DNA of 64,000 nucleotides from Methylocystis sp. IM3 (lineage in GTDB: Bacteria; Pseudomonadota; Alphaproteobacteria; Rhizobiales; Beijerinckiaceae). The DNA lies in contig NZ_JBBPBZ010000002.1 in the NCBI RefSeq assembly GCF_038070105.1, forward strand, positions 488,501 to 552,500. The letters are read 5' to 3'. A program made the translations under genes and the position numbers. Positions 1 to 64,000 of the stretch are shown piece by piece (the first letter of the stretch is position 1; each line of letters opens with the position of its first letter). Under the pieces are notes generated by a model. The model worked only from the letters and a program-made list of their open reading frames with translations, did no database searches and had not been told where the DNA came from.

Positions 1-159
1 ATCAAGATGCGCGCGAGTGAAAACTGCTCCAGTTGCTTTATTTTTGGCGCCACGTTGCGCTTTTGTGACACCATTGCAATGACGCTGCGGCGCAACACAA
101 GATTTGTGCGACCGCTAATGTAAAGCAGCGACATGGGCCGGGGCTCGGGCAGACTCCAT
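1..159. other. window edge, no gene recognised
   Basis: I see no coding frame that I can support here. The stretch lies downstream of the minus-strand membrane protein gene that ends at 160. Confidence 0.4.
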
Positions 160-912
160 TCACTTGAACTGCTGTAGCGCCATCTTCAAAGGCTCGGTCG
201 TCATCTTGATGAGGCCGCCGTAAGGCTGGTCCAGTTCCAGCGTGAGGAGGATCGCTCCCGTCATGGACAGCGACGCCGTGAAGAGCGCCGAGACGACTGC
301 CGCATTGAAGGGAGAAATGAGGCCGAGGCTAAAAAATATGGTCATCAGCCAGAAGACGAGAACCGCGAGAAACAGCGGAGAAACCGTGCTGGAAGAGCGC
401 TGGTAGATTTTCCAGCGCGATGTCGCAATTTCGTTTCCAAGCGAAAGGGCGCTGTTCTTGACCCATGTCTGGCTGGCGTTCTGCTCGGGGAGCGCGATCA
501 GGTCGGTCAGCAGATCGTCGATGGTCGTGCCTTTCACGTCGTCTGCATGCAGGCCGCTCCTGGCCGTTTTTTCGATGACCTCGATGCCGCCGCGCGCGAC
601 CCGACGGAGCGACGCCTGCGCCTTTTCCGCTTGGTTTCCATATTTGTGCAGGAGGTGACTCAGGGCGATCATTTTCGCCGCGGCGTCCTTGAGTTCCGTC
701 TCCTTGAGGTCGAAGGAGCCTTTCGCGGTGGCGATGAGAAGACCGAGCGTCAAGGCCGCGAGGCCGACGACGACGCCTCTCGCCGCCTTTATGATCGTCC
801 GAGATTCCTCGCTCAGAAAATGGTCTGGGAGATGTTCCTTCAAAAATATTCCCGCGATTGCGGCGCCGAAAATACAGAGAAAAGCAACCAGGCTGATGGA
901 CAAGGGGCTCAT
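160..912 (-). CDS. DUF4239-like (bestrophin-like) membrane protein
   Basis: This is a 250-residue protein with an N-terminal hydrophobic segment (about residues 3-24), a second at about 45-65, a soluble helical middle, and two more hydrophobic helices near 180-230. This layout fits DUF4239/bestrophin-like membrane proteins, whose function is poorly known. I chose the ATG at 912 because the protein then opens with the first membrane helix (MSPLSISLVAF). The frame stays open upstream to a TTG at 963, which would add 17 polar residues. Neither start has a strong ribosome binding site. The family assignment rests on overall pattern and is moderate. Confidence 0.6.
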   Translation of the reverse strand: MSPLSISLVAFLCIFGAAIAGIFLKEHLPDHFLSEESRTIIKAARGVVVGLAALTLGLLIATAKGSFDLKETELKDAAAKMIALSHLLHKYGNQAEKAQASLRRVARGGIEVIEKTARSGLHADDVKGTTIDDLLTDLIALPEQNASQTWVKNSALSLGNEIATSRWKIYQRSSSTVSPLFLAVLVFWLMTIFFSLGLISPFNAAVVSALFTASLSMTGAILLTLELDQPYGGLIKMTTEPLKMALQQFK

Positions 913-1048
913 GGAGACGGCGCGCCTTTCAAAGGAGGACGACTCGCGCGCGATCTCCCGCAAGCCGCCGGGAATAGAAAAAGCGAGCCAGAGGCAGGCT
1001 TCTCGATCTCGACAATATTTACGTCGTTCCCTCGAGGGATGAAAGCGT

Positions 1049-1432
1049 TCAGAAGCGCGCGCCCTGAATGTCCGCTTCGACGCCGAGCACGAGACGCTCG
1101 TTTACTTTGTAGTTGTAGCCGAATTGCGCACCGGCCGAGAAGTTTGTCGCCGGCGGTTTCCATCCTGTCGCGCCGATCGTCGAAAATCCTGCAAACACGC
1201 CCGTCGGGACCGACGCAAACTGCGGCGCCGCGTTCTGATAGAAAGAAGTTGCAGTATTTCGCTCAGCAAACGAGAGCCCGGCGCCGAGGCCCACATAAAG
1301 GCCCGACCATGCGGGCGCAGGCTCGGGAGCGATGAACATCGGCGGCCGCGGCGCACGCGTCTCTGCCGCCGTGGCGACGCTAGCGAGAAGCGGGCTCGCA
1401 CACAGCGGCGCGAGCAATAACAGGACCCTCAT
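1049..1432 (-). pseudogene. truncated outer-membrane beta-barrel protein (Omp25/31-like)
   Basis: The 127-residue product begins with a signal peptide (about residues 1-23, ending SVATAAE), then a proline-rich linker. It then has the typical opening strands of the alphaproteobacterial porin-like Omp25/31 family, including WSGLYVGLGAG and FGYNYKVNERLVLGVEADIQG. Family members usually run to 230-300 residues with eight strands, but here the frame stops directly after VEADIQG. No barrel-like continuation is seen in the other frames downstream. The start is well supported: a GGAGG motif lies at 1441-1445, eight bases before the ATG. I read this as a 3'-deleted gene; a genuine short protein is less likely. 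Confidence 0.6.
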
Positions 1433-1513
1433 TTGAAAAACCTCCGAGCCGATCTTCGAGTCGCGCTTTGTCGTTTGCAAGGCGAAGCGGCCTGTTAATT
1501 GGCTGGCCCCCGA

Positions 1514-2554
1514 TCAGTAGCCGGTCATTTCCAGATAGCCCTCGCCGCGCCGCGAGCCGGCAAGCGCAATCGGCCCCTCCCAATAGGAGAGCGCCGTTCC
1601 CATCCAGCTTTTCGGATTGAGCGGCGCCGTCTCGACGTCCAATCCCCGGCTCTTGACGCGCAGGCGCCAGCGGATCGGCAGGGATTTGCCGTCGATTGCG
1701 ACATGGTCGAGAGGGGTCAGGGAAATATCGTCGCCCGCGAGCACGCTCGTCGTTCCGTCGGGAGCGATCCAGTTGCCGGAAAGATAGGTCCGCGCCCCGC
1801 GCAATCGGTAGATCATCGCCTTGTCGCCGCTTGCGAGATGGAGCGAGAACCAGTCCCAGCCCTTCTGATCGGGCGCGAGCGATTGGCTGCTCCATTCGCG
1901 GTCCATCCAGGCGCGACCCGCGACGCGGATGTCGCGCCCGTCGAAAGCCAGCGTCCCCTCCACCGCGAGGAAGGGCGCGCTGTAATAATGCGACGCCTGC
2001 CCGGCGGTCGATTTGAGGCTGAAACCGGCGTCGCCCTGGAGGACGAAGGGCCCCTGGCGCGTCAGATCGAGCCGGTAGGAGAAATGCGGCCCTTGCGCGA
2101 AGACGCGCGCGCTCGTGAAATTCTCGTCCTTCGCGGTGAAAAACCAGTCGTCGATCTGCGCCGAGAAGGGCGCGGCCGTCACGCCGGCCTGGCCGACGCC
2201 GCCGCGCGCCATGGTTTGGGCGAAGTCGTGCCGCGCCGCGCTCGTGGCCGCGGCATGGGCCATGAAGACGTTTCGGTCATCCCAGCCCTTGCCGTCGCCG
2301 GGCTCCAGCGCATGCCGGAAGAGCGTCCATTGCACGCCGTATTGCGCGCCGTCGGCGCCTTTCAGATTGGCGGTGAGATACCACCATTCCGTGCGAAAGC
2401 TCGGATGGGGACCGTGGTCCTTCGGAAAGGCGATGGGCGTTCCCGGCTTCGGCGTCTCGAAGCCGGGCGCGGGCGCCGCCAGGCCGCCATAGCCCTGCGC
2501 CTGCGCCAGCGCCGGCAGCAGCAGGCCGAGAAGGGCGAGGCTCTTACCGTTCAT
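1514..2554 (-). CDS. secreted AttH/CrtC-type lipocalin-like protein
   Basis: This is a 346-residue protein with a clear signal peptide (MNGKSLALLGLLLPALAQAQ). The mature part carries the hallmarks of the AttH/carotenoid 1,2-hydratase-like double-lipocalin family (COG5621): HPSFRTEWWYLTANL near residue 50, WMDREWSSQ near 220 and WDWFSLHLASG about 15 residues later. The ATG at 2554 lies inside the 3' end of the upstream permease gene (11-base overlap), so the two are translationally coupled. Homologues commonly accompany a LolD-type ATPase and an FtsX permease. The three genes probably form one envelope export or lipid-handling operon. The substrate is unknown. Confidence 0.8.
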   Translation of the reverse strand: MNGKSLALLGLLLPALAQAQGYGGLAAPAPGFETPKPGTPIAFPKDHGPHPSFRTEWWYLTANLKGADGAQYGVQWTLFRHALEPGDGKGWDDRNVFMAHAAATSAARHDFAQTMARGGVGQAGVTAAPFSAQIDDWFFTAKDENFTSARVFAQGPHFSYRLDLTRQGPFVLQGDAGFSLKSTAGQASHYYSAPFLAVEGTLAFDGRDIRVAGRAWMDREWSSQSLAPDQKGWDWFSLHLASGDKAMIYRLRGARTYLSGNWIAPDGTTSVLAGDDISLTPLDHVAIDGKSLPIRWRLRVKSRGLDVETAPLNPKSWMGTALSYWEGPIALAGSRRGEGYLEMTGY

Positions 2555-5009
2555 TGGCGAAGACCTTGAGGAGATCGACGGGCGCGCTGCGGGCGAGCCG
2601 CAGGGTGGGGACCAGCGCGGCGCAGAAGGCCGTGAGCAGCGCGACGATGAAGACCTGCGCCCAGTGCGCGGGGAAGACATGCAGCGGCAGCCGCCAGCCG
2701 AAAGCGGCGACATTGACGACGTCGACCAGCGCCCATGTCATGAAGAGGCCGAGGGGAATGGCGACAAGCGCCGCGCCCGCCGCAAAGAGCAGGATGCGCA
2801 ACAGCTCCATCCCGGCGAGCCGGCGGCGCGTCACGCCGATGGCCCAGACCGGCGCGATCTGCGCGAGGCGCAGGCTGCTGAGCGTCAGCAGGCTGGAAAA
2901 CAGCGCCACGGCCGCGACGAGCAGCGTCAGCGTATCGAGCGCCGCGGTCACCGTGAAGGTGCGTTCGAAGATGTCTGTCGATATCTTCTTCACTTCGGCG
3001 TTGTTGACGAGCCGCGCGATCCGCGCTCCGAAGCGGGCGCGCATGGCCTCCATGACCTGTGGGACGTCGGCGGGAGCGACGCGCAGCGCGTAATGGATGC
3101 GGGACGCGTCGCTGAAATGCTGCGCGAGACGCGCGTGATCGAGACGCAGCTGGCCGCGCGGATTGCCATAGTCGGGGAAGATGCCCACGATGCGCGCGCG
3201 CCAGGCGTCGGTCTCAGTTGGAATGGCGAGCGTCGCGCCGACGCCGACCCCGAGCCGGCGCGCGAGCTGTTCGCTGATGAGCGCAGCGTCTTGCGCGTGA
3301 AGCGCGCGCCAGGCGTCCGCGCCGCCCTCGAGCAGCGGGAAATGCGCCGCATAGGTCTCGTGCGCAGCCATGCCGATGATCTCCACCGGCCAGTCGGAGA
3401 GGCGCGTTCGGGCGCGCCAGACGGGGAGCACGGCAAAAATCTCGGGCCGCGACTTCGCCCAGGCTTCGATATCGGCGGCGTCGGCGGGCGTTGCGGCCTC
3501 GTAATAGACTTCAGCCGTCAGGCGCGCGTCGAGCCAGTCCGTGAAGGTCAAGCGAAAGCCCTCGACCATGCCGCCGACGCCGATATTGGCGGCGAGCGCG
3601 AGGAGCAGCGCCTTCAGCGCCAGCGACAGGCCGGCGATTTCCCGGCCGCCATCGGCGAAGAACCAGCGCGCGAGCGGGCGCGACGCGACGCCTTCGCCGA
3701 GCGAAAGCAGCGCGGCGAGAGCGAGCGGCAAGAGGAGCGCGGCGCCGAGCAGGGCCGCCGCGATGACCAGAAAGCCCATCAGCAGCCCCTCGGTCGCGTG
3801 ACCCGCGACGAGGGCGCCGACCAGCGCCAGCGCCGCCAGCGCCCCCTGGCGCCAAAGATAGCGTCGATGCGCCGCGCGCCAGGCGACGGGCCGCGCCACG
3901 GAGAGCACGGGCAGGCGCAGGGTTTTCGCAAGGCCGCTTCCCGCCGCGAGCAGCGCGCCGGCCCCGGCCATGGCGAGGCCCGAAAGCCAGAAGCGCGCGC
4001 CGAGCGACAGCTCGCCGGAGAGCGCCGCGCCATAGAGCCCCTCGAGACTGGCGGAGACGTCGGGCAGCAGCGCCGCCGCGATCAGATAGCCGCCCAAAAC
4101 GCCGAGCCCGCCGGCAAGCAGCGTGAAGAGCAGGAGCTCGCAGAAGAGCGCCGCGGCCAGCGCGCGCGCCGAGACGCCGAGCGCGCGCAGCGTGCGCACC
4201 ATGGGCAGGCGCTGCTCGAAGGCGAGGCCGAAAGAGGCGGCGACGATGAAGAAGCCGACGAGAAAGGCGAGCAGGCCGAAGGCGGTCAGATTCAGGTGGA
4301 AACTGTCGGTGAGGCGCGAGAGGTCGCCCTCCTCTTCGGGCTCGACGAGGCGCAGCGCGTCTCCGGCGATGTCGCGCAGGCGCGCCGCGTCGATCGGCGT
4401 TTCGGGCGAGACGAGCAGGCGCGAGAGGCGCTGCGGCCTGTCGAGCGCCTTTTGCGCGACGCCGATATCGACGATCATCGCGCCCGGCGGCGCCGCCTCC
4501 ATGGCGTAGGCCGGCGGCAGCTGAAAACCCCGTTCCGTCGCGGCCCGCGCGCCTTCCGCCAGATGCAGCGCGCGCAAGGTTTCCGCGCGCGCAAAGGCGC
4601 GGCCGTCGCCGGCGAGGATGTTTTTGGCTTCGTCATCGTCGCGCAGCGGCGCGAGCGGCGTCGATTGCGGCAGCGTCAGCGGCTCGACGCCGACGAGGCG
4701 GATGCTTTTCTCGCCGATGCGCACCGCGCCCTCGAGCGCGGGCGAAACCTTCACGCCCGCGCGTCTGAGGTCGACGAAGAGCGACTGAGGGAAAAGCCCG
4801 CCGCGCGCGGCCACGAGATTTTGGGTCTCGCCCCCGGAAAAGATGCGCGCCGCGCTGTCGTAGCTCTTGCGCGCCTGCTGGTTGAGCGCCTGCACGCCGC
4901 TCCACAAGGCCGTGGCGATGGCGAGGCCCAGAACGAGCGTCGCCAGATTGGCCTTGTGGCGGCGCCAATGGCTCATGAGCGCGATGAAAGTGTAGAGCGC
5001 CTCTCTCAT
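2544..5009 (-). CDS. ABC transporter permease, FtsX/LolE-like
   Basis: This 821-residue permease has an N-terminal membrane helix near residues 20-40, a large periplasmic domain, and a group of helices around 240-350 (FtsX domain). Several further helices occur at about 380-480, and a second FtsX-type domain lies at the C-terminus (about 690-815). Its length and double FtsX architecture match the MacB/LolE-like permeases of COG3127, which take substrates from the inner membrane or periplasm instead of pumping solutes. It overlaps the ATPase gene upstream by four bases and the AttH-like gene downstream by eleven, so the three are surely co-translated. Confidence 0.85.
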   Translation of the reverse strand: MREALYTFIALMSHWRRHKANLATLVLGLAIATALWSGVQALNQQARKSYDSAARIFSGGETQNLVAARGGLFPQSLFVDLRRAGVKVSPALEGAVRIGEKSIRLVGVEPLTLPQSTPLAPLRDDDEAKNILAGDGRAFARAETLRALHLAEGARAATERGFQLPPAYAMEAAPPGAMIVDIGVAQKALDRPQRLSRLLVSPETPIDAARLRDIAGDALRLVEPEEEGDLSRLTDSFHLNLTAFGLLAFLVGFFIVAASFGLAFEQRLPMVRTLRALGVSARALAAALFCELLLFTLLAGGLGVLGGYLIAAALLPDVSASLEGLYGAALSGELSLGARFWLSGLAMAGAGALLAAGSGLAKTLRLPVLSVARPVAWRAAHRRYLWRQGALAALALVGALVAGHATEGLLMGFLVIAAALLGAALLLPLALAALLSLGEGVASRPLARWFFADGGREIAGLSLALKALLLALAANIGVGGMVEGFRLTFTDWLDARLTAEVYYEAATPADAADIEAWAKSRPEIFAVLPVWRARTRLSDWPVEIIGMAAHETYAAHFPLLEGGADAWRALHAQDAALISEQLARRLGVGVGATLAIPTETDAWRARIVGIFPDYGNPRGQLRLDHARLAQHFSDASRIHYALRVAPADVPQVMEAMRARFGARIARLVNNAEVKKISTDIFERTFTVTAALDTLTLLVAAVALFSSLLTLSSLRLAQIAPVWAIGVTRRRLAGMELLRILLFAAGAALVAIPLGLFMTWALVDVVNVAAFGWRLPLHVFPAHWAQVFIVALLTAFCAALVPTLRLARSAPVDLLKVFANER

Positions 5010-5779
5010 GCCGACAGGAGCGCTCCCGCTTCGAGAACCAGCCGGCGCTCCAGGCGCGCCGCGAGCCGGGCGCTGTGGGTGACCATGAGGAAGGCGCAGC
5101 CCGTCTCCGCGACGAGTTCCAGCGTCAGCGCCAGAACCGCGTCGCCCGCCGCTTCGTCGAGATTGCCGGTCGGCTCGTCGGCGAGAAGGAGCTTGGGCCG
5201 CACGGCGAGCGCCCGGCCGACGGCGACGCGCTGCTGCTGGCCGCCGGACAGTTCCTCGGGATAGCGGGAGGCGAGCGCCGCAAGGCCCAGACGCTCGGTG
5301 AGGCGCGCCTGCCAGAGGGGATCGAAGCTTCCGGCGAGTCTCGCCTGAAAGGCGAGGTTCTCGGCGACCGTGAGGCTCGCAATGAGATTGAACTGCTGAA
5401 AGACGACGCCGATCGTCTCCCGGCGCAGCGCGGCGCGGGCGGCTTCCGGGAGCCGGCCGATGTCGCAGCCATTCAGGAAGATCTCGCCGCCGTCGGCATG
5501 GTCCAGCGCGCCGACGAGATGCAGCAACGTGCTCTTGCCGCTTCCCGACTCGCCCATCAGCGCGAGCGTCTCGCCGGGGCGAAGCATGAGGTCGACGCCG
5601 GCGAGCACGGGCAGCGGGCCCTGCGGCGTCGGATAGGATTTGCGCAGGCCGACGACGCGGAGCAGCGGCGCGAGAGGCGCAGGCGCGGCGGACGGCGCGC
5701 TTGCCGTAAAGGCGTTCAAGCGAGGGCCTTCTGGCTGGCGTTGACAGGATCGGTCCCGCGTGGCGGGTCGACTACTCAT
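5006..5779 (-). CDS. ABC transporter ATP-binding protein, LolD-like
   Basis: This ATPase has a Walker A motif (GESGSGKST), a Q-loop in VVFQQFNL, the ABC signature LSGGQQQR and Walker B LLLADEPTGNLD. Together with the context these place it in the LolD/MacB/SalX group. Its cognate permease is the FtsX-type gene overlapping it by four bases. The start is uncertain. The ATG at 5779 gives 257 residues but has a weak ribosome site and adds a poorly conserved leader. A TTG at 5719 follows an AGAAGG motif and gives a length closer to the family's usual 225-235 residues. Confidence 0.85.
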   Translation of the reverse strand: MSSRPATRDRSCQRQPEGPRLNAFTASAPSAAPAPLAPLLRVVGLRKSYPTPQGPLPVLAGVDLMLRPGETLALMGESGSGKSTLLHLVGALDHADGGEIFLNGCDIGRLPEAARAALRRETIGVVFQQFNLIASLTVAENLAFQARLAGSFDPLWQARLTERLGLAALASRYPEELSGGQQQRVAVGRALAVRPKLLLADEPTGNLDEAAGDAVLALTLELVAETGCAFLMVTHSARLAARLERRLVLEAGALLSA

Positions 5780-5821
5780 ATAGGCGAAAGCCTGACGCCG
5801 CGCCCGTCGCTTTTGAGACAT

Positions 5822-6313
5822 TCAGTCCCAAACGGCGGTCACCGCGCCATCGGCGCTTGTGGAGCTCGCGGGCCGCCCGACGCGTCCCGCCGGGTCGACG
5901 GCGGCGAGAATGTCGAACAGCGCCTGCGCCGCCTCGTGGTCGCCGCGCGTCAGCTCGATGTGCGCCAGCGCCTGGAGCGTGGACAGCGCGAAACGGGCCG
6001 GCCCCTCCGTCGGGGACTGGCTCTGTGGCCAGCGGCGGGGATCGGCGGGCCAGCCCGCCTGCCGCGCCGCCTCCCGCAGCCCATCGCGCGCCGCGGCCCG
6101 GGCGGCGTCGAGATTGCCCATGGAGGCGTGGACTCGATACAGACAAAAATAGGCGGGCAGGGCCTCCGGGGCGAGGTCGAGCGCCTGTCTGAACAGGCGG
6201 TCGGCGCGCAGCCTGTCGCTTTGGCAGGCGACGACGCCCTGCCGCAAGAGCATGTCGACCGGGCCTGGAAGGGCGCCGAAATCGACGCCTTCCTCTTTGA
6301 GAGAGAAATCCAT
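5822..6313 (-). CDS. TPR-containing protein
   Basis: This 163-residue soluble protein has two visible TPR-like repeats. One covers about residues 15-55 (RADRLFRQALDLAPEALPAY) with its partner helix rich in AAARDGLREAA. The second lies at about 115-145 (ALAHIELTRGDHEAAQALFD). It has no signal peptide. The ATG at 6313 has a GGAG-type ribosome site upstream. The reading frame stays open far upstream, but that part is antisense to the exonuclease gene and is not real. It lies between the LolD-type ATPase and the divergent repair cassette. I do not recognise a specific function. Confidence 0.65.
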   Translation of the reverse strand: MDFSLKEEGVDFGALPGPVDMLLRQGVVACQSDRLRADRLFRQALDLAPEALPAYFCLYRVHASMGNLDAARAAARDGLREAARQAGWPADPRRWPQSQSPTEGPARFALSTLQALAHIELTRGDHEAAQALFDILAAVDPAGRVGRPASSTSADGAVTAVWD

Positions 6314-6445
6314 CTGCCTGCGCTCCGCGCCCGCGCTTCCCCTGCGCACCCTCGCAAACACGGCGCCATCGGTCCGCGGCGGCGCCTTGCCGCGCTTTTC
6401 GCGAAAACCCATCTTGAGAGCCAGACACCATATCGCAGCGCCTGG

Positions 6446-7465
6446 ATGGATCTCATCACCGCAACGCCGCAGGGCCTCTATTGCCCGCAAGGCGATTTCC
6501 ACATCGACCCCTGGCGGCCGGTCGCGCGCGCGGTCGTCACCCATGGCCATTCGGACCATGCGCGCCGGGGTTCGGCGCGCTATCTCTGCCATCGCGACTG
6601 CGCGCCCATTCTGCTCAGGCGCCTGGGCGACATCTCCATCGAGACGCTCGACTACGGCGAGCGAATCGAGATCAACGGCGTCGCGGTGTCGCTCCATCCC
6701 GCCGGCCATGTGCTGGGCTCGGCGCAGGTGCGCGTCGAATGCGGCGGCGAGGTCTGGGTCGCCTCGGGCGACTACAAGACCGAGCCGGACGGGGTGAGCG
6801 CGCCCTTCGAGCCGGTGCGCTGTCATGTCTTCATCACCGAGTCGACCTTCGGCCTGCCGATCTATCGCTGGCGGCCGCAGCACGAGATCATGGCCGACGT
6901 CAACGCGTGGTGGCGCGAGAATGCGGAGGCCGGGCGCGCTAGCGTGATGTTCGCCTATGGACTGGGAAAGGCGCAGCGCCTGCTCGCCCATGTCGATCCC
7001 GCGATCGGACCGATCGTCGCGCATGGCGCCGTCGAGCCGATCAACGACATCTATCGCCGGCAGGGCGTCGCGCTGCCGCCGACGCGGCTCGTCTCGCAGA
7101 TGTCCGGCAAGGACGCCTTCGCCCGCGCGCTCGTCATCGCGCCCCCCTCGACCGCGGGGACCGCCTGGACGCGCCGCTTCGGCGAGTATTCGGACGCTTT
7201 CGCGAGCGGCTGGATGCAGATCCGCGGCAACCGGCGCCGGCGCGGCTTCGATCAGGGCTTCCCCTTGTCCGATCACGCCGACTGGCCGGGGCTCCTCGCG
7301 GCGATAAAGGCGACGGGCGCCGCGCGCATCCATGTCACCCATGGCGCGGCCGGCGCGCTCACCCGTTATCTGCGCGAGACCGGGCTCGACGCGCGCATGA
7401 TGCATACGGAATATGGGGAGGAGGAAGCCGAGAGCGCCGCCGACGACGCGCAGGAGGCCCCGTGA
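6446..7465 (+). CDS. ligase-associated DNA damage response exonuclease
   Basis: This is a 339-residue metallo-beta-lactamase-fold nuclease of the ligase-associated exonuclease family (TIGR04122 type, related to CPSF/beta-CASP enzymes). The metal-binding motif HGHSDH is at residues 33-38, a second histidine site lies in HPAGHVLGSAQ, and a SGDYK motif follows. A late SDHADWPGL and HVTHG complete the beta-CASP core. The gene starts at ATG 6446 after the preceding frame-open region and overlaps the ligase start by four bases (GTGA). It is the first gene of a four-gene repair operon and probably processes DNA ends for the adjacent ATP-dependent ligase. Confidence 0.9.
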   Translation: MDLITATPQGLYCPQGDFHIDPWRPVARAVVTHGHSDHARRGSARYLCHRDCAPILLRRLGDISIETLDYGERIEINGVAVSLHPAGHVLGSAQVRVECGGEVWVASGDYKTEPDGVSAPFEPVRCHVFITESTFGLPIYRWRPQHEIMADVNAWWRENAEAGRASVMFAYGLGKAQRLLAHVDPAIGPIVAHGAVEPINDIYRRQGVALPPTRLVSQMSGKDAFARALVIAPPSTAGTAWTRRFGEYSDAFASGWMQIRGNRRRRGFDQGFPLSDHADWPGLLAAIKATGAARIHVTHGAAGALTRYLRETGLDARMMHTEYGEEEAESAADDAQEAP

Positions 7466-9201
7466 GGGCCTTCGCCGCGCTCTATCGCGCCCTCGACGCC
7501 GCGACCGCCATCAAGCGAAAGCAGCAGGCGCTCGCGGATTACCTCGGCGCCGCGATGAACGATCCCGCGCAACATGCGAGCGCCGCCTGGGCGGTGTATT
7601 TTCTGGCCGGCGGCAAGCCGCGCCAGCTCGCGCCGACGAAGCTTCTTCGCCGCCTGGCGCAGGAAGAGGCGGCGCTTCCCGAATGGCTGTTCGACGAATG
7701 TTATCAGGCCGTCGGCGATCTCGCGGAGACATTGGCGCTGCTGCTGCCGCTTGCCGCCGCCGCCGAGGAGGTTTCGCTCGACAGCTGGATGCGCGCGCGC
7801 CTTCTGCCCTTGCGGGCGGCGCCCGATGACGAGAAATACGCGCGTCTGCGCCAATGGACGCGCGCCTTGCCGCAGCCGGAGCGCCTCGTTTTCTTCAAGC
7901 TGATCACCGGCGAATTGCGCGTCGGCGTCTCGCGCCTGCAGGTCACGCAGGCGCTCGCCCTCGCCGCCGGCGTCGATCAGACGCGCATGGCGCAGCGCAT
8001 GATGGGCTATACGCAGGCGGGCCGCGCGCCCGGCGCCACGGATTTCGCCGCGCTGACCGCGCCCGCCAGCGCGGACGAAGACGCCGCGCTCGAGGAAGGC
8101 CGGCCCTATCCCTTCTATCTCGCCCATCCCTTTCAGCGGCCGGTCGAGGAGATGGCCGAGGCGCTCGGGCCGGTCCGCGACTGGATCGTCGAATGGAAAT
8201 TCGACGGCATTCGCGCTCAATATGTCCAGCGCGGCGGCGGCTTCGCGCTTTGGTCGCGGGGCGAGGAGCTCGTGACCGACTCCTATCCCGAGCTTGCGGA
8301 ACTCGCCCGCTGGCTTGCCGACGGCGTGGCGCTCGACGGCGAATTGGTCGTGATGCGCGCCGAGGGCGCCGCTTCGCCGCAGGATCTATCCGGTCTCCAG
8401 CCCTTCGCGCTCCTTCAGCAGAGATTGGGACGCAAGGTCGTGAGCGCGAAAATGCTGCGCGACCTGCCAGTCGCCTTCATCGCTTACGATCTTCTCGAAC
8501 AGGACGGCGCCGATCTGCGCGCCGGACCGCAAGTCGAGCGGCGCGCGAAGCTCGAAGCCCTCGTCGCCGACGCGCTGTCGCGCGCGCGGGGTTTCGGCGC
8601 CGCATTGCCGCTGCGGCTGAGTCCGGAGCTTGCCGCGCCGGACTGGCCCTCGCTTCATGCGCGACGCGAGGACGCCCGCGCGCTCGGCGTCGAGGGCATG
8701 ATTTTGAAAGCGCGCGCGGGCGCCTATGGCATTGGCCGCCGCAAGGGCTCGGATCGCGAGAACGTCTGGTGGAAATGGAAGCTCGATCCGATGAGCGTCG
8801 ACGCCGTGCTGATCTACGCGCAGCGCGGCCACGGGCGGCGCGCCGGCGTCTACAGCGATTATACGTTCGCGGTGTGGAGCGATCCTCCGGGCGCGCCCGA
8901 GCGCAGGCTCGTTCCCTTCGCCAAGGCTTATTCGGGCCTGACCGACAAGGAAATGCGCGCCGTCGACGCCATCATCCGCAAGACCACGGTCGAAAGCTTC
9001 GGCCCTGTGCGCAGCGTGACGCCCACGCTTGTCTTCGAACTCGGCTTCGAGGGCATCGCGGAGAGCAAGCGGCACAGAAGCGGCGTCGCCGTGCGATTCC
9101 CGCGCATGTTGCGCTGGCGGCTCGACAAGCCCGTCGAGGAGGCCGACACGCTGCAAAGCCTTCGCGAACTTCTGCCGGGGCCCCATGCTCGAGCGGGTTG
9201 A
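7462..9201 (+). CDS. ATP-dependent DNA ligase
   Basis: This 579-residue ligase has an N-terminal helical DNA-binding domain (about 1-200), the adenylation domain and a C-terminal OB-fold. The catalytic lysine is K246 in EWKFDGIR (motif I). Later nucleotidyltransferase motifs include [18 protein letters not shown] and GVEGMILK, ending with WWKWKLDP. The length fits bacterial cisplatin-type LigB/LigC enzymes that lack Ku or polymerase domains. Translation starts at a GTG overlapping the stop of the exonuclease. The stop lies 17 bases inside the helicase gene. It probably seals nicks in the repair pathway defined by this cassette, not in replication. Confidence 0.93.
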
Positions 9202-11650
9202 TCAGGGGCGCGCCATCGCGCGATTCTTCGAGGCGCGCGGCTGGCGGCCCTTCGACTTTCAAAAAGAAGTCTGGGCGCGCATGGCGGCGGGGGAGGGCGG
9301 CCTTCTGCACGCGACGACCGGCGCGGGCAAGACGCTCGCCGTCGCGCTCGGCGCCTGGCAGGCGCTTGAGCGAGAAGCGCCGCAAGGGCTGACTCTGCTT
9401 TGGGTGACGCCCATGCGCGCGCTGGCCGCCGACACCATGCGCGCGCTGACCGAGGCGTTTTCCGCCCTGGAGGCGCTCGACCCGACGGCGCCGCGCTGGA
9501 CGCTCGGCATGCGCACCGGCGACACATCGTCGAGCCAGCGCGCCGCGCAAGCCCGCAAGCCGCCGCGCCTGCTCGTCACCACGCCCGAAAGCCTGTCGCT
9601 GCTGCTCTCGCGCGAAAATGCGCGCGATTATTTTTCCACTCTTCGCGTCGTCGTCGTCGACGAATGGCACGAGCTTCTGGGAAACAAGCGCGGCGTGCAG
9701 ACGCAGCTTGCTCTGGCGCGCCTGCGCCTCTGGCGCCCCGGCGTCGTCACCTGGGGCATGTCGGCGACGCTCGGCGATCTCGAAGGAGCGAAGCGCGCGT
9801 TGCTCGGGCCGCGCGGCGCGGGCGCGCTCGTCGAGGCGCGGCTCGAGAAAAAGCTCGTCATCGACACGCTCATTCCCGAGGCGCCGGAACGCTTCCCCTG
9901 GGCGGGCCATCTCGGCCTCAAAATGGCGCCGAGAGTCGTCTCCGAGATCGAGGCCCACAAAAGTACGCTACTTTTCACCAATACACGCGCGCAGGCGGAA
10001 CTGTGGCTTCAACAGCTCTTGCGTCTGCGCCCCGACTGGGAGGGCTGCATCGCGCTCCATCATGGCTCGCTTGCACAGGAAGAGCGCGACGCGGCGGAGC
10101 GCGCGCTCAAGGCCGGCGATCTGAAGGCGGTCGTCTGCACGTCGAGCCTCGATCTCGGCGTCGATTTTCTGCCCGTCGAACGCGTGCTGCAAATCGGCTC
10201 GCCCAAGGGCGTCGCACGTCTTCTCCAGCGCGCCGGCCGCAGCGGCCATGCGCCGGGCCGTGTCTCGCGAGTGACGCTGGTCCCGAGCCACAGTCTCGAA
10301 CTCGTCGAATCCGCCGCCGCGCAGGCCGCGATCCGCAAGGGCCGCATCGAAAGCCGCGTCTCGCCTTCCGCGCCGCTCGACGTGCTGGCGCAGCATCTCG
10401 TGACCATCGGCCTCGGCGGCGGCTTTCGGCCAGACGACCTCGTCGAGGAAGTGCGCGACACCGTCGCTTATGAATCTCTTTCCGAAGAAAGCTGGCGCTG
10501 GTGCCTCGATTTCGTCCGGCAGGGCGGCCCGACGCTGCGCGCCTATCCCGATTACCGGCGGGTCGCGCCCGACCCTGACGGCGTGTGGCGCACGCGCGAT
10601 AAAAGACTGGCCCTGCGCCATCGCCTCAACATCGGCGCCATCGTCTCCGATGCGAGCATGGTCGTGCAATATTTTCCGCGCGGGCAGAAGCTCGGGACCG
10701 TCGAGGAGAGTTTCGTCGCGCGCATGAAGCCCGGCGACAAATTCTGGTTCGCCGGGCGCCTGCTGGCGCTCGTGAGCGTGCGCGATCTCACCGCTTTCGT
10801 CAAAAAGGCGACGGGCGGCGGCGCCACGCCGCGCTGGATGGGGGGGCGCATGCCTTTGTCGACGACGCTCGCCGACGAAATGGTCGAGACCTTCGCGCGC
10901 GCCGCCGAGGGCGACATGTCGTCGCCCGAACTGCGCGCGGCCGAACCGCTCATCCGATTGCAGCAACGCTGGTCCGCGCTGCCGACGCCGCGCACGCTGC
11001 TCGCCGAGACGCTGAAATCGCGCGAAGGCTGGCACCTCTTTCTTTATCCCTTCGCCGGACGCAACGCGCATCTGGGACTGGCGAGCCTCCTCGCCTGGCG
11101 CGCGGCGACGATCGCGCCGGGCACCTTCTCGATCGCCGTGAACGATTACGGCTTCGAACTGCTGAGCGCCTCCGCGCGCGACTGGGCGGCCGAACTGCCG
11201 CGCCTCATCGCCGCCCCTGGCCTGGACGAGACGCGCCACGAGGTGATCGAGAGCCTCAACGCCGCCGAACTCGCCCGCCGCCGCTTCCGCGACATCGCCC
11301 AGATCGCCGGCCTCGTGACGACGGGCTATCCGGGCGAACGCAAGAGCGCGCGACAGTTGCAGGCGTCCTCCAGCCTGTTCTACGACGTCTTTCGCAAATA
11401 TGATCCCGAGAACGGCCTGCTGAAACAGGCCGAGCGGGAGCTTCTGGAGGACGAACTCGAGGTGAAGCGACTGCATGAGGCGCTCGTGAGAATGAATGCG
11501 CGGCGCCTCGATTGCGTGGCGCTGAAGCGCTGCTCGCCGCTCGCCTTTCCGCTCGTCGCCGAACGCTTCCGCGAGAGTCTGAGCACGGAAAGCTTCAACG
11601 CGCGCATCGAGCGCCTGCTCGCGCAGCTCAATTCCGCCGCCGACGCATGA
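9185..11650 (+). CDS. ligase-associated DEXH-box DNA helicase (Lhr-like)
   Basis: This is an 821-residue superfamily 2 helicase of the ligase-associated type (TIGR04121, Lhr-like core). It has Walker A ATTGAGKT at residues 43-50, a DEWHE box (DEXH) near 158, and motif III SATLGD. In the second RecA domain it has [10 protein letters not shown] and the arginine-finger motif QRAGRSGH. A long C-terminal region follows, as in Lhr. It starts at ATG 9185 inside the ligase gene and overlaps the phosphoesterase gene with ATGA. The tight packing indicates one transcript and a joint role in DNA repair. Confidence 0.93.
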
Positions 11651-12312
11651 ACCCGGACGCGGCGTCCTACCGACATCGCGGCCTCGTCTTGCTGCCGCAG
11701 CGCGCCGTGTGGCAGGCGGAGACGCGAACGCTCTGGATCGCCGATCTGCATCTCGGCAAGGCGGCGAGCTTTCGCGCGCTCGGCCAGCCCGTGCCGCGCG
11801 GCACGACGCAGGAGAATCTCGCCCGTCTCGGCGCGCTCGCCGACGCCCATGCGGCGCGCCGCCTCGTCGTGCTCGGCGATTTTCTGCACGGACGCCTCGG
11901 GCGGAACGCCGGCCTTTTCGCGCAATTGCGCGGGTGGCGGGAGGCGCGCGCCGATCTCGACTGCATCGTCGTGCGCGGCAATCACGACGCACAGGCCGGC
12001 GACGCGCCGGCCGAATGCGGCTTTACGAGCGTCGACGAGCCTTTCGCCCTCGACGGCGTCGAGGGCTGGCATGAGGCCCGCGTGTCGGGCGCCGAGGATG
12101 GCCCGACGATCCTCGCCGGCCATCTTCATCCCGTCGCGCGGCTGTCGGGGCCCGGCCGCGACAGGCTGCGGCTCCCCTGTTATTGCCTGCGCGGCCGGGA
12201 AATCGTGTTGCCCGCCTTTGGCGAATTCACCGGCGGCCATCCGGTCGATCCCTGCGACTGGCGCCAACTCGTCGTGACCACGGGGACGCGTCTCTTCCCC
12301 GTCCCGCGCTGA
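11647..12312 (+). CDS. pdeM: ligase-associated DNA damage response endonuclease PdeM
   Basis: This 221-residue calcineurin-like phosphoesterase is the fourth member of the ligase-associated cassette (TIGR04123 type). All metal-binding blocks are present: ADLHLGK (D33, H35), [14 protein letters not shown] and a late GHLHPVARL. The start codon overlaps the helicase stop (ATGA). It probably cleaves phosphodiester or damaged DNA ends ahead of ligation. With this gene the set exonuclease, ligase, helicase, endonuclease is complete and in the canonical order. Confidence 0.9.
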
Positions 12313-12357
12313 GGGGGCCATTTTGCGCCGCGGCGCGGAGGCGCTAGAAGCGCGGGC

Positions 12358-14646
12358 ATGAGGACGATCCCTTCCCGGAAGCTCGATGCGCGAGACGAGC
12401 CCTATGCGCTTGCCGCCGCGCTCTTCGTCGCCTGCGCGCTGCTGCTCGCTTTTCCCTGGCTCTCGGGCCGCGTCACCATCCCCTGGGACGCCAAGGCGCA
12501 TTTCCAGCCGCAGTTCGCCTTTCTGGCCCATGCGCTGCATTCGGGCCAGTCGCCCTCCTGGACGCCCAACGTCTTCGCCGGCATGCCGCAGATCGCCGAT
12601 CCGCAGTCGCTGATCTTTGCGCCCTTCTTCCTCCTTGCGGCGGCGCTCGTTCCCGAGCCCTCCTTCATCCTCGAGGATGGAATCGTCTTCGGCATGCTGA
12701 TCATGGGCGGGCTGGCGCTCATCGCCTATGTCCGCGATCGGGGGTGGAGCGCGGCCGGGGCTCTGCTTTCGGCGCTCGCTTTCGCCTTCGGCGGTTCGGC
12801 GGCCTGGCGCCTTCAGCACACGGGTCAGATCATGAGCCTCTCCTGGCTCCCGGTCACGCTGTGGCTGCTGGCGCGCGCGCTCGACCGCCGCTCGGCCGCC
12901 TACGGCGCCGCCGCCGGGGCGGCCGCGGCCTTCATGGCGCTGGGGCGCGATCAGGTCGCGTTTCTCGGTCTGCTCCTCCTCGCCGCTTACGCGCTCCACC
13001 GGATCGCAACCGATGCGGCGCCCGTGAAGAGCGCCCTCGCGCCGCTCCTTGCCGGCGCCGCCGTCGGCGCGGCGCTCCTCGCCGCGCCGCTCGCCTTCAC
13101 GCTCGAACTTGCCGCCCATTCCAACCGGCCCGAGATCAGCCTCGACGGCGCGCACAAGGGGTCGCTGCCGCCGGCCTCCTTCTTCACGCTGCTGTCCGCC
13201 AACATGTTCGGCACGGATGGGCCGCTCGCGGCCTTCTGGGGACCGCCCAACGGCGAGGCCGATCTCTTCCTCGCCCGCAACATGACGGATGTCTACGCCG
13301 GCGCGCTGACCCTCGCCGCCGTCGTCGCCGCGCTCGGGCGCCGCTTCTTCGCGGATAAGGAAGCGCGTTTCTTCGCGGGCGCGCTGGTCTTTTTCGCGTT
13401 CTATGCCCTCGGCCGCTACACGCCGGCCTTCGCGCTCCTTTATCACATCCCCGGCGTCGACCTCTGGCGCCGCCCGGCCGACGCGACCTTCCTTTTCGGC
13501 TTCGCCCTCGCGATCCTCGCCGGCTATGGGCTGACGTTGATCGAGCGCGGCGAGGCGCGGCCGAGTCCCTTGCCGCTCGCGGCGGCCTTGGCCGGCCTCT
13601 TTGCGCTCGCCGCCGTCCATGCGGCCTCGAAGGATCATCTCGCGCAAGCCGCGGCGCCGTTGGCGATGGGCGCGGCTTTCGCGGCCGCCGCCGTCCTTCT
13701 TCTTCTCTCGGCGGGCGCCGGGCGGCTGCGCGGCGTCGCGCTCCTCGCCGCCGTCGCCGCTCTCATGGCCGCCGATCTGGCTTTCAGCAACGGCCCCAAT
13801 GAATCGACGGCGCTGCCGCCGGAGCAATTCGACGTTTTGCGCGCCGATTCCAGAGACCCTGTCATCGGCTTCCTGAAAGAGCGGCTCGCCGCGACCGCCG
13901 CGCCCGACCGGCGCGACCGCGTGGAGCTCGCGGCGATCGACTTCCACTGGCCGAACGCCACGCTCGTCCATGGGCTCGACCATGATCTCGGCTACAATCC
14001 GATCCGCCTGAAACTGCTGGAGGACGCCACCGGCGCCGGCGACCATCTGGCGCTTCCCGAACAACGTGAGTTTTCGAAACTCTATCCCGCCTATCGCTCC
14101 CCGCTCTCCGACATGCTGGGCCTGCGTTTCGTCGCGACCGGGGTTCCGATCGAAGAGATCGACAGGCGCTACAAGCCCGGCGATTTCGCGGAGCTGACCC
14201 GGATCGGCAAGGTCCACATCTACGAAAACAGGAGCGCCTTCCCGCGCGTGATGGTCGCAACCTGCGCCCTTCACGTCGATTTCGAGGACATGGAGAAGAC
14301 GGGCGAATGGCCCGAGGCCGACTATCGCGAGACCGTGCTGCTGGAGGAGCCGCCGATCTGCCATTCGCGCAAGGGGCTGCCGCCCGACGCCGCGCGGGCG
14401 CGGATTCTCTCCTACGCCAATACTGAGGTCGTCGTCGAAGCCGACGCGCCGCCCGGTGGCGGGTGGCTCGTCCTCTACGACGTCTGGCACCCGTGGTGGT
14501 TCGCCACGCGCGACGGGGAAGACGCCGAAATCCTGCGGGCCAATACGATGTTCCGCGCGGTCGCCATCCCCGAGGGACGCCATGTGGTGCGTTTCGCGTT
14601 CAGGCCGCTCGCGGGTTTGATGCGGGAGCTTTCGAGCCGACGGTGA
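12358..14646 (+). CDS. YfhO-family multispanning membrane protein
   Basis: This 762-residue protein has about 12 hydrophobic helices from residue 18 to about 480, followed by a soluble, periplasmic-type C-terminal domain. The WDAKAHFQPQFAFL and GMPQIADPQSLIFAPF motifs are typical of the YfhO/GT-C-like family, which is linked to cell-surface glycan or lipoteichoic-acid modification in other bacteria. A CGGAGG-type stretch lies about 20 bases upstream, so the ribosome site is not ideal. It begins 45 bases after pdeM and may be transcribed with it, but no functional link is evident. The substrate is unknown. Confidence 0.75.
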   Translation: MRTIPSRKLDARDEPYALAAALFVACALLLAFPWLSGRVTIPWDAKAHFQPQFAFLAHALHSGQSPSWTPNVFAGMPQIADPQSLIFAPFFLLAAALVPEPSFILEDGIVFGMLIMGGLALIAYVRDRGWSAAGALLSALAFAFGGSAAWRLQHTGQIMSLSWLPVTLWLLARALDRRSAAYGAAAGAAAAFMALGRDQVAFLGLLLLAAYALHRIATDAAPVKSALAPLLAGAAVGAALLAAPLAFTLELAAHSNRPEISLDGAHKGSLPPASFFTLLSANMFGTDGPLAAFWGPPNGEADLFLARNMTDVYAGALTLAAVVAALGRRFFADKEARFFAGALVFFAFYALGRYTPAFALLYHIPGVDLWRRPADATFLFGFALAILAGYGLTLIERGEARPSPLPLAAALAGLFALAAVHAASKDHLAQAAAPLAMGAAFAAAAVLLLLSAGAGRLRGVALLAAVAALMAADLAFSNGPNESTALPPEQFDVLRADSRDPVIGFLKERLAATAAPDRRDRVELAAIDFHWPNATLVHGLDHDLGYNPIRLKLLEDATGAGDHLALPEQREFSKLYPAYRSPLSDMLGLRFVATGVPIEEIDRRYKPGDFAELTRIGKVHIYENRSAFPRVMVATCALHVDFEDMEKTGEWPEADYRETVLLEEPPICHSRKGLPPDAARARILSYANTEVVVEADAPPGGGWLVLYDVWHPWWFATRDGEDAEILRANTMFRAVAIPEGRHVVRFAFRPLAGLMRELSSRR

Positions 14647-14724
14647 ATTTTTCTCGAAGCGAGGTTCGAGAGTCAGAAACGGAAACAGCCAAGACCGCCG
14701 GGACCGGTCGCGACGGGCGCGGGC

Positions 14725-15558
14725 CTATTGTTTTTGGCTGTCAGTGGTGCTTTCCGCGCCTTTGCAACGTCTCTGGAAACTTTCGGAGTTCAGCCCCTCG
14801 CTTTTGACGGTGAGACAAATCGCGCCATCCTTGATCCGGACCAGCCAGATCGAGTCGAAATCGCATTGCGCCCACTTTTTCGGCTCTTCGCACCGTGTCT
14901 GAACGCCATCGACGGTCAGAGTTCCGCCGGAGAGCGAGCGGAGGCCTCCAAGGTCTTTCAGATAATCGAAGAGCTTCCCGACGGCATTGCGTTCCCATGA
15001 AATGAAGATTGTTTTCGGTCTCCCGCTTTCATCAGGAAGAAAGGCGTGGTCGCTCAAGAGATCGCGCGCCAGATACTCGCTTTCCTTGTAGCCATAGGGC
15101 GTCCAAACCGGGAAGTCGATGCGCCGAGACACCGGGGCGATCGTCGCGAGCGGCCTGACGTAATTGAAATATCGCCCGGTCTTCTTGTTCAGCATTTTAC
15201 CCGAGGGATTGGTTGTCACCAGCATATCCGGACAACCGAACTGGCTCAGCAGACTGTCGGGGAGGCCCGAGAGGCGTTTTTCGGCGTCGTGACCCAGATT
15301 GCCATCCTCGACCATTACGCCATCGTCTCCCAGAGGCTTTTCGGCATGTCGGAAGATGACGAGCGTGAGCGGATTCACGGATTTCGGGTCGTTTGGCGGG
15401 CTTGCTGGCGCGGCTTCTTTTTCTGAACTCCAGGAGGCGGGCGGCTCCGCGGGCGCACATGCCGCGGCGGCGTTCGAAACCGTCGGCGCGACAAGCGCGC
15501 AGGCAAGAATGGCCGGGAAGAGGTTCGTCATGCGGGATCCGAAGCTGGAAAGGGTCAC
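14725..15558 (-). CDS. secreted histidine-phosphatase-like protein
   Basis: The 277-residue product has a signal peptide (hydrophobic stretch NLFPAILACALVAPTVSNAA) followed by a low-complexity linker. Next comes the RHG motif of the histidine phosphatase superfamily in VIFRHAEKP, where the catalytic histidine follows the arginine. A later SWERNAVGKL region could supply the second half of the site, but the usual second catalytic histidine is not obvious there, so enzymatic activity is uncertain. I kept the GTG at 15558, which follows an AGAGGA motif; an ATG nine codons later (15531) would also preserve the signal peptide. Substrate unknown. Confidence 0.7.
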   Translation of the reverse strand: MTLSSFGSRMTNLFPAILACALVAPTVSNAAAACAPAEPPASWSSEKEAAPASPPNDPKSVNPLTLVIFRHAEKPLGDDGVMVEDGNLGHDAEKRLSGLPDSLLSQFGCPDMLVTTNPSGKMLNKKTGRYFNYVRPLATIAPVSRRIDFPVWTPYGYKESEYLARDLLSDHAFLPDESGRPKTIFISWERNAVGKLFDYLKDLGGLRSLSGGTLTVDGVQTRCEEPKKWAQCDFDSIWLVRIKDGAICLTVKSEGLNSESFQRRCKGAESTTDSQKQ

Positions 15559-15568
15559 GCCCGATCCT

Positions 15569-16297
15569 CTAGAAAGCCGTGCTCGACGCGCGTGCCCGCC
15601 GCCATTCGAAATTCTGCCGAAACACCGGGTTGAGGGCCATCAACACGAGACCGAGCGAAAACAGGCACCAAACGGCCGGCACCTCGTTCACATTGCCGGT
15701 GAGCCGCGCCGCCAGCAGAGGCCCGAAAATCGCGTGGAAAAGCGTGAATCGCCAGGCGCCGTAGCACAAAGGCACGAGAAACGAGACGACCATGTAAGAG
15801 GGGAATCCCCATTGCATGCCGATCATCTGGTCCACGTGGACGAGGAGCCCGTTATAGGGAACGTTCCACGCGAGGTGCCAGTTTCCCGACACTGTGCAAA
15901 GAGGCGACCCGCACATATTGACATGCGGCTCGCAGCTTCCCGCCCAGGCGAACGGATAGAGCTGCAACAGCATGATCGCGGAGGAAACCCCGCAAAGGAC
16001 ATAGACCGGAATACGGGCGCGTCGGCGGATGTCCTCCGGGACCAGTTCGAGCGAAAAGGCGTTGATGAAGAAGGGCTGAAATACGATGTGCAGGATGGAC
16101 AACAGCGTTATCGCCTGATTGACCGGATTGTCGCACTGGTTGATCACCAGATAACCGGCCAATTGGAGCGCCTCCATCAGCGTGAACCACGCGATGGCGA
16201 CCGAGAAGGCGGCGGGGACCTTGCGCCGGACCGTGACGACGGTCGCGGCAAGGCCAATTCCAACGATCGTGGCGGAAACGCCCGGACCCCAGCACAT
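15569..16297 (-). CDS. DUF5765 membrane protein
   Basis: This 242-residue protein has six or seven hydrophobic helices spread over its whole length and opens with MCWGPGVSA, the hallmark start of DUF5765 proteins. Conserved cysteines (SCEPHVNMCGSPLC, near residue 120) and histidines (about 140-155) face one side of the membrane and could bind metal or form disulfides. It lies 10 bases upstream of the phosphatase-like gene on the same strand, so the two are probably co-transcribed. The function of the family is unknown. Confidence 0.75.
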   Translation of the reverse strand: MCWGPGVSATIVGIGLAATVVTVRRKVPAAFSVAIAWFTLMEALQLAGYLVINQCDNPVNQAITLLSILHIVFQPFFINAFSLELVPEDIRRRARIPVYVLCGVSSAIMLLQLYPFAWAGSCEPHVNMCGSPLCTVSGNWHLAWNVPYNGLLVHVDQMIGMQWGFPSYMVVSFLVPLCYGAWRFTLFHAIFGPLLAARLTGNVNEVPAVWCLFSLGLVLMALNPVFRQNFEWRRARASSTAF

Positions 16298-16435
16298 AAG
16301 GCGCTCCTTGCACAGATTCGGGGCAAGGATGGCCTAACGGCAACGCTTTGGCAATGGTTTTTAAGTGATGCGGGAGGGGGTTAGGCGCCCCGGCCGGCGC
16401 CAGCGCCCCATGAGCTCGCCAGCGGGCTTATGTCT

Positions 16436-17404
16436 TCAAGCCATTCGCGCATAAACCGCGTCGATCTTCGCGCCCCGGTTCAGCCCCTTGCGGATCGAAA
16501 TCTCGAGCCCGTCCGCCCTTGCCTCGGGCTCGACCCGCGCGAGAATCGCGCGCGCAGCGGCGTCGCTCTCTACAAAGGCGAAGCCCGTCGGACCCCAGGA
16601 GGTCTGGCCGCCGCCGGTCGCGCCCTCGCGCGTCAATCTGCCGATCGCCGCTTCGACCCTGGCGCTGGTGAAGCGCTGGCCGCCCTGGCGGGGCGCGAAA
16701 TAGTCGCCCACGATGTCCTGAATGCGCGCCACGGCGGCGCCGAAGGGACCGAGCGCCCGCTCGGCGAGCGCCGGGAGCGCCTGCATCAGCACGAGCCGGC
16801 AGATCTCGCCGCTCTCGGCGGGCGTCGAGGGGGGCAGCGCCACGAAAGCCTCTTTCTCATCGGCCCCATGCAGACCGACCGCCGCAGGGTCGCAGACCAG
16901 CAACACCCGCCACTCTTCCGGAAATTCGGCGCGGGCGATCACCGGGGGCGTCCGGGTATCCGGCCCGCGACCGCCGTCGACCACCAGTCCCCCGCTGACG
17001 AAGAGCCCCGCGCCGAGCCCCGACCGGGCGCCTCGCGACATGAGCGCGGCGTCGGCAGCGGCGTCATGCGGCAGATCCTGAAGCCGCCGAACGGCGGCCG
17101 CGATGGCGAGCGCCAGCTGGGTGCCGGAGCCAAATCCGGAATGGGGCGGGATCGCGTCTTCGACGGTGAGCCGGTGGCAGGCGCCCGGCGCGAGCGTGGC
17201 CTGCGCCTTGGCGAGAAGCTGCGCCGCCCGCGCCTGTTCCGGCCCCTCGACGGCGTTTTGCGGAGCCGGGGAAAGGGTCAGCCGCGTTGCGGGGGCGTCG
17301 AGAGACAGGCCGAGCCCGCCGAATTTGCGCCCGAGTCCGCCGTTCATGTCGAGAAAACCGAGATGCAGCCGGGCCGTCGCCGTGACGCTCACTTTTGCCG
17401 ACAT
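16436..17404 (-). CDS. beta-ribofuranosylaminobenzene 5'-phosphate synthase (GHMP family)
   Basis: This 322-residue GHMP-superfamily protein has the ATP/phosphate loop PPHSGFGSGTQLALA at residues 86-100, an N-terminal TATARLHLGFLDM motif and a late GGGQTSWGPTGFAF block. These are typical of beta-RFAP synthase, which joins PRPP and 4-hydroxy/aminobenzoate in the first committed step of tetrahydromethanopterin (H4MPT) synthesis. H4MPT carries formaldehyde-level C1 units in methylotrophs, so the gene fits a methanotroph. GGGAG lies about six bases before the ATG at 17404. It is divergent from a pterin dehydratase, folP and folK. Confidence 0.9.
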   Translation of the reverse strand: MSAKVSVTATARLHLGFLDMNGGLGRKFGGLGLSLDAPATRLTLSPAPQNAVEGPEQARAAQLLAKAQATLAPGACHRLTVEDAIPPHSGFGSGTQLALAIAAAVRRLQDLPHDAAADAALMSRGARSGLGAGLFVSGGLVVDGGRGPDTRTPPVIARAEFPEEWRVLLVCDPAAVGLHGADEKEAFVALPPSTPAESGEICRLVLMQALPALAERALGPFGAAVARIQDIVGDYFAPRQGGQRFTSARVEAAIGRLTREGATGGGQTSWGPTGFAFVESDAAARAILARVEPEARADGLEISIRKGLNRGAKIDAVYARMA

Positions 17405-17508
17405 GTCGCTCCCTGTCCGTCGATCGCGCAAGACTTCCCATTCGTTTAGGCTATATCTGCTTTGGGCGAAAGAAGTCCCCGGCGGGGACTCGGGAGGGAA
17501 GATTCGAG

Positions 17509-17883
17509 ATGAGCAAGGAAGAAAAGGCGCTGCCGGAGAGCGACGTCGTCGAGCGGCTCGGCCGCGAGCTGCCGCATTGGCGCTATGAGAACGGCTGGAT
17601 CCGCCGCCGTTACAAGACCCACAGCTGGAAAGGCACGCTGATGGTGGTCAACACCGTGGGCCATCTTGCCGAGGCCGCCTGGCACCATCCAGACATCGCC
17701 GCCTCCTATGCCTGGGTCGAGGTGAAGCTGATGACGCACACCGCAAAGGGCATAACCGAGAAGGACTTCGAACTCGCCAGAAAGATCGAGGACGTGGTCG
17801 CCTGGCGCCCCGGCAAGGAGGGCGGCGCGCTCGAAGGCACGCCGGAGACAGACCAGCGGTTCGCCTATATAAAATATGACTGA
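17509..17883 (+). CDS. 4a-hydroxytetrahydrobiopterin (pterin-4a-carbinolamine) dehydratase
   Basis: The 124-residue product matches the PCD/DCoH fold. It includes the family pattern around WHHPDI (residues about 60-65), where paired histidines and an aspartate act in dehydration, preceded by WIRRRYKTHSW. It starts at ATG 17509 after a strong GGGAGGGA ribosome site and overlaps folP by eight bases. In methylotrophs this family is found in H4MPT gene clusters, and its position next to beta-RFAP synthase and dihydropteroate synthase suggests a role in pterin supply for H4MPT or folate. Confidence 0.88.
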   Translation: MSKEEKALPESDVVERLGRELPHWRYENGWIRRRYKTHSWKGTLMVVNTVGHLAEAAWHHPDIAASYAWVEVKLMTHTAKGITEKDFELARKIEDVVAWRPGKEGGALEGTPETDQRFAYIKYD

Positions 17884-18730
17884 GCCTTCGTCTTTCGACC
17901 GGGCGGCCATCGTCGCCGCCCGGGACCGGTTCTTTGCGCCCGTCGCCCGGCGCCCAGTCATCATGGGAATCGTCAACGTCACCCCGGACTCCTTCTCCGA
18001 CGGCGGGCTTTTCGTCGCGCGGGAGGCGGCGCTCGCCCAGGCGAAGAAGCTCGCGGCCGAAGGCGCCGACATCGTCGACGTGGGCGCCGAATCGACCCGG
18101 CCCGGCCACACGCCGGTTTCGGCCGAGGAGGAATGGGCGCGTCTCGAGCCCCTTCTTGCCGCCCTGGTCGCCGAGGCGGGGGTTCCCGTCTCGATCGACA
18201 CCTACAAGGCCGCCACGGCGCGGCGGGCGCTCTCAGTGGGCGTGGCGGTCGTCAACGACGTCTGGGGTCTCCAGCGCGACCCGGACATGGCCCCGGCGAT
18301 CGCCGAGGCGGGGGCCGGGGTCGTCGTGATGCACAACCGCGCCGATGTCGATCCAGACGTCGACATTGTCGACGAGATGCTGCGCTTTTTCGAGCGGTCC
18401 CTCGAGATCGCCCGGCGGGCCGGGGTGAGCGCGGCCCATATCGCCCTCGATCCGGGCGTGGGCTTCGGCAAGAGCCGCCAGCAGAACTACGCCGCGCTCA
18501 AGGCGACGCCGGAGCTTCTGAAGCTCGGCTTTCCGCTTTTGATCGGCGTATCACGAAAATCGATCTTCAAGGGCTTGCCCGATGGCCGGATCGAGGGGCG
18601 AATCATTGGCACGATCGCAGCGAATGTGATGGCCGCGGGCGCGGGAGCGCAGATTTTTCGCGTTCACGACGTGGCAGAGCATCGCGCCGCGTTCGAGGTG
18701 TTTGCGGCGTTGCGCGGGGCGGAAGGGTAA
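17876..18730 (+). CDS. folP: dihydropteroate synthase
   Basis: This is a 284-residue TIM-barrel DHPS. The N-terminal pyrophosphate-binding signature MGIVNVTPDSFSDGG lies at about residues 30-44, followed by VDVGAESTRPG (pterin and pABA loops), the LDPGVGFGK block and GVSRKS. It condenses 6-hydroxymethyl-dihydropterin pyrophosphate with p-aminobenzoate. In this cluster an additional or alternative role with the ribosylated aminobenzoate of the H4MPT pathway is possible, but the sequence looks like a standard bacterial FolP. It overlaps the dehydratase upstream and sits three bases from folK. Confidence 0.93.
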   Translation: MTEPSSFDRAAIVAARDRFFAPVARRPVIMGIVNVTPDSFSDGGLFVAREAALAQAKKLAAEGADIVDVGAESTRPGHTPVSAEEEWARLEPLLAALVAEAGVPVSIDTYKAATARRALSVGVAVVNDVWGLQRDPDMAPAIAEAGAGVVVMHNRADVDPDVDIVDEMLRFFERSLEIARRAGVSAAHIALDPGVGFGKSRQQNYAALKATPELLKLGFPLLIGVSRKSIFKGLPDGRIEGRIIGTIAANVMAAGAGAQIFRVHDVAEHRAAFEVFAALRGAEG

Positions 18731-18733
18731 GCC

Positions 18734-19213
18734 ATGCGGGTGGGATTTGGGCTCGGCAGCAATATCGGGGACAAACCCGGGAACATCCGTGAGGCGCTGC
18801 GGTTGCTGGAAGAGCGCGGGATCGCGCGGCTGACGGCGGTCTCGCGCATTTACCGGACTCCGCCCTGGGGCGTGCTGGATCAGGGCGATTTCGCCAACGC
18901 CTGCGCCATCGGCGAGACGGCCCTTTCACCCTATGAGCTGCTCGCGGCGGTCAAGACGATCGAGGCCGACATGGGCAGGGAGCCAACCCGCCGCTGGGGG
19001 CCGCGGCTGATCGACGTCGACATTCTCTTCCTTGGCGACCACACGCTCGACGACCCGGAGCTGACCTTGCCGCACAAGGAGCTCTTCGGGCGCGGATTCG
19101 TGCTGATGCCCCTGGTCGAGATCGCTCCCGACCTCGTGCTCGACGGCGTCCCTGTCGCGCAGGCGCTCGGGGAGGTGGATGCGGCGGGGGTCAGACCCTG
19201 GTTCGAAGGTTGA
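18734..19213 (+). CDS. folK: 2-amino-4-hydroxy-6-hydroxymethyldihydropteridine pyrophosphokinase
   Basis: This 159-residue HPPK has the N-terminal FGLGSNIGD motif, SRIYRTPPWG, and the metal-binding signature RRWGPRLIDVDIL in the middle. It transfers pyrophosphate from ATP to 6-hydroxymethyl-dihydropterin, producing the substrate of FolP. It lies three bases after folP and is the last gene of this pterin operon. The next 560 bases carry the leader of the pmo operon. Confidence 0.93.
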   Translation: MRVGFGLGSNIGDKPGNIREALRLLEERGIARLTAVSRIYRTPPWGVLDQGDFANACAIGETALSPYELLAAVKTIEADMGREPTRRWGPRLIDVDILFLGDHTLDDPELTLPHKELFGRGFVLMPLVEIAPDLVLDGVPVAQALGEVDAAGVRPWFEG

Positions 19214-19774
19214 TCCGCCTACCCCCGATGGTGGTATTGCCGCATTGCAACATGCAAGCGGCGCGACCGCGCGTCTAAACTTCCAAATTGTCAATTATAC
19301 CCGGCGATTCTAGGGATATTGCGCTGTCTAAAGAAACTGCCGCGCGCGTGCTCCCGACGGAACTCAGGTAGGCGAAAACCCACCCACTGGGGCTGTTATT
19401 ACTATTCGATAGACAGTGTTTTGCTATACCAAGGGATATTGTCATTATGTTGGTGAGGGGGAATGGTTGGGCCACGCTAAACGGGGTCTTCTGGTTTGGT
19501 CCGGGAGGGCTGGGTTGGAGGCTTTGTTTAGGCGGCGACGTCGGTGTTCGTCCGATAACAACAAGCGGCAGGATTGAATGTTCGGTCTTTCGGGAATTTT
19601 TTCTGGAGACGGTTCGTTCGAAGGCCGCGTCAAGAAAGGGCGGTATGGCGTGTGGCGACCTTACGGGGGCCCTGCCTAACGTTTACGACAAACGAGGACG
19701 AAGCAGTTCCGTTCTGGGAGGCGGAGCGATACCGGTCACGCGCATATCCCTGGGAGCACATAGGAGGAGTTAAT
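19214..19774 (+). promoter_or_regulatory. pmoC upstream regulatory region
   Basis: A 561-base gene-free stretch precedes pmoC. A possible sigma-70-type promoter is TTGCTA at 19421-19426 and CATTAT at 19443-19448 (16-base spacer), about 325 bases before the pmoC ATG. That would give the long leader I recall for pmoC of type II methanotrophs. The decamer AGGGATATTG occurs twice, at 19312-19321 and 19432-19441, exactly 120 bases apart. The second copy overlaps the spacer of the putative promoter. The promoter call is a visual match only. Confidence 0.4.
19763..19769 (+). promoter_or_regulatory. pmoC ribosome binding site
   Basis: AGGAGGA lies five bases before the pmoC start codon. It fixes the start at 19775, although the frame is open back to 19574. 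Confidence 0.8.
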
Positions 19775-20542
19775 ATGGCTTCGACGACGAGCGCAGCTGC
19801 TGGCGCAGCTGCTGAGGTACAAGTAGTCGATCTGCGTGGCATGTGGATTGGCCTTGCGGTCCTGAACATCTTCTATCTGATCGTCCGCATTTACGAGCAG
19901 ATCTACGGCTGGCGCGCTGGCCTGGACTCTTTTGCTCCTGAGTTCCAGACGTATTGGATGTCGATCCTGTGGACGGAGATTCCGCTGGAGCTCGTCTCCG
20001 GTCTGGGCCTTGCCGGCTATCTGTGGAAGACCCGCGACCGCAACGTTGACGCGGTTTCGCCGCGTGAAGAGATGCGCCGCCTGGTTGTTCTGGTTCAGTG
20101 GCTTGTCGTTTACGGCATCGCCATTTACTGGGGCGCTTCGTTCTTCACGGAGCAGGACGGCACGTGGCACATGACGGTGATTCGCGACACGGACTTCACG
20201 CCGTCGCACATCATCGAGTTCTACATGAGCTATCCGATCTATTCGGTGATCGCGGTTGGCGCGTTCTTCTATGCGAAGACCCGCATTCCGTATTTTGCTC
20301 ATGGCTACTCGCTGGCGTTCCTGATCGTCGCCATCGGCCCGTTCATGATCATCCCGAACGTTGGCCTGAATGAGTGGGGCCACACCTTCTGGTTCATGGA
20401 AGAGCTGTTCGTTGCTCCGCTTCACTGGGGCTTCGTGTTCTTCGGCTGGATGGCCCTGGGCGTCTTCGGCGTCGTGCTGCAGATCCTGATGCGCATCCAT
20501 GCGCTGATCGGCAAGGAAGGCGTCGCCCTCCTCACCGAGTAA
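19775..20542 (+). CDS. pmoC: particulate methane monooxygenase subunit C
   Basis: This 255-residue integral membrane subunit of pMMO has about six hydrophobic helices. The copper ligands known from Methylococcus PmoC (Asp156, His160, His173) have clear counterparts here: D128, H132 and H145 in the stretch DGTWHMTVIRDTDFTPSH. This copper site in the membrane is a leading candidate for the methane oxidation centre. The start is the ATG at 19775 directly after an AGGAGGA site. pmoC is the first gene of the pmoCAB operon. Codon use resembles that of pmoA and pmoB, with many U-ending codons, unlike the surrounding genes. Confidence 0.97.
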   Translation: MASTTSAAAGAAAEVQVVDLRGMWIGLAVLNIFYLIVRIYEQIYGWRAGLDSFAPEFQTYWMSILWTEIPLELVSGLGLAGYLWKTRDRNVDAVSPREEMRRLVVLVQWLVVYGIAIYWGASFFTEQDGTWHMTVIRDTDFTPSHIIEFYMSYPIYSVIAVGAFFYAKTRIPYFAHGYSLAFLIVAIGPFMIIPNVGLNEWGHTFWFMEELFVAPLHWGFVFFGWMALGVFGVVLQILMRIHALIGKEGVALLTE

Positions 20543-20865
20543 TCGGGACCAAGACCGCCCGCGTCGGTGAGGCGCGGGCGGATTGCCCTGGCGGGATTTT
20601 CGCTACACCACTGACATGAGCGGTATTTGAACTTGCTGCTGAGCGGCGGGGGAAGGCTTCTTGTGTCGCGATCCGGGGTTGAGCCGGGTCGGTAAGGGGA
20701 AGGTTTCGCGGCGCTTCGTTTTCAGGCGTTGCGCAAGAGAAAACCGGACGCGGGGCGCTTACGGGCGCATTGGGTTCGGGCGCGGGTTCGGGGCGCGAGT
20801 TCCGATCTCGCGACAAAAAGAAAGCTCGGATGCGACGCTTCCGAGAAACACCAAGGAGAAGAGTG
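20543..20865 (+). other. pmoC-pmoA spacer with hairpin
   Basis: This 323-base intergenic region holds a GC-rich hairpin at 20555-20581 (nine-base arms CCGCCCGCG / CGCGGGCGG, nine-base loop) shortly after the pmoC stop. It has no T-run, so it is more likely an mRNA-stabilising or processing element than a terminator. No gene is seen. Confidence 0.6.
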
Positions 20866-21624
20866 ATGTCACAATCGAAAAGCGGGGGGGCGGTTGGTCC
20901 GTTCAACTCCGTCGCCGAGGCGGCGGGTTGCGTTCAGGCGACGGACTGGATGCTTCTTGTGTTGCTGTTTTTCGCCGTTCTGGGCGGCTACCACGTCCAC
21001 TTCATGCTGACGGCGGGCGACTGGGACTTCTGGGTCGACTGGAAGGATCGTCGTATGTGGCCGACGGTCGTGCCGATTCTGGGCGTGACCTTCTGCGCGG
21101 CGTCGCAGGCTTTCTGGTGGGTTAACTTCCGCCTTCCGTTCGGCGCCGTTTTCGCGGCTCTGGGCCTCCTGATTGGCGAGTGGATCAACCGCTACGTCAA
21201 CTTCTGGGGCTGGACCTACTTCCCGATCAGCCTCGTGTTCCCGTCTGCTCTGATCGTTCCGGCGATCTGGCTTGACGTGATCCTGCTGCTGTCGGGCTCC
21301 TATGTGATCACGGCGGTTGTCGGTTCGCTGGGCTGGGGTCTGCTGTTCTATCCGAACAACTGGCCGGCGATTGCCGCTTTCCACCAGGCGACCGAGCAGC
21401 ATGGTCAGCTGATGACGCTTGCTGACCTGATCGGCCTCCACTACGTCCGCACGTCGATGCCGGAATACATCCGCATGGTCGAGCGCGGCACGCTGCGCAC
21501 GTTCGGTAAGGACGTTGTGCCGGTTGCGGCGTTCTTCTCGGGCTTCGTCTCGATGATGGTGTATTTCCTGTGGTGGTTCATGGGTCGCTGGTATTCCACG
21601 ACCAAGGTGATCGACACCATCTGA
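20866..21624 (+). CDS. pmoA: particulate methane monooxygenase subunit A
   Basis: The 252-residue length equals that of PmoA in type II methanotrophs, and the N-terminus MSQSKSGGAVGPFNSVAEAA is the canonical one. It is a multispanning membrane subunit of pMMO and the standard marker gene for methanotrophs. The usual forward-primer site (coding GDWDFW) is intact at 21017-21034. AAGGAGAAG lies just before the ATG at 20866. It looks like the conventional (pmoA1-type) form, not the divergent high-affinity pmoA2 type. That judgement is from remembered sequences, not an alignment. Confidence 0.97.
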   Translation: MSQSKSGGAVGPFNSVAEAAGCVQATDWMLLVLLFFAVLGGYHVHFMLTAGDWDFWVDWKDRRMWPTVVPILGVTFCAASQAFWWVNFRLPFGAVFAALGLLIGEWINRYVNFWGWTYFPISLVFPSALIVPAIWLDVILLLSGSYVITAVVGSLGWGLLFYPNNWPAIAAFHQATEQHGQLMTLADLIGLHYVRTSMPEYIRMVERGTLRTFGKDVVPVAAFFSGFVSMMVYFLWWFMGRWYSTTKVIDTI

Positions 21625-21633
21625 TGCGGGCTG

Positions 21634-21660
21634 GGCCGCGGTTACTTGTGGGTCGCGGCC
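21634..21660 (+). other. pmoA-pmoB intergenic hairpin
   Basis: Seven-base perfect arms GGCCGCG (21634-21640) and CGCGGCC (21654-21660) form a hairpin directly after pmoA. No T-run follows. Like the hairpin after pmoC, it may tune the stability of the segments of the operon mRNA. Confidence 0.5.
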
Positions 21661-21786
21661 TGTCTCGAAACGGAAAAACGCAGTTTTGTTTGGGTTGGAT
21701 CGGCGATTTGGCCTGACGGACTGCGATGAAAAAAATCGGCTGGCGCGCGAGGCGCCGGCCGGAAGAGGAACCTGGGAGGTTTGTTC

Positions 21787-23045
21787 ATGAAAAAGCTAGT
21801 CAAGCTCGCCGCCATTGGCGCGGCGGCTGCTGTGGCGGCGACGCTCGGGCGGTCGCTCCGGCTTCGGCGCACGGCGAGAAGTCGCAGCAGGCGTTCCTTC
21901 GCATGCGCACGCTGAACTGGTATGACGTTGCGTGGTCGAAGACGACGGTCAACGTCAACGAGGACATGGTTCTGTCGGGCAAGGTTCACGTCTTCTCGGC
22001 GTGGCCGCAGGCGGTCGCCAACCCGCGCGTTTCGTTCCTGAACGCCGGCGAGCCCGGCCCGGTTCTGGTTCGCACGGCGCAGTTCATCGGCGAGCAGTTC
22101 GCTCCGCGTTCGGTTTCGCTCGAGATCGGCAAGGACTATGCCTTCTCGATCAACCTGCGCGGCCGTCGCGCTGGCCGTTGGCACGTCCATGCCCAGATCA
22201 ACGTTGAAGGCGGCGGCCCGATCATCGGACCCGGCCAGTGGATTGAGATCAAGGGCGACATGAAGGACTTCACCGACCCGGTGACGCTCCTCGACGGTTC
22301 GACCGTTGACCTCGAGCACTACGGCATCAGCCGCGTTTATGCGTGGCATCTGCCGTGGATGGCGGTTGGCGCCGCCTGGATCCTGTTCTGGTTCATCCGC
22401 AAGGGCATCATCGCGTCCTACATCAAGGTCGCGGAAGGCCGTCCGGATGACGTGATCGGCGATGACGACCGTCGCATTGGCGCGATTGTTCTCGCTCTGA
22501 CGATCCTGGCGACCATCGTCGGCTACGCCGTGACGAACTCGACCTTCCCGCGCACGATCCCGCTTCAGGCCGGCTTGCAGAAGCCTCTGACGCCGATCGA
22601 GACGGAAGGCACGGCTGGCGTCGGCAAGGAGCAGGTGACGACCGAGCTGAACGGCGGCGTCTACAAGGTTCCGGGCCGTGAGCTGACGATCAACGTGAAG
22701 GTGAAGAACGGCACGTCTCAGCCGGTGCGCCTCGGCGAATATACCGCCGCTGGCCTGCGCTTCCTGAACCCGTCGGTGTTCACCTCGAAGCCTGACTTCC
22801 CGGACTACCTGCTTGCTGACCGCGGCCTGTCGAACGACGACACGATCGCGCCCGGCGAGTCGAAGGAGATCGTTGTGAAGATCCAGGACGCGCGTTGGGA
22901 CATCGAGCGTCTGTCTGACCTGGCTTACGACACCGACAGCCAGATCGGCGGCCTGCTGTTCTTCTTCACGCCGGATGGCAAGCGCTTTGCGGCTGAAATC
23001 GGCGGCCCGGTGATTCCGAAGTTCGTCGCCGGCGACATGCCCTAA
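21787..23045 (+). pseudogene. pmoB: particulate methane monooxygenase subunit B, frameshifted in signal peptide
   Basis: The expected PmoB start, MKKLVKLAAIGAAAAVAATLG, begins at ATG 21787. At about 21847-21852 the frame shifts by one missing base: the frame from 21787 continues as RSLRLRR and hits a stop at 21913-21915. The next frame continues as AVAPASAHGEKSQQ and runs intact to 23045. Adding one base gives 1260 nt, a 419-residue protein, the normal PmoB length. The mature part looks functional: the N-terminal histidine of HGEK after the signal peptide and RWHVHAQ supply the dicopper-site histidines, and two membrane helices follow. A start at 21726 would be in the mature frame but encodes no signal peptide and has no ribosome site. 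A sequencing error is possible. Confidence 0.9.
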
Positions 23046-23071
23046 GCGAACTGCGATCGCTGAATAAAAAG

Positions 23072-23101
23072 CCGGCCGGATCGAAAGATCCGGCCGGTTT
23101 T
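23072..23101 (+). terminator. Rho-independent terminator of pmoCAB
   Basis: A perfect 11-base stem (23072-23082 with 23087-23097) closes a GAAA tetraloop and is followed by TTTT at 23098-23101. It lies 26 bases after the pmoB stop. Confidence 0.93.
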
Positions 23102-23574
23102 CTTATTTCCGGCTCCAATGCCGGAATTTCCGTCTTTTGCACGATCCGAGGCGTTAGGGCCCCTTGAGGGCCCCTTGTCGCCAATCGCTGTACGCGCTCG
23201 CCGAGCAGAGCTCGACGGCGTTCATATATGCCAAGAGGTAAGCGCGAATATCACCCACGGGGTCCACCTTGCCCGGTCTTCTTAGTTCAACGCCGCTGGG
23301 CCATTTCAAATTACATCACCCGCGACGCGATCTTTTAGGCTGCCGATCGTCAATCAAGACAGATGCCCGCCCCACCCGCACGGAGGCAGGCGATCGCCGG
23401 GAATGGTGGATCGCCGACGAGCGCCATTTTCGATCCGAGTGCGTCGGACCGGGCCTCCCGCTCCTTGTCTTGACGCGCTTTCTTGCGCCGAACCGCATTC
23501 CACTTGGACGGTTTTTGTGACCCGCCCGCGCCGCCCGATTGAAGTCTGCGCGGGGGGCGCGTCAGCCAAATGAG
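23102..23574. other. pmoB to attL-1 intergenic region
   Basis: No firmly supported gene lies between the pmo terminator and the left end of element 1. Before insertion this stretch followed the fliP stop directly. It contains the tandem GGGCCCCTTGA repeat at about 23157-23175 and one short possible minus-strand frame, listed separately. Confidence 0.5.
23154..23267 (-). CDS. possible short hypothetical ORF
   Basis: This is a 37-codon frame from a GTG at 23267. The product VGDIRAYLLAYMNAVELCSA and its tail read like a real helical protein piece, and the frame is open a further 17 codons upstream without an ATG. It could be a remnant of a longer gene. There is no clear ribosome site, so support is weak. 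Confidence 0.25.
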   Translation of the reverse strand: MDPVGDIRAYLLAYMNAVELCSASAYSDWRQGALKGP

Positions 23575-23591
23575 CGGATCAGGCTTCCGAT
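23562..23591 (-). pseudogene. displaced 3' end of fliP (attL side of element 1)
   Basis: On the minus strand this encodes IGSLIRSFG followed by a stop (23562-23564). That is the expected natural C-terminus of FliP. The fliP gene body lies 14 kb away at 37629-38344. Joining 38344-37629 to 23574-23562 gives 729 nt (243 codons with stop) in frame. This shows that element 1 inserted here. Confidence 0.93.
23575..23591. repeat. attL of element 1
   Basis: CGGATCAGGCTTCCGAT is identical to 37629-37645 and lies in the same orientation. With one mismatch the repeat extends to 21 bases (23571-23591 against 37625-37645). It lies in the fliP 3' coding sequence. Confidence 0.93.
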
Positions 23592-23707
23592 CATGCCTGC
23601 ATGAAAACCAATAAGATACCGGCGGGCAATGGCATAAACCACACCGCTTTCCACACCGTTTGCGCTCGGTTACAGTCCGCGCCGGTGAAGCAACACCGGA
23701 GCCTTCC

Positions 23708-24109
23708 ATGAATATCGTCGCCATTGTCGAGAGCCCTTCCGAAATAGCGGGAGCCTGCGATCTGCGCAGGCGGGAGTTGAACATCACCAACTTAGCGCTC
23801 GATGACGCGGCGGGCTTGCAGTCGGGCTATAGCTCGACCCTGTTTTGTGGAAAAAAGAGAATGGGCGATATGTCGATGCCCTCGATGCTCGGCGCTCTAG
23901 GTATGAAGCTGATCGCCGTCGCTGACGATGCCTGGGTTCCGCCGGTCACGTGGCGTTGCTCCAGCATCGCGTGGTGTCCGATCTCTCGTCTTCCGATCCT
24001 GTGCCCGCCCAGCGACCGCGTCTTCGCCGCTCTCCCTGCGCCTCGCGAAGAACCACCGGCCGTCATCGAACTGGCTTCTTGGGAGCGGCTCGATCGCCCC
24101 ACGCGCTGA
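23708..24109 (+). CDS. small phage-type HTH-like protein
   Basis: The 133-residue product has an N-terminal region (residues about 15-75: LRRRELNITNLALDDAAGLQ, then GYSSTLF and MSMPSMLGALGMKLIAVAD). It resembles a small helix-turn-helix-like protein found repeatedly in rhizobial and other alphaproteobacterial prophages. The C-terminal 55 residues look unrelated and may be poorly conserved. The ATG at 23708 is preceded by a CGGAGC motif. It is the first gene inside the left end of element 1. A regulatory role is likely but unproven. Confidence 0.6.
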   Translation: MNIVAIVESPSEIAGACDLRRRELNITNLALDDAAGLQSGYSSTLFCGKKRMGDMSMPSMLGALGMKLIAVADDAWVPPVTWRCSSIAWCPISRLPILCPPSDRVFAALPAPREEPPAVIELASWERLDRPTR

Positions 24110-24402
24110 CGCCAGCCCGTGCGGTCGCGGCCACGGCTGTCGGATGGTCGCGCCCTCCTGCCGCGAGACCCCCACCCCCATGCCACCCAGGGGAAAAATG
24201 GCGATCGGGTTCCTATGGTCCAGGATCGGACAGGAATGACCCCTCTCTAAATTTTTTGGGTGTCTCGGAGATTTGGCTGGCTGAAAACATTTTGGCCGCT
24301 TGGATGTTTCCAGGCGGCCTGTCTGTAGTTCGATCTTCTGGCGTTCTTCGGAATTTCACCCGCGCGGAGGTTCGGCTCCGATTCGCTGGTAGCGCGTTGC
24401 GG
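24110..24402. other. non-coding stretch in element 1 with repeat motif
   Basis: No gene seen. It contains GAAAACATTTTGGCC (24282-24296) within a 25-base stretch that nearly recurs at 35944-35968 near the other end of the element. Confidence 0.4.
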
Positions 24403-24579
24403 CTAATCTTGGATGCCGCTCTTAAACCAGCAGTCTTGGGAAATGGGGCACCAAACCCCCGTAAAGCGATTCCGATGATGCCAGCCACCACTGATCTCTT
24501 CGTAGCGAAACATCCACCCGAAGACGACGACTGCAAACACGATAGCGGCGGCGAGCGCCTTCCGACCGTCCTGAAACAT
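24403..24579 (-). CDS. small single-span membrane protein
   Basis: This 58-residue frame starts at ATG 24579. It has one hydrophobic helix at about residues 8-24 (ALAAAIVFAVVVFGWMF) and a hydrophilic C-terminal part with two cysteines in WCPISQDCWF. The reading is protein-like and fits the small membrane proteins common in such elements. The ribosome site is weak (GAGAACGAG). No function can be assigned. Confidence 0.5.
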   Translation of the reverse strand: MFQDGRKALAAAIVFAVVVFGWMFRYEEISGGWHHRNRFTGVWCPISQDCWFKSGIQD

Positions 24580-24822
24580 TGCTCGTTCTCAGAGAAAAAC
24601 AGTAACCCGCGCTTTTATAACCCGTGAAATATCCCGCACAAGCAAGCGGAGCCGGCAGCACAAGGCTATCACGATCTCCACAACGCCTCCCCCGCCGAAA
24701 CACCCGGCCCCTCTCCCGAAATTCTGTGGCCCGAAAACATTCCGGACTATTGGCCTGAAAGTCGCTTTTACGCCCGGCTCCAAAAAATTTGGCCCCTGAA
24801 TATTCCCATGGGCACGAAAAAT

Positions 24823-25182
24823 TTATTGCTGGCGATTAGCGCAGGGCCACGCCTCGGCGAGAGCAACGATTGCGATAGCCGCAATATCATTGTGCAGACC
24901 CTCTGGGTGACGCTGCATGTAGGCTATGACTACTCTTACGGCTTGGGCTGTTGTTACGCCGTTCGGTGGGCAACTTCTTCTTTGCAAAATTATCTCGGAG
25001 AGTATCAAAGTTGTATTAACAGCACCGGCGCAGACGCCTTGGTTGAAAAACCCGCTATTGTTTTTCTGCTCTACAAAATCGATACATGACTGCAAAAGAT
25101 CATTCCCAGTGGTGCCGCCTACCGCCTTCTCTGTAATTAAAATCGGGATTAAACAAGCGGCGAAAAAGATTCTCATCTTCAT
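24823..25182 (-). CDS. Rap1a/Tai-family protein (immunity-protein-like)
   Basis: This 119-residue secreted protein has a signal peptide (MKMRIFFAACLIPILITEKAVG). Its core matches the Rap1a/Tai family: an early cysteine in LLQSCID, GVCAGAVNTTLIL in the middle, and CPPNGVTTAQAVRVVIAYM with a final tryptophan-proline-cysteine. Rap1a and Tai proteins neutralise type VI amidase effectors in the periplasm, but many family members are orphans of unknown role. No amidase effector is near. AGGAAG precedes the ATG at 25182. In element 1 it is probably a cargo gene that benefits the host. Confidence 0.75.
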   Translation of the reverse strand: MKMRIFFAACLIPILITEKAVGGTTGNDLLQSCIDFVEQKNNSGFFNQGVCAGAVNTTLILSEIILQRRSCPPNGVTTAQAVRVVIAYMQRHPEGLHNDIAAIAIVALAEAWPCANRQQ

Positions 25183-25319
25183 GGAGGATTTCTTCCTGTC
25201 TGGTTTTTTTTGCAATTGCGTTAGCGTACCAGGTCGACTTTGCACTGAGATTGTAGGCTTCCTGTTGAGCCTATCGCGTATTCGCCTTCCCGTGGGACCT
25301 CATTACAGGGCGACGCCGA

Positions 25320-25727
25320 TTAAAGTGTCCTCCGCAGCGCTTCTCGCCCCATCTCGCGCCATCGCGCTTCCGTCCTGGCGGCTTCCTCGCGCCTGATCGC
25401 GATGGGGCAACGCGTCCACAGAACGGCGCCCGGCCATTCCTCGGGCGTCTCGACGGTGAGACCATGCGCCTGGGCAAAATCCTGACATGCGGCGTGATCG
25501 TCTGGCCTAACACGCTGCGCGAGGATGGCTGTCACGCGGCCATCGTGCCGGCGGAAGAAGACGGGCCTCGAGCAATGGGGCGGCAACTCTGGCTCATGGT
25601 CCCAAATGTCGATGCGCTCGCCGTCCGCCAGGATGCGCCATGAGAATGGCTTCGGGCAGACGATCCATCTCCGGGCGCGCGCGAATGCTCTGGCGCGGGT
25701 AAGGTCGATTGTGTCGAGGTCGGTCAC
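25320..25727 (-). CDS. hypothetical element protein
   Basis: This 135-residue soluble protein is rich in arginine and tryptophan and has no recognisable motif. The GTG at 25727 overlaps the stop of the upstream gene (GTGA) and has GGAGG nine bases before it, so it is preferred over the in-frame GTG at 25742. It is the last gene of the minus-strand early operon of element 1 (26993 down to 25320). I do not recognise a function. Confidence 0.65.
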   Translation of the reverse strand: MTDLDTIDLTRARAFARARRWIVCPKPFSWRILADGERIDIWDHEPELPPHCSRPVFFRRHDGRVTAILAQRVRPDDHAACQDFAQAHGLTVETPEEWPGAVLWTRCPIAIRREEAARTEARWREMGREALRRTL

Positions 25728-25960
25728 TCCCCGCGCCTCCACTGGCCCAGGGCCGCGCGCGATAGAGGCTCTCCGCTGCGCTCGCGGCGGGGCCGCTCGT
25801 ATTCCGGCGGGATGGGCAGTCCTGCCGCGCGCATCATGGTGACAACGCCGCCGATGGGCAGCTCGAACCGCCGCGCGGCCTGCGGAATGGTCAGCTCGCC
25901 TTTTTTGATCGCGCGCAGGATGCGGCGCTTCTCGGGGTGGGGTCCGTATGCGGTTCGCAT
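25724..25960 (-). CDS. small HTH-type protein
   Basis: The 78-residue product has a likely helix-turn-helix at about residues 12-45 (RRILRAIKKGELTIPQAARR, then the recognition-like helix starting at FELPIGGVVTMM) and a basic C-terminus. AGAGGAG lies nine bases before the ATG at 25960. It precedes and overlaps the hypothetical gene at 25320-25727. Directly upstream lie three copies of the C-rich composite repeat, so it may be an element-specific regulator. Confidence 0.6.
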   Translation of the reverse strand: MRTAYGPHPEKRRILRAIKKGELTIPQAARRFELPIGGVVTMMRAAGLPIPPEYERPRRERSGEPLSRAALGQWRRGE

Positions 25961-25977
25961 GGTGACTCGCTCCTCTC

Positions 25978-26181
25978 GAATTTTGGAAAAAACGGCTACC
26001 CCCTGGCCCCCTGAAACCCCTAAAACCGGGATGGAAACGCTCTCGGAGGGCGGATGAATTTCAGGGAAAACGGGGGAGTGGGTAGCCCTCAAAACCCCCG
26101 AAACCCTGTCGCGCACCCCACTGGCTGGCTGAATTTCAAAGAAAATGGCCGGGGGGCCGCCCCTCAAAACCCCCGAAACCC
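25978..26181 (+). repeat. three C-rich composite repeats (element 1)
   Basis: Copies at 25978-26027, 26056-26106 and 26131-26181. Each starts with GAATTT plus a purine run ending in AAAAYGG, then a C-rich spacer and CCCTCAAAACCCC or a close variant ending in AAACCC or AAAACC. Two more copies lie in inverted orientation at 35998-36047 and 36085-36134. They fill the gap between the HTH gene and the SSB gene. Confidence 0.8.
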
Positions 26182-26246
26182 TCCAATTACGAAAAACCCC
26201 GGCGAGGCGGACCTGGCCGGGGCGAAAGGCAACCGACTGGCTGGCC

Positions 26247-26993
26247 TTAAAACGGGATGTCATCGTCTAAGCCCGCGTGGCCGCGGGCAGGCATGTGCCT
26301 GTCGCCCCCGTTCGCCGCCATTTCCTCAAGCGTGCGCTGCCGCCCCTGGCGCGCTCTCCAATCGGCGGGCTGGCCAGCGGGGGGCCGTGGCGCGTCTTCT
26401 CGCGCCTGGCGTTTCTGCTGGGGCTCCGCGCGCGCGATCTCACGGGACAAGAGGCTGAGCCCGATGCGGGGTTTGCCTTCCTTGTCGGTGTAGAGTTCAA
26501 ACTTCGGCTCGCCCGTCACTTCGCAAAATTCGCCGTCGCGAAGCTCCATGGCCGCTGCGATCGCGTCTCCGAAAATCATGCAGCGCCAGAAGTCGTTGCG
26601 CTCGCCGTTCCGGTCTTTGACAGTGACGATGGCATAATCTTTTCCGCTCTTGGCGGTGCGCGTCTCTGGATCACGGAAAACGTAACCCGAGAGGGTTCCT
26701 GTGAACGACATGGTTTTTCTCTCCTGCTGCCACGGCGCGCGGCATTCGTCGCACACCCAGTTTTCTTTGTGATCGACGGTGAAGGCGACCTGTGCGAGCT
26801 GGCCACACCGGCAAAATCGGTTGGTGATGTGCGCTGCTCTCGCAACGGCGTTTCGCTCGCGCGCCCTTTCCTCAAGGGCTTCGATGTCGAATAAGGTGGC
26901 GGGTTCGGCGGGCGGCGCCGCCGCTGCTGCTTTTTCGCTTTCCCATCGGGCGCGCTCCCGAGCCAGAGCCATATCGAAGGCGCTCTGGCTCAT
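26247..26993 (-). CDS. single-stranded DNA-binding protein with N-terminal zinc motif
   Basis: This 248-residue protein has a helical N-terminus with an IDALEER-like coiled segment, then a four-cysteine motif CRCG...CDEC (about residues 61-83). An OB-fold SSB-like domain follows (about 95-190, MSFTGTLSGYVFRDPE to GLSLLSREI). A disordered tail ends in DDDIPF, the classic SSB tip that recruits partner proteins. Zinc motif plus SSB is an unusual fusion. It overlaps the primase gene by four bases, so the pair forms the replication module of element 1. Element 2 has the same zinc motif as a separate small protein. Confidence 0.85.
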   Translation of the reverse strand: MSQSAFDMALARERARWESEKAAAAAPPAEPATLFDIEALEERARERNAVARAAHITNRFCRCGQLAQVAFTVDHKENWVCDECRAPWQQERKTMSFTGTLSGYVFRDPETRTAKSGKDYAIVTVKDRNGERNDFWRCMIFGDAIAAAMELRDGEFCEVTGEPKFELYTDKEGKPRIGLSLLSREIARAEPQQKRQAREDAPRPPAGQPADWRARQGRQRTLEEMAANGGDRHMPARGHAGLDDDIPF

Positions 26994-29491
26994 TTCTCGG
27001 TCTCAAGGGCGGGGTTCCACTGAAAGTAGATCGTGGGCCGGCCGCCGGCGTCGCAAATCCTCGATCGCTCGCCGCGCACGTAGCCCTTGCGGTCGAGCAG
27101 GTCGAGGGCCCGGGCGACCGTCTCACGGTCATTGAGCCCATTCCCCCAGTCCTTCCCGGCGACCTGGTTCGCGGTGAAGCGAGGAGGAAGCTGCGCGCGC
27201 CGGTCGAGGAGCGTCTTGGCCGCGATGGCAATCGCCGCATCGCCACAATCATAGATGCGCGCGGCGTGCGAGCGCAGATATTTCGCCCATGCCAGCGCGC
27301 AAGCCATGGCCGGCTCTTCAATCAGGCCCTTGGATCGGTCGCCGTCCGCGAGTTGATACAGCAGAGCGATTGCGGCGACGGCATTCGGGGCCTTCGCGAG
27401 ATGGCTCTCCAGCGTGCTTGAAAATTTACCGCTGCGGACTTCTGGAACATGATCGGAAAGCCAAGCGCGAAACGCTTCCTGCGCCTTCGGAGAGAAGCTG
27501 AAATAAATCCGCTCCTGAATGCCCTTCCGGTATTCATAGAGGTCGCGGAACGATTTGAAGTAATCGCTCCGTGCGCGCGCGTCGGGCGGCCGGTCGATAT
27601 ATCGCCACGTCTCCGAAACGTCGGGATAGACCGCGAGCTGAAAGCGTTGGATTAATCCGTCATCTTGCTCGCCGCTGCGCGCGCCACGAACGAGCTTTTG
27701 CAAGATACTTGGCTGGATGCCTCCAAGGATCGAAAGGCATGTACTTTCGATGTAAAGGCTGCCTCGCGAGATTGTGTCGTGGCAGTAGCTTTCCGTGCCG
27801 TTGAAACTCTCCAGATAGAACGCGCGCGCCGCCTGGCCTTCATCGCCCGAAACCTGCGCAAGGAAGCCGCTCAGTTCATCGCGGTTGAGCAAAAGCCCGT
27901 GCGGGTTTTCGTTGAGAAGCGCGCCGACTTTCTCAACCGTTGGCTGGTTCGTGAGAAACCGCATGGCGACCGGATCGGCTTCCGCCTCGGCGGGCAGCTC
28001 GTCCAGCATCCTCTCGGCCTTCTGCCGCTCCTCGTCCGTCTTGGCTTTTTCTAGAGCCTTTTTCGCCGCCGCCTCGATCGCCTGGCGCTTGATTTTAAGC
28101 GCCCGGTCGGCCGCCGCCTTCTGTTTCTTCTCTTCTTCGTTGACCTTCCTGGCTTCGGCCTCGAGCTCTTTGATCGGCGCGAGCGCCGTCGCCATGGGCG
28201 GCGATTTTCCGACCGAAGGGCGACCGATGAGGGCGCCCCAAAGATTGGCCGGCATGGCCCATTCAGTGTCCTGAGATTTCGGCCGGACGCGGATGCGTGC
28301 GCCGGCAAGGGAGCCGAAAGAAACCATTGCCGAGACGGCGAAGAAATCGAGGGGGAGCTGGCTGCGCTCGGCGGCGTCCACGAGGTGGCCGCGCCAGGCC
28401 GGCGGGAGCATCGTTTCAGGGTTGAACGGCTCGACGGGGAGGAGCGCGCCAGTAATCGGAACGATGGCCGGCCAGTCGCGGGCCTCGGCCTTCTCCGGCT
28501 CGATGACCTGGAACGCGGAAACCGCCCGCCCCTCTGGCAGGCTATTCGCCCTCGGCTCCGGCCCGCGCGGGCTCTGCGCGCCGCTCTTGAGGCCAGAGCG
28601 GACGGTGGCGAGCGCCTCCTTGCGGGGCAGGCCGCAATCGAGCGCGGCGGCCAAAAGGGCTTCCTGCGCGTCGCGCTCCCCTATGTGGCCCCCGGCGATG
28701 ATCTGCCCGATGCGAAAGGCTGACACATTGAGCTGGTCGTTGCGGCCGCCCTCCCCAGTCCCGCGCACGGCCTGACATTCATCCGCAAGCGCGGCCTCGC
28801 CCCACGCCTTGCGCTCGCCTGCCGGCGTGGCAGGCGGCTTCGCCATCGCCCGCTCAGACAGCTTCGACCGCAAGCGGTCGATGTCGATGCGCCACTGCTT
28901 CACGATGTCGAACTCGTAAGCGTTTTCGCCGTGACGCGCGACAAGGACTGCCTCAACGAGATTGAGAACGGCGCGTTCGAGCTCCTCGCGGGTGATCGCC
29001 GCCGGCTCGCCGTTCTCGTACCACTCGACCGGCTCGTTGTCGGGATGGATCGAGCCGGGCGCCATGGTCTGGCAACCGTCGCCGCGAATTTCGAGGATCA
29101 TCGCCTTTTCGCGGTAGGCGCGATCGGCGCTCGCCATGTGCTGCCGCACCGGGTCCGCAAATTTTTTGGTGCCGGTGTCGCCCGTGACGCGGTACAGGAA
29201 GTGGGAGACGCCACGGCTCGGACGCCCGAATTTCGATTTGGTCGCGGGCAGGAGGTGGCTGAGCTCAACCGCCTCGCTGCAATCCAGGTCGATGTCGATG
29301 AGCCCGCCGCTGCGGGCGCCGAGGATCACGCCGACATTCTTTCCCCCCGCGAACTCGGTCTCGATATTCGCGGGGTTGAGGGTGTAGTTGACCCAATCGC
29401 TGGCCAGCGGGCGCTTCGATTTGGCCTCGAGGGGAAGGGGTTTCCAGCCCCTTCCGTGGATGTCGCGAGCGGCGACGGTGGCGGGCGTCAT
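26990..29491 (-). CDS. prim-pol / DUF3987 replication protein
   Basis: The 833-residue protein starts with a bifunctional DNA primase/polymerase domain (about residues 1-200; NVGVILGARSGGLIDIDLDC is the acidic active-site block). A linker is followed by a DUF3987 (YfjI-like) ATPase-type domain (about 330-740) with the P-loop-like GALIGRPSVGKSP and a long coiled stretch at about 440-500. Such proteins replicate satellites and plasmids. The ATG at 29491 overlaps the stop of the gene upstream (ATGA). The frame is open to 29569, but that part is antisense-like filler. Element 2 carries a toprim/DUF3987 relative. Confidence 0.85.
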   Translation of the reverse strand: MTPATVAARDIHGRGWKPLPLEAKSKRPLASDWVNYTLNPANIETEFAGGKNVGVILGARSGGLIDIDLDCSEAVELSHLLPATKSKFGRPSRGVSHFLYRVTGDTGTKKFADPVRQHMASADRAYREKAMILEIRGDGCQTMAPGSIHPDNEPVEWYENGEPAAITREELERAVLNLVEAVLVARHGENAYEFDIVKQWRIDIDRLRSKLSERAMAKPPATPAGERKAWGEAALADECQAVRGTGEGGRNDQLNVSAFRIGQIIAGGHIGERDAQEALLAAALDCGLPRKEALATVRSGLKSGAQSPRGPEPRANSLPEGRAVSAFQVIEPEKAEARDWPAIVPITGALLPVEPFNPETMLPPAWRGHLVDAAERSQLPLDFFAVSAMVSFGSLAGARIRVRPKSQDTEWAMPANLWGALIGRPSVGKSPPMATALAPIKELEAEARKVNEEEKKQKAAADRALKIKRQAIEAAAKKALEKAKTDEERQKAERMLDELPAEAEADPVAMRFLTNQPTVEKVGALLNENPHGLLLNRDELSGFLAQVSGDEGQAARAFYLESFNGTESYCHDTISRGSLYIESTCLSILGGIQPSILQKLVRGARSGEQDDGLIQRFQLAVYPDVSETWRYIDRPPDARARSDYFKSFRDLYEYRKGIQERIYFSFSPKAQEAFRAWLSDHVPEVRSGKFSSTLESHLAKAPNAVAAIALLYQLADGDRSKGLIEEPAMACALAWAKYLRSHAARIYDCGDAAIAIAAKTLLDRRAQLPPRFTANQVAGKDWGNGLNDRETVARALDLLDRKGYVRGERSRICDAGGRPTIYFQWNPALETEK

Positions 29492-29823
29492 TGGCGCACT
29501 CCGAGAAGCTCGAGGAGCGCCTGGCGGGCCTCGGCATTGAATCGCTGTTTCGTCTCGTCGTCGGCCCACGAGAATATGTAAGCCGGCCTAATCGCGCCGT
29601 TCGGGTCGATATACTCCCTGGCCGGCAACTGAACTTTCGGACCGTGCCCTTGGTCGTGGTGGACGCAGCGGCGAATGACCATGCCGCAGGTCAAATGAAG
29701 ATCGAAGAAGCCTTTACGGCTATTTTTCTCCAGTCGGACATAGTTCGTCGCGCGGTCCACGATACGGCTCGGCGCGGTGCGTGGCGCGTCACTGGACGCG
29801 GCTTCAAAGAGCGAGTAGTTCAT
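29488..29823 (-). CDS. hypothetical element protein
   Basis: This 111-residue soluble protein contains CGMVIRRCVHHDQGHGPKVQ near residues 46-65, with clustered cysteines and histidines that could bind metal, and PAREYIDPNGAIRPAYIFSW after it. It overlaps the primase start (ATGA), so it belongs to the replication operon. I do not recognise the family. Confidence 0.65.
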   Translation of the reverse strand: MNYSLFEAASSDAPRTAPSRIVDRATNYVRLEKNSRKGFFDLHLTCGMVIRRCVHHDQGHGPKVQLPAREYIDPNGAIRPAYIFSWADDETKQRFNAEARQALLELLGVRQ

Positions 29824-29862
29824 CGTTGTTGCCTAAAAACGAGCGCCGTTGCCACGGCCCAC

Positions 29863-29887
29863 AAACCCCGCGTTAGCGGGGTTTTTT
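29863..29887 (+). terminator. terminator hairpin
   Basis: A nine-base stem (AAACCCCGC / GCGGGGTTT, 29863-29871 and 29876-29884) has a GTTA loop and T-run to 29887 on the plus strand. It sits right after the minus-strand gene ending at 29889, where it would have a weaker T-run, so it may act on both strands. Confidence 0.7.
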
Positions 29888-29888
29888 G

Positions 29889-30128
29889 TTAGTCGAGGCC
29901 GAGATACTTGCGGGCCGAGGGGTTGAGGACGCGGCCGCCCTGCGTCTCGACGAGGCCGGCCTTGCGGTCCAAGAAAAACTTCGAGCGGCTGACATTCTTC
30001 AAAGCGCACGTCTCGTCGATCGTGAGCGCGCCGCCGTTGTGCAGGCGCTCCAGCGGGGAGAACCTTACGGGCTGCTGGCGCCGCCCCCTGGCCGGCCGGA
30101 TGTCGCTGTGGTTGATAATTGTCTCCAT
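29889..30128 (-). CDS. small excisionase/AlpA-like DNA-binding protein
   Basis: The 79-residue product has a winged-helix-like segment at about residues 30-65 (GGALTIDETCALKNVSRSKF, then FLDRKAGLVE and a basic wing). This resembles MerR/AlpA-type helix-turn-helix proteins that serve as excisionases or activators in integrative elements. It is followed by the hairpin at 29863-29887. Candidate recombination directionality factor for the integrase of element 1. Confidence 0.6.
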   Translation of the reverse strand: METIINHSDIRPARGRRQQPVRFSPLERLHNGGALTIDETCALKNVSRSKFFLDRKAGLVETQGGRVLNPSARKYLGLD

Positions 30129-30212
30129 GGCCTCAACTCATGCGGTTTCTCGTGGACCGGATTGAAGCCTGAGAGACTGCCGAGAAAAACGAGGCGGCGA
30201 ATTTCTCGGCAA

Positions 30213-30767
30213 TTATTTCTCGCGGCTCCTCCAGAGCTTCAAAAGCTCCTCCCTGGCGAGGTACTCGGCCACGAGCTCCCCTGGCCGGCGCGCCGCGTGA
30301 GGCTTTTTCCCGAGCTGCGCCGCGAGGCGGATCATCATGCGCATGCGCTCGGATTGATCCTGCCTCTCCGCCTCCAGAAGGACTGCGGCGAAGGATTTCG
30401 TCTGCACGGGGACCGGCTCCCCTCTACTCGAGCGGGTCGTCGCCCACTCGAATTTGCCTGCCAGGTGTCTCATGAAGCAGCCGGCTTGGTCGGTCTTGCT
30501 CTTCGCTCTCCGGCGCGGATCGGCGGATGCCCATCCCTGGTAAGCCTTTCTGAGGGCGCGCAGTCTCCATCTGGAAATCTTCGGAGGGCGGCCGCGCGGC
30601 TTCACTGGCTCCGCTGGCGGTTCGAGAATTTTCTCAAATCTACGCCATATCTGATCGTCCATTAGCAGGACGCCGAGAATGGTTTCGGTGTCTGGAGCCA
30701 AGCCGGCGACGGAATTTATGCGCCGCGCGCATTCGGCCAGCCATTCGTCTTCGTTCATCGCGAGCAT
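30213..30767 (-). CDS. hypothetical element protein
   Basis: This 184-residue, mainly helical protein has a basic middle (PRGRPPKISRWRLRALRKAY) resembling an AT-hook (RGRPPK, about residues 58-64), which suggests DNA binding. An in-frame ATG at 30758 is an alternative start; neither has a good ribosome site. It lies in the minus-strand operon behind the divergent operator of element 1. No family recognised. Confidence 0.6.
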   Translation of the reverse strand: MLAMNEDEWLAECARRINSVAGLAPDTETILGVLLMDDQIWRRFEKILEPPAEPVKPRGRPPKISRWRLRALRKAYQGWASADPRRRAKSKTDQAGCFMRHLAGKFEWATTRSSRGEPVPVQTKSFAAVLLEAERQDQSERMRMMIRLAAQLGKKPHAARRPGELVAEYLAREELLKLWRSREK

Positions 30768-30855
30768 CCGCGAGCATCGAATGGAACGCGGGGAAACGGG
30801 CGATGCTTTCCCGCTTGTTGGCTGGCCTGCCTATCCCCGCGCGTTCGATAATCTG

Positions 30856-31026
30856 TCACGCGGCCGGCGGCGCTGGTTCGCCTCTCTCGGCTTGTCCACA
30901 GGCGGCGGCGCGCGGCCCGGCTGTCAGCGCCTCGAAGATCGCGGCTGTTTCGACCGCAAGAAAGGCGATGGCCAGCGCCAGGAAAGGCGCGACGGCGAGA
31001 AGGGTGGCGGCGGTTTTCCAGTCCAT
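30856..31026 (-). CDS. small membrane protein (first gene of early operon)
   Basis: The 56-residue frame starts at ATG 31026. The N-terminal part MDWKTAATLLAVAPFLALAI forms a membrane helix, followed by a short soluble tail. It is similar in pattern to the 42-residue protein at 54885-55013 of element 2 (MSWQSTATLIALAPLAPLWA). Both lie directly across an operator from an XRE repressor. This shared position makes both small frames credible. Confidence 0.6.
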   Translation of the reverse strand: MDWKTAATLLAVAPFLALAIAFLAVETAAIFEALTAGPRAAACGQAERGEPAPPAA

Positions 31027-31097
31027 CGGACGAGCTCCGGCGTTCGCCGGGAAGCGGTGTCCCGGCGTTGGTTTGGATTGATGGGTTACGCATCCTG

Positions 31098-31122
31098 TGA
31101 TATGAATCGTATCATCTGATAC
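31098..31122. promoter_or_regulatory. operator region of element 1 repressor
   Basis: The 14-base palindrome GTATCATCTGATAC (31109-31122) overlaps a second arrangement TGATA-N7-TATCA (31098-31114). This gives three TATCA/TGATA half-sites between the divergent small membrane gene (31026) and the XRE gene (31137). It is a likely repressor-binding site. Confidence 0.65.
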
Positions 31123-31136
31123 GGAACATCGTCAAT

Positions 31137-31409
31137 ATGCAATCAAATGATCTGAAAGCAATCACCGGGGCGCAGCTCAGAGCGGCTAGAGCACTGCTAC
31201 GCTGGAGTGCCGAGGAGCTGGCGCAGAAGACGAAGGTAGGGATTGCTACGCTCCGCAGGGCAGAGAATGTCGACGGGGCTATTGCGATGACGGCGGCAAA
31301 TCAGGCGATCGTCCGCTCGACGCTGGAGCAAGCCGGCGTGATCTTTGTCGAGGAGAACGGCGAGGGGCCCGGGGTTCGGTTACGGAAGGGGAGCGGCGCT
31401 AAGGTATGA
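31137..31409 (+). CDS. XRE-family transcriptional regulator
   Basis: This is a 90-residue helix-turn-helix protein. The HTH spans about residues 11-50 (LRAARALLRWSAEELAQKTK, then GIATLRRAEN), and the C-terminal part GVIFVEENGEGPGVRLRKG is nearly identical to that of the element 2 repressor. It sits next to the TATCA/TGATA operator, divergent from the early operon. It is followed by a small membrane protein and an ImmA-type protease that could relieve repression, as in ImmR/ImmA systems. Confidence 0.85.
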   Translation: MQSNDLKAITGAQLRAARALLRWSAEELAQKTKVGIATLRRAENVDGAIAMTAANQAIVRSTLEQAGVIFVEENGEGPGVRLRKGSGAKV

Positions 31410-31699
31410 GCGGCTGGAGCCAAGCAGATTACTTTGCTGCGATGCTCGCAGCTCTAGGAGTAATCATCACCGTCCTCGCCGTGTTCATCGGCATTGCAGC
31501 GATCTGGGGTTACTCCCAAATCTCAAAAGAAGCCGCCAAAGCGGCGGCAAGGGCGGCTAAAAAGATCGCGCAAAAGGAAGCTCGATCGTATCTGCAAGAA
31601 CATGGCCCCAGGCTGGTAGCCGAAGAGCTGGATAGAAGATACGGTAAGGACCAGGGATATGGAGCCGGCGCGGCGAAGGATGACGGCAATGCGGGCTAG
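31406..31699 (+). CDS. small membrane protein
   Basis: This 97-residue protein has one long hydrophobic helix (about residues 10-35, MLAALGVIITVLAVFIGIAA) and a charged, alanine-rich coiled C-terminus. It overlaps the XRE gene by four bases and the protease gene by up to 41 bases, so the three are co-translated. Function unknown. It may tether or sense for the repressor-protease pair. Confidence 0.65.
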   Translation: MSGWSQADYFAAMLAALGVIITVLAVFIGIAAIWGYSQISKEAAKAAARAAKKIAQKEARSYLQEHGPRLVAEELDRRYGKDQGYGAGAAKDDGNAG

Positions 31700-32159
31700 C
31701 CTCAACGCGATCAGTGAATACACTCAGTCGGCCCCGGTAAACGTCTCCGGGTTGGCGAAAACGCTCGGGCTGCGCGTGATTGACGCGAATATTGGCGATG
31801 CATCTGGAAAGATCGAACGGGACCTTGATGGCGGATACCTGATTACAATAAACGCCCGTCATAGCGAAACGCGTAAACGCTTCACGCTTGCCCATGAAAT
31901 CGCCCATTACATTTTGCACCGTCACCTGATCGGAGACGGAATAGTGGACAGCGCGTTATATCGCAGCGACAGAGGCGATGCAGTTGAGCGGCAAGCTAAT
32001 AGCTACGCCGCGTCTATTCTCATGCCTGCCCCGCTTGTGGACGAGAAATGGAAGGCTGGAGCCGATACGCCTGAGCTACTTGCCAAGGCGTTTCATGTCT
32101 CGCCAACCGTTGCTGAAATCAGGATCAAGGAACTGCGCCTGAAAAGCTTCGCAGCTTAA
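31659..32159 (+). CDS. ImmA/IrrE-family metallopeptidase
   Basis: This protein has the zinc-protease signature HEIAHYILH (HExxH) at about residues 79-87, preceded by RHSETRKRFTLA, and a downstream ERQANSYAASILMP block typical of ImmA/IrrE. ImmA cleaves an XRE repressor upon damage or signalling to induce excision of an integrative element. Its place two genes after the XRE regulator fits this. The start may be 31659 (AAGGA upstream) or 31689 (AAGGATG upstream, less overlap with the previous gene). Confidence 0.88.
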   Translation: MEPARRRMTAMRASLNAISEYTQSAPVNVSGLAKTLGLRVIDANIGDASGKIERDLDGGYLITINARHSETRKRFTLAHEIAHYILHRHLIGDGIVDSALYRSDRGDAVERQANSYAASILMPAPLVDEKWKAGADTPELLAKAFHVSPTVAEIRIKELRLKSFAA

Positions 32160-32187
32160 ATCGTTGCTGTGCGACCAACGGAAGAGC

Positions 32188-32220
32188 GGCCGGCCTCCGC
32201 CAGGGGCCGGCCTTTCGTTT
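32188..32220 (+). terminator. terminator after the repressor/protease operon
   Basis: Eight-base arms GGCCGGCC (32188-32195 and 32205-32212) have a nine-base loop and TTTCGTTT after. It ends the plus-strand XRE-ImmA operon before the convergent minus-strand gene at 32222. Confidence 0.75.
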
Positions 32221-32221
32221 C

Positions 32222-32584
32222 TCAAGCGGCGATCTGCTCCGCGTCGCGCGCCGCCTCTCGCGCACCGCCAAAAACCTGGTCCGCCTCTTCGTCGGAAAGT
32301 CCGAAATATTGCTCGATCAGCACGGCGACGTCGCTGAGATCGAAACCGTTGTCCGGGTCGCCCCAAATCTTGCGCGCACGAAGGGTCAGGTATCGAAGCG
32401 CATGCATAAAGTCCGCGTCGTTTGCGAGCTTCATTGTCGCAATCCTGCGGGCGGCGGTTTCTTCCGCCCAGCAAAGCTTTCTCGCATCTTCACCTGGCAT
32501 AGTGTCGATGTTCGGGTGATTGAAAAAGCCGTTGAAGGCTTTGCGATGCTTGTCGATCGCGCGTTGCAAGTTCTTGGTGACCAT
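32222..32584 (-). CDS. hypothetical element protein
   Basis: This 120-residue acidic helical protein (ends GGAREAARDAEQIAA) has no recognised motif. It is the most distal gene of the minus-strand late-type group of element 1, separated from the gp14-like gene by 293 AT-rich bases that could hold its own promoter. Function unknown. Confidence 0.6.
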   Translation of the reverse strand: MVTKNLQRAIDKHRKAFNGFFNHPNIDTMPGEDARKLCWAEETAARRIATMKLANDADFMHALRYLTLRARKIWGDPDNGFDLSDVAVLIEQYFGLSDEEADQVFGGAREAARDAEQIAA

Positions 32585-32877
32585 TTGAAAAATCCCTCTG
32601 CTTAATTAGTTCTGCGCGGCCTATTACAAATCGGCCACAGCAATAAATATGCACTAATCAGCCAGCTTGTAAACAGCGCAAGCCTCTGTTTTTGCAGTAG
32701 AAAATCTACGTCGTCGGTATTTTTTTTACATCATTACTTTGTCGATGTCTTTCAATGCCTTGCTCGCCCGGAGAGGATAAAATCCCCTCGCCACGGGGTC
32801 TTTCCGCGATGCTTTGGTGTCGGTCCGCGTATTTATTTTACACTGGCAAGCCAGCGGAGGGACAGGCGCGAGGCAAG
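32585..32877. other. AT-rich intergenic region
   Basis: No gene seen. It is notably AT-rich against the surroundings, with an eight-T run around 32719-32728. A promoter for the minus-strand gene at 32584 is likely here. Confidence 0.4.
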
Positions 32878-33426
32878 TCAAAAATAGAAACCAGCAAAGC
32901 CATTGCTATAGGGGTCGCCTGGTCGGTTTGGCGCGATCGCTTTCAACAGCCCACCGGCCGCGCCGAGTATTCCATTCATTTGCAGGTTGTTCGCGTTCGC
33001 GTCGGCCAAACTCATCGCGCGTTGGCCGCTCATCGCATACAAAGCGGCGGCATTTCTCTTCGCAGCGGCATCCATTCGGATATTACTGACGGCGGTAGTG
33101 CGCGCCTCATCGGAAAGCGCCTCGTAGCGCGAGCGAACAGCCCATGAACTTGGGCTTCGGTCAGAAGCGTTATTCAACGCAAGAACCGCGTCGAGGTTCG
33201 CCCTCACGCCCTCTTGCTGCCTTCTCATGAAGGCGTCGGTTTGCTGCGCCCTGAGCATGCCAACTTGGCTTGCCAACTGCGCTTGCTCCGAGCTGTAGAA
33301 GGCGCTCATCCACTGGTCTTGTCCGGCCTGTCGCGCGTTTGCCGCAGCGGTGTTGCCGGCGGAAATGCTTCCCATGGCGCCCAAGCCGGTGGCGGCAAGC
33401 GAGAGGAAAGGTGCGGCGGCTCCCAT
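32878..33426 (-). CDS. gp14-like internal virion protein
   Basis: The 182-residue protein begins with a hydrophobic glycine/alanine-rich stretch (GAAAPFLSLAATGLGAMGSI). It continues with a long helical region rich in alanine, glutamine and asparagine, a pattern seen in T7-like internal core (ejectosome, gp14-type) proteins and in many podophage virion proteins. The assignment rests on pattern and phage context, not on a diagnostic motif. It lies two bases from the next gene on the same strand. Confidence 0.5.
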   Translation of the reverse strand: MGAAAPFLSLAATGLGAMGSISAGNTAAANARQAGQDQWMSAFYSSEQAQLASQVGMLRAQQTDAFMRRQQEGVRANLDAVLALNNASDRSPSSWAVRSRYEALSDEARTTAVSNIRMDAAAKRNAAALYAMSGQRAMSLADANANNLQMNGILGAAGGLLKAIAPNRPGDPYSNGFAGFYF

Positions 33427-33427
33427 G

Positions 33428-33850
33428 TCAGGCGTGTCCTTCGATTTGGCATTGCATCAGCCGCTCGGAACGGCGGCGCATGCGGGCGGCGTATCGCAGG
33501 CCGGCCAATAGTGGCAGGCGCGCGATCGCGTCGGCGTCTGGCTGGTGATCCGCGCTGCGGGGCGGCGGCGCGTCCGCTTTCAACCATGCGACTGTCTCAT
33601 CGCTGATAAAGCCGGCCAAGCGTTCGTGATGGAGCTGCGCGATGAAAAATTTATTGTCGGGGAGCGCAGCGTTCACGATGTCCGCCAACACGCCAGCGGT
33701 TGTGTCGCCTCTGGCTTTGACGAAATAGTGATAGGCGATTTCGCCCATGCAATCGCGGATGCGGCCATGCGTCAGGAGCACGCGGTGCAAACGATCAATG
33801 CCCTCGGGCGGCGGCGAGACGGTCAAGGAAAAGACTGTAATTCCGGTCAT
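33428..33850 (-). CDS. hypothetical phage-type protein
   Basis: This 140-residue protein starts at ATG 33850 (MTGITVFSLTVSPPPEGIDR). The region RIRDCMGEIAYHYFVKARGD suggests a folded small domain, and the basic C-terminus ends near the gp14-like gene. The frame is open to 33895, but the later start avoids overlap with the gene upstream. No family recognised. Confidence 0.6.
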   Translation of the reverse strand: MTGITVFSLTVSPPPEGIDRLHRVLLTHGRIRDCMGEIAYHYFVKARGDTTAGVLADIVNAALPDNKFFIAQLHHERLAGFISDETVAWLKADAPPPRSADHQPDADAIARLPLLAGLRYAARMRRRSERLMQCQIEGHA

Positions 33851-33866
33851 CGCGCCGCCCTCTGCG

Positions 33867-34181
33867 TTACGCGACCGCGCCGAACTGCGAACCAACGTCG
33901 CGCGGCTGCATTGTGCTGCGGGCCGGAACCTGCTCGAATGCCTCGATTAGGACGAGCTGCGTCGGGTGAAAATCGACGCCGTTCAAGACGCGCCTGAAAA
34001 GCTTCTCGTCGATCTGCCCGAGCTGTTCCTCCAACGCGAGAACGTCGCGCTGATCCACCGACTTGCCGTGGAAATCGGCAACATCGAGAATTGCCTGGAG
34101 GATGCCGAGCGGCGAGTTTATCGACGCGTAAACCCGCGTCTCGCCATTCGCAAATCGTCCAAAGCCGCGTTCGTTTGCCAT
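33867..34181 (-). CDS. hypothetical phage-type protein
   Basis: This 104-residue protein starts at ATG 34181 with a GGAGAAG ribosome site. The N-terminus ANERGFGRFANGETRVYASI and the acidic middle are compatible with a small structural or assembly factor, but no family is recognised. The much longer open frame upstream (to 34862) is antisense-type filler and was not used. Confidence 0.55.
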   Translation of the reverse strand: MANERGFGRFANGETRVYASINSPLGILQAILDVADFHGKSVDQRDVLALEEQLGQIDEKLFRRVLNGVDFHPTQLVLIEAFEQVPARSTMQPRDVGSQFGAVA

Positions 34182-34194
34182 GTTTCTTCTCCGT

Positions 34195-34398
34195 TCAAAC
34201 TCTTCGTTGGATGCCGCGCGGTCTCGGCGGCGGTTTTGGTTGCTCATCGCGGCGGCGAAGATTGTCCTCAAGATGCCGTCGCCAGATTTCATCAGCGGTT
34301 GGGGGCGGAACCGAATGCAGCGGGACAACGCGCTCGCCTGGGGCCCAAGAGCTGGCGGGCTCTGTCTGCTGGCGGGGCTCGTCGCGGTCCTCTGACAT
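34195..34398 (-). CDS. small proline-rich hypothetical protein
   Basis: The 67-residue, charged and proline-rich product (ERVVPLHSVPPPTADEIWRR; basic end) begins at ATG 34398. It is packed between its neighbours (four bases after the upstream stop) on the same strand. Function unknown. Confidence 0.5.
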   Translation of the reverse strand: MSEDRDEPRQQTEPASSWAPGERVVPLHSVPPPTADEIWRRHLEDNLRRRDEQPKPPPRPRGIQRRV

Positions 34399-34402
34399 GG
34401 TG

Positions 34403-34714
34403 TCAGCCGTGGTCGCCGAAGTGGCTCGACCATTCGGAGCCGTAGCTCGCATCGGTCGCACAGCCGGTCGCGTCTTCGATAACTTTGCTGGTCTGCACGC
34501 TGAGGCACGCCTGGCTTTTCACGGCATTGCTCAACCGACGCCACGTCTCGCCGCTCGCTGCGGATAGAGCCTCTTCGAGGGCCGTCCATTCCTCGGGGGA
34601 GACGTTCGCGCGGGCCAAGAGTTGCGCATGATCCCAACCAAGGCGCGCGGCCTTCGCCTGGATCGCGAGCAAGAAACCGGCGGGCGAGCGGAGGGTTGCT
34701 TCGGCGGTGATCAC
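34403..34714 (-). CDS. hypothetical phage-type protein
   Basis: The 103-residue protein has a helical N-terminal half (FLLAIQAKAARLGWDHAQLL, then ARANVSPEEWTALEEALSAA) and a serine-rich C-terminus. It overlaps the upstream gene by four bases. No family recognised. Confidence 0.55.
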   Translation of the reverse strand: MITAEATLRSPAGFLLAIQAKAARLGWDHAQLLARANVSPEEWTALEEALSAASGETWRRLSNAVKSQACLSVQTSKVIEDATGCATDASYGSEWSSHFGDHG

Positions 34715-34965
34715 TGGCTCTGTCCTTCTTTGCGGGCCTGGACGGCGGCGGGCGTGAGGTCAGCCGGCAAGCCGGTTTTGCGGCCGGTCGTCGGCGCCAG
34801 GTCGCGGCCGATGGAGCCCTCGGCAACTCTGCGCAACGATGCGGCGTCGGGCTTGGGGACAACGCGGGGAGCCGCGCCGGTCTTGCCGGAATTGACGATG
34901 CGCGAGGTCTGGCCCTGCGTGCATTTATAGGGGGTTCGCGAGTTGCTGATGCCCTTGGCCGCCAT
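34711..34965 (-). CDS. small hypothetical phage-type protein
   Basis: This 84-residue basic protein is low in hydrophobic residues and probably partly disordered (NSRTPYKCTQGQTSRIVNSG). It overlaps the downstream gene by four bases within the minus-strand run. Function unknown. Confidence 0.5.
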   Translation of the reverse strand: MAAKGISNSRTPYKCTQGQTSRIVNSGKTGAAPRVVPKPDAASLRRVAEGSIGRDLAPTTGRKTGLPADLTPAAVQARKEGQSQ

Positions 34966-34979
34966 GTCGTTCTCTCCTG

Positions 34980-35183
34980 TTAATCCTTGGCGCTCTTCCA
35001 GCCGCGCCGGAAACTCGGTTGGCTCTTCGTGATTTCGTGACGCTTCAAAAGACGCCGCAACTCGGCTTGGAATTCATCGCGCTCGGCCTGGCCCATTTTC
35101 ATGAGGCGCGCGTCGATCTCTGGCCGGCGACGCTGAAGCGAAGAAAAATCCCGCTCCGCGTCGGCGGCCAGCTCTGCGGCCAT
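34980..35183 (-). CDS. small helical hypothetical protein
   Basis: The 67-residue protein is highly charged and helical (AAELAADAERDFSSLQRRRP, then RAERDEFQAELRRLL-like heptads), suggesting a small coiled coil. It lies 12 bases after the TerS-like gene on the same strand. Function unknown. Confidence 0.5.
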   Translation of the reverse strand: MAAELAADAERDFSSLQRRRPEIDARLMKMGQAERDEFQAELRRLLKRHEITKSQPSFRRGWKSAKD

Positions 35184-35195
35184 GAAGCGGGATTG

Positions 35196-35819
35196 TCAGC
35201 CATTGGCGTCCTCGTCGTCGGGGAGGTATCGGAGCTGGCCGTCGATCGGGCTCGTCCGCATGGCGCCGCCGTGCTCGATAATCGGAGGTTGGGCTTGTTC
35301 GAGCGGCGGGGATTTGACCTCGGCCGGAAGTCTTATGACCACGCCCGGCGAAAGCTGAGCTGAAACGCCGACGTTCACGGTGACGGCCGATTTGCTCTCG
35401 TCGCCCATGATCGCGGAGGCCGCCTTTAGCTGGACAGTTTTGCAGGCTGCGGACCCGTCGCCCGGGTCGTTCATCAGCTCGATCATCCGCCGGATCGCCT
35501 GGACCCTGGCGCCGGATCGAAGCTCCTCGATGCCCTTGGCCAAGCCCTTCTGAAAGATCGCCTGCTGAAAGACGAAGCGGCCGTTTCTGCGCCGGAAGCC
35601 AACGGCGTCGCTCGCCTGCTGCTGCGTCATGGGCTCGCCAACCTGGACGCCGATGCGGTCGCAAATGTCCCGGTGCTGACAGCCGACGAGCATATACTCA
35701 AGCATGAGCTGAGAGCGGAGGTCGAGCGCCGTGAGAGGCTTGCGCTGATGCCTCGGGCCATAGCCGAGCTTCTCGAAACGGTCTGGGGCGGGTCGGCGTA
35801 TCTGGCTGGCGTCGCTCAT
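35196..35819 (-). CDS. terminase small subunit-like protein
   Basis: The 207-residue protein has an N-terminal region with a helix-turn-helix character (YMLVGCQHRDICDRIGVQVG, then MTQQQASDAVGFRRRNGRFV) and a helical oligomerisation-like middle. It resembles the small terminases (DNA recognition in packaging) of podophages, although no motif proves it. It is the first gene of the minus-strand late-type group of element 1. A satellite with TerS but no large terminase could redirect a helper's packaging machine. Confidence 0.45.
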   Translation of the reverse strand: MSDASQIRRPAPDRFEKLGYGPRHQRKPLTALDLRSQLMLEYMLVGCQHRDICDRIGVQVGEPMTQQQASDAVGFRRRNGRFVFQQAIFQKGLAKGIEELRSGARVQAIRRMIELMNDPGDGSAACKTVQLKAASAIMGDESKSAVTVNVGVSAQLSPGVVIRLPAEVKSPPLEQAQPPIIEHGGAMRTSPIDGQLRYLPDDEDANG

Positions 35820-35843
35820 GCGGCCTTACCTGCGCGTGCGGAT

Positions 35844-35863
35844 TGTAACGTTATAACATTACA
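35844..35863. promoter_or_regulatory. palindrome upstream of TerS-like gene
   Basis: TGTAACGTTATAACATTACA is an almost perfect palindrome (one mismatched pair) about 25-45 bases upstream of the minus-strand start at 35819. It is AT-rich and placed like an operator or promoter of the late-type genes. Confidence 0.55.
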
Positions 35864-35997
35864 TCGGCCGGGCGGGTCAATGGCGGGGTGGCCGCAGGAT
35901 GGAGAATTGGGGGGAGGGTCGTGCCCAACGGACGCAAGCGAGCGGCTGAAACATTCTGGCCCGCTTGGTCGATAGCCCGCCAGCTTCCTCAAGTAGA

Positions 35998-36134
35998 GGT
36001 TTAGGGGGTTTTAGGGGTAGGGGGGAGGGCTCATTTCGCGAAAATTCGCACGCCCCGAGGTCCGCCATGGCAACCTGCGGACTCGGTTCTAGGGGTTTTG
36101 AGGGTAGGGGGAGGGGGCCATTCTACAAAAATTC
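35998..36134 (-). repeat. two inverted copies of the composite repeat (element 1)
   Basis: Copies at 35998-36047 and 36085-36134 read on the minus strand as GAATTT...AAATG/AATGG-C-rich-CCCTAAAACCCC or CCCTCAAAACCCC. They match the three plus-strand copies at 25978-26181. They fill the gap between the integrase stop (36256) and the TerS-like gene. Confidence 0.8.
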
Positions 36135-36255
36135 AGCGACCGGCCAATGGTGTGCCCTCGCGTCGTGTAAAGCCCTTATTGCTAAGCTTCTTCTTCTTTT
36201 ACGCGTATATAACAAAGAGATAGGAAAACAACTGGCTAGCATAAAGCGAAGCGGG

Positions 36256-37467
36256 TTAAGCCGGCAGCCGCAAGGGCGTGACGGTGGCATCGATCCCGTA
36301 GCAGTAGCGCCCCCATGCCTCGATGTCCTTTCGGCGCTCGTCGAGGCCATCTGTCCGAAGATAGGCCTCGTCGATGTCCGTGCCGGTCTTGTGGGCAAGC
36401 GCCTGGCGGGCCCTCGTGATCGGGACGCGGCGCACTTCGTCCAGCCAGCCGCGAAAGGCTGATCTGCTCCCGTGAACGGTGAGGGTTTTATCCACATTTT
36501 TGTCGAGGCAGTCGTGGAGCGCCTGGTTGGAGATATGAGGGTCTTTCCTCCCGCGCCCCTCAAACACAAACTGGCTGGCGCTCCTGGCTTTCAGGTCCAA
36601 GAGGATGCGCGCGGCCTGCGGCGAGAGGGGAATGCGGTGGGCGCGGCCGCGCTTCATGCGGCTGGCGGGCAATATCCACGTTGGGCTCTCGCCCCCTAGA
36701 CCCTCGAACTCCTCCCAACGCGCGGCGCGCGCCTCGTTAGAGCGGCAACCGGTCAAATAGAGAAACTCAAGACACCTGGCGGCGATCGTCTCGACCTTCC
36801 TAAGCGCCTCAAAAAGCTGCGGAATTTGGCTGTAATGCCAGCCCTCATGATGCTTCCGCTCAACATCCGGCTTCGCGGGCACAAGGTTCTTTATGTCTGC
36901 CGCGTTGCGCCGGTCGTAGGGCATGAGCCCCATTTCGCGGGCGGTGTCGAGGATGACGGCAATGCGCTCCTGGGTCCGCTTTCCTGCGGTGTAAGAGCGT
37001 TTGTAAATGGGCAGGACGGTTTCGAGCACGTCCTTGCTCGTGATTTCCGCCACGCGCATGCCCAACAGCCTGGGGCAGTCCTTAAATATAGAGTGCCGCC
37101 ATTGGTCGGCGTGTTTCTCGCTGCGCCAGCCTGATCGCTTCGCCTGGTAAACCTGGTCGGCCACGGCTCCAAAGGTGTCCGCATTCGAGGCGCTCGCCTT
37201 TTCCTGGCGCTTGATCTGTCGCGGGTCCTGGCCGGCCCGCATTTGCAGCGCATAGGCGGCGCGCTTGTCGCGGGCCTCCTTGAGGCTGTCGGCCTCGAAC
37301 CTGATCTCGATCTTCTTCCCCCGGAACCGAGGCTTGAACAGGAAGCCTTTCGAGCCGTCCCTGAAAACCACGAGATAGAGGCAATCGCCGTCCAGATAGA
37401 GGTCGGGCTTGTCTCCCCCCTTGTGCTTCACGGTCTCAAAAAAGCGTGCTGAAAGGGTTCCGGCCAT
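36256..37467 (-). CDS. tyrosine site-specific integrase (DUF4102 / P4-type)
   Basis: This 403-residue integrase has an N-terminal DUF4102-type domain (about residues 1-90, LYLDGDCLYLVVFRDGSKGF), a SAM-like core-binding domain (about 95-190) and a catalytic domain. The catalytic residues are visible: the arginine in LTGCRSNEARA, the HxxR pair in TVHGSRSAFRGW, the histidine in ALAHKTG and the tyrosine nucleophile in IDEAYLR. It starts 88 bases downstream of the fliP stop on the same strand, so flagellar transcription could read into it. It should catalyse integration at the fliP 3' end. Confidence 0.93.
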   Translation of the reverse strand: MAGTLSARFFETVKHKGGDKPDLYLDGDCLYLVVFRDGSKGFLFKPRFRGKKIEIRFEADSLKEARDKRAAYALQMRAGQDPRQIKRQEKASASNADTFGAVADQVYQAKRSGWRSEKHADQWRHSIFKDCPRLLGMRVAEITSKDVLETVLPIYKRSYTAGKRTQERIAVILDTAREMGLMPYDRRNAADIKNLVPAKPDVERKHHEGWHYSQIPQLFEALRKVETIAARCLEFLYLTGCRSNEARAARWEEFEGLGGESPTWILPASRMKRGRAHRIPLSPQAARILLDLKARSASQFVFEGRGRKDPHISNQALHDCLDKNVDKTLTVHGSRSAFRGWLDEVRRVPITRARQALAHKTGTDIDEAYLRTDGLDERRKDIEAWGRYCYGIDATVTPLRLPA

Positions 37468-37555
37468 CGTTCCGCCCCAAGTACCACACCAGGTACCACA
37501 CCACTTGCGCCGCGATTGGATCGGCCTGCGGTGTGCTCTCGTGGATCACGATAGA

Positions 37556-38344
37556 CTATTGGCCTTGATTTTCAAAGGGCATTTGGAGCCGCTTGTTCGG
37601 ACGTAAATCGCCGTGGATTGGACGTGACCGGATCAGGCTTCCGATGAGCAGATTCCAGCCGTCGATCAATATGAAAAACAGAATCTTGGCCGGCAGCGCG
37701 ATTGTCGTGGGCGGTAACATCATCATACCCATGGACATCGTGATGACCGCGACGATGATGTCGATCGCGAGAAAGGGAACGACAATCAGGAAGCCAATTT
37801 CGAATCCGCGCCTGAGTTCCGAGGTCATGAAGGCCGGCACCAAGACATCGAGCCGCGGGCCATCCTTCGACGAGGACGGTTCCGGCTTCCGCAGGTCCTC
37901 GAAAAGACGGAGATCCTTGTCCCGCACATTAGCCAGCATGAATTGCCGGAAAGGGGCGGAAATCTTGTTGAAAGCCTCCGCTTCGCCGATCTTGCCCTCG
38001 ACAAGCGGCCGGACGCCGGTTTCCCAGGCTTTCTCTCCGCTTGGCGCCATAACGTAAAAGGTCATGAAAAGCGCGAGGCTGATCATCACGAGATTGGCTG
38101 GCGTGCTTTGCAGGCCAAGGCCGGCTCGCAGGAACGACAGCGCGATCGCGAAGCGCGTGAAGCTCGTCACCATGACAAGCAGGCCGGGCGCGATCGACAG
38201 AATCGTCAACGCGCCCATGAGCTGAATCATCCGCCCGCTCGTGGAGGCGCCGGCATTCGGCAGCAGCGCGCCGAGATCGAAACCTTCCGCTGCGATACCC
38301 GCGCTCGGCGAGAGCAGGAGGACGATGAGAAGCGCGGCTCTCAT
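37556..38344 (-). CDS. fliP: flagellar export apparatus protein FliP with altered C-terminus
   Basis: FliP is a membrane subunit of the flagellar type III export gate. The sequence has a signal-like N-terminus, the conserved LSIAPGLLVMVTSFTRFAIA block, SELRRGFEIGFLIVVPFLAI and the last helix ending SLIR. After GSLIRS the natural end FG-stop is replaced by a foreign 22-residue tail (begins RPIHGDLRPNK) encoded by element 1, giving 262 instead of 242 residues. The true end is at 23562-23574. The tail follows the last membrane helix and could impair assembly. The start overlaps fliL by four bases. Confidence 0.93.
   Translation of the reverse strand: MRAALLIVLLLSPSAGIAAEGFDLGALLPNAGASTSGRMIQLMGALTILSIAPGLLVMVTSFTRFAIALSFLRAGLGLQSTPANLVMISLALFMTFYVMAPSGEKAWETGVRPLVEGKIGEAEAFNKISAPFRQFMLANVRDKDLRLFEDLRKPEPSSSKDGPRLDVLVPAFMTSELRRGFEIGFLIVVPFLAIDIIVAVITMSMGMMMLPPTTIALPAKILFFILIDGWNLLIGSLIRSRPIHGDLRPNKRLQMPFENQGQ
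37629..37645. repeat. attR of element 1
   Basis: CGGATCAGGCTTCCGAT, identical to 23575-23591, lies inside fliP (coding GSLIR on the minus strand). Confidence 0.93.
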
Positions 38345-38928
38345 TGGACCACCAAAGCTTCGATGATCAATTCCCGAACATGCCGCTCGGAGCGGGTCGA
38401 TGCGCGTTCGTTCAACTCCTCCTGAAGCCGCCGCAAGCCATCCGGCCCTTCGATCGACGAAAGCTCCAGAGTCCCGATGAAGGCCGTGATGTCCGACAGC
38501 AGAACCGGGATCAGCGCGTCGACATGCTCCAGTTCGTGGGGATCGTAGACGATGGCCGATTGAATCCGGACCCAGGATCTCTCCTTGCCGCCGAGATTGG
38601 AGACAATGGGCGGAAGCTCCCTCACCTTCAGCTGCGCCCGCATTCCCTTGGGCCCGTGCTCCGCTTCCTTGCCCTTCGTGTCGCCATGTTCCCCGCCGTG
38701 CCCGCCCCCCTGCGCGTCACCGTGCGCCCCCTGGCCGGAATGATCTGTGCCGCTTTCTTTCGTCTCCACGGGGGCGGCTTCGGCCTTCTCCGATTCTCTC
38801 GGGCCGAGGAGGGAAAAGCCGACAAAGCCGCCTCCACCGCCGCCCATGACCGTGACCGCCATAAGAGGAACGAGCAACCGCTTCCATCCGCCTTCAGCGT
38901 CTTTGGATTTCCCGCCGATTTCCATCAT
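38341..38928 (-). CDS. fliL: flagellar basal body-associated protein FliL
   Basis: The 195-residue protein has one membrane helix (about residues 18-40, glycine-rich VTVMGGGGGGFVGFSLL) and a long histidine/glycine-rich linker (about 55-90). The conserved FliL C-terminal domain (about 98-195) follows, with RSWVRIQSAIVYD and ERHVRELIIEALV at the end. FliL sits around the stator and affects torque. It overlaps fliP by four bases and follows flgH by seven. The linker, rich in HG repeats, is unusually long. Confidence 0.92.
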   Translation of the reverse strand: MMEIGGKSKDAEGGWKRLLVPLMAVTVMGGGGGGFVGFSLLGPRESEKAEAAPVETKESGTDHSGQGAHGDAQGGGHGGEHGDTKGKEAEHGPKGMRAQLKVRELPPIVSNLGGKERSWVRIQSAIVYDPHELEHVDALIPVLLSDITAFIGTLELSSIEGPDGLRRLQEELNERASTRSERHVRELIIEALVVQ

Positions 38929-38935
38929 CGCCTCT

Positions 38936-39664
38936 CTAGAATGGGACGAAATTATCGTAGAGCTGCTGCCCCCAGGCGGGCTGCTGAACTTCGCTCAGGC
39001 GGCCACGCCCGCCATATGACACGCGCGCCTCGGCGATCTTGTCGTAGGAGATCGAGTTGTCCTTGTTGATGTCGCGCGGCCGCGCGACGCCGCCGATGGT
39101 GAGGATGCGCAGCTCATTGTTGACGCGAATCTCCTGCGAGCCGTGCAGAACGAGATTCCCGTTCGGCATGACGGCGGTCACGGCTGCGGCCAGCGTGAAT
39201 TTGATCTGCTCCGAGCGATTGATCGACCCCTGGCCCTGCGTCTCGGACTTGGAGTCGATATCGTTCTGCCAGGCGCCGGTTTGTTTTGTCTGCGACCCGA
39301 CGAGGCCGCCGAGCGCGGGGACGAGATCAAGCAAAAAGCTCCATTTGGATTTCACCTTGGCTTCCCGCGAGCGGTCGGTCGAATTGCCGAGAATCGCCCG
39401 GTCGTCCATCGAAATGACCACGGTGACGACGTCGCCGACGCTCATCGCCTTTACGTCCCTGAACAGGTTGACGCGGTTTTCGTCGAGCTGCATGCCCGGA
39501 CCGAGCGATGCGCTGCGCAGCCTGCCGAGCGGCAGTTCGTCGTCGTAAAAATTGAGGCCGGCGCCGACCGGCGACATGATCGGCTCGCGTGTGAAGTCGC
39601 GGGGGTCGGTGGCGCAGGCGGATAGCGCGAGCGCCAGCGCGCCGGCGACGAAGGGGCGGGTCAT
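38936..39664 (-). CDS. flgH: flagellar L-ring protein FlgH
   Basis: This 242-residue outer-membrane lipoprotein has a signal peptide ending in the lipobox LSACAT (cysteine about residue 18). Typical FlgH blocks follow: VGDVVTVVISMDDRAILGNS, LVGSQTKQTGAW, the VLHGSQEIRVNNE block and a GRGRLSEVQQPAW end. It forms the L ring of the basal body. It overlaps the end of motE by four bases. Confidence 0.95.
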   Translation of the reverse strand: MTRPFVAGALALALSACATDPRDFTREPIMSPVGAGLNFYDDELPLGRLRSASLGPGMQLDENRVNLFRDVKAMSVGDVVTVVISMDDRAILGNSTDRSREAKVKSKWSFLLDLVPALGGLVGSQTKQTGAWQNDIDSKSETQGQGSINRSEQIKFTLAAAVTAVMPNGNLVLHGSQEIRVNNELRILTIGGVARPRDINKDNSISYDKIAEARVSYGGRGRLSEVQQPAWGQQLYDNFVPF

Positions 39665-40196
39665 GGCTTTCTCGCGGCGCTGGATTTGCGTAATTCCGAG
39701 ATCTTCTTGATGAGCGCGGCGCCCCGCGCGGGGGCATCTCGTTGAGGATCGCGCTCGAAACCTTTCCCTTGAGCTGCAGCATCAGCGCCGCCGCGACATC
39801 GTCGTCGAGCTCGGAAAACTGCGCAGCCGCGGCCTCCGGCTTCATGCGGGAATAGAGGCCGACGAGCGCCTCGCCGGCGTTGCGCTCGAAGGCGTCGAGG
39901 CGGTCGATGATGACGCGCAGCTCGGTTTGCCGCGCATCGAGCGCCTGCAGTCGCGCCGCGATTTCGGTCTCGATCTGGGCAAGCTCCTTTCGGCGGTGCT
40001 CCAGACGCAGCGTCTCGGCGGAGGCGGCGACACTGGCGCAAAATTGCTGCTGCTCGCGGCTCGCCGCGCCCTGGCCGGCGCCGGCGTCCGGCGCGCTCGC
40101 CAGCGTGATGAAGAGCGGGACGATGGCGCTTCCCATCACCGGCCGCCGCCTGGCGCCGGCGTGTTCTTTCTGCTTTGGCCCGAGTCGTTTTGTCAT
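39661..40196 (-). pseudogene. motE: motility protein MotE-like chaperone, frameshifted
   Basis: The protein opens with a signal-like segment (VMGSAIVPLFITLASAPDAG), then a coiled coil (HRRKELAQIETEIAARLQAL) and a MgtE_N/MotE-type domain (ALVGLYSRMKPEAAAAQFSE). After ILNEMPP the frame is lost: the natural end ARGAALIKKISELRK is in the neighbouring frame and stops at 39661. The break is at a run of five G (five C on the coding strand, 39730-39734), where six would restore a 178-residue MotE of normal length. In rhizobia MotE stabilises the periplasmic motility protein MotC. A sequencing error is possible. Confidence 0.8.
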
Positions 40197-40250
40197 GGTT
40201 CACGAAGCATGGAGGGGAGGGGGCTTGCGCGTGACTGGGGGAGGTCGCCG

Positions 40251-41570
40251 TCAACAGAGAATGGCGGCCAACTCCTCCATGACGGCGGGTTTTGGCGGCG
40301 ACTCCGGCGCCTGCTGAAGCGCGCGATAAATCGCGGGCGTCAGTTGCACGGCCCTGTCGAGCTCCGCGTCGCCGCCGGGCTGATAGCCGCCGAGGAGACG
40401 CAGATCGCGCGTATCTTCGTAGCGCGCGACGAGCGCGCGCGCTTTCGTCACGGTCTCGCGATCCGCCGGGCTCCAGACCCGATCGGCGAGGCGCGAGATC
40501 GATTTGAGAATGTTGATCGCCGGATAGCGTCCCTGTTCGGCGATTTCGCGCTCCAGCACGATGTGGCCGTCGAGCGTGCCGCGGATGCAATCGGCGATCG
40601 GGTCGTTGTGATTGTCGCCGTCGACCAGCACCGAAAAAATGGCGGTGATGGATCCGCCCCCGTCGACGCCGGGACCGGCGCGCTCGAGGAGCCGCGGAAT
40701 ATCGGCGAAGACGCTCGGCGCAAATCCGTTTGCCGTGGGAGGTTCTCCGGCCGCGAGCGCAATCTCGCGCAGCGCATGCGCGTAGCGTGTGACCGAATCC
40801 ATGATGAGCAAAACCGACTGGCCCTCGTCACGATAGCTTTCGGCGATTGCGGTCGCGGTCAGCGGCGCCAGGCGGCGCATCATCGGGCTTTCGTCTCCGG
40901 TCGCGACCACCACCACCGCATTGGCGGCGCTGGCGCCGAGCGCCTCGCTCAGGAAATCCCGCACTTCGCGTCCGCGCTCTCCGACGAGGCAGATGATCGC
41001 CGAATCGAAAGCGGCGGAACGGGTCATCATGGAAAGAAGCGTGGACTTGCCGACGCCGGACCCGGCGAAGACGCCGACGCGCTGGCCGCGGCACAGCGGC
41101 GTGAATGCGTCGATCGCGGCGACGCCCGTCGGCGCCGGCGCATGAACGCGTGCGCGCGACATGGGCGTGGGCGGAGGCGCGTCGAGCACGCGCGGCGCGC
41201 CCTGCGGCGGGGGGGCGAGCCCGTCGATCGGCGCGCCGAGCGCGTCGATGACGCGGCCCTTCCAGCCAGGATGCGGCGCGATTTCGACAGGGCCGAGATG
41301 CGTCACCCGCGCGCCGAGGCCGACGCCGGCGTTGCTCTCGAAGGATTTCACCAGAACGCCGGCGCGATCGATATGGATCGCCTGTCCGTGACAGGCGCGA
41401 CCGGCGCCTTCGAGCAGCACGCAATCGTCGAGGCGCAGGAATTGCGACAATCCCTCGACCCGGAAATGTGAAGGCGATACTTCCGTCACGACGCCGCTGA
41501 CGGAGAGGCGCGCGTTCCTTCGGGCGAAATGAGTTGCGGCCTCGCCGAGCCGCGAGAGCGCGTCCGCCAT
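40251..41570 (-). CDS. fliI: flagellum-specific ATPase FliI
   Basis: The 439-residue F1-like ATPase has Walker A AGSGVGKSTLL near residue 165, Walker B VLLIMDSVTRYA near 255 and the conserved GDNHNDPIAD and QGRYPAIN blocks. It energises the flagellar type III export apparatus. It lies six bases from flgF and 54 bases before motE, so it belongs to the same operon. Nothing in it looks damaged. Confidence 0.95.
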   Translation of the reverse strand: MADALSRLGEAATHFARRNARLSVSGVVTEVSPSHFRVEGLSQFLRLDDCVLLEGAGRACHGQAIHIDRAGVLVKSFESNAGVGLGARVTHLGPVEIAPHPGWKGRVIDALGAPIDGLAPPPQGAPRVLDAPPPTPMSRARVHAPAPTGVAAIDAFTPLCRGQRVGVFAGSGVGKSTLLSMMTRSAAFDSAIICLVGERGREVRDFLSEALGASAANAVVVVATGDESPMMRRLAPLTATAIAESYRDEGQSVLLIMDSVTRYAHALREIALAAGEPPTANGFAPSVFADIPRLLERAGPGVDGGGSITAIFSVLVDGDNHNDPIADCIRGTLDGHIVLEREIAEQGRYPAINILKSISRLADRVWSPADRETVTKARALVARYEDTRDLRLLGGYQPGGDAELDRAVQLTPAIYRALQQAPESPPKPAVMEELAAILC

Positions 41571-41576
41571 GATCGC

Positions 41577-42279
41577 TCAGCCGCCCCCGAGCGTGCGGAC
41601 GGCGGCGCGCTGCGACGCGTCCAGCATGTCATAGGCCGCGGTGGCGTTTTCAAAGCTGCGATGCGCCAGGATGAGCTTCGTGATCTCGCTCACGGCGCTG
41701 ACGTTGGCGTTTTCGAGGTGGCCCTGCGCCACGCCGTTGAGCGTGAAATTGACGACCGCCGTCGCGGGCGTCGACGGGACGACGCTCGAATTTTCAGCCC
41801 GGCGCAGCGTCGCCGCCGGGTCGATCTCGAAGAGGCCGATGGCGCCGAACTGGCGCTCGCCCTGCTGGATCATGCCGTCGCGAAAGATCATCGGCGCGCC
41901 GCCGGTCGGGTCGAGCACGATGGGCGCATTGCCCGCGTCGAGCACGGGGTAGCCGAGCAGCGTCTGCACCTCGCCCGTCTCCAGCATCTTGAAACGGCCG
42001 TCGCGGGTATAGGCCACGCCCTGAGGCGTCTGAATCCCGAACCAGGCGTCCCCGATCACGGCGACGTCGAAGGGGTTGTCCGTCTTGGTCAGGCCGCCGG
42101 AGGCGCGCGAGATGAAATCTGCGCCGGCGGAAGCGTAGGCGGTCGGCGCGGGCGACGTTTTCGACAGGACCGTATCGAAGCTCACGCCCGTGGCGCGATA
42201 GCCGACGGTCGAGGCGTTGGCCACATTCTCCGCAATCGTCGTCAGACGCTTGTCCAATGCGACCTGCGAGGAGAGCGTA
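41577..42279 (-). pseudogene. flgF: flagellar rod protein FlgF, 5' end removed by element 2
   Basis: The body matches FlgF (proximal rod): LTTIAENVANAST near the N-terminus, VIGDAWFGIQTPQGVAYTRD and the C-terminal FENATAAYDMLDASQR. The first residues (start codon, ribosome site and about seven codons) are missing here and lie at 57191-57210. Joining the two at the 11-bp repeat gives 723 nt (241 codons with stop) in frame. The sequence upstream of 42269 is foreign and has an in-frame stop, leaving at best a TTG at 42257. FlgF is therefore most likely not made correctly in this configuration. Confidence 0.93.
42269..42279. repeat. att site of element 2, flgF side
   Basis: AGGAGAGCGTA, identical to 57180-57190. 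On the minus strand it codes TLS within FlgF. Confidence 0.88.
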
Positions 42280-42426
42280 TCCTCGAAGTCCTAGTCCGCA
42301 GGCTTCCGCCTTCGTTTCTAGAATACCAGAGATTTGACGCGTTTCAAGGTTCGTTGTTCCTTGCGAGTCCGTGCCTGTCCACTATAATCCAGGCTAAATT
42401 GGGGGACTACCCGGGGGGCTGGCGAC

Positions 42427-43626
42427 TTGGCAGGACGCTTGACGGCGAGAAAGGTGGCGACGGCCGGGCCCGGAGCATGGCTTGATGGCGACGGCCTTTA
42501 CCTGATCGTCTCCGAGTCGCTCTCGCGGACATGGGTCTACAGGTTTTCCTTTGGCGGACGACGCCCCGAGATGGGCCTGGGCTGCGTCGCCGATGGCGTC
42601 GGGCTTGCCGAGGCTCGCGCGCTGCGTGACGAGGCGAAACGCCTTCGCCGCCTCGGCATTAATCCGATAGACGAACGCCGTCGCTGGCAGCACGCGCGAG
42701 CTGGTCGCCTGACCTTTGGGCAGGTCGCGGACGAATTGTTCGCAACGAAAGAGCCGACGTGGCGGCACCCTGGGCACGCCAGGCAGTGGCGCGCGTCTCT
42801 TATTGAAGGCGCGGCCGCCCTCCGTCCGCTCCCGGCCGACGAGGTGGACACGGAGGCTGTGTTACGTGTCCTGAAGCCGCTTTGGACAAAGACGCCGGAA
42901 ACGGCCTCACGGCTGCGTTCCCGAATTGAGGCCGTCCTCGACGCCGCGACAGCACGCGGATTGCGAACAGGCCAGAATCCCGCGGCGTGGCGTGGCCATC
43001 TCGCTCATCTCCTACCGCCGCCGCGGCATAGGCTCTCGCGCCAGCATTATGCGGCGCTCCCTTATGAACGCGTCCCCGAACTTGTAGCACTTCTCCGCGC
43101 CGATGAAACGATAACCGCGCTGGCGCTGGAGTTCCTGCTTCTGACGGCGGCTCGCAAGGCCGAAGTGCTCGGCGCTACCTTCGAGGAATTCGACTTGGAA
43201 GAGCGCGTTTGGGTTGTCCCCGCGTCTCGAATGAAGTCGGCACGTGAGCACAGGGTCCCTCTGTCGACGCGAGCCGTGGAAATTGTTTTCGAAGCCCGAG
43301 GACGCCGCTTGTCCGATTACGTATTTCCGGGCCGTTCTCGTGGGCGTCCTATGTCGGCATTCACCTTTCATGAACTGCTGAAGAGGCTGGGCTTAATCGA
43401 AGCCACGACGGTTCACGGCCTGAGATCGACCTTCCGCGACTGGGCCGGAAACGAAACGCATTTCCCCCGAGAGCTGGCGGAAGTCGCTCTCGCCCACGTT
43501 GTCGGTGACGCGACTGAGCGCGCTTACCGGCGTTCCGATGCTCTCGAAAAGAGACGCGCGCTGATGCAAGCGTGGGCCGATTACGTCACACAGAACGAGA
43601 AATACGAACCCGCGAGCCAGCCATGA
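42427..43626 (+). CDS. tyrosine site-specific integrase (DUF4102 / P4-type)
   Basis: The 399-residue integrase has an N-terminal DUF4102 arm-binding domain (AGPGAWLDGDGLYLIVSESL), a core-binding domain and a catalytic domain. The catalytic residues are visible: arginine in LLLTAARKAEVLG, HxxR in TVHGLRSTFRDWAGNETHF, a histidine in VALAHVVG and the tyrosine in TERAYRRSD. A TTG at 42427 is used, with a G-run ribosome site just upstream. It points away from flgF and should catalyse recombination at AGGAGAGCGTA. It is clearly distinct from the element 1 integrase. Confidence 0.93.
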   Translation: MAGRLTARKVATAGPGAWLDGDGLYLIVSESLSRTWVYRFSFGGRRPEMGLGCVADGVGLAEARALRDEAKRLRRLGINPIDERRRWQHARAGRLTFGQVADELFATKEPTWRHPGHARQWRASLIEGAAALRPLPADEVDTEAVLRVLKPLWTKTPETASRLRSRIEAVLDAATARGLRTGQNPAAWRGHLAHLLPPPRHRLSRQHYAALPYERVPELVALLRADETITALALEFLLLTAARKAEVLGATFEEFDLEERVWVVPASRMKSAREHRVPLSTRAVEIVFEARGRRLSDYVFPGRSRGRPMSAFTFHELLKRLGLIEATTVHGLRSTFRDWAGNETHFPRELAEVALAHVVGDATERAYRRSDALEKRRALMQAWADYVTQNEKYEPASQP

Positions 43627-44363
43627 CAAATTGCAGGCTGAAAAAAGGGCGAGCGCCAGTCGCTCGCGTTAAGTCGGTCTGGATCGGAAATGCGGACAAA
43701 AATCAGCTTGGCGATTTACTCGAAGAGTTGCAGAAAATTCTACCGGGGACGAAATTTCAGCACGAGAAATTCGCGGCCGGAGCTGCTCAGGCTTTCCAGT
43801 TTTACGAAAAGTTCGCTCTCCCACATCAACGCGAAATGGAAGTTAGAGCACGAAAGTTTGAGCGCCTGCAAAAGGCCGCGTCGGAATATAGAGAGGCAAT
43901 CGAGGGATTAGACGGAGGTAGCTGGGGGGAGCTTTCCGAGCGCTATTTTCTCGATACTCGCAAATTTGAACCATCGGACGATAATCTAGTCGTCGATAGA
44001 CAGCTTCAGAAAGCTCGCGCCGATATCGGGGAATTAAAGAACTCTGGCGATATTGCAGGACGCGCAGCAAGTGCCGCCGGCGCACTTCTAACGCAGAAGA
44101 TTTGCGCGGTGTCTGAGAGCCGCACCGACCCGGCCGTAAGGACGTTGGTGAAAGACATCGCAGTTGCGTATGACCGCGTATTTGGCGAGCGCCCAAGTCC
44201 GGCAAAACAAGGGATATTCGTGAGGACCCTTCGGGCGATTTTGCAAACGGCTAATGTTACCATGCCCGAGGAAAAGGCGCTCACCACGATCCTCCGCGAC
44301 GCTGATCTAATCGGGACGCCACCGAAGAGGGGGCGTAAAGCAAGGAAGGAAAATACCGCGTAG
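43623..44363 (+). CDS. hypothetical element protein
   Basis: The 246-residue soluble protein has a helical middle (REMEVRARKFERLQKAASEY) and a basic end (PPKRGRKARKE). Its start overlaps the integrase stop (ATGA), so the two are co-translated. Base composition is more AT-rich than the host genes. No family recognised. Confidence 0.65.
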   Translation: MTNCRLKKGRAPVARVKSVWIGNADKNQLGDLLEELQKILPGTKFQHEKFAAGAAQAFQFYEKFALPHQREMEVRARKFERLQKAASEYREAIEGLDGGSWGELSERYFLDTRKFEPSDDNLVVDRQLQKARADIGELKNSGDIAGRAASAAGALLTQKICAVSESRTDPAVRTLVKDIAVAYDRVFGERPSPAKQGIFVRTLRAILQTANVTMPEEKALTTILRDADLIGTPPKRGRKARKENTA

Positions 44364-44396
44364 GGGCTTTCGACTTTCTTCGCCTACGCGGTTTTT
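44355..44396 (+). terminator. terminator of the integrase operon
   Basis: Ten-base perfect arms ACCGCGTAGG (44355-44364) and CCTACGCGGT (44383-44392) are followed by a T-run at 44392-44396. The stem includes the stop of the gene ending at 44363. Confidence 0.85.
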
Positions 44397-44467
44397 GCGC
44401 AGTAAATCTTCCGCCACTCTCCATGTTAGGCCGCGCAATCCAGCGCGGATAGCAGTGGAGAAAGTGA

Positions 44468-44695
44468 ATGAAAGCAACTGCGCCCACTATCGCCCAACGC
44501 CTAATCGTCGGCGGGTTCCTGAGCATCGCCGAGTTGTGCCAGTTCAAAGGCACGTCGAAGTCTGTTGTTTACGAGGATATCGCCGCCGGTTTGCTCCCTG
44601 TGGAGAAATTCGGTCGGGCTACCCGCATCGCGGGGCCGGTCGCGCGCGACTATATCCCGCGCCGCGGTGTCGTGAAGACGGAGGCGGCGGCTTAA
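44468..44695 (+). CDS. AlpA/excisionase-like DNA-binding protein
   Basis: The 75-residue product has a MerR/AlpA-type helix-turn-helix (GGFLSIAELCQFKGTSKSVV, then YEDIAAGLLPVEKFGRATRI). It is comparable to the 29889-30128 gene of element 1. It is the first gene of the plus-strand replication operon and a candidate excisionase or activator. The ATG at 44468 is preceded by a GGAGAAAG motif. Confidence 0.7.
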   Translation: MKATAPTIAQRLIVGGFLSIAELCQFKGTSKSVVYEDIAAGLLPVEKFGRATRIAGPVARDYIPRRGVVKTEAAA

Positions 44696-44698
44696 TCC

Positions 44699-44911
44699 AT
44701 GCCCCCGAAAGCAAAGAGCCCGCCGGGGGATAAGACCGGCGGGGCTCATGGGATTTGTCAGCTCGGCAGCGACGCCCACGAGTTTATCAAAACCTCACCC
44801 GACCTCGCAACCCGTCGCGCCGCCTTTCTTGCGCGCCGCTTCCGTTTGTTACCCGCTATGGCCATCGCCGTGGCGGAGATCGCCTTCACGACTTTGGAGG
44901 CGACGCGATGA
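44699..44911 (+). CDS. small hypothetical protein
   Basis: This 70-residue protein has a basic N-terminus and a helical hydrophobic C-terminal part (RFRLLPAMAIAVAEIAFTTL). It overlaps the next gene by four bases (ATGA), supporting its reality. Function unknown. Confidence 0.55.
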   Translation: MPPKAKSPPGDKTGGAHGICQLGSDAHEFIKTSPDLATRRAAFLARRFRLLPAMAIAVAEIAFTTLEATR

Positions 44912-45333
44912 AATTGGTTCCTTCTTTAACCCGCAAGATCGCCACGATGATCCCCCGACTGGCTTCGGATTACGAGGGCGAAATTGTCGCGACCGCGCGA
45001 GCGATTGGTCGCGTGCTTAATGGCGCCAATGCAGACTGGCACGACGTGGTTGTTGCGTTCGAGCGCGGAGCCGTCGCCCCTGAAAATGTCAGAAAAAAAG
45101 AGCCGCGCCGTAGCAAACATTCCGACCGCCAAAGCGTCCGTAGCTGGTGGGAACTCGATGATGACGAACGCCTAGAAGCGGTTGATTACTTGATCCAGCA
45201 AAAATGGCTGAGCGCTTGGGAGCGCACATTCATCGAGTCAATCGCGGATCAGCTCCATCGCCATGACCTCACCGACAAGCAGATTGCCGTTGTCGATCGC
45301 CTTCTCGCCCGCGCTTTCCGTGGAACACGCTAA
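44908..45333 (+). CDS. hypothetical element protein
   Basis: The 141-residue acidic/helical protein starts at ATG 44908, overlapping the preceding stop. Notable segments are VRSWWELDDDERLEAVDYLI and LSAWERTFIESIADQLHRHD. The stop overlaps the primase start by one base. It is probably an accessory replication factor; no family recognised. Confidence 0.6.
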   Translation: MKLVPSLTRKIATMIPRLASDYEGEIVATARAIGRVLNGANADWHDVVVAFERGAVAPENVRKKEPRRSKHSDRQSVRSWWELDDDERLEAVDYLIQQKWLSAWERTFIESIADQLHRHDLTDKQIAVVDRLLARAFRGTR

Positions 45334-47720
45334 TGAAATTTTCGCACTCTGAAACGATTGGCGCCTTTCGCGACGCTATCATCATGAATTTGGGGACTGC
45401 GCCGAAGGAAATAATCGCGGACGGCGCTCTGCATAGGTTCCCGACGAAGGCCGGCAATGACACGGCTGGGTGGTATAAACTTCACTTGGACGGTATTCCG
45501 GCCGGAGCATTCGGCGATTGGCGAAGAAACGACGCATCCTTCAAATGGTCGGCGCGCGGTTCCGAACCTCTCCCGCAAAAAGAGCGGGACAGGCTGGAAG
45601 AGGAAATCAGGCAGCGCGAGGCGGAGCGCGAGCGCAAGGCGGAGGAGGCCGCCGAAAATGCGCGCCAGATGTGGCAGGACGCCGGTCTCGGCGCATCGGC
45701 GTCGCACGCTTACCTTGCCAAAAAACAGATAGGGCCGAACGGAGCCCGTGAACTCAACGGCGAATTGCTGATCCCGATAACGGACGGCGAGCGCATCTTG
45801 AACCTGCAGCGCATCGCGCCGAGCGGAGAAAAGCGTTTCCTGCTGGGCGGTCGCGTGACGGGGCTCTATTACACGCTTGGCGCGCCGGGCGAGCGCATCG
45901 TCGTTTGCGAGGGCTTCGCGACTGGCGCCAGCATTTTTGAGGCGACGGGCCTTTGCATCGCCATTGCCTTCAACGCCGGCAACCTCGGGCCGGCAGCGCG
46001 TGCCATCCGTGAGCACCATCGGAATGCGCGCATCGTCATTGCCGCCGATGACGACTTTAAAACGGATGGCAATCCGGGACTCACCAAGGCGCGGGAAGCG
46101 GCCGAGAAAGTTGGCGCTTCCGTCGCAGTCCCGCCGTTTAATCGTGGAGACGGCGACGATGGCACGGACTGGAACGACTTCGCGATCAAGCGCGGTAAGG
46201 CCGCTGTCAAGCAAGCTTTCGAGGTGGGCGACAAGGCGACTGCCGGCGGGCGCGAATGGCTTGAGCCGAAGCCGCTTCCCTGCGGGCTGCTCCCAGTCAT
46301 GCCGTTTGCCCTCGACTACCTGCCGGAAAGCATTTCGGCGTGGGTGGGCGACATTTCCGACCGGATGCAGTGTCCCCCGGATTTTGTCGGCATCGCCGCT
46401 ATCGTTGCGCTCGGTTCCGCATTGGGCCGGAAGGTAGGCATTCGACCGCAAGCTCAGACTGACTGGACCGAGGTTCCTAACCTGTGGGCCTGCATCGTCG
46501 GGCGCCCGGGGGCAATGAAGTCGCCCGCTATGCAGGAAGCTTTGAAGCCTCTGCATCGCCTCGAAGCCAATGCCCGTAAGGATCATGAAGAGCAGTTGAA
46601 GGAATATGAAGCCAACGTGGCGCTCCACAAGATTGGGAAGGACATACAGGCCGCGCGGGCGCGCGATGCGTTGAAGAAGGGACTGAGCACCGATGGCATT
46701 CTCCTATGCGGAGAGCCGGAAGAGCCAAAGGCCAGGCGGTTTGTTACTAACGACACGACATATGAAAAGCTGGGCGAAATCCTCGCTGATAATCCTGATG
46801 GGGTGCTCGCGTACCGTGACGAACTGATATCGCTTTTGAAGACGCTCGACCGCGAGGAATATGCCGGCGCCCGTGGATTCTATCTGACCGCCTGGGGCGG
46901 CACGCAGGGCTATGCCTTTGACCGGGTGACGCGCGGCAAAACTCATATTGAGGCCGCGTGCGTCTCGATGCTCGGCTCTACACAGCCGGGGCGGCTTGCC
47001 GAGTATATCGGCCGCGCTACGACGGGCGGGTCGGGCGATGATGGGATGATCCAGCGCTTTAGCCTTTTGGCATGGCCGGATCAGTCGCCCGCATGGCGCG
47101 ACGAGGACCGCTATCCGCTTACTGAGCCCCGCCGACGGGCCTATGAGACTTTTGGCAGTTTTGGCAGTTATGATCCTTGTGCTTTTGGGGCGACGCAGGA
47201 GGAAGAAGGGCTCCCCTATTTCCGCTTCGCCCCGGCCGCTCTCGACGCTTTCAGAGAATGGAGGGCGGATTTAGAGAAGCGGCTTCGCTCCGGGGAACTG
47301 TCCCCAGCGCTTGAAAGCCACCTGTCCAAGTTTCGTAAAACCGTCCCGGCGCTCGCGCTTATCAATCATGTCTCTGATGGTGGGCGTGACGCCATCGGAG
47401 AGACGGCCGTCCTGCGGGCGCTCGCCTTTGCCGAATACTTGGAGAGCCACGCCCGCCGCGCCTATGCAGCCGGAGGCGAGACCGAAACGACCGCTGCTAC
47501 GGCTATACTGAAGCGTATCCGCTCCGGCGACCTGAAGGACGGATTCACGACCCGCGAGCTGTGGCGCAACAAATGGAGCGGCCTAACCGATCTGGAGCAT
47601 GTGAAGGCGGGCGTCTGGCTCCTGGCGGACCTCAACTATCTAGCACCCACCAAAAAGGATGGGACGGGTGGAGGTCGCCCTACCACAACCTTCACTGTTA
47701 ACCCGAGGGCGCTGGCATGA
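45333..47720 (+). CDS. toprim / DUF3987 primase-like replication protein
   Basis: This 795-residue protein has an N-terminal PriCT/zinc-less region and a coiled stretch (about residues 80-115). Its toprim domain spans about 155-290 (IVVCEGFATGASIFEATGLC, acidic ADDD). The DUF3987 domain (about 320-740) has PNLWACIVGRPGAMKSPAMQ in place of a P-loop. It shares the C-terminal half with the element 1 protein, but has toprim instead of prim-pol. The gene contains a TTTTGGCAGTTTTGGCAGT repeat at 47150-47168. Confidence 0.85.
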   Translation: MKFSHSETIGAFRDAIIMNLGTAPKEIIADGALHRFPTKAGNDTAGWYKLHLDGIPAGAFGDWRRNDASFKWSARGSEPLPQKERDRLEEEIRQREAERERKAEEAAENARQMWQDAGLGASASHAYLAKKQIGPNGARELNGELLIPITDGERILNLQRIAPSGEKRFLLGGRVTGLYYTLGAPGERIVVCEGFATGASIFEATGLCIAIAFNAGNLGPAARAIREHHRNARIVIAADDDFKTDGNPGLTKAREAAEKVGASVAVPPFNRGDGDDGTDWNDFAIKRGKAAVKQAFEVGDKATAGGREWLEPKPLPCGLLPVMPFALDYLPESISAWVGDISDRMQCPPDFVGIAAIVALGSALGRKVGIRPQAQTDWTEVPNLWACIVGRPGAMKSPAMQEALKPLHRLEANARKDHEEQLKEYEANVALHKIGKDIQAARARDALKKGLSTDGILLCGEPEEPKARRFVTNDTTYEKLGEILADNPDGVLAYRDELISLLKTLDREEYAGARGFYLTAWGGTQGYAFDRVTRGKTHIEAACVSMLGSTQPGRLAEYIGRATTGGSGDDGMIQRFSLLAWPDQSPAWRDEDRYPLTEPRRRAYETFGSFGSYDPCAFGATQEEEGLPYFRFAPAALDAFREWRADLEKRLRSGELSPALESHLSKFRKTVPALALINHVSDGGRDAIGETAVLRALAFAEYLESHARRAYAAGGETETTAATAILKRIRSGDLKDGFTTRELWRNKWSGLTDLEHVKAGVWLLADLNYLAPTKKDGTGGGRPTTTFTVNPRALA
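47150..47168 (+). repeat. TTTTGGCAGT tandem repeat unit
   Basis: TTTTGGCAGTTTTGGCAGT inside the DUF3987 gene. Two more copies of this 19-base unit, facing each other, lie at 47776-47818. Confidence 0.8.
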
Positions 47721-48079
47721 GCCGCTACTTGCAAAAGCTCCGCGCCCTCACCGAGCAAAAACACACACCTGAGCCACTGCCAAAACTGCCAAAAGGGGGT
47801 TTTGGCAGTAATGGCAGTTCCGAGGGTTTATGTTTTTCGCCGGATGATGCGCATCCGAGGGAGGAGGCCAGCGCAGAAAGTCCGTCTTCCCCGAAGCCAA
47901 TTTACGACCCCGAGGCCCTCCAGTCCATCGCTGATCGCCGCAATGAAGCCGCCCGAAAGGGTGGGATAAGCGACCGTTGGTGTCGATGCGGCGCATTGGC
48001 AATGATGGCGTGGCCCGAGGGGAACAGGCGTGAGGTTTGGCGTTGCGACGACTGCGCGCCGGCGCGGGGTAGAGCATGA
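47717..48079 (+). CDS. small zinc-motif protein
   Basis: The 120-residue protein has a low-complexity N-terminal half and a C-terminal four-cysteine motif (WCRCGALAMMAW ... WRCDDC). It closely resembles the zinc motif of the element 1 SSB fusion. It overlaps the primase stop by four bases and the next gene by four, so it belongs to the replication operon. It may be the partner that, in element 1, is fused to the SSB. The inverted TTTTGGCAGT repeats lie within it. Confidence 0.65.
   Translation: MSRYLQKLRALTEQKHTPEPLPKLPKGGFGSNGSSEGLCFSPDDAHPREEASAESPSSPKPIYDPEALQSIADRRNEAARKGGISDRWCRCGALAMMAWPEGNRREVWRCDDCAPARGRA
47776..47818. repeat. inverted pair of TTTTGGCAGT units
   Basis: The 19-base arms (47776-47794 and 47800-47818) match at 17 of 19 positions around a GGGGG centre. 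The left arm is the exact reverse complement of 47150-47168. Confidence 0.85.
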
Positions 48080-48756
48080 CCGCCGCCCGCCTCGCCAAGC
48101 TGGAAAAAATCCTCGCTTTGCATGAGGACCCCGCGGCTACCGAAGGCCAGCGTCAGGCGTGCCGCCATGTCGGCGGCCGGCTCGCCGCCGACCTCGGGAT
48201 CGAATTTTCGCGGGAGGCCATCGAACGGGCTTCCTATTACCACTGCGCCTCATCGAGCAGCTGCAACGTCGATTTCGACATAGACGCATCGATGCGCGAG
48301 TGGATGGCAATGTCGCAATCCCAGCGACAACGCGAAATGGACGAAATCGAAAAGACTGTCGCCGCCTGGAGGGAATGCGAAGTCGATCGCGCTCGCGCCT
48401 GTGAAGTGGAATCAACCCGCCGTGACGAAGAGAGGGCTCGCAAAAAGGCGCAACGCGCGGCCGAAAGGGCCGAGCGCAAGGCGGAGAGTGAAAGGCGAAA
48501 GCGCGTTATCGGTGGCGAAGCGCCGCCGCAGTGGGACGATATAGATGCCGACCATCTCGATTGGTTGAGCCGTATTGAGGCTCTCTGCCTCTGTGACGAA
48601 GATATTGAACTTGTTCGCCTGATCCGGTCTTCCGTTCGCAACGGCTGCTTGGGGCTATTTGGAGATAGTCGAATCCGCGTTGATGCGCTGTTGCGGCGCG
48701 CGTTTGAGCGCGACCGAGCAATGCTGCCCGGCTCCAGCGCCATGGCTGTGCCTTGA
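48076..48756 (+). CDS. coiled-coil hypothetical protein
   Basis: The 226-residue protein has a strongly charged coiled coil at about residues 85-155 (EERARKKAQRAAERAERKAE) between a helical N-terminus and a C-terminal domain. It overlaps the zinc-motif gene by four bases. Residues 1-60 resemble the DUF2786-like start of some phage proteins (LAKLEKILALHEDPAATEGQ); this is a weak impression. Function unknown. Confidence 0.6.
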   Translation: MTAARLAKLEKILALHEDPAATEGQRQACRHVGGRLAADLGIEFSREAIERASYYHCASSSSCNVDFDIDASMREWMAMSQSQRQREMDEIEKTVAAWRECEVDRARACEVESTRRDEERARKKAQRAAERAERKAESERRKRVIGGEAPPQWDDIDADHLDWLSRIEALCLCDEDIELVRLIRSSVRNGCLGLFGDSRIRVDALLRRAFERDRAMLPGSSAMAVP

Positions 48757-49105
48757 TAATTCTGCGCTCGCCCTGCCGGAGGGGGGGGGTTATTCTTGAG
48801 CGGTTTAATCGGGAGCGGCTACCGGCGATGGGCTCACGCAGAGAATTTTTCGCGCTGGGGAACAAAATCAAATCAGGCCGAAAACTAGGTGTGGGTCGAA
48901 GACTTCGGATTAACTTCCTAGCCCCTCGGAAATGCTTCCTAGTCGCGCCTGAACACGGACGAGGCGCCAGTCGCCCCTTTTGGAATACTAGCGGAAAAGC
49001 AAATTCAAAAAATTCAAAAAATCAAACGGACATGCGACGTAACGCGTTGAAGTTAAAAGCAAACTTGAAACTCTTTGAAACTTCGGAAACTTGGGAAAAC
49101 TTCGG
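48757..49105. other. AT-rich repeat-containing intergenic region
   Basis: This 349-base stretch carries no supported gene. From about 48990 it is AT-rich with short tandem motifs: AATTCAAAA twice near 49003-49020, and GAAACTTC/GAAACTTG-type units repeated from about 49065 to 49106. It may hold promoters or a packaging/replication site. Confidence 0.45.
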
Positions 49106-49567
49106 ATGGAAATCACTTCGGGAGCCGAAATCAACGCGAGCGACGAAAGCGCGCCTATAAACCCCGCCGAGCGGATTAGCCGCGCGCCATCGAAGAAGCG
49201 CGGCCCCGCCCGCTGGGAGATCGGCCCCGATGGCGTGCCCATGGTGCAGGGCTTCTACACGATCCCGCAGGACCTCGCGGACGCCATCGACGCCTTGCCG
49301 CCCGAAGCACGCTACGTCGCCATAAAGGGGGTGTGGAGCGGCTATAGCGCCGGGCGGCGCGCGGCGGCCGCGCCAGTCCCGTCATGGCGCAAGCGCAAGA
49401 CGCGGATTGAGGCCCTGCGCGCTCTGGCGGCCGAAAAGTTCCCTGGGCTCGAGGGGCGCACGCTCTCAAACGAGGTCCAGAACTACCTATTCCGCCACGA
49501 GGCGTTCGCCCGCGAGATCGGCGCCTATGACATATCATATTCGACCATTCGGCGGGCCGTCGAATAA
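49106..49567 (+). CDS. hypothetical element protein upstream of capsid
   Basis: The 153-residue soluble protein (start ATG 49106; an upstream TTG at 49091 is less likely) contains VPMVQGFYTIPQDLADAIDA and a basic C-terminal helical region (PSWRKRKTRIEALRALAAEK). Its position before the capsid region could suit a small terminase or head factor, but no motif proves it. Confidence 0.55.
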   Translation: MEITSGAEINASDESAPINPAERISRAPSKKRGPARWEIGPDGVPMVQGFYTIPQDLADAIDALPPEARYVAIKGVWSGYSAGRRAAAAPVPSWRKRKTRIEALRALAAEKFPGLEGRTLSNEVQNYLFRHEAFAREIGAYDISYSTIRRAVE

Positions 49568-49619
49568 GTGGCTCATTTTTCAGGATGATTTGAGCCAGGC
49601 GGTGCGCTCTCATGTCGCC

Positions 49620-50300
49620 ATGACGAGAGCAGCAACCGCCATGAAACTCACCCCGCCCGCACACCACACCCACGCGCCGAGCAAGCCCGATCGCGAGCAC
49701 ATTCTCGACGCGATCGAACGCAGCGAAATCGGCAGCAAAATTCGCGCCGAGCTGGCCGCGTCGCGCTTGCGTGAACGGACGGCGCTACGTCGCGCCCTCG
49801 AAAAAGCCGACGCCGCGCTGTCAGCCGAGATCCCGGAACTCGAACTCGCAATTGAACGCGCCGTCCAGGCCGTTCGCGAGGCTGAGCTCGCCTGGGCGGA
49901 TGCGATTTCGAGCGCGCGAATTGCTCGTTCGGCGAAAGCAAGCGCGATCTTCGAACACGACCGACTTGTGCAGCTTTACGCTGGCGAACTCCGCGAAAAT
50001 TGCTCCCCCGAGGTAGCAGAGTTTGCGCGCTGGCTTCTCGACGAAACCTACGGGTTGCGTAAGCATCTGGTGATCGATCGCAACATCGAAATGACTCTCG
50101 TCGGCAAGCGCGAGACCGTGACAAGCAACTCATCCGCTCTCGCGGCGCGTCAGAAAGCCATCATTCGTATTCTGCAAGAGGAGGTTCCGCTCCTCCAGAT
50201 CGAACCCGATGACGCCGCCGCCACGGCGAAAATCGCCGCGCTCAAAGAGGCGCTCCCGAAAATCGAAAACACGGTGACGACCGATGACGAAGCCCGTTAA
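49620..50300 (+). CDS. coiled-coil protein preceding the capsid gene
   Basis: This 226-residue protein is dominated by heptad-like helices (residues about 45-115, ALRRALEKADAALSAEIPEL and following). It ends 17 bases inside the capsid gene. Scaffold-like coiled-coil proteins or delta domains often precede HK97 capsids, so a scaffold role is possible; this is inference. An ATG at 49641 is an alternative start. Confidence 0.55.
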   Translation: MTRAATAMKLTPPAHHTHAPSKPDREHILDAIERSEIGSKIRAELAASRLRERTALRRALEKADAALSAEIPELELAIERAVQAVREAELAWADAISSARIARSAKASAIFEHDRLVQLYAGELRENCSPEVAEFARWLLDETYGLRKHLVIDRNIEMTLVGKRETVTSNSSALAARQKAIIRILQEEVPLLQIEPDDAAATAKIAALKEALPKIENTVTTDDEAR

Positions 50301-51417
50301 TTTTCCCGCCAACCGACGCGGTAGCGCCGCACGCGAAGTATACTCGATCGATGAACTGAAGGAGGTCGCGCGCACGGGCGGCCGGACCGTTTTTGCGAGC
50401 CTCGGCGACATGGCCCGCGCCGCGCTCGATTCCGGGATCTTTGAAACGCACAATGACCGTCTCGCGCGGGCTTCTCTTGAGCGCGCGCCGCAGGGCATGG
50501 GCGAAGTCGATCCGGCGAGCGGCGGCTTCCTTTTCGCTCCCGAATATGAGCGGAAGTTCCTGCAATCGCTTTATGAAGCAGCGCCAATTTTGAGCCGCTG
50601 CATGGTTATCGAATCGTCAGACGGACGGCCCCACAAGTTTCCTCGAATTGACGAAACCTCGCGCGCCGATAATCTTCGTTTCGGCGGCGTCGTCTCGACA
50701 TGGGTAGACGAAGGAACGCAGCCAACTGCCGGAAAGCCGAAAGTCGAGATGATCGAATTGACGCCACGCAAGGTCTTGGCTATCGCATGGGCCACGAACG
50801 AGCTCGTGATGGATTCCGATGATCTTCTGAGCCCGTTTTTGGAGCGCAGTTTCACCGGTGAACTGGCATACCGGATCGAAGACGCCATCGTTAAAGGCAC
50901 GGGGGCCGGACAGCCTCTTGGCATTGTTCACAGCCCGGCGACTATCACAGTCGCGAAGGAAGTCGGGCAGGCTGGGGGAACAATCGTCAAAGAGAATCTC
51001 GACAAGCTTTTTGACGCGATTGCATATCCGCTGCGCTCGAGAGCCGTGTGGCTGATCGGCGAGGGCGTCGAGCGCCAGTTGAATAAAATCAACGCGACGA
51101 ATCCCGGAACCTTTTACTACGCTCGCCCGAGCGAAACGTCGGCCGATTGTTACGCGACGCTATACGGCCGCCCGGTGATCCCGACTGAAAACTGCCCAGC
51201 GCTCGGTTCCCTGGGCGACATCATCCTCGCCGACCTGAGCCTCTACACGTTGCTGCGAAATACCGGCATCGCCGTGAGCGGACACGCAGGCTTTACCTCC
51301 GATCAATCCGTGTTCCGCGCAGTCTGCCGCGTCGATGGAGCGCCGTTGCTCGGCGCGCCGGTGACTGCGACGGATGGAACGCAGCGCAGCGCCTTCGCGA
51401 CGCTGGCAGCGCGGTAA
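50284..51417 (+). CDS. HK97-family phage major capsid protein
   Basis: This 377-residue capsid protein has a short N-terminal arm instead of a full delta domain, then the typical HK97-fold sequence. ERKFLQSLYEAAPILSRCMV is followed by the E-loop/P-domain region, DAIVKGTGAGQPLGIVHSPA, KENLDKLFDAIAYPLRSRAV and AVWLIGEGVERQLNK. Length and motifs fit phage_capsid (PF05065). No portal or protease genes are adjacent, so this is an isolated capsid module as in some capsid-forming satellites, or a relic. Confidence 0.88.
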   Translation: MTKPVNFPANRRGSAAREVYSIDELKEVARTGGRTVFASLGDMARAALDSGIFETHNDRLARASLERAPQGMGEVDPASGGFLFAPEYERKFLQSLYEAAPILSRCMVIESSDGRPHKFPRIDETSRADNLRFGGVVSTWVDEGTQPTAGKPKVEMIELTPRKVLAIAWATNELVMDSDDLLSPFLERSFTGELAYRIEDAIVKGTGAGQPLGIVHSPATITVAKEVGQAGGTIVKENLDKLFDAIAYPLRSRAVWLIGEGVERQLNKINATNPGTFYYARPSETSADCYATLYGRPVIPTENCPALGSLGDIILADLSLYTLLRNTGIAVSGHAGFTSDQSVFRAVCRVDGAPLLGAPVTATDGTQRSAFATLAAR

Positions 51418-52578
51418 TTGAGATTTGTTTTCGCGCTTAGTGTCATACGGCGCGAAATTGGCGGGGCGCATTTGAACTTAACGTTCATGCGCTCCGCCTG
51501 CAGGGAATCCGCCGGCCTGAGAACGGCGGAACTGGCGCCCGGGGATTGGTCTCCCTGGGCCGATGCGCGCCCCTCTTGCCGGCGACGCGCAACGGGCGCG
51601 GGCAGCGTAACCTCGTAGTCGCTGCCCGCGTCGCCACCTCAGTCTCACCTCATCTAGGGGAGTGAATGGCCGTGTCCGCAGCAGAAAAATCAGGGTCACG
51701 CCCGTCTCGCCTTATTCGGATTTCTATGACGCTGGCGAGCCTTGCGCGGGTGATTAAGCCGAGCTGATGGAGGCGAGATAACGAAAGATGGAAGACGTGA
51801 AAAAGGGAGCCAAAGCGGTTGCAGCCGTCGAGGCTCCCAGACAGAAGCTAGACAGCTTCCAGCCTCCCCAGACTAAAGGTCCAGACGCCGAGCTACAAGA
51901 GCGGCGCGTCCTTTACGTAAAGCGGAAAGGGGTGTGTCAGTCCCTAGCGTCGGCGATCGCCTCCCACGCCTTCAAGGCGGGTGGACCGCGATGATGGCGC
52001 CCCGTTGGGACTCTCTCACGTTCGCCTAGCGAGAGGTTTGGATCGCCGCCATCGGCGGCCTCGTGCGCTGCTACATCCTGTCGCGGAAATCGAAGCGCCA
52101 GCGGATAGTTGGATCTCGGTTCTCGACACCTTGGCGAACGACCGCAAGCTTCAGGCGCACGCCGGGGCTTCCCCCCGTCTTTGCTATTACAGACGCATCG
52201 GATGCTTCTTTTGTCGACCTTTAAAAGCTACGCATACGCTTTGGTCCAATTGTCGGGCGCACGCCCGATGGCCCTTAGAGCAGGTTAAGTTGGTCGCCAG
52301 TTCGGTTCGTTGTATTGCGGCGGCATGGTAATCTGAATGTCTCGCCCAACAATATGGCTATCCAACACCGAAACGCCCGCTTGTATTGTCCGCAACGGGA
52401 GCTAATGCAGCTCCGCACGTTGCCCTAGCCAGTTCAACATGTCACATTTTCACGCCGTGGAGCAGAGACTGGCTTACGCTTCCCTTGAGTTGTTTCGGCC
52501 TCTGGGTGAAGGCGAAGGTATTTCTGATTTGCGGCCAGTGTTTAGTCGCGCGAAATTGCCAACAGCTGGGGCGGTCCT
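51418..52578. other. apparently decayed region after the capsid gene
   Basis: No intact recognisable gene occurs in these 1161 bases. There is a perfect 11-base hairpin (51597-51607 / 51620-51630, CGCGGGCAGCG) after the capsid gene. A short frame at 51788-51994 (68 codons, MEDVKKGAKAVAAVEAPRQK) is possible but unsupported. Plausible coding fragments with internal stops occur around 51985-52220. The stretch looks like eroded head-tail genes. Confidence 0.45.
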
Positions 52579-53334
52579 ATGAAAAAGAAGAATGACCAGT
52601 TCTTCCTTCAAGGTGTGTATCTAATTGCCCTGTTCGTATTGTGCGGCTTGTCCCCAGCAATTGCTAACTGTCGTCATCTCAAACCAACAGGCGATGGTTA
52701 TTGCATCACGCCCGGGCAAGAGAAAACAGATGATGCATCGACTGAGTGGCATTTTAATAACGGTTGTGAAAAACGCATCACTGTATGTGCCTACAACCGT
52801 TTAGGGAGACGAATTTGCGACGGAATCGCATTGGGAGACGGCCATATTACTTGCACGCGGTTTGGCAGCACTCCTAGTTGTCCTTTTCAAGGAGGTTGGT
52901 TCGAAGTGGGTTGCGATAACGAGAGCGGCGGCATGAAGCCGACACAACAGTTGCCGCAGCGCCAGATATCCCATGGTTCCGGTGGCGGCGGCGGAGGGAC
53001 GCCCGCTGAAGGACCCGGCTCCCCCGGTTGGACACGCGAGAAATACGAGAGCGGTAGATCGAGTGGACGAGGGAATAACGGCTATTCCTCGCCGGATATA
53101 TGTGCAGCATGGAGAGCGGCTCTGACATCAGCCTCTGGGCAACTTGATAGCTGTAACGGGCAATGCAACGCTGTTTTTACTGGGGCGTTGGCGAGAGCTC
53201 GCTCCGACGCTGATCGCAACAACGCGCTCCGCATCGCTAACTCATGCACTGCTTCCTGCTACCAGCAGCAAAATAGATCAAACAGACTAAACGCCTCGAG
53301 AATCGGCGTGAGAAGATGTCCGCCAGCACAGTAA
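52579..53334 (+). CDS. secreted cysteine-rich protein (cargo)
   Basis: The 251-residue protein has a signal peptide (about residues 1-29, YLIALFVLCGLSPAIA) and a mature part with about 18 cysteines. The first domain (about 30-115: NGCEKRITVCAYNRLGRRIC, then TCTRF...SCPFQGGWFEVGCD) and the last (about 170-250) are separated by a glycine-rich linker. The even number and pairing of cysteines suggest disulfides in the periplasm or outside. It is AT-richer than host genes. Probably a lysogenic-conversion-type cargo gene of element 2; function unknown. Confidence 0.7.
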   Translation: MKKKNDQFFLQGVYLIALFVLCGLSPAIANCRHLKPTGDGYCITPGQEKTDDASTEWHFNNGCEKRITVCAYNRLGRRICDGIALGDGHITCTRFGSTPSCPFQGGWFEVGCDNESGGMKPTQQLPQRQISHGSGGGGGGTPAEGPGSPGWTREKYESGRSSGRGNNGYSSPDICAAWRAALTSASGQLDSCNGQCNAVFTGALARARSDADRNNALRIANSCTASCYQQQNRSNRLNASRIGVRRCPPAQ

Positions 53335-53450
53335 GATAATTGGTGCTAATCGGCGCAAGGGTGTGCTCTACAGGCAACCCTCTTCCCCTTACCAGAGAAC
53401 GCCCCTGCCGTGGATATCGGAGGGCATTGTCTATTGGGGCGTCACGCGTC

Positions 53451-53651
53451 CTAGGGTCGGCCTCCACCATGCGACGCGCATCTACCTTTCTTGCCAGCTT
53501 CCGATGCAAGAGCGGAGTTCTTGGAAAATGACCGGTTCGCAGGGTTGACGCTCTGCCCGCCCTTGCGGCCGGCGGCGGCGGCAAGCTCAGGATTTTGCGA
53601 GTAGCTACGCTTTTCGGCTGGAACGCTCTTCCCGCCTTTGCTGGCGCGCAT
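53451..53651 (-). pseudogene. 5'-truncated KGG-repeat protein fragment
   Basis: The frame encodes KGGKSVPAEKRSYSQNPELA, AAAGRKGGQSVNPANRSFSK and a third degenerate unit. It is a close copy of the intact KGG gene at 54114-54389, but lacks its first about 28 residues. The break falls at about 53642-53648, exactly where the ParB-like frame on the other strand begins. This marks a recombination junction. Confidence 0.65.
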
Positions 53652-54137
53652 AGGTTGGCGGCGATCAAGAAACTTGGAAGGGAAAGCATTGACGCGCTCG
53701 TTGTAACAATTGACGATCTGCGCGCCGAACTGGCGATGATCGACGAGAACCTGATGCGCTCAAATTACACCCCGGCGCAACAGGCGGCGGCCGTCTCGCG
53801 TCGGAAAGCGATATATGAGGAACTACACCCGGAGACTCGGGCTGGCGTATCTGGTGGTAAGGCTCGTCAAAAATCAGCAAGCGACAATTTGTCGTTTGCT
53901 GAAATTACTGCCGAAGCAACAGGAAAGGACCGTCGCACAATTGAACGCGCCGCCGCACGCGGCAAGGCCCTTGGAGACGATATTGATGGACTAGAGGGAA
54001 CGAGCCTCGACAAGGGATATGAACTCGACGCACTTGCTAAGATGACACCCGACGAACGCAAGCCTCTCATAGACCGCGCCAAGGCCGGCGAGCGCGTCTC
54101 GGCGCGCGCGGACTCAGCTTTTGCTTTTCCCGCCTGA
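53595..54137 (+). pseudogene. N-terminally truncated ParB-like protein
   Basis: From about residue 17 the product matches ParB/sulfiredoxin-type proteins: GAHRLAAIKKLGRESIDALV (the GxHRxxA box), DENLMRSNYTPAQQAAAVSR and a helix-turn-helix-like SFAEITAEATGKDRRTIERA. The usual N-terminal strands are missing. The first 16 residues read through the antisense of the KGG fragment. It may be expressed but is probably a remnant. Two CGACA/TGTCG palindromes lie nearby. Confidence 0.6.
53874..53902. repeat. palindrome within ParB-like gene
   Basis: Fourteen-base arms (53874-53887 and 53889-53902, core GCGACAA/TTGTCGT) match at 13 of 14 positions around one base. The core resembles the palindrome at 56123-56151. 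Confidence 0.65.
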
Positions 54138-54389
54138 ATGCGATGCGGCGCCGCCCTTCTTTCCTGCGCTAGAAGCAAGCTCGGCGCTGCGCGAAAAGGA
54201 TCGTTTTTTCGGATCGACGGCCACACCGCCCTTGCGCCCGGCAGCGGCGGCTAAATCGGCGCTTTGCGAGAAGCTGCGCTTCTCCGGCGGGACGCTCTTC
54301 CCGCCGAGGCTGGCGATCTGCCGCCGCTTTTCCGGATCCATGGAAGCGAAGCCGCGCTTGCCCTTCGGTTTTGGTTCTAATTCGTTCAT
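54114..54389 (-). CDS. KGG-repeat stress-type protein
   Basis: This 91-residue basic, low-complexity protein has three KGG units: RRQIASLGGKSVPPEKRSFS, AAAGRKGGVAVDPKKRSFSR and SAGKKGGAAS. It matches the stress-induced KGG-repeat family (general stress protein/con-10-like). Such genes occur on chromosomes and mobile elements. It overlaps the end of the convergent ParB-like frame by 24 bases. A truncated copy lies at 53451-53651. Confidence 0.75.
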   Translation of the reverse strand: MNELEPKPKGKRGFASMDPEKRRQIASLGGKSVPPEKRSFSQSADLAAAAGRKGGVAVDPKKRSFSRSAELASSAGKKGGAASHSGGKSKS

Positions 54390-54450
54390 GGCCCGCCGTT
54401 TCCTTCTTCGCGCAGTAATACATAAGCTGCGCTATTTGCAAATGGCGGGC

Positions 54451-54690
54451 CTATGCGCCGGCCTTCGTTTTCCGCAGCCGCACGCCCGGCCCCTCGCCGT
54501 TCTCGTCGACGAAGATGACGCCGGCCGCTTCGAGGGCGGCGCGCATGGCGGAGATCGCTTCTTCGCTCCCGCCGTATCTGCCCGTTTCGAAATTCGAGAT
54601 CGTGTTTCGATGGACGCCCGACGCGGCGGCCAAGTCCGCAAGGGACCAGTTCAAGGCGGCTCTAGCCATCCTCACTTGTGCAGGCTTCAC
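54451..54690 (-). CDS. XRE-family repressor of element 2
   Basis: The 79-residue helix-turn-helix regulator (ARAALNWSLADLAAASGVHR, then NTISNFETGRYGGS) has a C-terminus AAGVIFVDENGEGPGVRLRK, nearly identical to the tail of the element 1 XRE protein. I chose the GTG at 54690, which follows AAGGA and gives KPAQVRMARAAL, the usual family opening. The first operator overlaps this start, so autoregulation is likely. It diverges from the small-membrane-protein operon. Confidence 0.85.
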   Translation of the reverse strand: MKPAQVRMARAALNWSLADLAAASGVHRNTISNFETGRYGGSEEAISAMRAALEAAGVIFVDENGEGPGVRLRKTKAGA

Positions 54691-54721
54691 AAGTCGCAAT
54701 CCTTGTGCTAGTTTCACAAGT
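54674..54721. promoter_or_regulatory. twin operator sites CTTGTG-N7-CACAAG
   Basis: Two identical-pattern palindromes lie at 54675-54693 and 54702-54720 (centres 27 bases apart), with an additional CACAA half-site at 54730-54734. They occupy the divergent promoter region between the XRE repressor (start 54690) and the plus-strand operon (start 54796). Confidence 0.85.
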
Positions 54722-54795
54722 GCAAATATCACAACCCGCTCTTAGGAGCAACGCCGGGGAAATGCCCTTCCCGGCGAACGGGAAAGGCTTATCCA

Positions 54796-54888
54796 ATGCT
54801 CAGAAAAACAATCGACGCAATGCTTTGGCTCCAGCTAGCCGCGTCGCTCGCCCTGGTCGCCGCCGTGATCGCTGGGGGTTTAATATGA
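54796..54888 (+). CDS. 30-residue membrane peptide
   Basis: MLRKTIDAMLWLQLAASLAL and a further short hydrophobic stretch form one membrane helix. The stop overlaps the next start (ATGA). It is the first frame of the operon controlled by the twin operators. It is small, but the coupling supports it. Confidence 0.5.
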   Translation: MLRKTIDAMLWLQLAASLALVAAVIAGGLI

Positions 54889-55013
54889 GCTGGCAATCGA
54901 CCGCGACGCTGATCGCCCTCGCGCCGCTCGCGCCCTTGTGGGCAGCCTTCACGATCGCCGAGACGCGCCGCGCCGTCGCCGCCGTTCGCAAAGGAGGCCG
55001 CAATGGCCGCTAA
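54885..55013 (+). CDS. small membrane protein
   Basis: This is a 42-residue protein: hydrophobic helix MSWQSTATLIALAPLAPLWA then a basic end (RRAVAAVRKGGRNGR). It is similar to the 56-residue protein at 30856-31026 of element 1, which holds the same position opposite the repressor. It overlaps its neighbours by four and eleven bases. Confidence 0.6.
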   Translation: MSWQSTATLIALAPLAPLWAAFTIAETRRAVAAVRKGGRNGR

Positions 55014-55221
55014 GCCTCTTGAACGTCGCGACATCGAGGACGCGTTGGACAAAATCAGGATACATCTTCGCGGCCTTAGCTTGGCAATTTATGGGCTCGC
55101 CCATGCAATCGGCGACAATGAGCCTGGCGACGCCATGTCCGCCATCCTCGACGGAGCCATGGGCGAGCTGGAAAGCCTAGGGAAGCGGATTGCCCGCGAG
55201 CAGGAAGAGGAAGAGCAATGA
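55003..55221 (+). CDS. small acidic hypothetical protein
   Basis: This 72-residue helical protein ends in a glutamate-rich tail. It contains RRDIEDALDKIRIHLRGLSL. It overlaps the next gene by four bases. Function unknown. Confidence 0.6.
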   Translation: MAAKPLERRDIEDALDKIRIHLRGLSLAIYGLAHAIGDNEPGDAMSAILDGAMGELESLGKRIAREQEEEEQ

Positions 55222-55457
55222 GCAACGTCGGAGAGAAAATCCTTCACGCGCCCTCCCGCGCGAAATGCCTCGAAGGGCTAGAAGATCACGTTCGTATAAC
55301 GGCCCGCCTCGCGCGCGCGATTTACGTGGCGGTTTCGAACGAAAACATTTTCATAGACGAGCGGGATCACCTCGCCGTTTTGGAGCTGGCCGACTCCCTC
55401 GCGGACCATGCCAGCGCCGCGCTTCACGTTCTGTATACGAAGGACGGCAACAAATGA
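55218..55457 (+). CDS. small hypothetical protein
   Basis: This 79-residue soluble helical protein (KCLEGLEDHVRITARLARAI) has four-base overlaps on both sides. It is part of the early operon of element 2. No family recognised. Confidence 0.6.
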   Translation: MSNVGEKILHAPSRAKCLEGLEDHVRITARLARAIYVAVSNENIFIDERDHLAVLELADSLADHASAALHVLYTKDGNK

Positions 55458-55618
55458 GCCTTCTCTGGCGCCGCGACCTCCTGGCCCGCCTTGCGATCGC
55501 CAAGGCGCTACTGCGCGCGGCCTACCTAACCGACCGGCCGAACCGGCTTCTCGCCGCGATCGGGAAGCGCATACTGGAATCGTGCGAAGCGCAAGCGGCG
55601 CGTCGCGGCTTGTCTTAG
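55454..55618 (+). CDS. small basic hypothetical protein
   Basis: This 54-residue basic helical protein (SLLWRRDLLARLAIAKALLR) starts at ATG 55454, overlapping the preceding stop. It is the last gene of the early operon, before the terminator at 55674. Confidence 0.55.
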   Translation: MSLLWRRDLLARLAIAKALLRAAYLTDRPNRLLAAIGKRILESCEAQAARRGLS

Positions 55619-55673
55619 CGGAATCAGTGAGTTAAAACATCAGCAGTGCCTGAGCTGCGCGCCGGGCTCATAG

Positions 55674-55709
55674 ACGCCCCGACCACGGATGAACTGGCGG
55701 GGCGTTTTT
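55674..55709 (+). terminator. terminator of the element 2 early operon
   Basis: Arms ACGCCCC (55674-55680) and GGGGCGT (55699-55705) have a T-run to 55709. The motif, including loop and tail, nearly repeats at 56043-56077. Confidence 0.8.
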
Positions 55710-55719
55710 CATTCTGCGG

Positions 55720-55932
55720 TTATTCGCGGCAGACCCACACCCATCCCTCTCCCGGGTCCCATTCCCAGCAAACACTATGGACGTGGCGTCCCTCCTGACG
55801 GCTCCAATCGCGGTGCATGTGCCGATAATGGCCCCCAATGTCTTGCTCGTCACCTTCGCGATAGCCTTGCGCTATCGCCGGAACGCTGATCGCTAGCGAT
55901 AAAGCGGCAATCAAAAAGGCGATCTCACGCAT
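55720..55932 (-). CDS. small secreted protein
   Basis: The 70-residue protein has a signal peptide (MREIAFLIAALSLAISVPAIAQ). Its short mature part is rich in histidine and tryptophan (HYRHMHRDWSRQEGRHVHSV; two cysteines), which could bind metal. GGGGAGGA lies a few bases before the ATG at 55932. It is an isolated gene between two near-identical terminators and a probable cargo gene. Confidence 0.6.
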   Translation of the reverse strand: MREIAFLIAALSLAISVPAIAQGYREGDEQDIGGHYRHMHRDWSRQEGRHVHSVCWEWDPGEGWVWVCRE

Positions 55933-56042
55933 GTCATCCTCCCCTCTCACTCCGCCTTATTGGCGCAGGCGGGCGTGGCAATTCTCAAAGTAGTGCCTCC
56001 CCTAAAGCCGGCAATGGACATATCTCGCGCCGCCTCTCCTGC

Positions 56043-56077
56043 CGTCCCGACCGTGGATGTATCGGCGGGGCGTTTTT
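56043..56077 (+). terminator. second copy of the terminator
   Basis: A near-copy of the 55674-55709 structure with a weaker stem (CGTCCCG against CGGGGCG) and the same GGGGCGTTTTTCAT tail. The pair brackets the small secreted gene. Confidence 0.6.
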
Positions 56078-56122
56078 CATGCCGCCCCTTGATTTCAAAC
56101 AGCCGAAAAGCCGGGGGGAATA

Positions 56123-56151
56123 GAGCTAAACGACAAAATGTCGTTTAGCTC
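56123..56151. repeat. perfect 29-base palindrome
   Basis: Thirteen-base perfect arms GAGCTAAACGACA and TGTCGTTTAGCTC flank an AAA loop, between the terminator copy and the 3' end of the replication gene. No T-run follows on either strand, so it is more likely a protein-binding site than a terminator. Confidence 0.8.
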
Positions 56152-56189
56152 GCTAGCGGTTCGCCCACTCGACAAAGTCCTTATCCGTG

Positions 56190-57068
56190 TTACGCAGCCT
56201 TCCGTGCTGGAGGCATTGGCGCCGGGAAGCGCCAGCCATCTCTGCTATCCCTTGGCGGCGTCACTCCCCTATGCTCCTTCCACCATGCAGACCAAGCATT
56301 CCAGCCGGGAGAGCCGGCCGCTAGCCATACGCCCGAAGGCTGAGAAGGCGCAGAGACAGGCGCAGCGTCGCGCCAGCGGCCTTCTGAGAGCCATCGGGCC
56401 GCCGAGCAAATAAACCGCTTCTCTCGGCCCGTTACGGCCGCCGCATAGGCAGCCGCCGCCGCAATAACCCGCTCCGGGTCCGCGCCCGCCGCGAGCGCCT
56501 TCCGCCACGCCACAATTGCCGGGGTCTGCGGATTGTCGTCGCCACGGTCGGGAAACGCCCCCCAAAAGCGACGAAAAGGACCTCCGTCACGCGTGACGCC
56601 GTCACGGTCGGGAGAGAGAGTTATTTGTGAATTTTTATATTCTATCTCTCTGTCACCGTGACGCGTCACGCTCTCCGTCACGGTCTCCGTCACGCCTCCC
56701 GCCACACGCCGCCGTTCCCTGTAGCGCCGTGCCCGTTCCGCGGCTGTGCGGTCCTTGACGGGGAAGGAGACGACCACGGCGCGCTCAACGGTTGGCCGGC
56801 GGCGCTCCCGGTAGGTAGGGATTAATGCGCCCTCCACCTCTTCGAGCAGGCCCGCGGCCTTCAGCTGCTCCAGCTGGCGCTCTACCGTTTTCTTGCCGGC
56901 GCGAAGGTGGAACGCCGTCTCAGACAGCGACGGGAGAGCGCCGCCGTAGCTCGCGGCTATAAGGTGAAGGTTTACCCAAGTCTTAAACAAGGTGGCCGGA
57001 AGCTCTTGGAGCTTCGGATCGGCGAGCATCGCCTCGGCTATTTCGGGAGGGAGTGAATCAAAAGGCAT
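56190..57068 (-). CDS. phage-type replication protein with winged-helix N-terminus
   Basis: The 292-residue protein has a winged-helix-like N-terminal domain (about residues 20-105: FKTWVNLHLIAASYGGALPS, then AGKKTVERQLEQLKAAGLLE). A basic linker with VTETVTESVT repeats follows, then a helical C-terminus (about 170-240). This resembles replication initiators or O-type proteins of phages. The linker-coding DNA carries repeated GTCACG sites around an AT-rich core, as in origins nested in lambda O. It reads toward the interior from the right end of element 2. Confidence 0.7.
   Translation of the reverse strand: MPFDSLPPEIAEAMLADPKLQELPATLFKTWVNLHLIAASYGGALPSLSETAFHLRAGKKTVERQLEQLKAAGLLEEVEGALIPTYRERRRPTVERAVVVSFPVKDRTAAERARRYRERRRVAGGVTETVTESVTRHGDREIEYKNSQITLSPDRDGVTRDGGPFRRFWGAFPDRGDDNPQTPAIVAWRKALAAGADPERVIAAAAAYAAAVTGREKRFICSAARWLSEGRWRDAAPVSAPSQPSGVWLAAGSPGWNAWSAWWKEHRGVTPPRDSRDGWRFPAPMPPARKAA
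56586..56694. other. candidate replication origin within the replication gene
   Basis: GTCACG or its complement occurs at 56586, 56592 (inverted), 56601, 56657 (inverted), 56665, 56677 and 56689, plus GTCACC at 56652. The last three direct copies are exactly 12 bases apart. An AT-rich core (about 56618-56646) lies between the two groups. Confidence 0.55.
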
Positions 57069-57179
57069 GGGGGGCGGCTCCGCTATAAACGTGCGGAAGC
57101 TGGCGGGTGGGCTGGGGGACTAACCCCTGAGCGTCGCAGTCATATCATTAAAAAACAACTAGATACGAAGCAACATTGC

Positions 57180-57190
57180 AGGAGAGCGTA
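57180..57190. repeat. att site of element 2, distal side
   Basis: AGGAGAGCGTA, identical to 42269-42279 and in the same orientation. Confidence 0.88.
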
Positions 57191-57210
57191 ACGTAAAAAG
57201 TTGGTTGCAT
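57180..57210 (-). pseudogene. displaced 5' end of flgF
   Basis: ATG at 57210 begins MQPTFYVTLS, the authentic FlgF N-terminus, with an AGGGC ribosome site upstream. The rest of the gene is at 41577-42279. Together they give an exact 240-residue FlgF. In the present state the frame runs into element 2 as MQPTFYVTLSCNVAS. Confidence 0.92.
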
Positions 57211-57545
57211 GACGCGCCCTGCGTTTTCCTTTCCTTAAGGTTCTGACGGGTGAAGCTTGCGCGAGGCGCGCGTCGTCGATCCAGCGACGAGGCGCCGCGC
57301 CTTGGATGAAAACAGAGGCGCGCGCGACCTTGACCCTGACAAATCCCGGGTCTGGCCAGCATCAATGGCGGGGTCGGAGATTGTCGAGCCTGCCGAAAAA
57401 ACACGCAGGGACGCATGCCGTTCGGGCGCCGCGTCAATGCAATTTTGCTTGATCCTAACGGAATTTAAGGCAAAGTTTGCGCGCCGCCTGACGCGCGGCT
57501 AATGAGTTGCGCATTGGTTATTCGCCTAGGACAGGGGCGCGTGAA
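57211..57545. promoter_or_regulatory. intergenic region between flgF start and FecR gene
   Basis: This 335-base divergent region should contain the promoter of the flagellar operon (minus) and that of the FecR gene (plus). No consensus flagellar promoter was identified by eye. The flagellar promoter is now about 15 kb from the flgF body. Confidence 0.45.
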
Positions 57546-58448
57546 ATGTTGAAGAAATTTCCCAACACATTGCTTTTTGCCGGAGTCGCCTCGGCGGCCG
57601 TCACGATGGCCTGCGGCGCGTGGGCCTACGACAATATCGGCGTCGCCTCTTATGTCCGCAACGACGTCAATGGCGTTTTGCCGAGCCGGACGGCCTTGAT
57701 CAACGTTGGCGAGGGCATCGTTCGCGATGAGATCATCAAGACAGTCGCCGACAGCGCCGCGAAGGTGGTGTTTACGGACAGCACAAATCTCTCCATCGGG
57801 CCGAATTCCGTCGTCAAGCTGGACAAATTCGTTTTCTCCGGCGATTCGAGCTACCAGAAGGCGACAATCAATCTCGCCAAGGGCGCGCTTCGCTTCGCGA
57901 CGGGCACGTCGGACAAGCACGCCTATGAAATAAAATCTCCGGTCGCGACCATTGGCGTTCGCGGCACGATTTTCGAGTTCTCCTACACCGGCACGGGTCG
58001 GCGGGAGAAAACCGAAGAAAGATGCGAGGCTCGTGGAGGCGAGAGGGACAAGAAATGCAAGCCCAAATGCGCCGACATCGGCGCTGGGCAGAGCGCGACC
58101 ATCGAGGGCAGGGAGGGCAAGTCGACCATCAATGTCCTGGAGGGCGTCGTTCATGTCTGCTCGCTGAATGTCGCGCAATACGGCTCCCCGAACCAGATGA
58201 TCGACTGCGGCGGCGCCATGTGCACTCGGGAAACCTTCACGGAGGTTCAGCAGCAGTTTGGACAGGCTCCGGGGGAGGGCCTGGGCTCCATCCTTGCGCC
58301 CGCCGCCGCCCTCGGCGCGATCGGCGGCGGAATCGGGGGTGGCTTGGCCGGGCAAGACCATGGCTCACTGCCGCCGCCCTTCTTCAACTCGGGCAGCCCC
58401 GCCTCGGCCGACGGCAGCCGCCCGCCGCCCCCAAGAACGGGCGAGTGA
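57546..58448 (+). CDS. FecR-domain secreted protein
   Basis: The 300-residue protein has a signal peptide (about residues 1-27, ending ACGAWA). Its FecR domain spans about 35-140 (TVADSAAKVVFTDSTNLSIG, then EIKSPVATIGVRGTIFEF), with a continuing region to about 215. Four cysteines around 160-235 and a glycine/proline-rich tail follow. FecR proteins of this type bind peptidoglycan or polymers in the periplasm. It starts at ATG 57546 after an AGGGG motif. It diverges from the flagellar operon start. Confidence 0.82.
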   Translation: MLKKFPNTLLFAGVASAAVTMACGAWAYDNIGVASYVRNDVNGVLPSRTALINVGEGIVRDEIIKTVADSAAKVVFTDSTNLSIGPNSVVKLDKFVFSGDSSYQKATINLAKGALRFATGTSDKHAYEIKSPVATIGVRGTIFEFSYTGTGRREKTEERCEARGGERDKKCKPKCADIGAGQSATIEGREGKSTINVLEGVVHVCSLNVAQYGSPNQMIDCGGAMCTRETFTEVQQQFGQAPGEGLGSILAPAAALGAIGGGIGGGLAGQDHGSLPPPFFNSGSPASADGSRPPPPRTGE

Positions 58449-58478
58449 GGTTTCGCCAGCCCGTCGATTGGCTTTTGC

Positions 58479-59126
58479 TCACCGGCGCAGCTGGGACTCG
58501 TGGATCGAACGTCTCGCAGGGAGGAGCTTGTCCTCCAGAAGCCACGGAAATCTGACGAGGACCAGCGTCGCGAGATATTTGACGTATTCGTCGGCCCTCT
58601 GCCGCAGCGGATCGTCGGCGCTCGTTTCATCTTCCACTGGATAGGGAATGATTTGCCGTCTGCCGATCTCGGCGGCCAGAGCGGCGCGGGCGCGCGCCAT
58701 ATGCAGCCGGGAGGTAACGAGAACCACGGGGCCGCCGATCTTGCGTCGTTCCAGCCAGGATCTTGTTTCCAGAGCGTTCTCGATGGTGTTGTCGGCGACT
58801 TCTCCCATTTCGACGCAGCAGGCCACCAGCCAGGGGAGGTCGGCAATCTTCGGATTGCGCGGCGCGAAGATCGACAGAAACCGGTCTGGGGTAATGCCCG
58901 CGCCGACATTCACGCCTGAAATGAAGAGACGCGGCGTTTCGCCAGCTTCGAGGAGCCGGAGACCGGCGTCGACACGTTCGAATGCGCCCGTGAAGACGAT
59001 GGAGACGACCGCGCCGCGGATCACATCGGCAGGCGGCGTGTGGAAATCGTCGAAGGCGACGAAGCCAAAACCGACGCCTGTCACCAGGGCGCCGAGGCAA
59101 ACGCGTCCGACGATTTGTGCGAGCAT
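58479..59126 (-). CDS. YdcF-family (DUF218) membrane-associated protein
   Basis: The 215-residue protein has an N-terminal membrane helix (IVGRVCLGALVTGVGFGFVA) and the DUF218 fold: VVSIVFTGAFERVDAGLRLL, RLFISGVNVGAG, an acidic NTIENALETRSWL motif and VVLVTSRLHMARARAAL. This family (SanA/ElyC-like) acts in envelope integrity or polysaccharide assembly. The ATG at 59126 was chosen because the membrane helix follows directly; the upstream frame adds filler. It is convergent with the FecR gene. Confidence 0.82.
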   Translation of the reverse strand: MLAQIVGRVCLGALVTGVGFGFVAFDDFHTPPADVIRGAVVSIVFTGAFERVDAGLRLLEAGETPRLFISGVNVGAGITPDRFLSIFAPRNPKIADLPWLVACCVEMGEVADNTIENALETRSWLERRKIGGPVVLVTSRLHMARARAALAAEIGRRQIIPYPVEDETSADDPLRQRADEYVKYLATLVLVRFPWLLEDKLLPARRSIHESQLRR

Positions 59127-59225
59127 TCCTGATCTCTTCGGCGGCCGCGCGCAGTCGCAGGCGACCCGCCATTCCCTTGCGGCCGGGGCTGAACGCATTT
59201 ACGCCCGCCCGCGCGCCTGCTGCAA

Positions 59226-60530
59226 TCAGCGGCGTCCGACGCTCACATAGGCGAAGCCGTGCTTGCGCGCTTCTGCAGGCCGGTAAACATTGCGCAGATC
59301 GACGAGGACCGGCTGCTTGAGCAGGCGTTTCACGCGCGCGAGGTCGAGGGCGCGGAAGGCGTCCCATTCGGTCACAATCGCCAGCGCGTCGGCGCCTTCG
59401 ATGGCCGAATAGGCGTCGTCGTGGAAGGTTACTTCCGGCATCAGCGGGCGCGCCTGCGCCATGCTCTCGGGGTCATAGGCGTGCACCTGCGCGCCATCGC
59501 CCGCGAGCGAGGCGACGATGGCGAGGGACGGCGCGTCGCGCATGTCGTCGGTGTTGGGCTTGAAGGCGAGGCCGAGCAGCGCGATCCTCTTGCCGCGCAC
59601 CGAGCCGCCGAGCGCCTGAATGATCTTGCGCGCCATGGCGCGCTTGCGCGCGTCATTGACGGCGACCACCGTCTCGACGATGCGCAGGCTCGACCCTTCG
59701 TCCTGACCCGTCTTGATCAGGGCCAGCGTGTCCTTCGGGAAGCAGGAGCCGCCATAGCCGGGCCCGGCGTGCAGGAATTTCGCGCCGATGCGCTTGTCGA
59801 GGCCGATGCCGCGGGCGACATCCTGCACGTCAGCGCCGACTTTCTCGCAAAGGTCGGCGATCTCGTTGATGAAGGTGATCTTGGTCGCGAGAAAGGCGTT
59901 GGCGGCGTATTTGGTCAATTCCGAGGTGCGGCGGCCGACGAAGACGAGCGGCGGCGCATTGAGCGACAGCGGGCGGTAGATTTCCTCCATCACCTCGCGC
60001 GCGCGCGGATCCTCGACGCCGATGACCACGCGGTCGGGGCGCTTGAAGTCCTCGATTGCGGCGCCTTCCCGCAGGAATTCGGGGTTGGAGACGACGGTGA
60101 AGTCGGCGGCCGGATTGACCTCGCGAATGATGCGCTCCACCTCGTCGCCCGTGCCGACGGGCACGGTGGATTTGTTGACAACGACGGTGAAGCCGTCGAG
60201 CGCCGAGGCGATGGTCTTGGCGGCGGCGTAGACATAGGAGAGGTCGGCGTGGCCATCGCCGCGACGCGAGGGCGTGCCGACCGCGATGAAGACGGCGTCC
60301 GCTCCCTTCACGGCCGGCGCGAGATCGGTCGTGAACGCAAGCCGTCCCTGCTTGACGTTATTGGCGACGAGTTCGTCGAGGCCCGGCTCATAGATCGGTA
60401 TCTCGCCACGCTTCAGCCGCTCGATCTTGCCCTCGTCCGAATCGACGCAAATCACAGTGTGGCCAAAGTCCGCAAAACAGGCGCCCGAGACGAGACCGAC
60501 ATAGCCAGAACCAATCATCGTGATGTTCAT
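59226..60530 (-). CDS. UDP-glucose 6-dehydrogenase
   Basis: The 434-residue enzyme oxidises UDP-glucose to UDP-glucuronate for capsule or exopolysaccharide synthesis. Domains: NAD-binding Rossmann domain with GSGYVGLVSG at residues 7-16, central helix with VNKSTVPVGTG, the catalytic cysteine region GPGYGGSCFPKD (cysteine near 260) and a C-terminal UDP-binding domain (LLGLAFKPNTDDMRDAPSLA). AGGAGA lies about eleven bases before the ATG at 60530. Confidence 0.95.
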   Translation of the reverse strand: MNITMIGSGYVGLVSGACFADFGHTVICVDSDEGKIERLKRGEIPIYEPGLDELVANNVKQGRLAFTTDLAPAVKGADAVFIAVGTPSRRGDGHADLSYVYAAAKTIASALDGFTVVVNKSTVPVGTGDEVERIIREVNPAADFTVVSNPEFLREGAAIEDFKRPDRVVIGVEDPRAREVMEEIYRPLSLNAPPLVFVGRRTSELTKYAANAFLATKITFINEIADLCEKVGADVQDVARGIGLDKRIGAKFLHAGPGYGGSCFPKDTLALIKTGQDEGSSLRIVETVVAVNDARKRAMARKIIQALGGSVRGKRIALLGLAFKPNTDDMRDAPSLAIVASLAGDGAQVHAYDPESMAQARPLMPEVTFHDDAYSAIEGADALAIVTEWDAFRALDLARVKRLLKQPVLVDLRNVYRPAEARKHGFAYVSVGRR

Positions 60531-61022
60531 CTGGTAAAGTTCTCCTGAGGACGCCTGATGATGCGGCGGACAGTCATTGTTTCCATCGGGCGCTTTGTCA
60601 AATTCCCTGACGGGGGTAGGCAATCAACAGTATTGTCGACGCCAGGGGCTTTGGAGTCTTGGAGATAGGCCGTTCGCTCTTCCGAGGCCTCGTCGCGTCC
60701 TCCCTGCGCCGAGGAGGGAGTGCGCGTCCTTGGCAACCATTTTATGACGGTCGGATGAGACCGCGTCGGAGGTCGCTCGGCCAGAGCGCAGCGCGCGGGT
60801 TCGATTAATCCCAAGTTGATTTGCTGCATTGCGAGATAAGTTCAGGAATAATTAGCCGCGCATTGGCCAGTCGCCCGGCGCACAAACTTGGCGCCACTTG
60901 CTTCTGCCGGACTTTTGACGCGGCAAAACGTCTCGCCAGTCGGCTTTTTCTCTCAAAAAGGCAACCGGTCCCGCCGGTTGACCCCAAAACATTTGACAAG
61001 CGCAGAGCTATAGTCGAAGGGA
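60531..61022. other. intergenic region, no gene seen
   Basis: This 492-base divergent region lies between the dehydrogenase and the desaturase. No supported frame, hairpin or repeat stands out. It probably holds both promoters. Confidence 0.4.
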
Positions 61023-62180
61023 ATGGCGCGGCAAAAAAACAAAACAAGCCAATCAGGCGCTGCGGGGAAACAATTGACCGACACAATCGAAACCACGGCC
61101 GGAGGCCATGACGTTTGCGGGCATGACGTTTGCGGGCCGGACGCCAGGGCGCTGGCCCAGCGCATGGCAATACTGAAAACGCAGGCGAAGGAAAAGGGAT
61201 ATTTCAACGTCCCGGCGTGGGAGCAGGCGCTTCGTTGCGTCGAACTCGCGGCTGTTCCGGCGCTCGCCTTCTTCCTGCTGTCGCAGGGCGGCGCGCTCGC
61301 TCTCGCCGGCGCCCTCCTCCTCGCGGTCCACTATCCGCGAACGGCGTATCTCGGCCATGACCTCGCCCACAACCAGTGGGGGCCGCGCGACGAGGCGAAA
61401 CCTCGCGCCATGCTCGGTCTCGTAGCCCTGTTCCAGGGCTTCGGCGCCTCCTGGTGGGTCGAAAAACACGAATTGCACCACTCCTTTCCCAACGGCTGCC
61501 GCATGGGCGAGGACGGCGTGCTCGTCCCCATCGACGGCGACATCGATTCCGTGCCCTGGATCGTCTGGGACAAGGCGCTCGTGGATTACAACGACAAGGC
61601 GCGCAACTCGACCTTCGCCAGGCTTCTCGCCTATGTGATGCCGCGCTTTCAGGTCCCCCTGTTCTTCCCGCTACTCTCTCTCGCCCGCTTCAACTGGAGC
61701 TGGCAGAGCATCGAGACCGCCGCGCGCCGGGAGAAAAACCTCGAGGCCGCGCTTTGCGCCCTGCACTGGATTGTCGGGCTGACGCTCGCAGGCTTTCTGA
61801 CGCCGGGCCCCGCCTGGACGGGCTGGCTCTGGTTCGTCGGCGCGCAGCTTCTGGGCGGCTTCATCCTCGCTTTCGTCTTCGTCCTCAATCACACGGGGAT
61901 GGAAATCTATGACGCGACCGAGGCGAAAGGCTTCTACGACCGGCAGGCCCGCTCGACGCGCAACACGCCGACCTCCGCTTTCCTGGACTGGCTGACCGGC
62001 GGCCTGAACAGCCAGATCGAGCACCACATGTTCCCGACCATGGCGCGGCGCAATCTGCCCAAGATGCGCGAGGCGACCCGCAAGGCCATGACCGAATGCG
62101 GCTACGTCTATGAGGAGCTGAAGAACGGCGACGCGATGCGCGCGGTTCTCCTGGCGCTGGGCGAGGCGGCGAAAGCCTGA
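61023..62180 (+). CDS. membrane fatty acid desaturase
   Basis: The 385-residue diiron membrane desaturase has three histidine boxes: HDLAHNQ (near residue 116), HELHHSF (HxxHH, near 150) and QIEHHMFP (QxxHH, near 333), separated by two pairs of membrane helices. It probably introduces double bonds into lipid acyl chains. The N-terminus is polar and contains a tandem HDVCG duplication (from a 16-base repeat at about 61108-61139). An ATG after the duplication could be the true start. The gene is monocistronic. Confidence 0.88.
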   Translation: MARQKNKTSQSGAAGKQLTDTIETTAGGHDVCGHDVCGPDARALAQRMAILKTQAKEKGYFNVPAWEQALRCVELAAVPALAFFLLSQGGALALAGALLLAVHYPRTAYLGHDLAHNQWGPRDEAKPRAMLGLVALFQGFGASWWVEKHELHHSFPNGCRMGEDGVLVPIDGDIDSVPWIVWDKALVDYNDKARNSTFARLLAYVMPRFQVPLFFPLLSLARFNWSWQSIETAARREKNLEAALCALHWIVGLTLAGFLTPGPAWTGWLWFVGAQLLGGFILAFVFVLNHTGMEIYDATEAKGFYDRQARSTRNTPTSAFLDWLTGGLNSQIEHHMFPTMARRNLPKMREATRKAMTECGYVYEELKNGDAMRAVLLALGEAAKA

Positions 62181-62379
62181 AGGCTTCGGCCCTATTGAAT
62201 GAAGCGGCGCCGCCCAATGGGCGGCGCCGTCGTTTCTTGCCCGCGTTTCGCTTGCCGCGCGGTGTTTCGACGCATCGCCTTGGACGCGGCTCGCCTTTAC
62301 CGATAAAACATTTGGAGCTGGGATTTGGAACGAAAGGGCGGCGCCCGCGACCGCAGCCTTTCCGCAAGAGGCGCCGGCG
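62181..62379. other. spacer before ftsH
   Basis: No gene. The palindrome-like GGCGCCGC / GCGGCGCC repeat at about 62206-62230 could serve as a terminator hairpin for the desaturase gene. Confidence 0.4.
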
Positions 62380-64000
62380 ATGGCTGTGGCGAACGAAAAG
62401 AGGGGATGGCGCTTCGATTTCGGCTATTTCCTTCTGGCGGCGATCGCCATCCTCGTCTTTCAACAGGTCTGGGAGACCTATAGCGAGACCAACGTCGTTC
62501 CCTACAGCGAATTTTACGACGATCTTCGCGAGGGCAAGCTCGCCGAGGTCCAGGTGGGCGACAAGGCGGTTCGCGCGACGCTGAAAAAGCCGCTGCCGGA
62601 CGGCCGGAAGCAGATCGTCGCCGTCCGGGTCGATCCGAATTTCGCCCAGGAGCTCGAAGCGGCCAAGGTCAAATATTCGGGGGCGGCGGAGCAGGGCTGG
62701 ATCTCGACGCTTCTGTCCTGGATCGTGCCGGCGGCCTTCTTCTTTTTCATCTGGAGCTATCTCGCGCGGCGCGTGGGGCAGGGGCTTGGCTCGGTCATGT
62801 CGGTCGGGCAGAGCAAGGCCAAGATTTTCGTCGAGACCGACATCAAGGTCGGTTTCAAGGACGTGGCCGGCGTCGACGAAGCCAAGGAAGAGCTTCAGGA
62901 AATCGTCGCCTTCCTGAAAGATCCCGTCACTTATGGGCGACTCGGCGCCCATGTGCCCAAGGGCATCCTGCTCGTCGGTCCCCCGGGGACCGGAAAGACC
63001 CTGCTGGCCCGCGCCGTCGCCGGGGAGGCGGGCGTTCCCTTTTTCTCCATCAATGGCTCGGAATTCGTGGAGATGTTCGTGGGCGTGGGCGCGGCGCGCG
63101 TACGCGATCTCTTCAACCAGGCCCGTGCGGCGGCCCCCTGCATCATCTTCATCGACGAACTCGACGCGCTCGGCCGCGCCAGGGGGATTTCCGGGCTGAG
63201 CGGCGGACATGACGAAAAGGAGCAGACGCTCAATCAGCTCCTCAGCGAACTCGACGGCTTCGACCCCACGGTTGGCGTCGTTCTGCTGGCTGCCACGAAC
63301 CGGCCCGAAGTGCTCGATCCGGCGCTGCTGCGCGCCGGGCGCTTCGATCGCCAGATCCCGGTGGACCGGCCCGACAAGAATGGTCGTCTCGCGATCCTCG
63401 GGGTGCATCTGACCAGAATCAAATTGGCGCCCGACGTCGATCCGGCGAAGATCGCAGCGATGACGCCGGGCTTCACGGGGGCGGACATCGCCAATCTCGT
63501 CAATGAGGCGGCGATGCTCGCGACGCGCCGAAAGGCCGACGCCGTGTCGTTCGAAGATTTTGCTTCGGCGATCGAGCGGGTCCTGGCGGGGCCAGAGAAA
63601 CGCCGGCGGATTCTCAATCCGCGCGAAAAACGCATCGTCGCTTACCATGAGATCGGCCACGCCATCGTCGCCATGGCCCTGCCGGACGTGGATCCGATCA
63701 AGAAGGTTTCAATCGTGCCGCGCGGGCTCGGCGCGCTCGGCTATACGATGCAGATGCCGACTGAGGACCGCTATCTCATGACGCGAACGGAGCTGATGCA
63801 CCGCATGTCAGTCCTTCTGGGAGGGCGGGCGGCGGAAATGCTGATATTCAAGGAAGCGACCACGGGCGCCGCCGACGATCTGCAGCGCGCGACCGAGATC
63901 GCGCGCGCCATGGTCACGCGATACGGCATGGAGCGCGACATCGGCCAGGCTTCCTTTGTCATGGAGCGTCCACGTTACCTCGATCTGCAGGGTCTGGGAC
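62380..64000 (+). CDS. ftsH: ATP-dependent zinc metalloprotease FtsH, partial (runs off window)
   Basis: The first 540 codons are seen. The protein has an N-terminal membrane helix (about residues 14-30), a periplasmic segment and a second helix (about 110-128). The AAA+ domain has Walker A GPPGTGKT near 199-206, Walker [12 protein letters not shown] near 255 and the arginine-finger region [10 protein letters not shown]. The protease domain has a zinc motif HEIGH near 423 instead of the common HEAGH. FtsH degrades membrane and regulatory proteins. The ATG at 62380 follows AGAGG. The IDELDALG and HEIGH variants suggest a secondary FtsH paralogue. Confidence 0.92.

Follow-up and report, generated by a model that had tools for sequence, protein, structure and literature searches.

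In the 64,000-nucleotide window of Methylocystis sp. IM3 analysed here, the only flgF gene of the strain has very probably been split by the recent insertion of a satellite-like element of ~14.9 kb, mediated by a tyrosine integrase at an 11-bp site. Integration is supported by both junctions, an exact empty site in a conspecific genome, the intact catalytic residues of the integrase and the presence of a single flgF; the inverted repeat around the core at attL and the repeats near both ends also favour this reading (Table 1).

Table 1. Coordinates of the split gene, the ends of the element and its ORFs within the window.
Feature	Positions	Strand	Basis
flgF body, severed from its start; codon 7 (third base) to stop	41577..42279	-	joined 240-aa ORF; Pfam
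Inverted repeat CGAGGA/TCCTCG (6 bp) at attL, spacer GAGCGTA (7 bp); putative integrase core sites/crossover region	42267..42285	.	sequence; function inferred
attL core copy AGGAGAGCGTA	42269..42279	+	exact repeat
CTAGAAACGAAG, inverted partner of CTAGATACGAAG	42310..42321	-	11/12 match; function inferred
Promoter-like TTGAAA-16-TATTCT, toward flgF body	42320..42347	-	consensus match only
Promoter-like TTGCGA-16-TATAAT, toward integrase	42361..42388	+	consensus match only
TGGGGGACTA, putative arm-type site, left end	42400..42409	+	direct repeat with 57113-57122; function inferred
Tyrosine integrase, 399 aa	42427..43626	+	Pfam Arm-DNA-bind_3, Phage_int_M, Phage_integrase
246-aa ORF	43623..44363	+	no Pfam or PHROG family
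AlpA-like helix-turn-helix ORF, 75 aa, putative directionality factor	44468..44695	+	Pfam HTH_17 sub-cutoff
Toprim + DUF3987 replication protein, 795 aa	45333..47720	+	Pfam; PHROG primase and helicase families
ORF preceding capsid gene	49407..50300	+	no family (Pfam, PHROG)
HK97-type major capsid protein, 377 aa	50284..51417	+	Pfam Phage_capsid; PHROG major head protein
ParB-like ORF	53595..54137	+	PHROG match, profile positions 101-275 of 337 only; no Pfam family
Replication-initiation-like protein adjoining attR	56190..57068	-	PHROG; no Pfam family
TGGGGGACTA, putative arm-type site, right end	57113..57122	+	direct repeat with 42400-42409; function inferred
CTAGATACGAAG, inverted partner of CTAGAAACGAAG	57159..57170	+	matches 42310-42321; function inferred
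attR core copy AGGAGAGCGTA	57180..57190	+	exact repeat
flgF first 20 nt (start ATG through codon 7, second base), outside the element's right end	57191..57210	-	identical in G062 empty site

The two exact copies of the 11-bp core reported in the initial annotation, at 42269 and 57180, were confirmed, and no other match with up to one mismatch was present in the window. Shuffled sequence gave a mean of 0.63 matches at the same tolerance, and at least two matches in 15 of 100 shuffles, so the repeat counts for little by itself. We rejected a chance repeat because a genome of the same species (G062) carries the exact empty site: at L082:7791 its DNA corresponds to the left flank, one core copy and the right flank at all 111 bases compared. 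The flank alignments with G062 reached 99.06% (4,656 bases) and 99.72% (6,821 bases). The element is absent from this genome, where its capsid had no match at E ≤ 1e-20 and the best match to its integrase was only 56%, although the G062 strain may conceivably have lost the element at some point instead of never having acquired it.

Joining the flanks around one core copy gave an ORF of 703 + 20 = 723 nt, which is divisible by three as had been claimed and comprises 240 codons plus a stop. Its N-terminus is MQPTFYVTLSSQVALDKRLTTIAENVAN, the integration site covers codons 7-11, and the product is 100% identical to FlgF of G062 over residues 1-240 (240/240). The earlier proposal that excision restores a perfect 240-residue FlgF therefore stands as a statement about sequence and its comparison with G062; excision itself was not seen in this strain. 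The N-termini of FlgF in relatives, named beforehand as the point on which the reading could fail, were homologous and began at the same place in all 11 same-genus loci read. The gene order flanking the insertion is the same as in G021. FlgF had a strong match in 135 of the 298 genomes sampled in the family, and of these only the genome of this strain has it interrupted near its start.

Inside the element the flgF frame runs into a TAG stop at 42293-42291, followed by 11 sense codons and then a TTG at 42257. A normal start provided by the element was rejected, since the frame is closed by this TAG and no ATG, GTG or TTG occurs among the 11 codons. Compensation by a second intact flgF was likewise rejected: the other two matches in the genome are 28-30% identical and lie in ORFs assigned by Pfam to FlgG and FlgE. 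Seven other flagellar ORFs are intact. With the start and the native upstream region removed and no replacement ATG, FlgF is probably lost. FlgF is a rod protein, and because its full-length form cannot be made the strain is probably non-motile. The insertion had also been said to strip the start codon, ribosome site and promoter from the flgF body and the operon behind it. The native upstream region is indeed cut off, but a promoter-like site of the element faces flgF, and silence of the downstream operon does not follow; judged from this consensus match, the operon need not be silent. Two promoter-like sites were found in 42150-42600, compared to a shuffle mean of 0.0 (sd 0.2).

The gene content is that of a phage-satellite-like integrative element, which presumably has a satellite lifestyle. 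The integrase is intact in its domains and complete in its catalytic residue set, R243, K270, H330, R333, H357 and Y367 being invariant across 14 aligned integrases. The AlpA-like ORF scored 20.9 against HTH_17 (Pfam cutoff, 27 bits) and shares 47-50% identity with ORFs that lie close to related integrases or replication genes. For the ORF preceding the capsid gene, the genome's second capsid element has a relative at 75% identity. No frameshift was visible in the integrase, replication and capsid ORFs. Terminase, portal and tail families were not detected among the element ORFs scanned, and Pfam and PHROG family scans turned up no Bro-N-type family among them.

We found no near-identical relative of the element in searches with the integrase, the capsid or the DNA. 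The closest integrase in the genus was at most 61% identical, and at E ≤ 1e-138 matches among 397 genomes of the order were confined to the strain itself and G010; identity to phage integrases was at most 47% among the matches listed. The capsid is 88% identical to that of a further element in this genome, with at most 40% identity elsewhere in the genus and at most 47% in viral_contigs. The element DNA had no match in phages and a single 87-bp match in plasmids. At 54 related integrase loci (L034-L039, L051-L078 and L084-L103, the element's own L033 being excluded), flgF was not found as a recurrent integration site. Only L036 and L100 matched any of five flagellar proteins. L036 is Element 1 of the same genome and matches fliP and fliL; its integrase had no match in other genomes of the genus at E ≤ 1e-100, so at this threshold nothing points to fliP as a recurrent site. 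L100 holds a flgF/flgG-like pair, seemingly uninterrupted, at a distance of ~7 kb from an integrase of 32% identity. A tRNA scan of the 34 loci from the genome itself and the genus (the 20 further loci lay outside it) found a tRNA gene in 11, within ~300 bp of the integrase start in 10. The element's integrase shares its three Pfam domains and its catalytic residues with these tRNA-adjoining integrases and likewise lies next to the attachment site at one end of the element, whereas the site here is the 5' end of a protein-coding gene, which is broken. A search of an open-access library turned up no paper describing an integrative element inserted in flgF; PMC7498637 describes a single-base insertion in flgF.

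We propose that the element entered the strain recently and that its own tyrosine integrase recombined at the 11-bp site, parting the flgF start from the body, such that full-length FlgF would be blocked while the element stays in place. Reverse recombination, with the AlpA-like protein as directionality factor, would restore flgF exactly if the element is able to excise. Excision in this strain is plausible. The CGAGGA/TCCTCG repeat is perfect at attL only, the joined element ends fitting 4 of the 6 positions of the left half. These joined ends had no exact match in viral_contigs, and no excised form was seen in the assembly, where flgF and this integrase each occur once.

Work on active lysogeny describes prophages that split comK in Listeria monocytogenes and spsM and sigK in Bacillus subtilis, where excision restores the genes (PMC8987985, PMC13228054). 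The flgF element resembles such prophages in splitting a host coding sequence at its attachment site, with a whole gene left by precise removal; unlike them, its target is flgF, only one of the 135 genomes here is occupied, and it is smaller and lacks the majority of phage genes. Among Gram-negative phage-inducible chromosomal islands (PICIs), PMC10111431 describes helper-embedded ones that interrupt a gene until excision. On that account the likeness lies in the 14.9-kb size, the interrupted gene and the order of integrase and AlpA-like ORF, replication (primase) and then a late gene (capsid), whereas the gene interrupted here is host flagellar and not part of a helper prophage, and the AlpA assignment, below the HTH_17 cutoff, is weakly supported.

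Loss of the ability to leave, which would make the loss of flgF permanent, is an alternative we entertain seriously but tentatively. The ParB-like ORF appears shortened, the tape-measure gene of the related element in the same genome is missing here, and flagella seem dispensable, FlgF being present in only 11 of the 36 other same-genus genomes searched (some incomplete); the intact integrase, the exact ends and the unbroken integrase, replication and capsid ORFs speak against such decay. A locked insertion and the recent integration proposed above are compatible and do not exclude each other. It is unlikely that the element acts as a regulated reversible switch, whereby conditional excision restores flgF and motility, re-integration remains possible, and host or element controls flagella. 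Exact restoration of flgF on removal, the intact integrase, the AlpA-like ORF and the seven intact flagellar ORFs fit such a role, and published gene-splitting elements behave in this way (PMC8987985, PMC13228054); the single occupied genome, the location of every examined related integrase outside flgF and the lack of an excised form in assembly or viral_contigs argue against it, and with one strain only we see no sign of regulation. Very unlikely is the more specific scenario in which a satellite recently moved its integration site to flgF and set up a motility on/off switch in a bacterium that oxidises methane or ammonia: the element would be carried by settled cells, and its excision in part of the population would restore FlgF and free swimmers. 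Also very unlikely is a flagellum kept by a shortened FlgF without residues 1-14, made from the in-frame TTG at 42257 through the outward promoter-like site unexpected in shuffles: Pfam on the piece from 42257 recovers the FlgE/F/G D1 domain and Flg_bbr_C, but of the 31 positions of Flg_bb_rod, a motif in the start region conserved in all 11 same-genus loci read, just 13-31 remain.

The insertion in flgF belongs to the known gene-splitting, potentially reversible insertions, of which it is a new example, and it comes with a natural control, two strains of the same species with nearly identical flanks, one with the element and one without it. If excision occurs, a mobile element would control the motility of this bacterium; if it does not, the locus would offer a glimpse of how a flagellum is lost through insertion.

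The comparison with G062, a genome that is assigned to the same species and lacks Element 2, demonstrates that the insertion is real, precise and, of the two strains, limited to our own. The G062 DNA is colinear with the window on either side of Element 2 (37625-42279 at 99.06% and 57180-64000 at 99.72%), and both blocks meet at one single copy of the 11-bp core AGGAGAGCGTA. The initial annotation had placed one copy of this core at 42269 and another at 57180; both are exact, and no further copies were found in the window with up to 1 mismatch allowed. flgF runs on the minus strand, with its body stopping at the left copy and the ATG placed just past the right one. Joining the flanks with one core copy gave an ORF of 723 nt (240 residues plus stop), in agreement with the restored FlgF that had been proposed. 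The G062 junction was the same as this computed join in all 111 bases compared, and its FlgF was 100% identical to the joined protein over residues 1-240. This natural empty site is the strongest evidence for the insertion. An unlike FlgF N-terminus in relatives had been named as the observation that would speak against this reading; a homologous start was found in all 11 same-genus flgF loci read, the nearest being MQPAFYVTLSSQVALDKR. A search for a second flgF in the strain's own genome gave two weaker matches only (28-30% identical), within FlgG and FlgE. No match to the Element 2 capsid was seen in G062 at E <= 1e-20, the best match to the integrase was 56% identical, and a partial relative of the replication protein (72% identical) is carried elsewhere in that genome.

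Features of the split flgF region, in window coordinates
Feature	Position	Remarks
pmo/amo-type monooxygenase subunit C, A, B genes	19574-23042	directly left of Element 1
Element 1	23571-37645	within the final codons of fliP; approximate core CGGATCAGGCTTCCGAT
TTG in flgF	42257	
Core, left copy	42269-42279	plus strand
Element 2	42280-57179	plus one core copy
Promoter-like pair	42320-42388	between attL and integrase; one towards host operon
TGGGGGACTA	42400 and 57113	near each Element 2 end
Tyrosine integrase		first in order; arm-binding, central and catalytic domains
246-aa ORF		after integrase; no family
75-aa AlpA-like ORF		third; HTH_17 below cutoff
Toprim-DUF3987 replication protein		after AlpA-like ORF; recognised by domains
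ORFs without family		between replication protein and capsid
HK97-type capsid		after family-less ORFs
ParB-like ORF		after capsid
Replication-initiation-like protein		adjoining attR; opposite strand
Core, right copy	57180-57190	plus strand
flgF ATG	57210	minus strand

The G+C content is 60.1% in Element 2, lower than in the two flanking host regions (65.5% and 63.5%). ORFs 47-50% identical to its AlpA-like ORF lie in the vicinity of related integrases or replication genes. Among the ORFs scanned, which included the small ones in part, we found no family for terminase, portal or tail proteins. The gene order is similar to the gram-negative PICI plan as outlined in PMC10111431, namely integrase and AlpA, then replication, then late genes. 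We call Element 2 PICI-like and not a PICI because the AlpA match is below cutoff and the assignment is by gene order, not helper dependence. Another element of the same genome (loci L049 and L157; G000:C2, about 1890758-1905729) adjoins a tRNA-Pro gene and is satellite-like, with a capsid 88% identical to that of Element 2. Behind this capsid gene comes a tape-measure-like one, which Element 2 lacks at the corresponding position; these were the only genes recognised in it the satellite-like element.

The attL site, CGAGGA-GAGCGTA-TCCTCG, is a perfect 6-bp inverted repeat with a 7-bp spacer. The repeat is perfect at attL only, the joined element ends matching 4 of 6 left-half positions. Together with CTAGAWACGAAG, present in inverted copies on each side of the core, and the end repeats TGGGGGACTA, it marks putative core and arm sites. 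Residues R243, K270, H330, R333, H357, and Y367, which we take to be the catalytic set of the integrase family, were invariant among 14 integrases aligned; no other integrase in the genus came closer than 61% identity. Of 34 related loci scanned, 10 have a tRNA gene no more than about 300 bp from the start of the integrase. Of 54 integrase loci tested, 2 gave a match to any of 5 flagellar proteins, neither with an interrupted flgF. This integrase therefore seems to have a new specificity, for flgF.

In G021, a same-genus genome, flgF comes first in the run flgF-fliI-ORF-flgH-fliL-fliP, divergent from fecR, as it does in the joined window. After insertion, the native upstream region stays with the 20-nt flgF fragment. 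The flgF frame inside Element 2 is closed by a TAG 12 codons ahead of the TTG. A protein begun at this TTG would be missing residues 1-14 together with some of the rod motif. The loss of the promoter claimed initially holds for the native upstream region, but the first 110 bases of Element 2 contain 2 promoter-like sites that point away from each other, towards the integrase and towards flgF respectively, and transcription of the operon may therefore continue. A sample of seven flagellar ORFs from other parts of the genome, including FlgE, FlgG, FlgI, FlgA, FlgK, and FliE, was found intact, and the strain is probably non-motile for want of FlgF. In Escherichia coli O157, non-motility is associated with a single-base insertion in flgF, according to PMC7498637.

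Element 1 is likewise absent from G062, where the monooxygenase genes adjoin fliP. It swaps the final 2 residues of FliP for a 22-residue tail, and its integrase is 34% identical to that of Element 2. One flagellar operon is therefore bracketed by 2 elements with different integrases, Element 1 at the tolerant 3′ end and Element 2 at the destructive 5′ end. Judging by the pmo/amo-type genes, the host probably oxidises methane or ammonia.

FlgF was matched at E <= 1e-30 in 135 of 298 family genomes. Eight matches besides that of our strain start at residue 4-7; all were fetched and checked, and an ATG or GTG stands in frame 3-5 codons before every one of these matches, so none is broken there. 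One match (G651) is cut short where its contig has unread bases, but with the start intact; the rest begin at residue 1-3. The core is conserved at 11 of 11 bases in G062; the nearest other species matches it at 10 of 11, and 9 further loci match at 5-9 of 11 (L009 and L010, missed by the search pattern, are left out), making the exact site nearly species-specific.

Gene-splitting prophages restored by excision, as described in PMC8987985 and PMC13228054, have the same layout as Element 2. However, no excised form was seen in the assembly or in viral_contigs, and flgF is interrupted near its start in our strain only, 1 of the 135 FlgF-bearing genomes, which counts against a regulated switch. 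Of 36 other genomes of the genus that were searched, some of them incomplete, only 11 gave an FlgF match. Flagella thus seem to have a patchy distribution in this genus, and motility seems readily lost there. Together, these results argue that Element 2 is most likely a recent insertion, possibly reversible, with a regulated switch the less probable reading.
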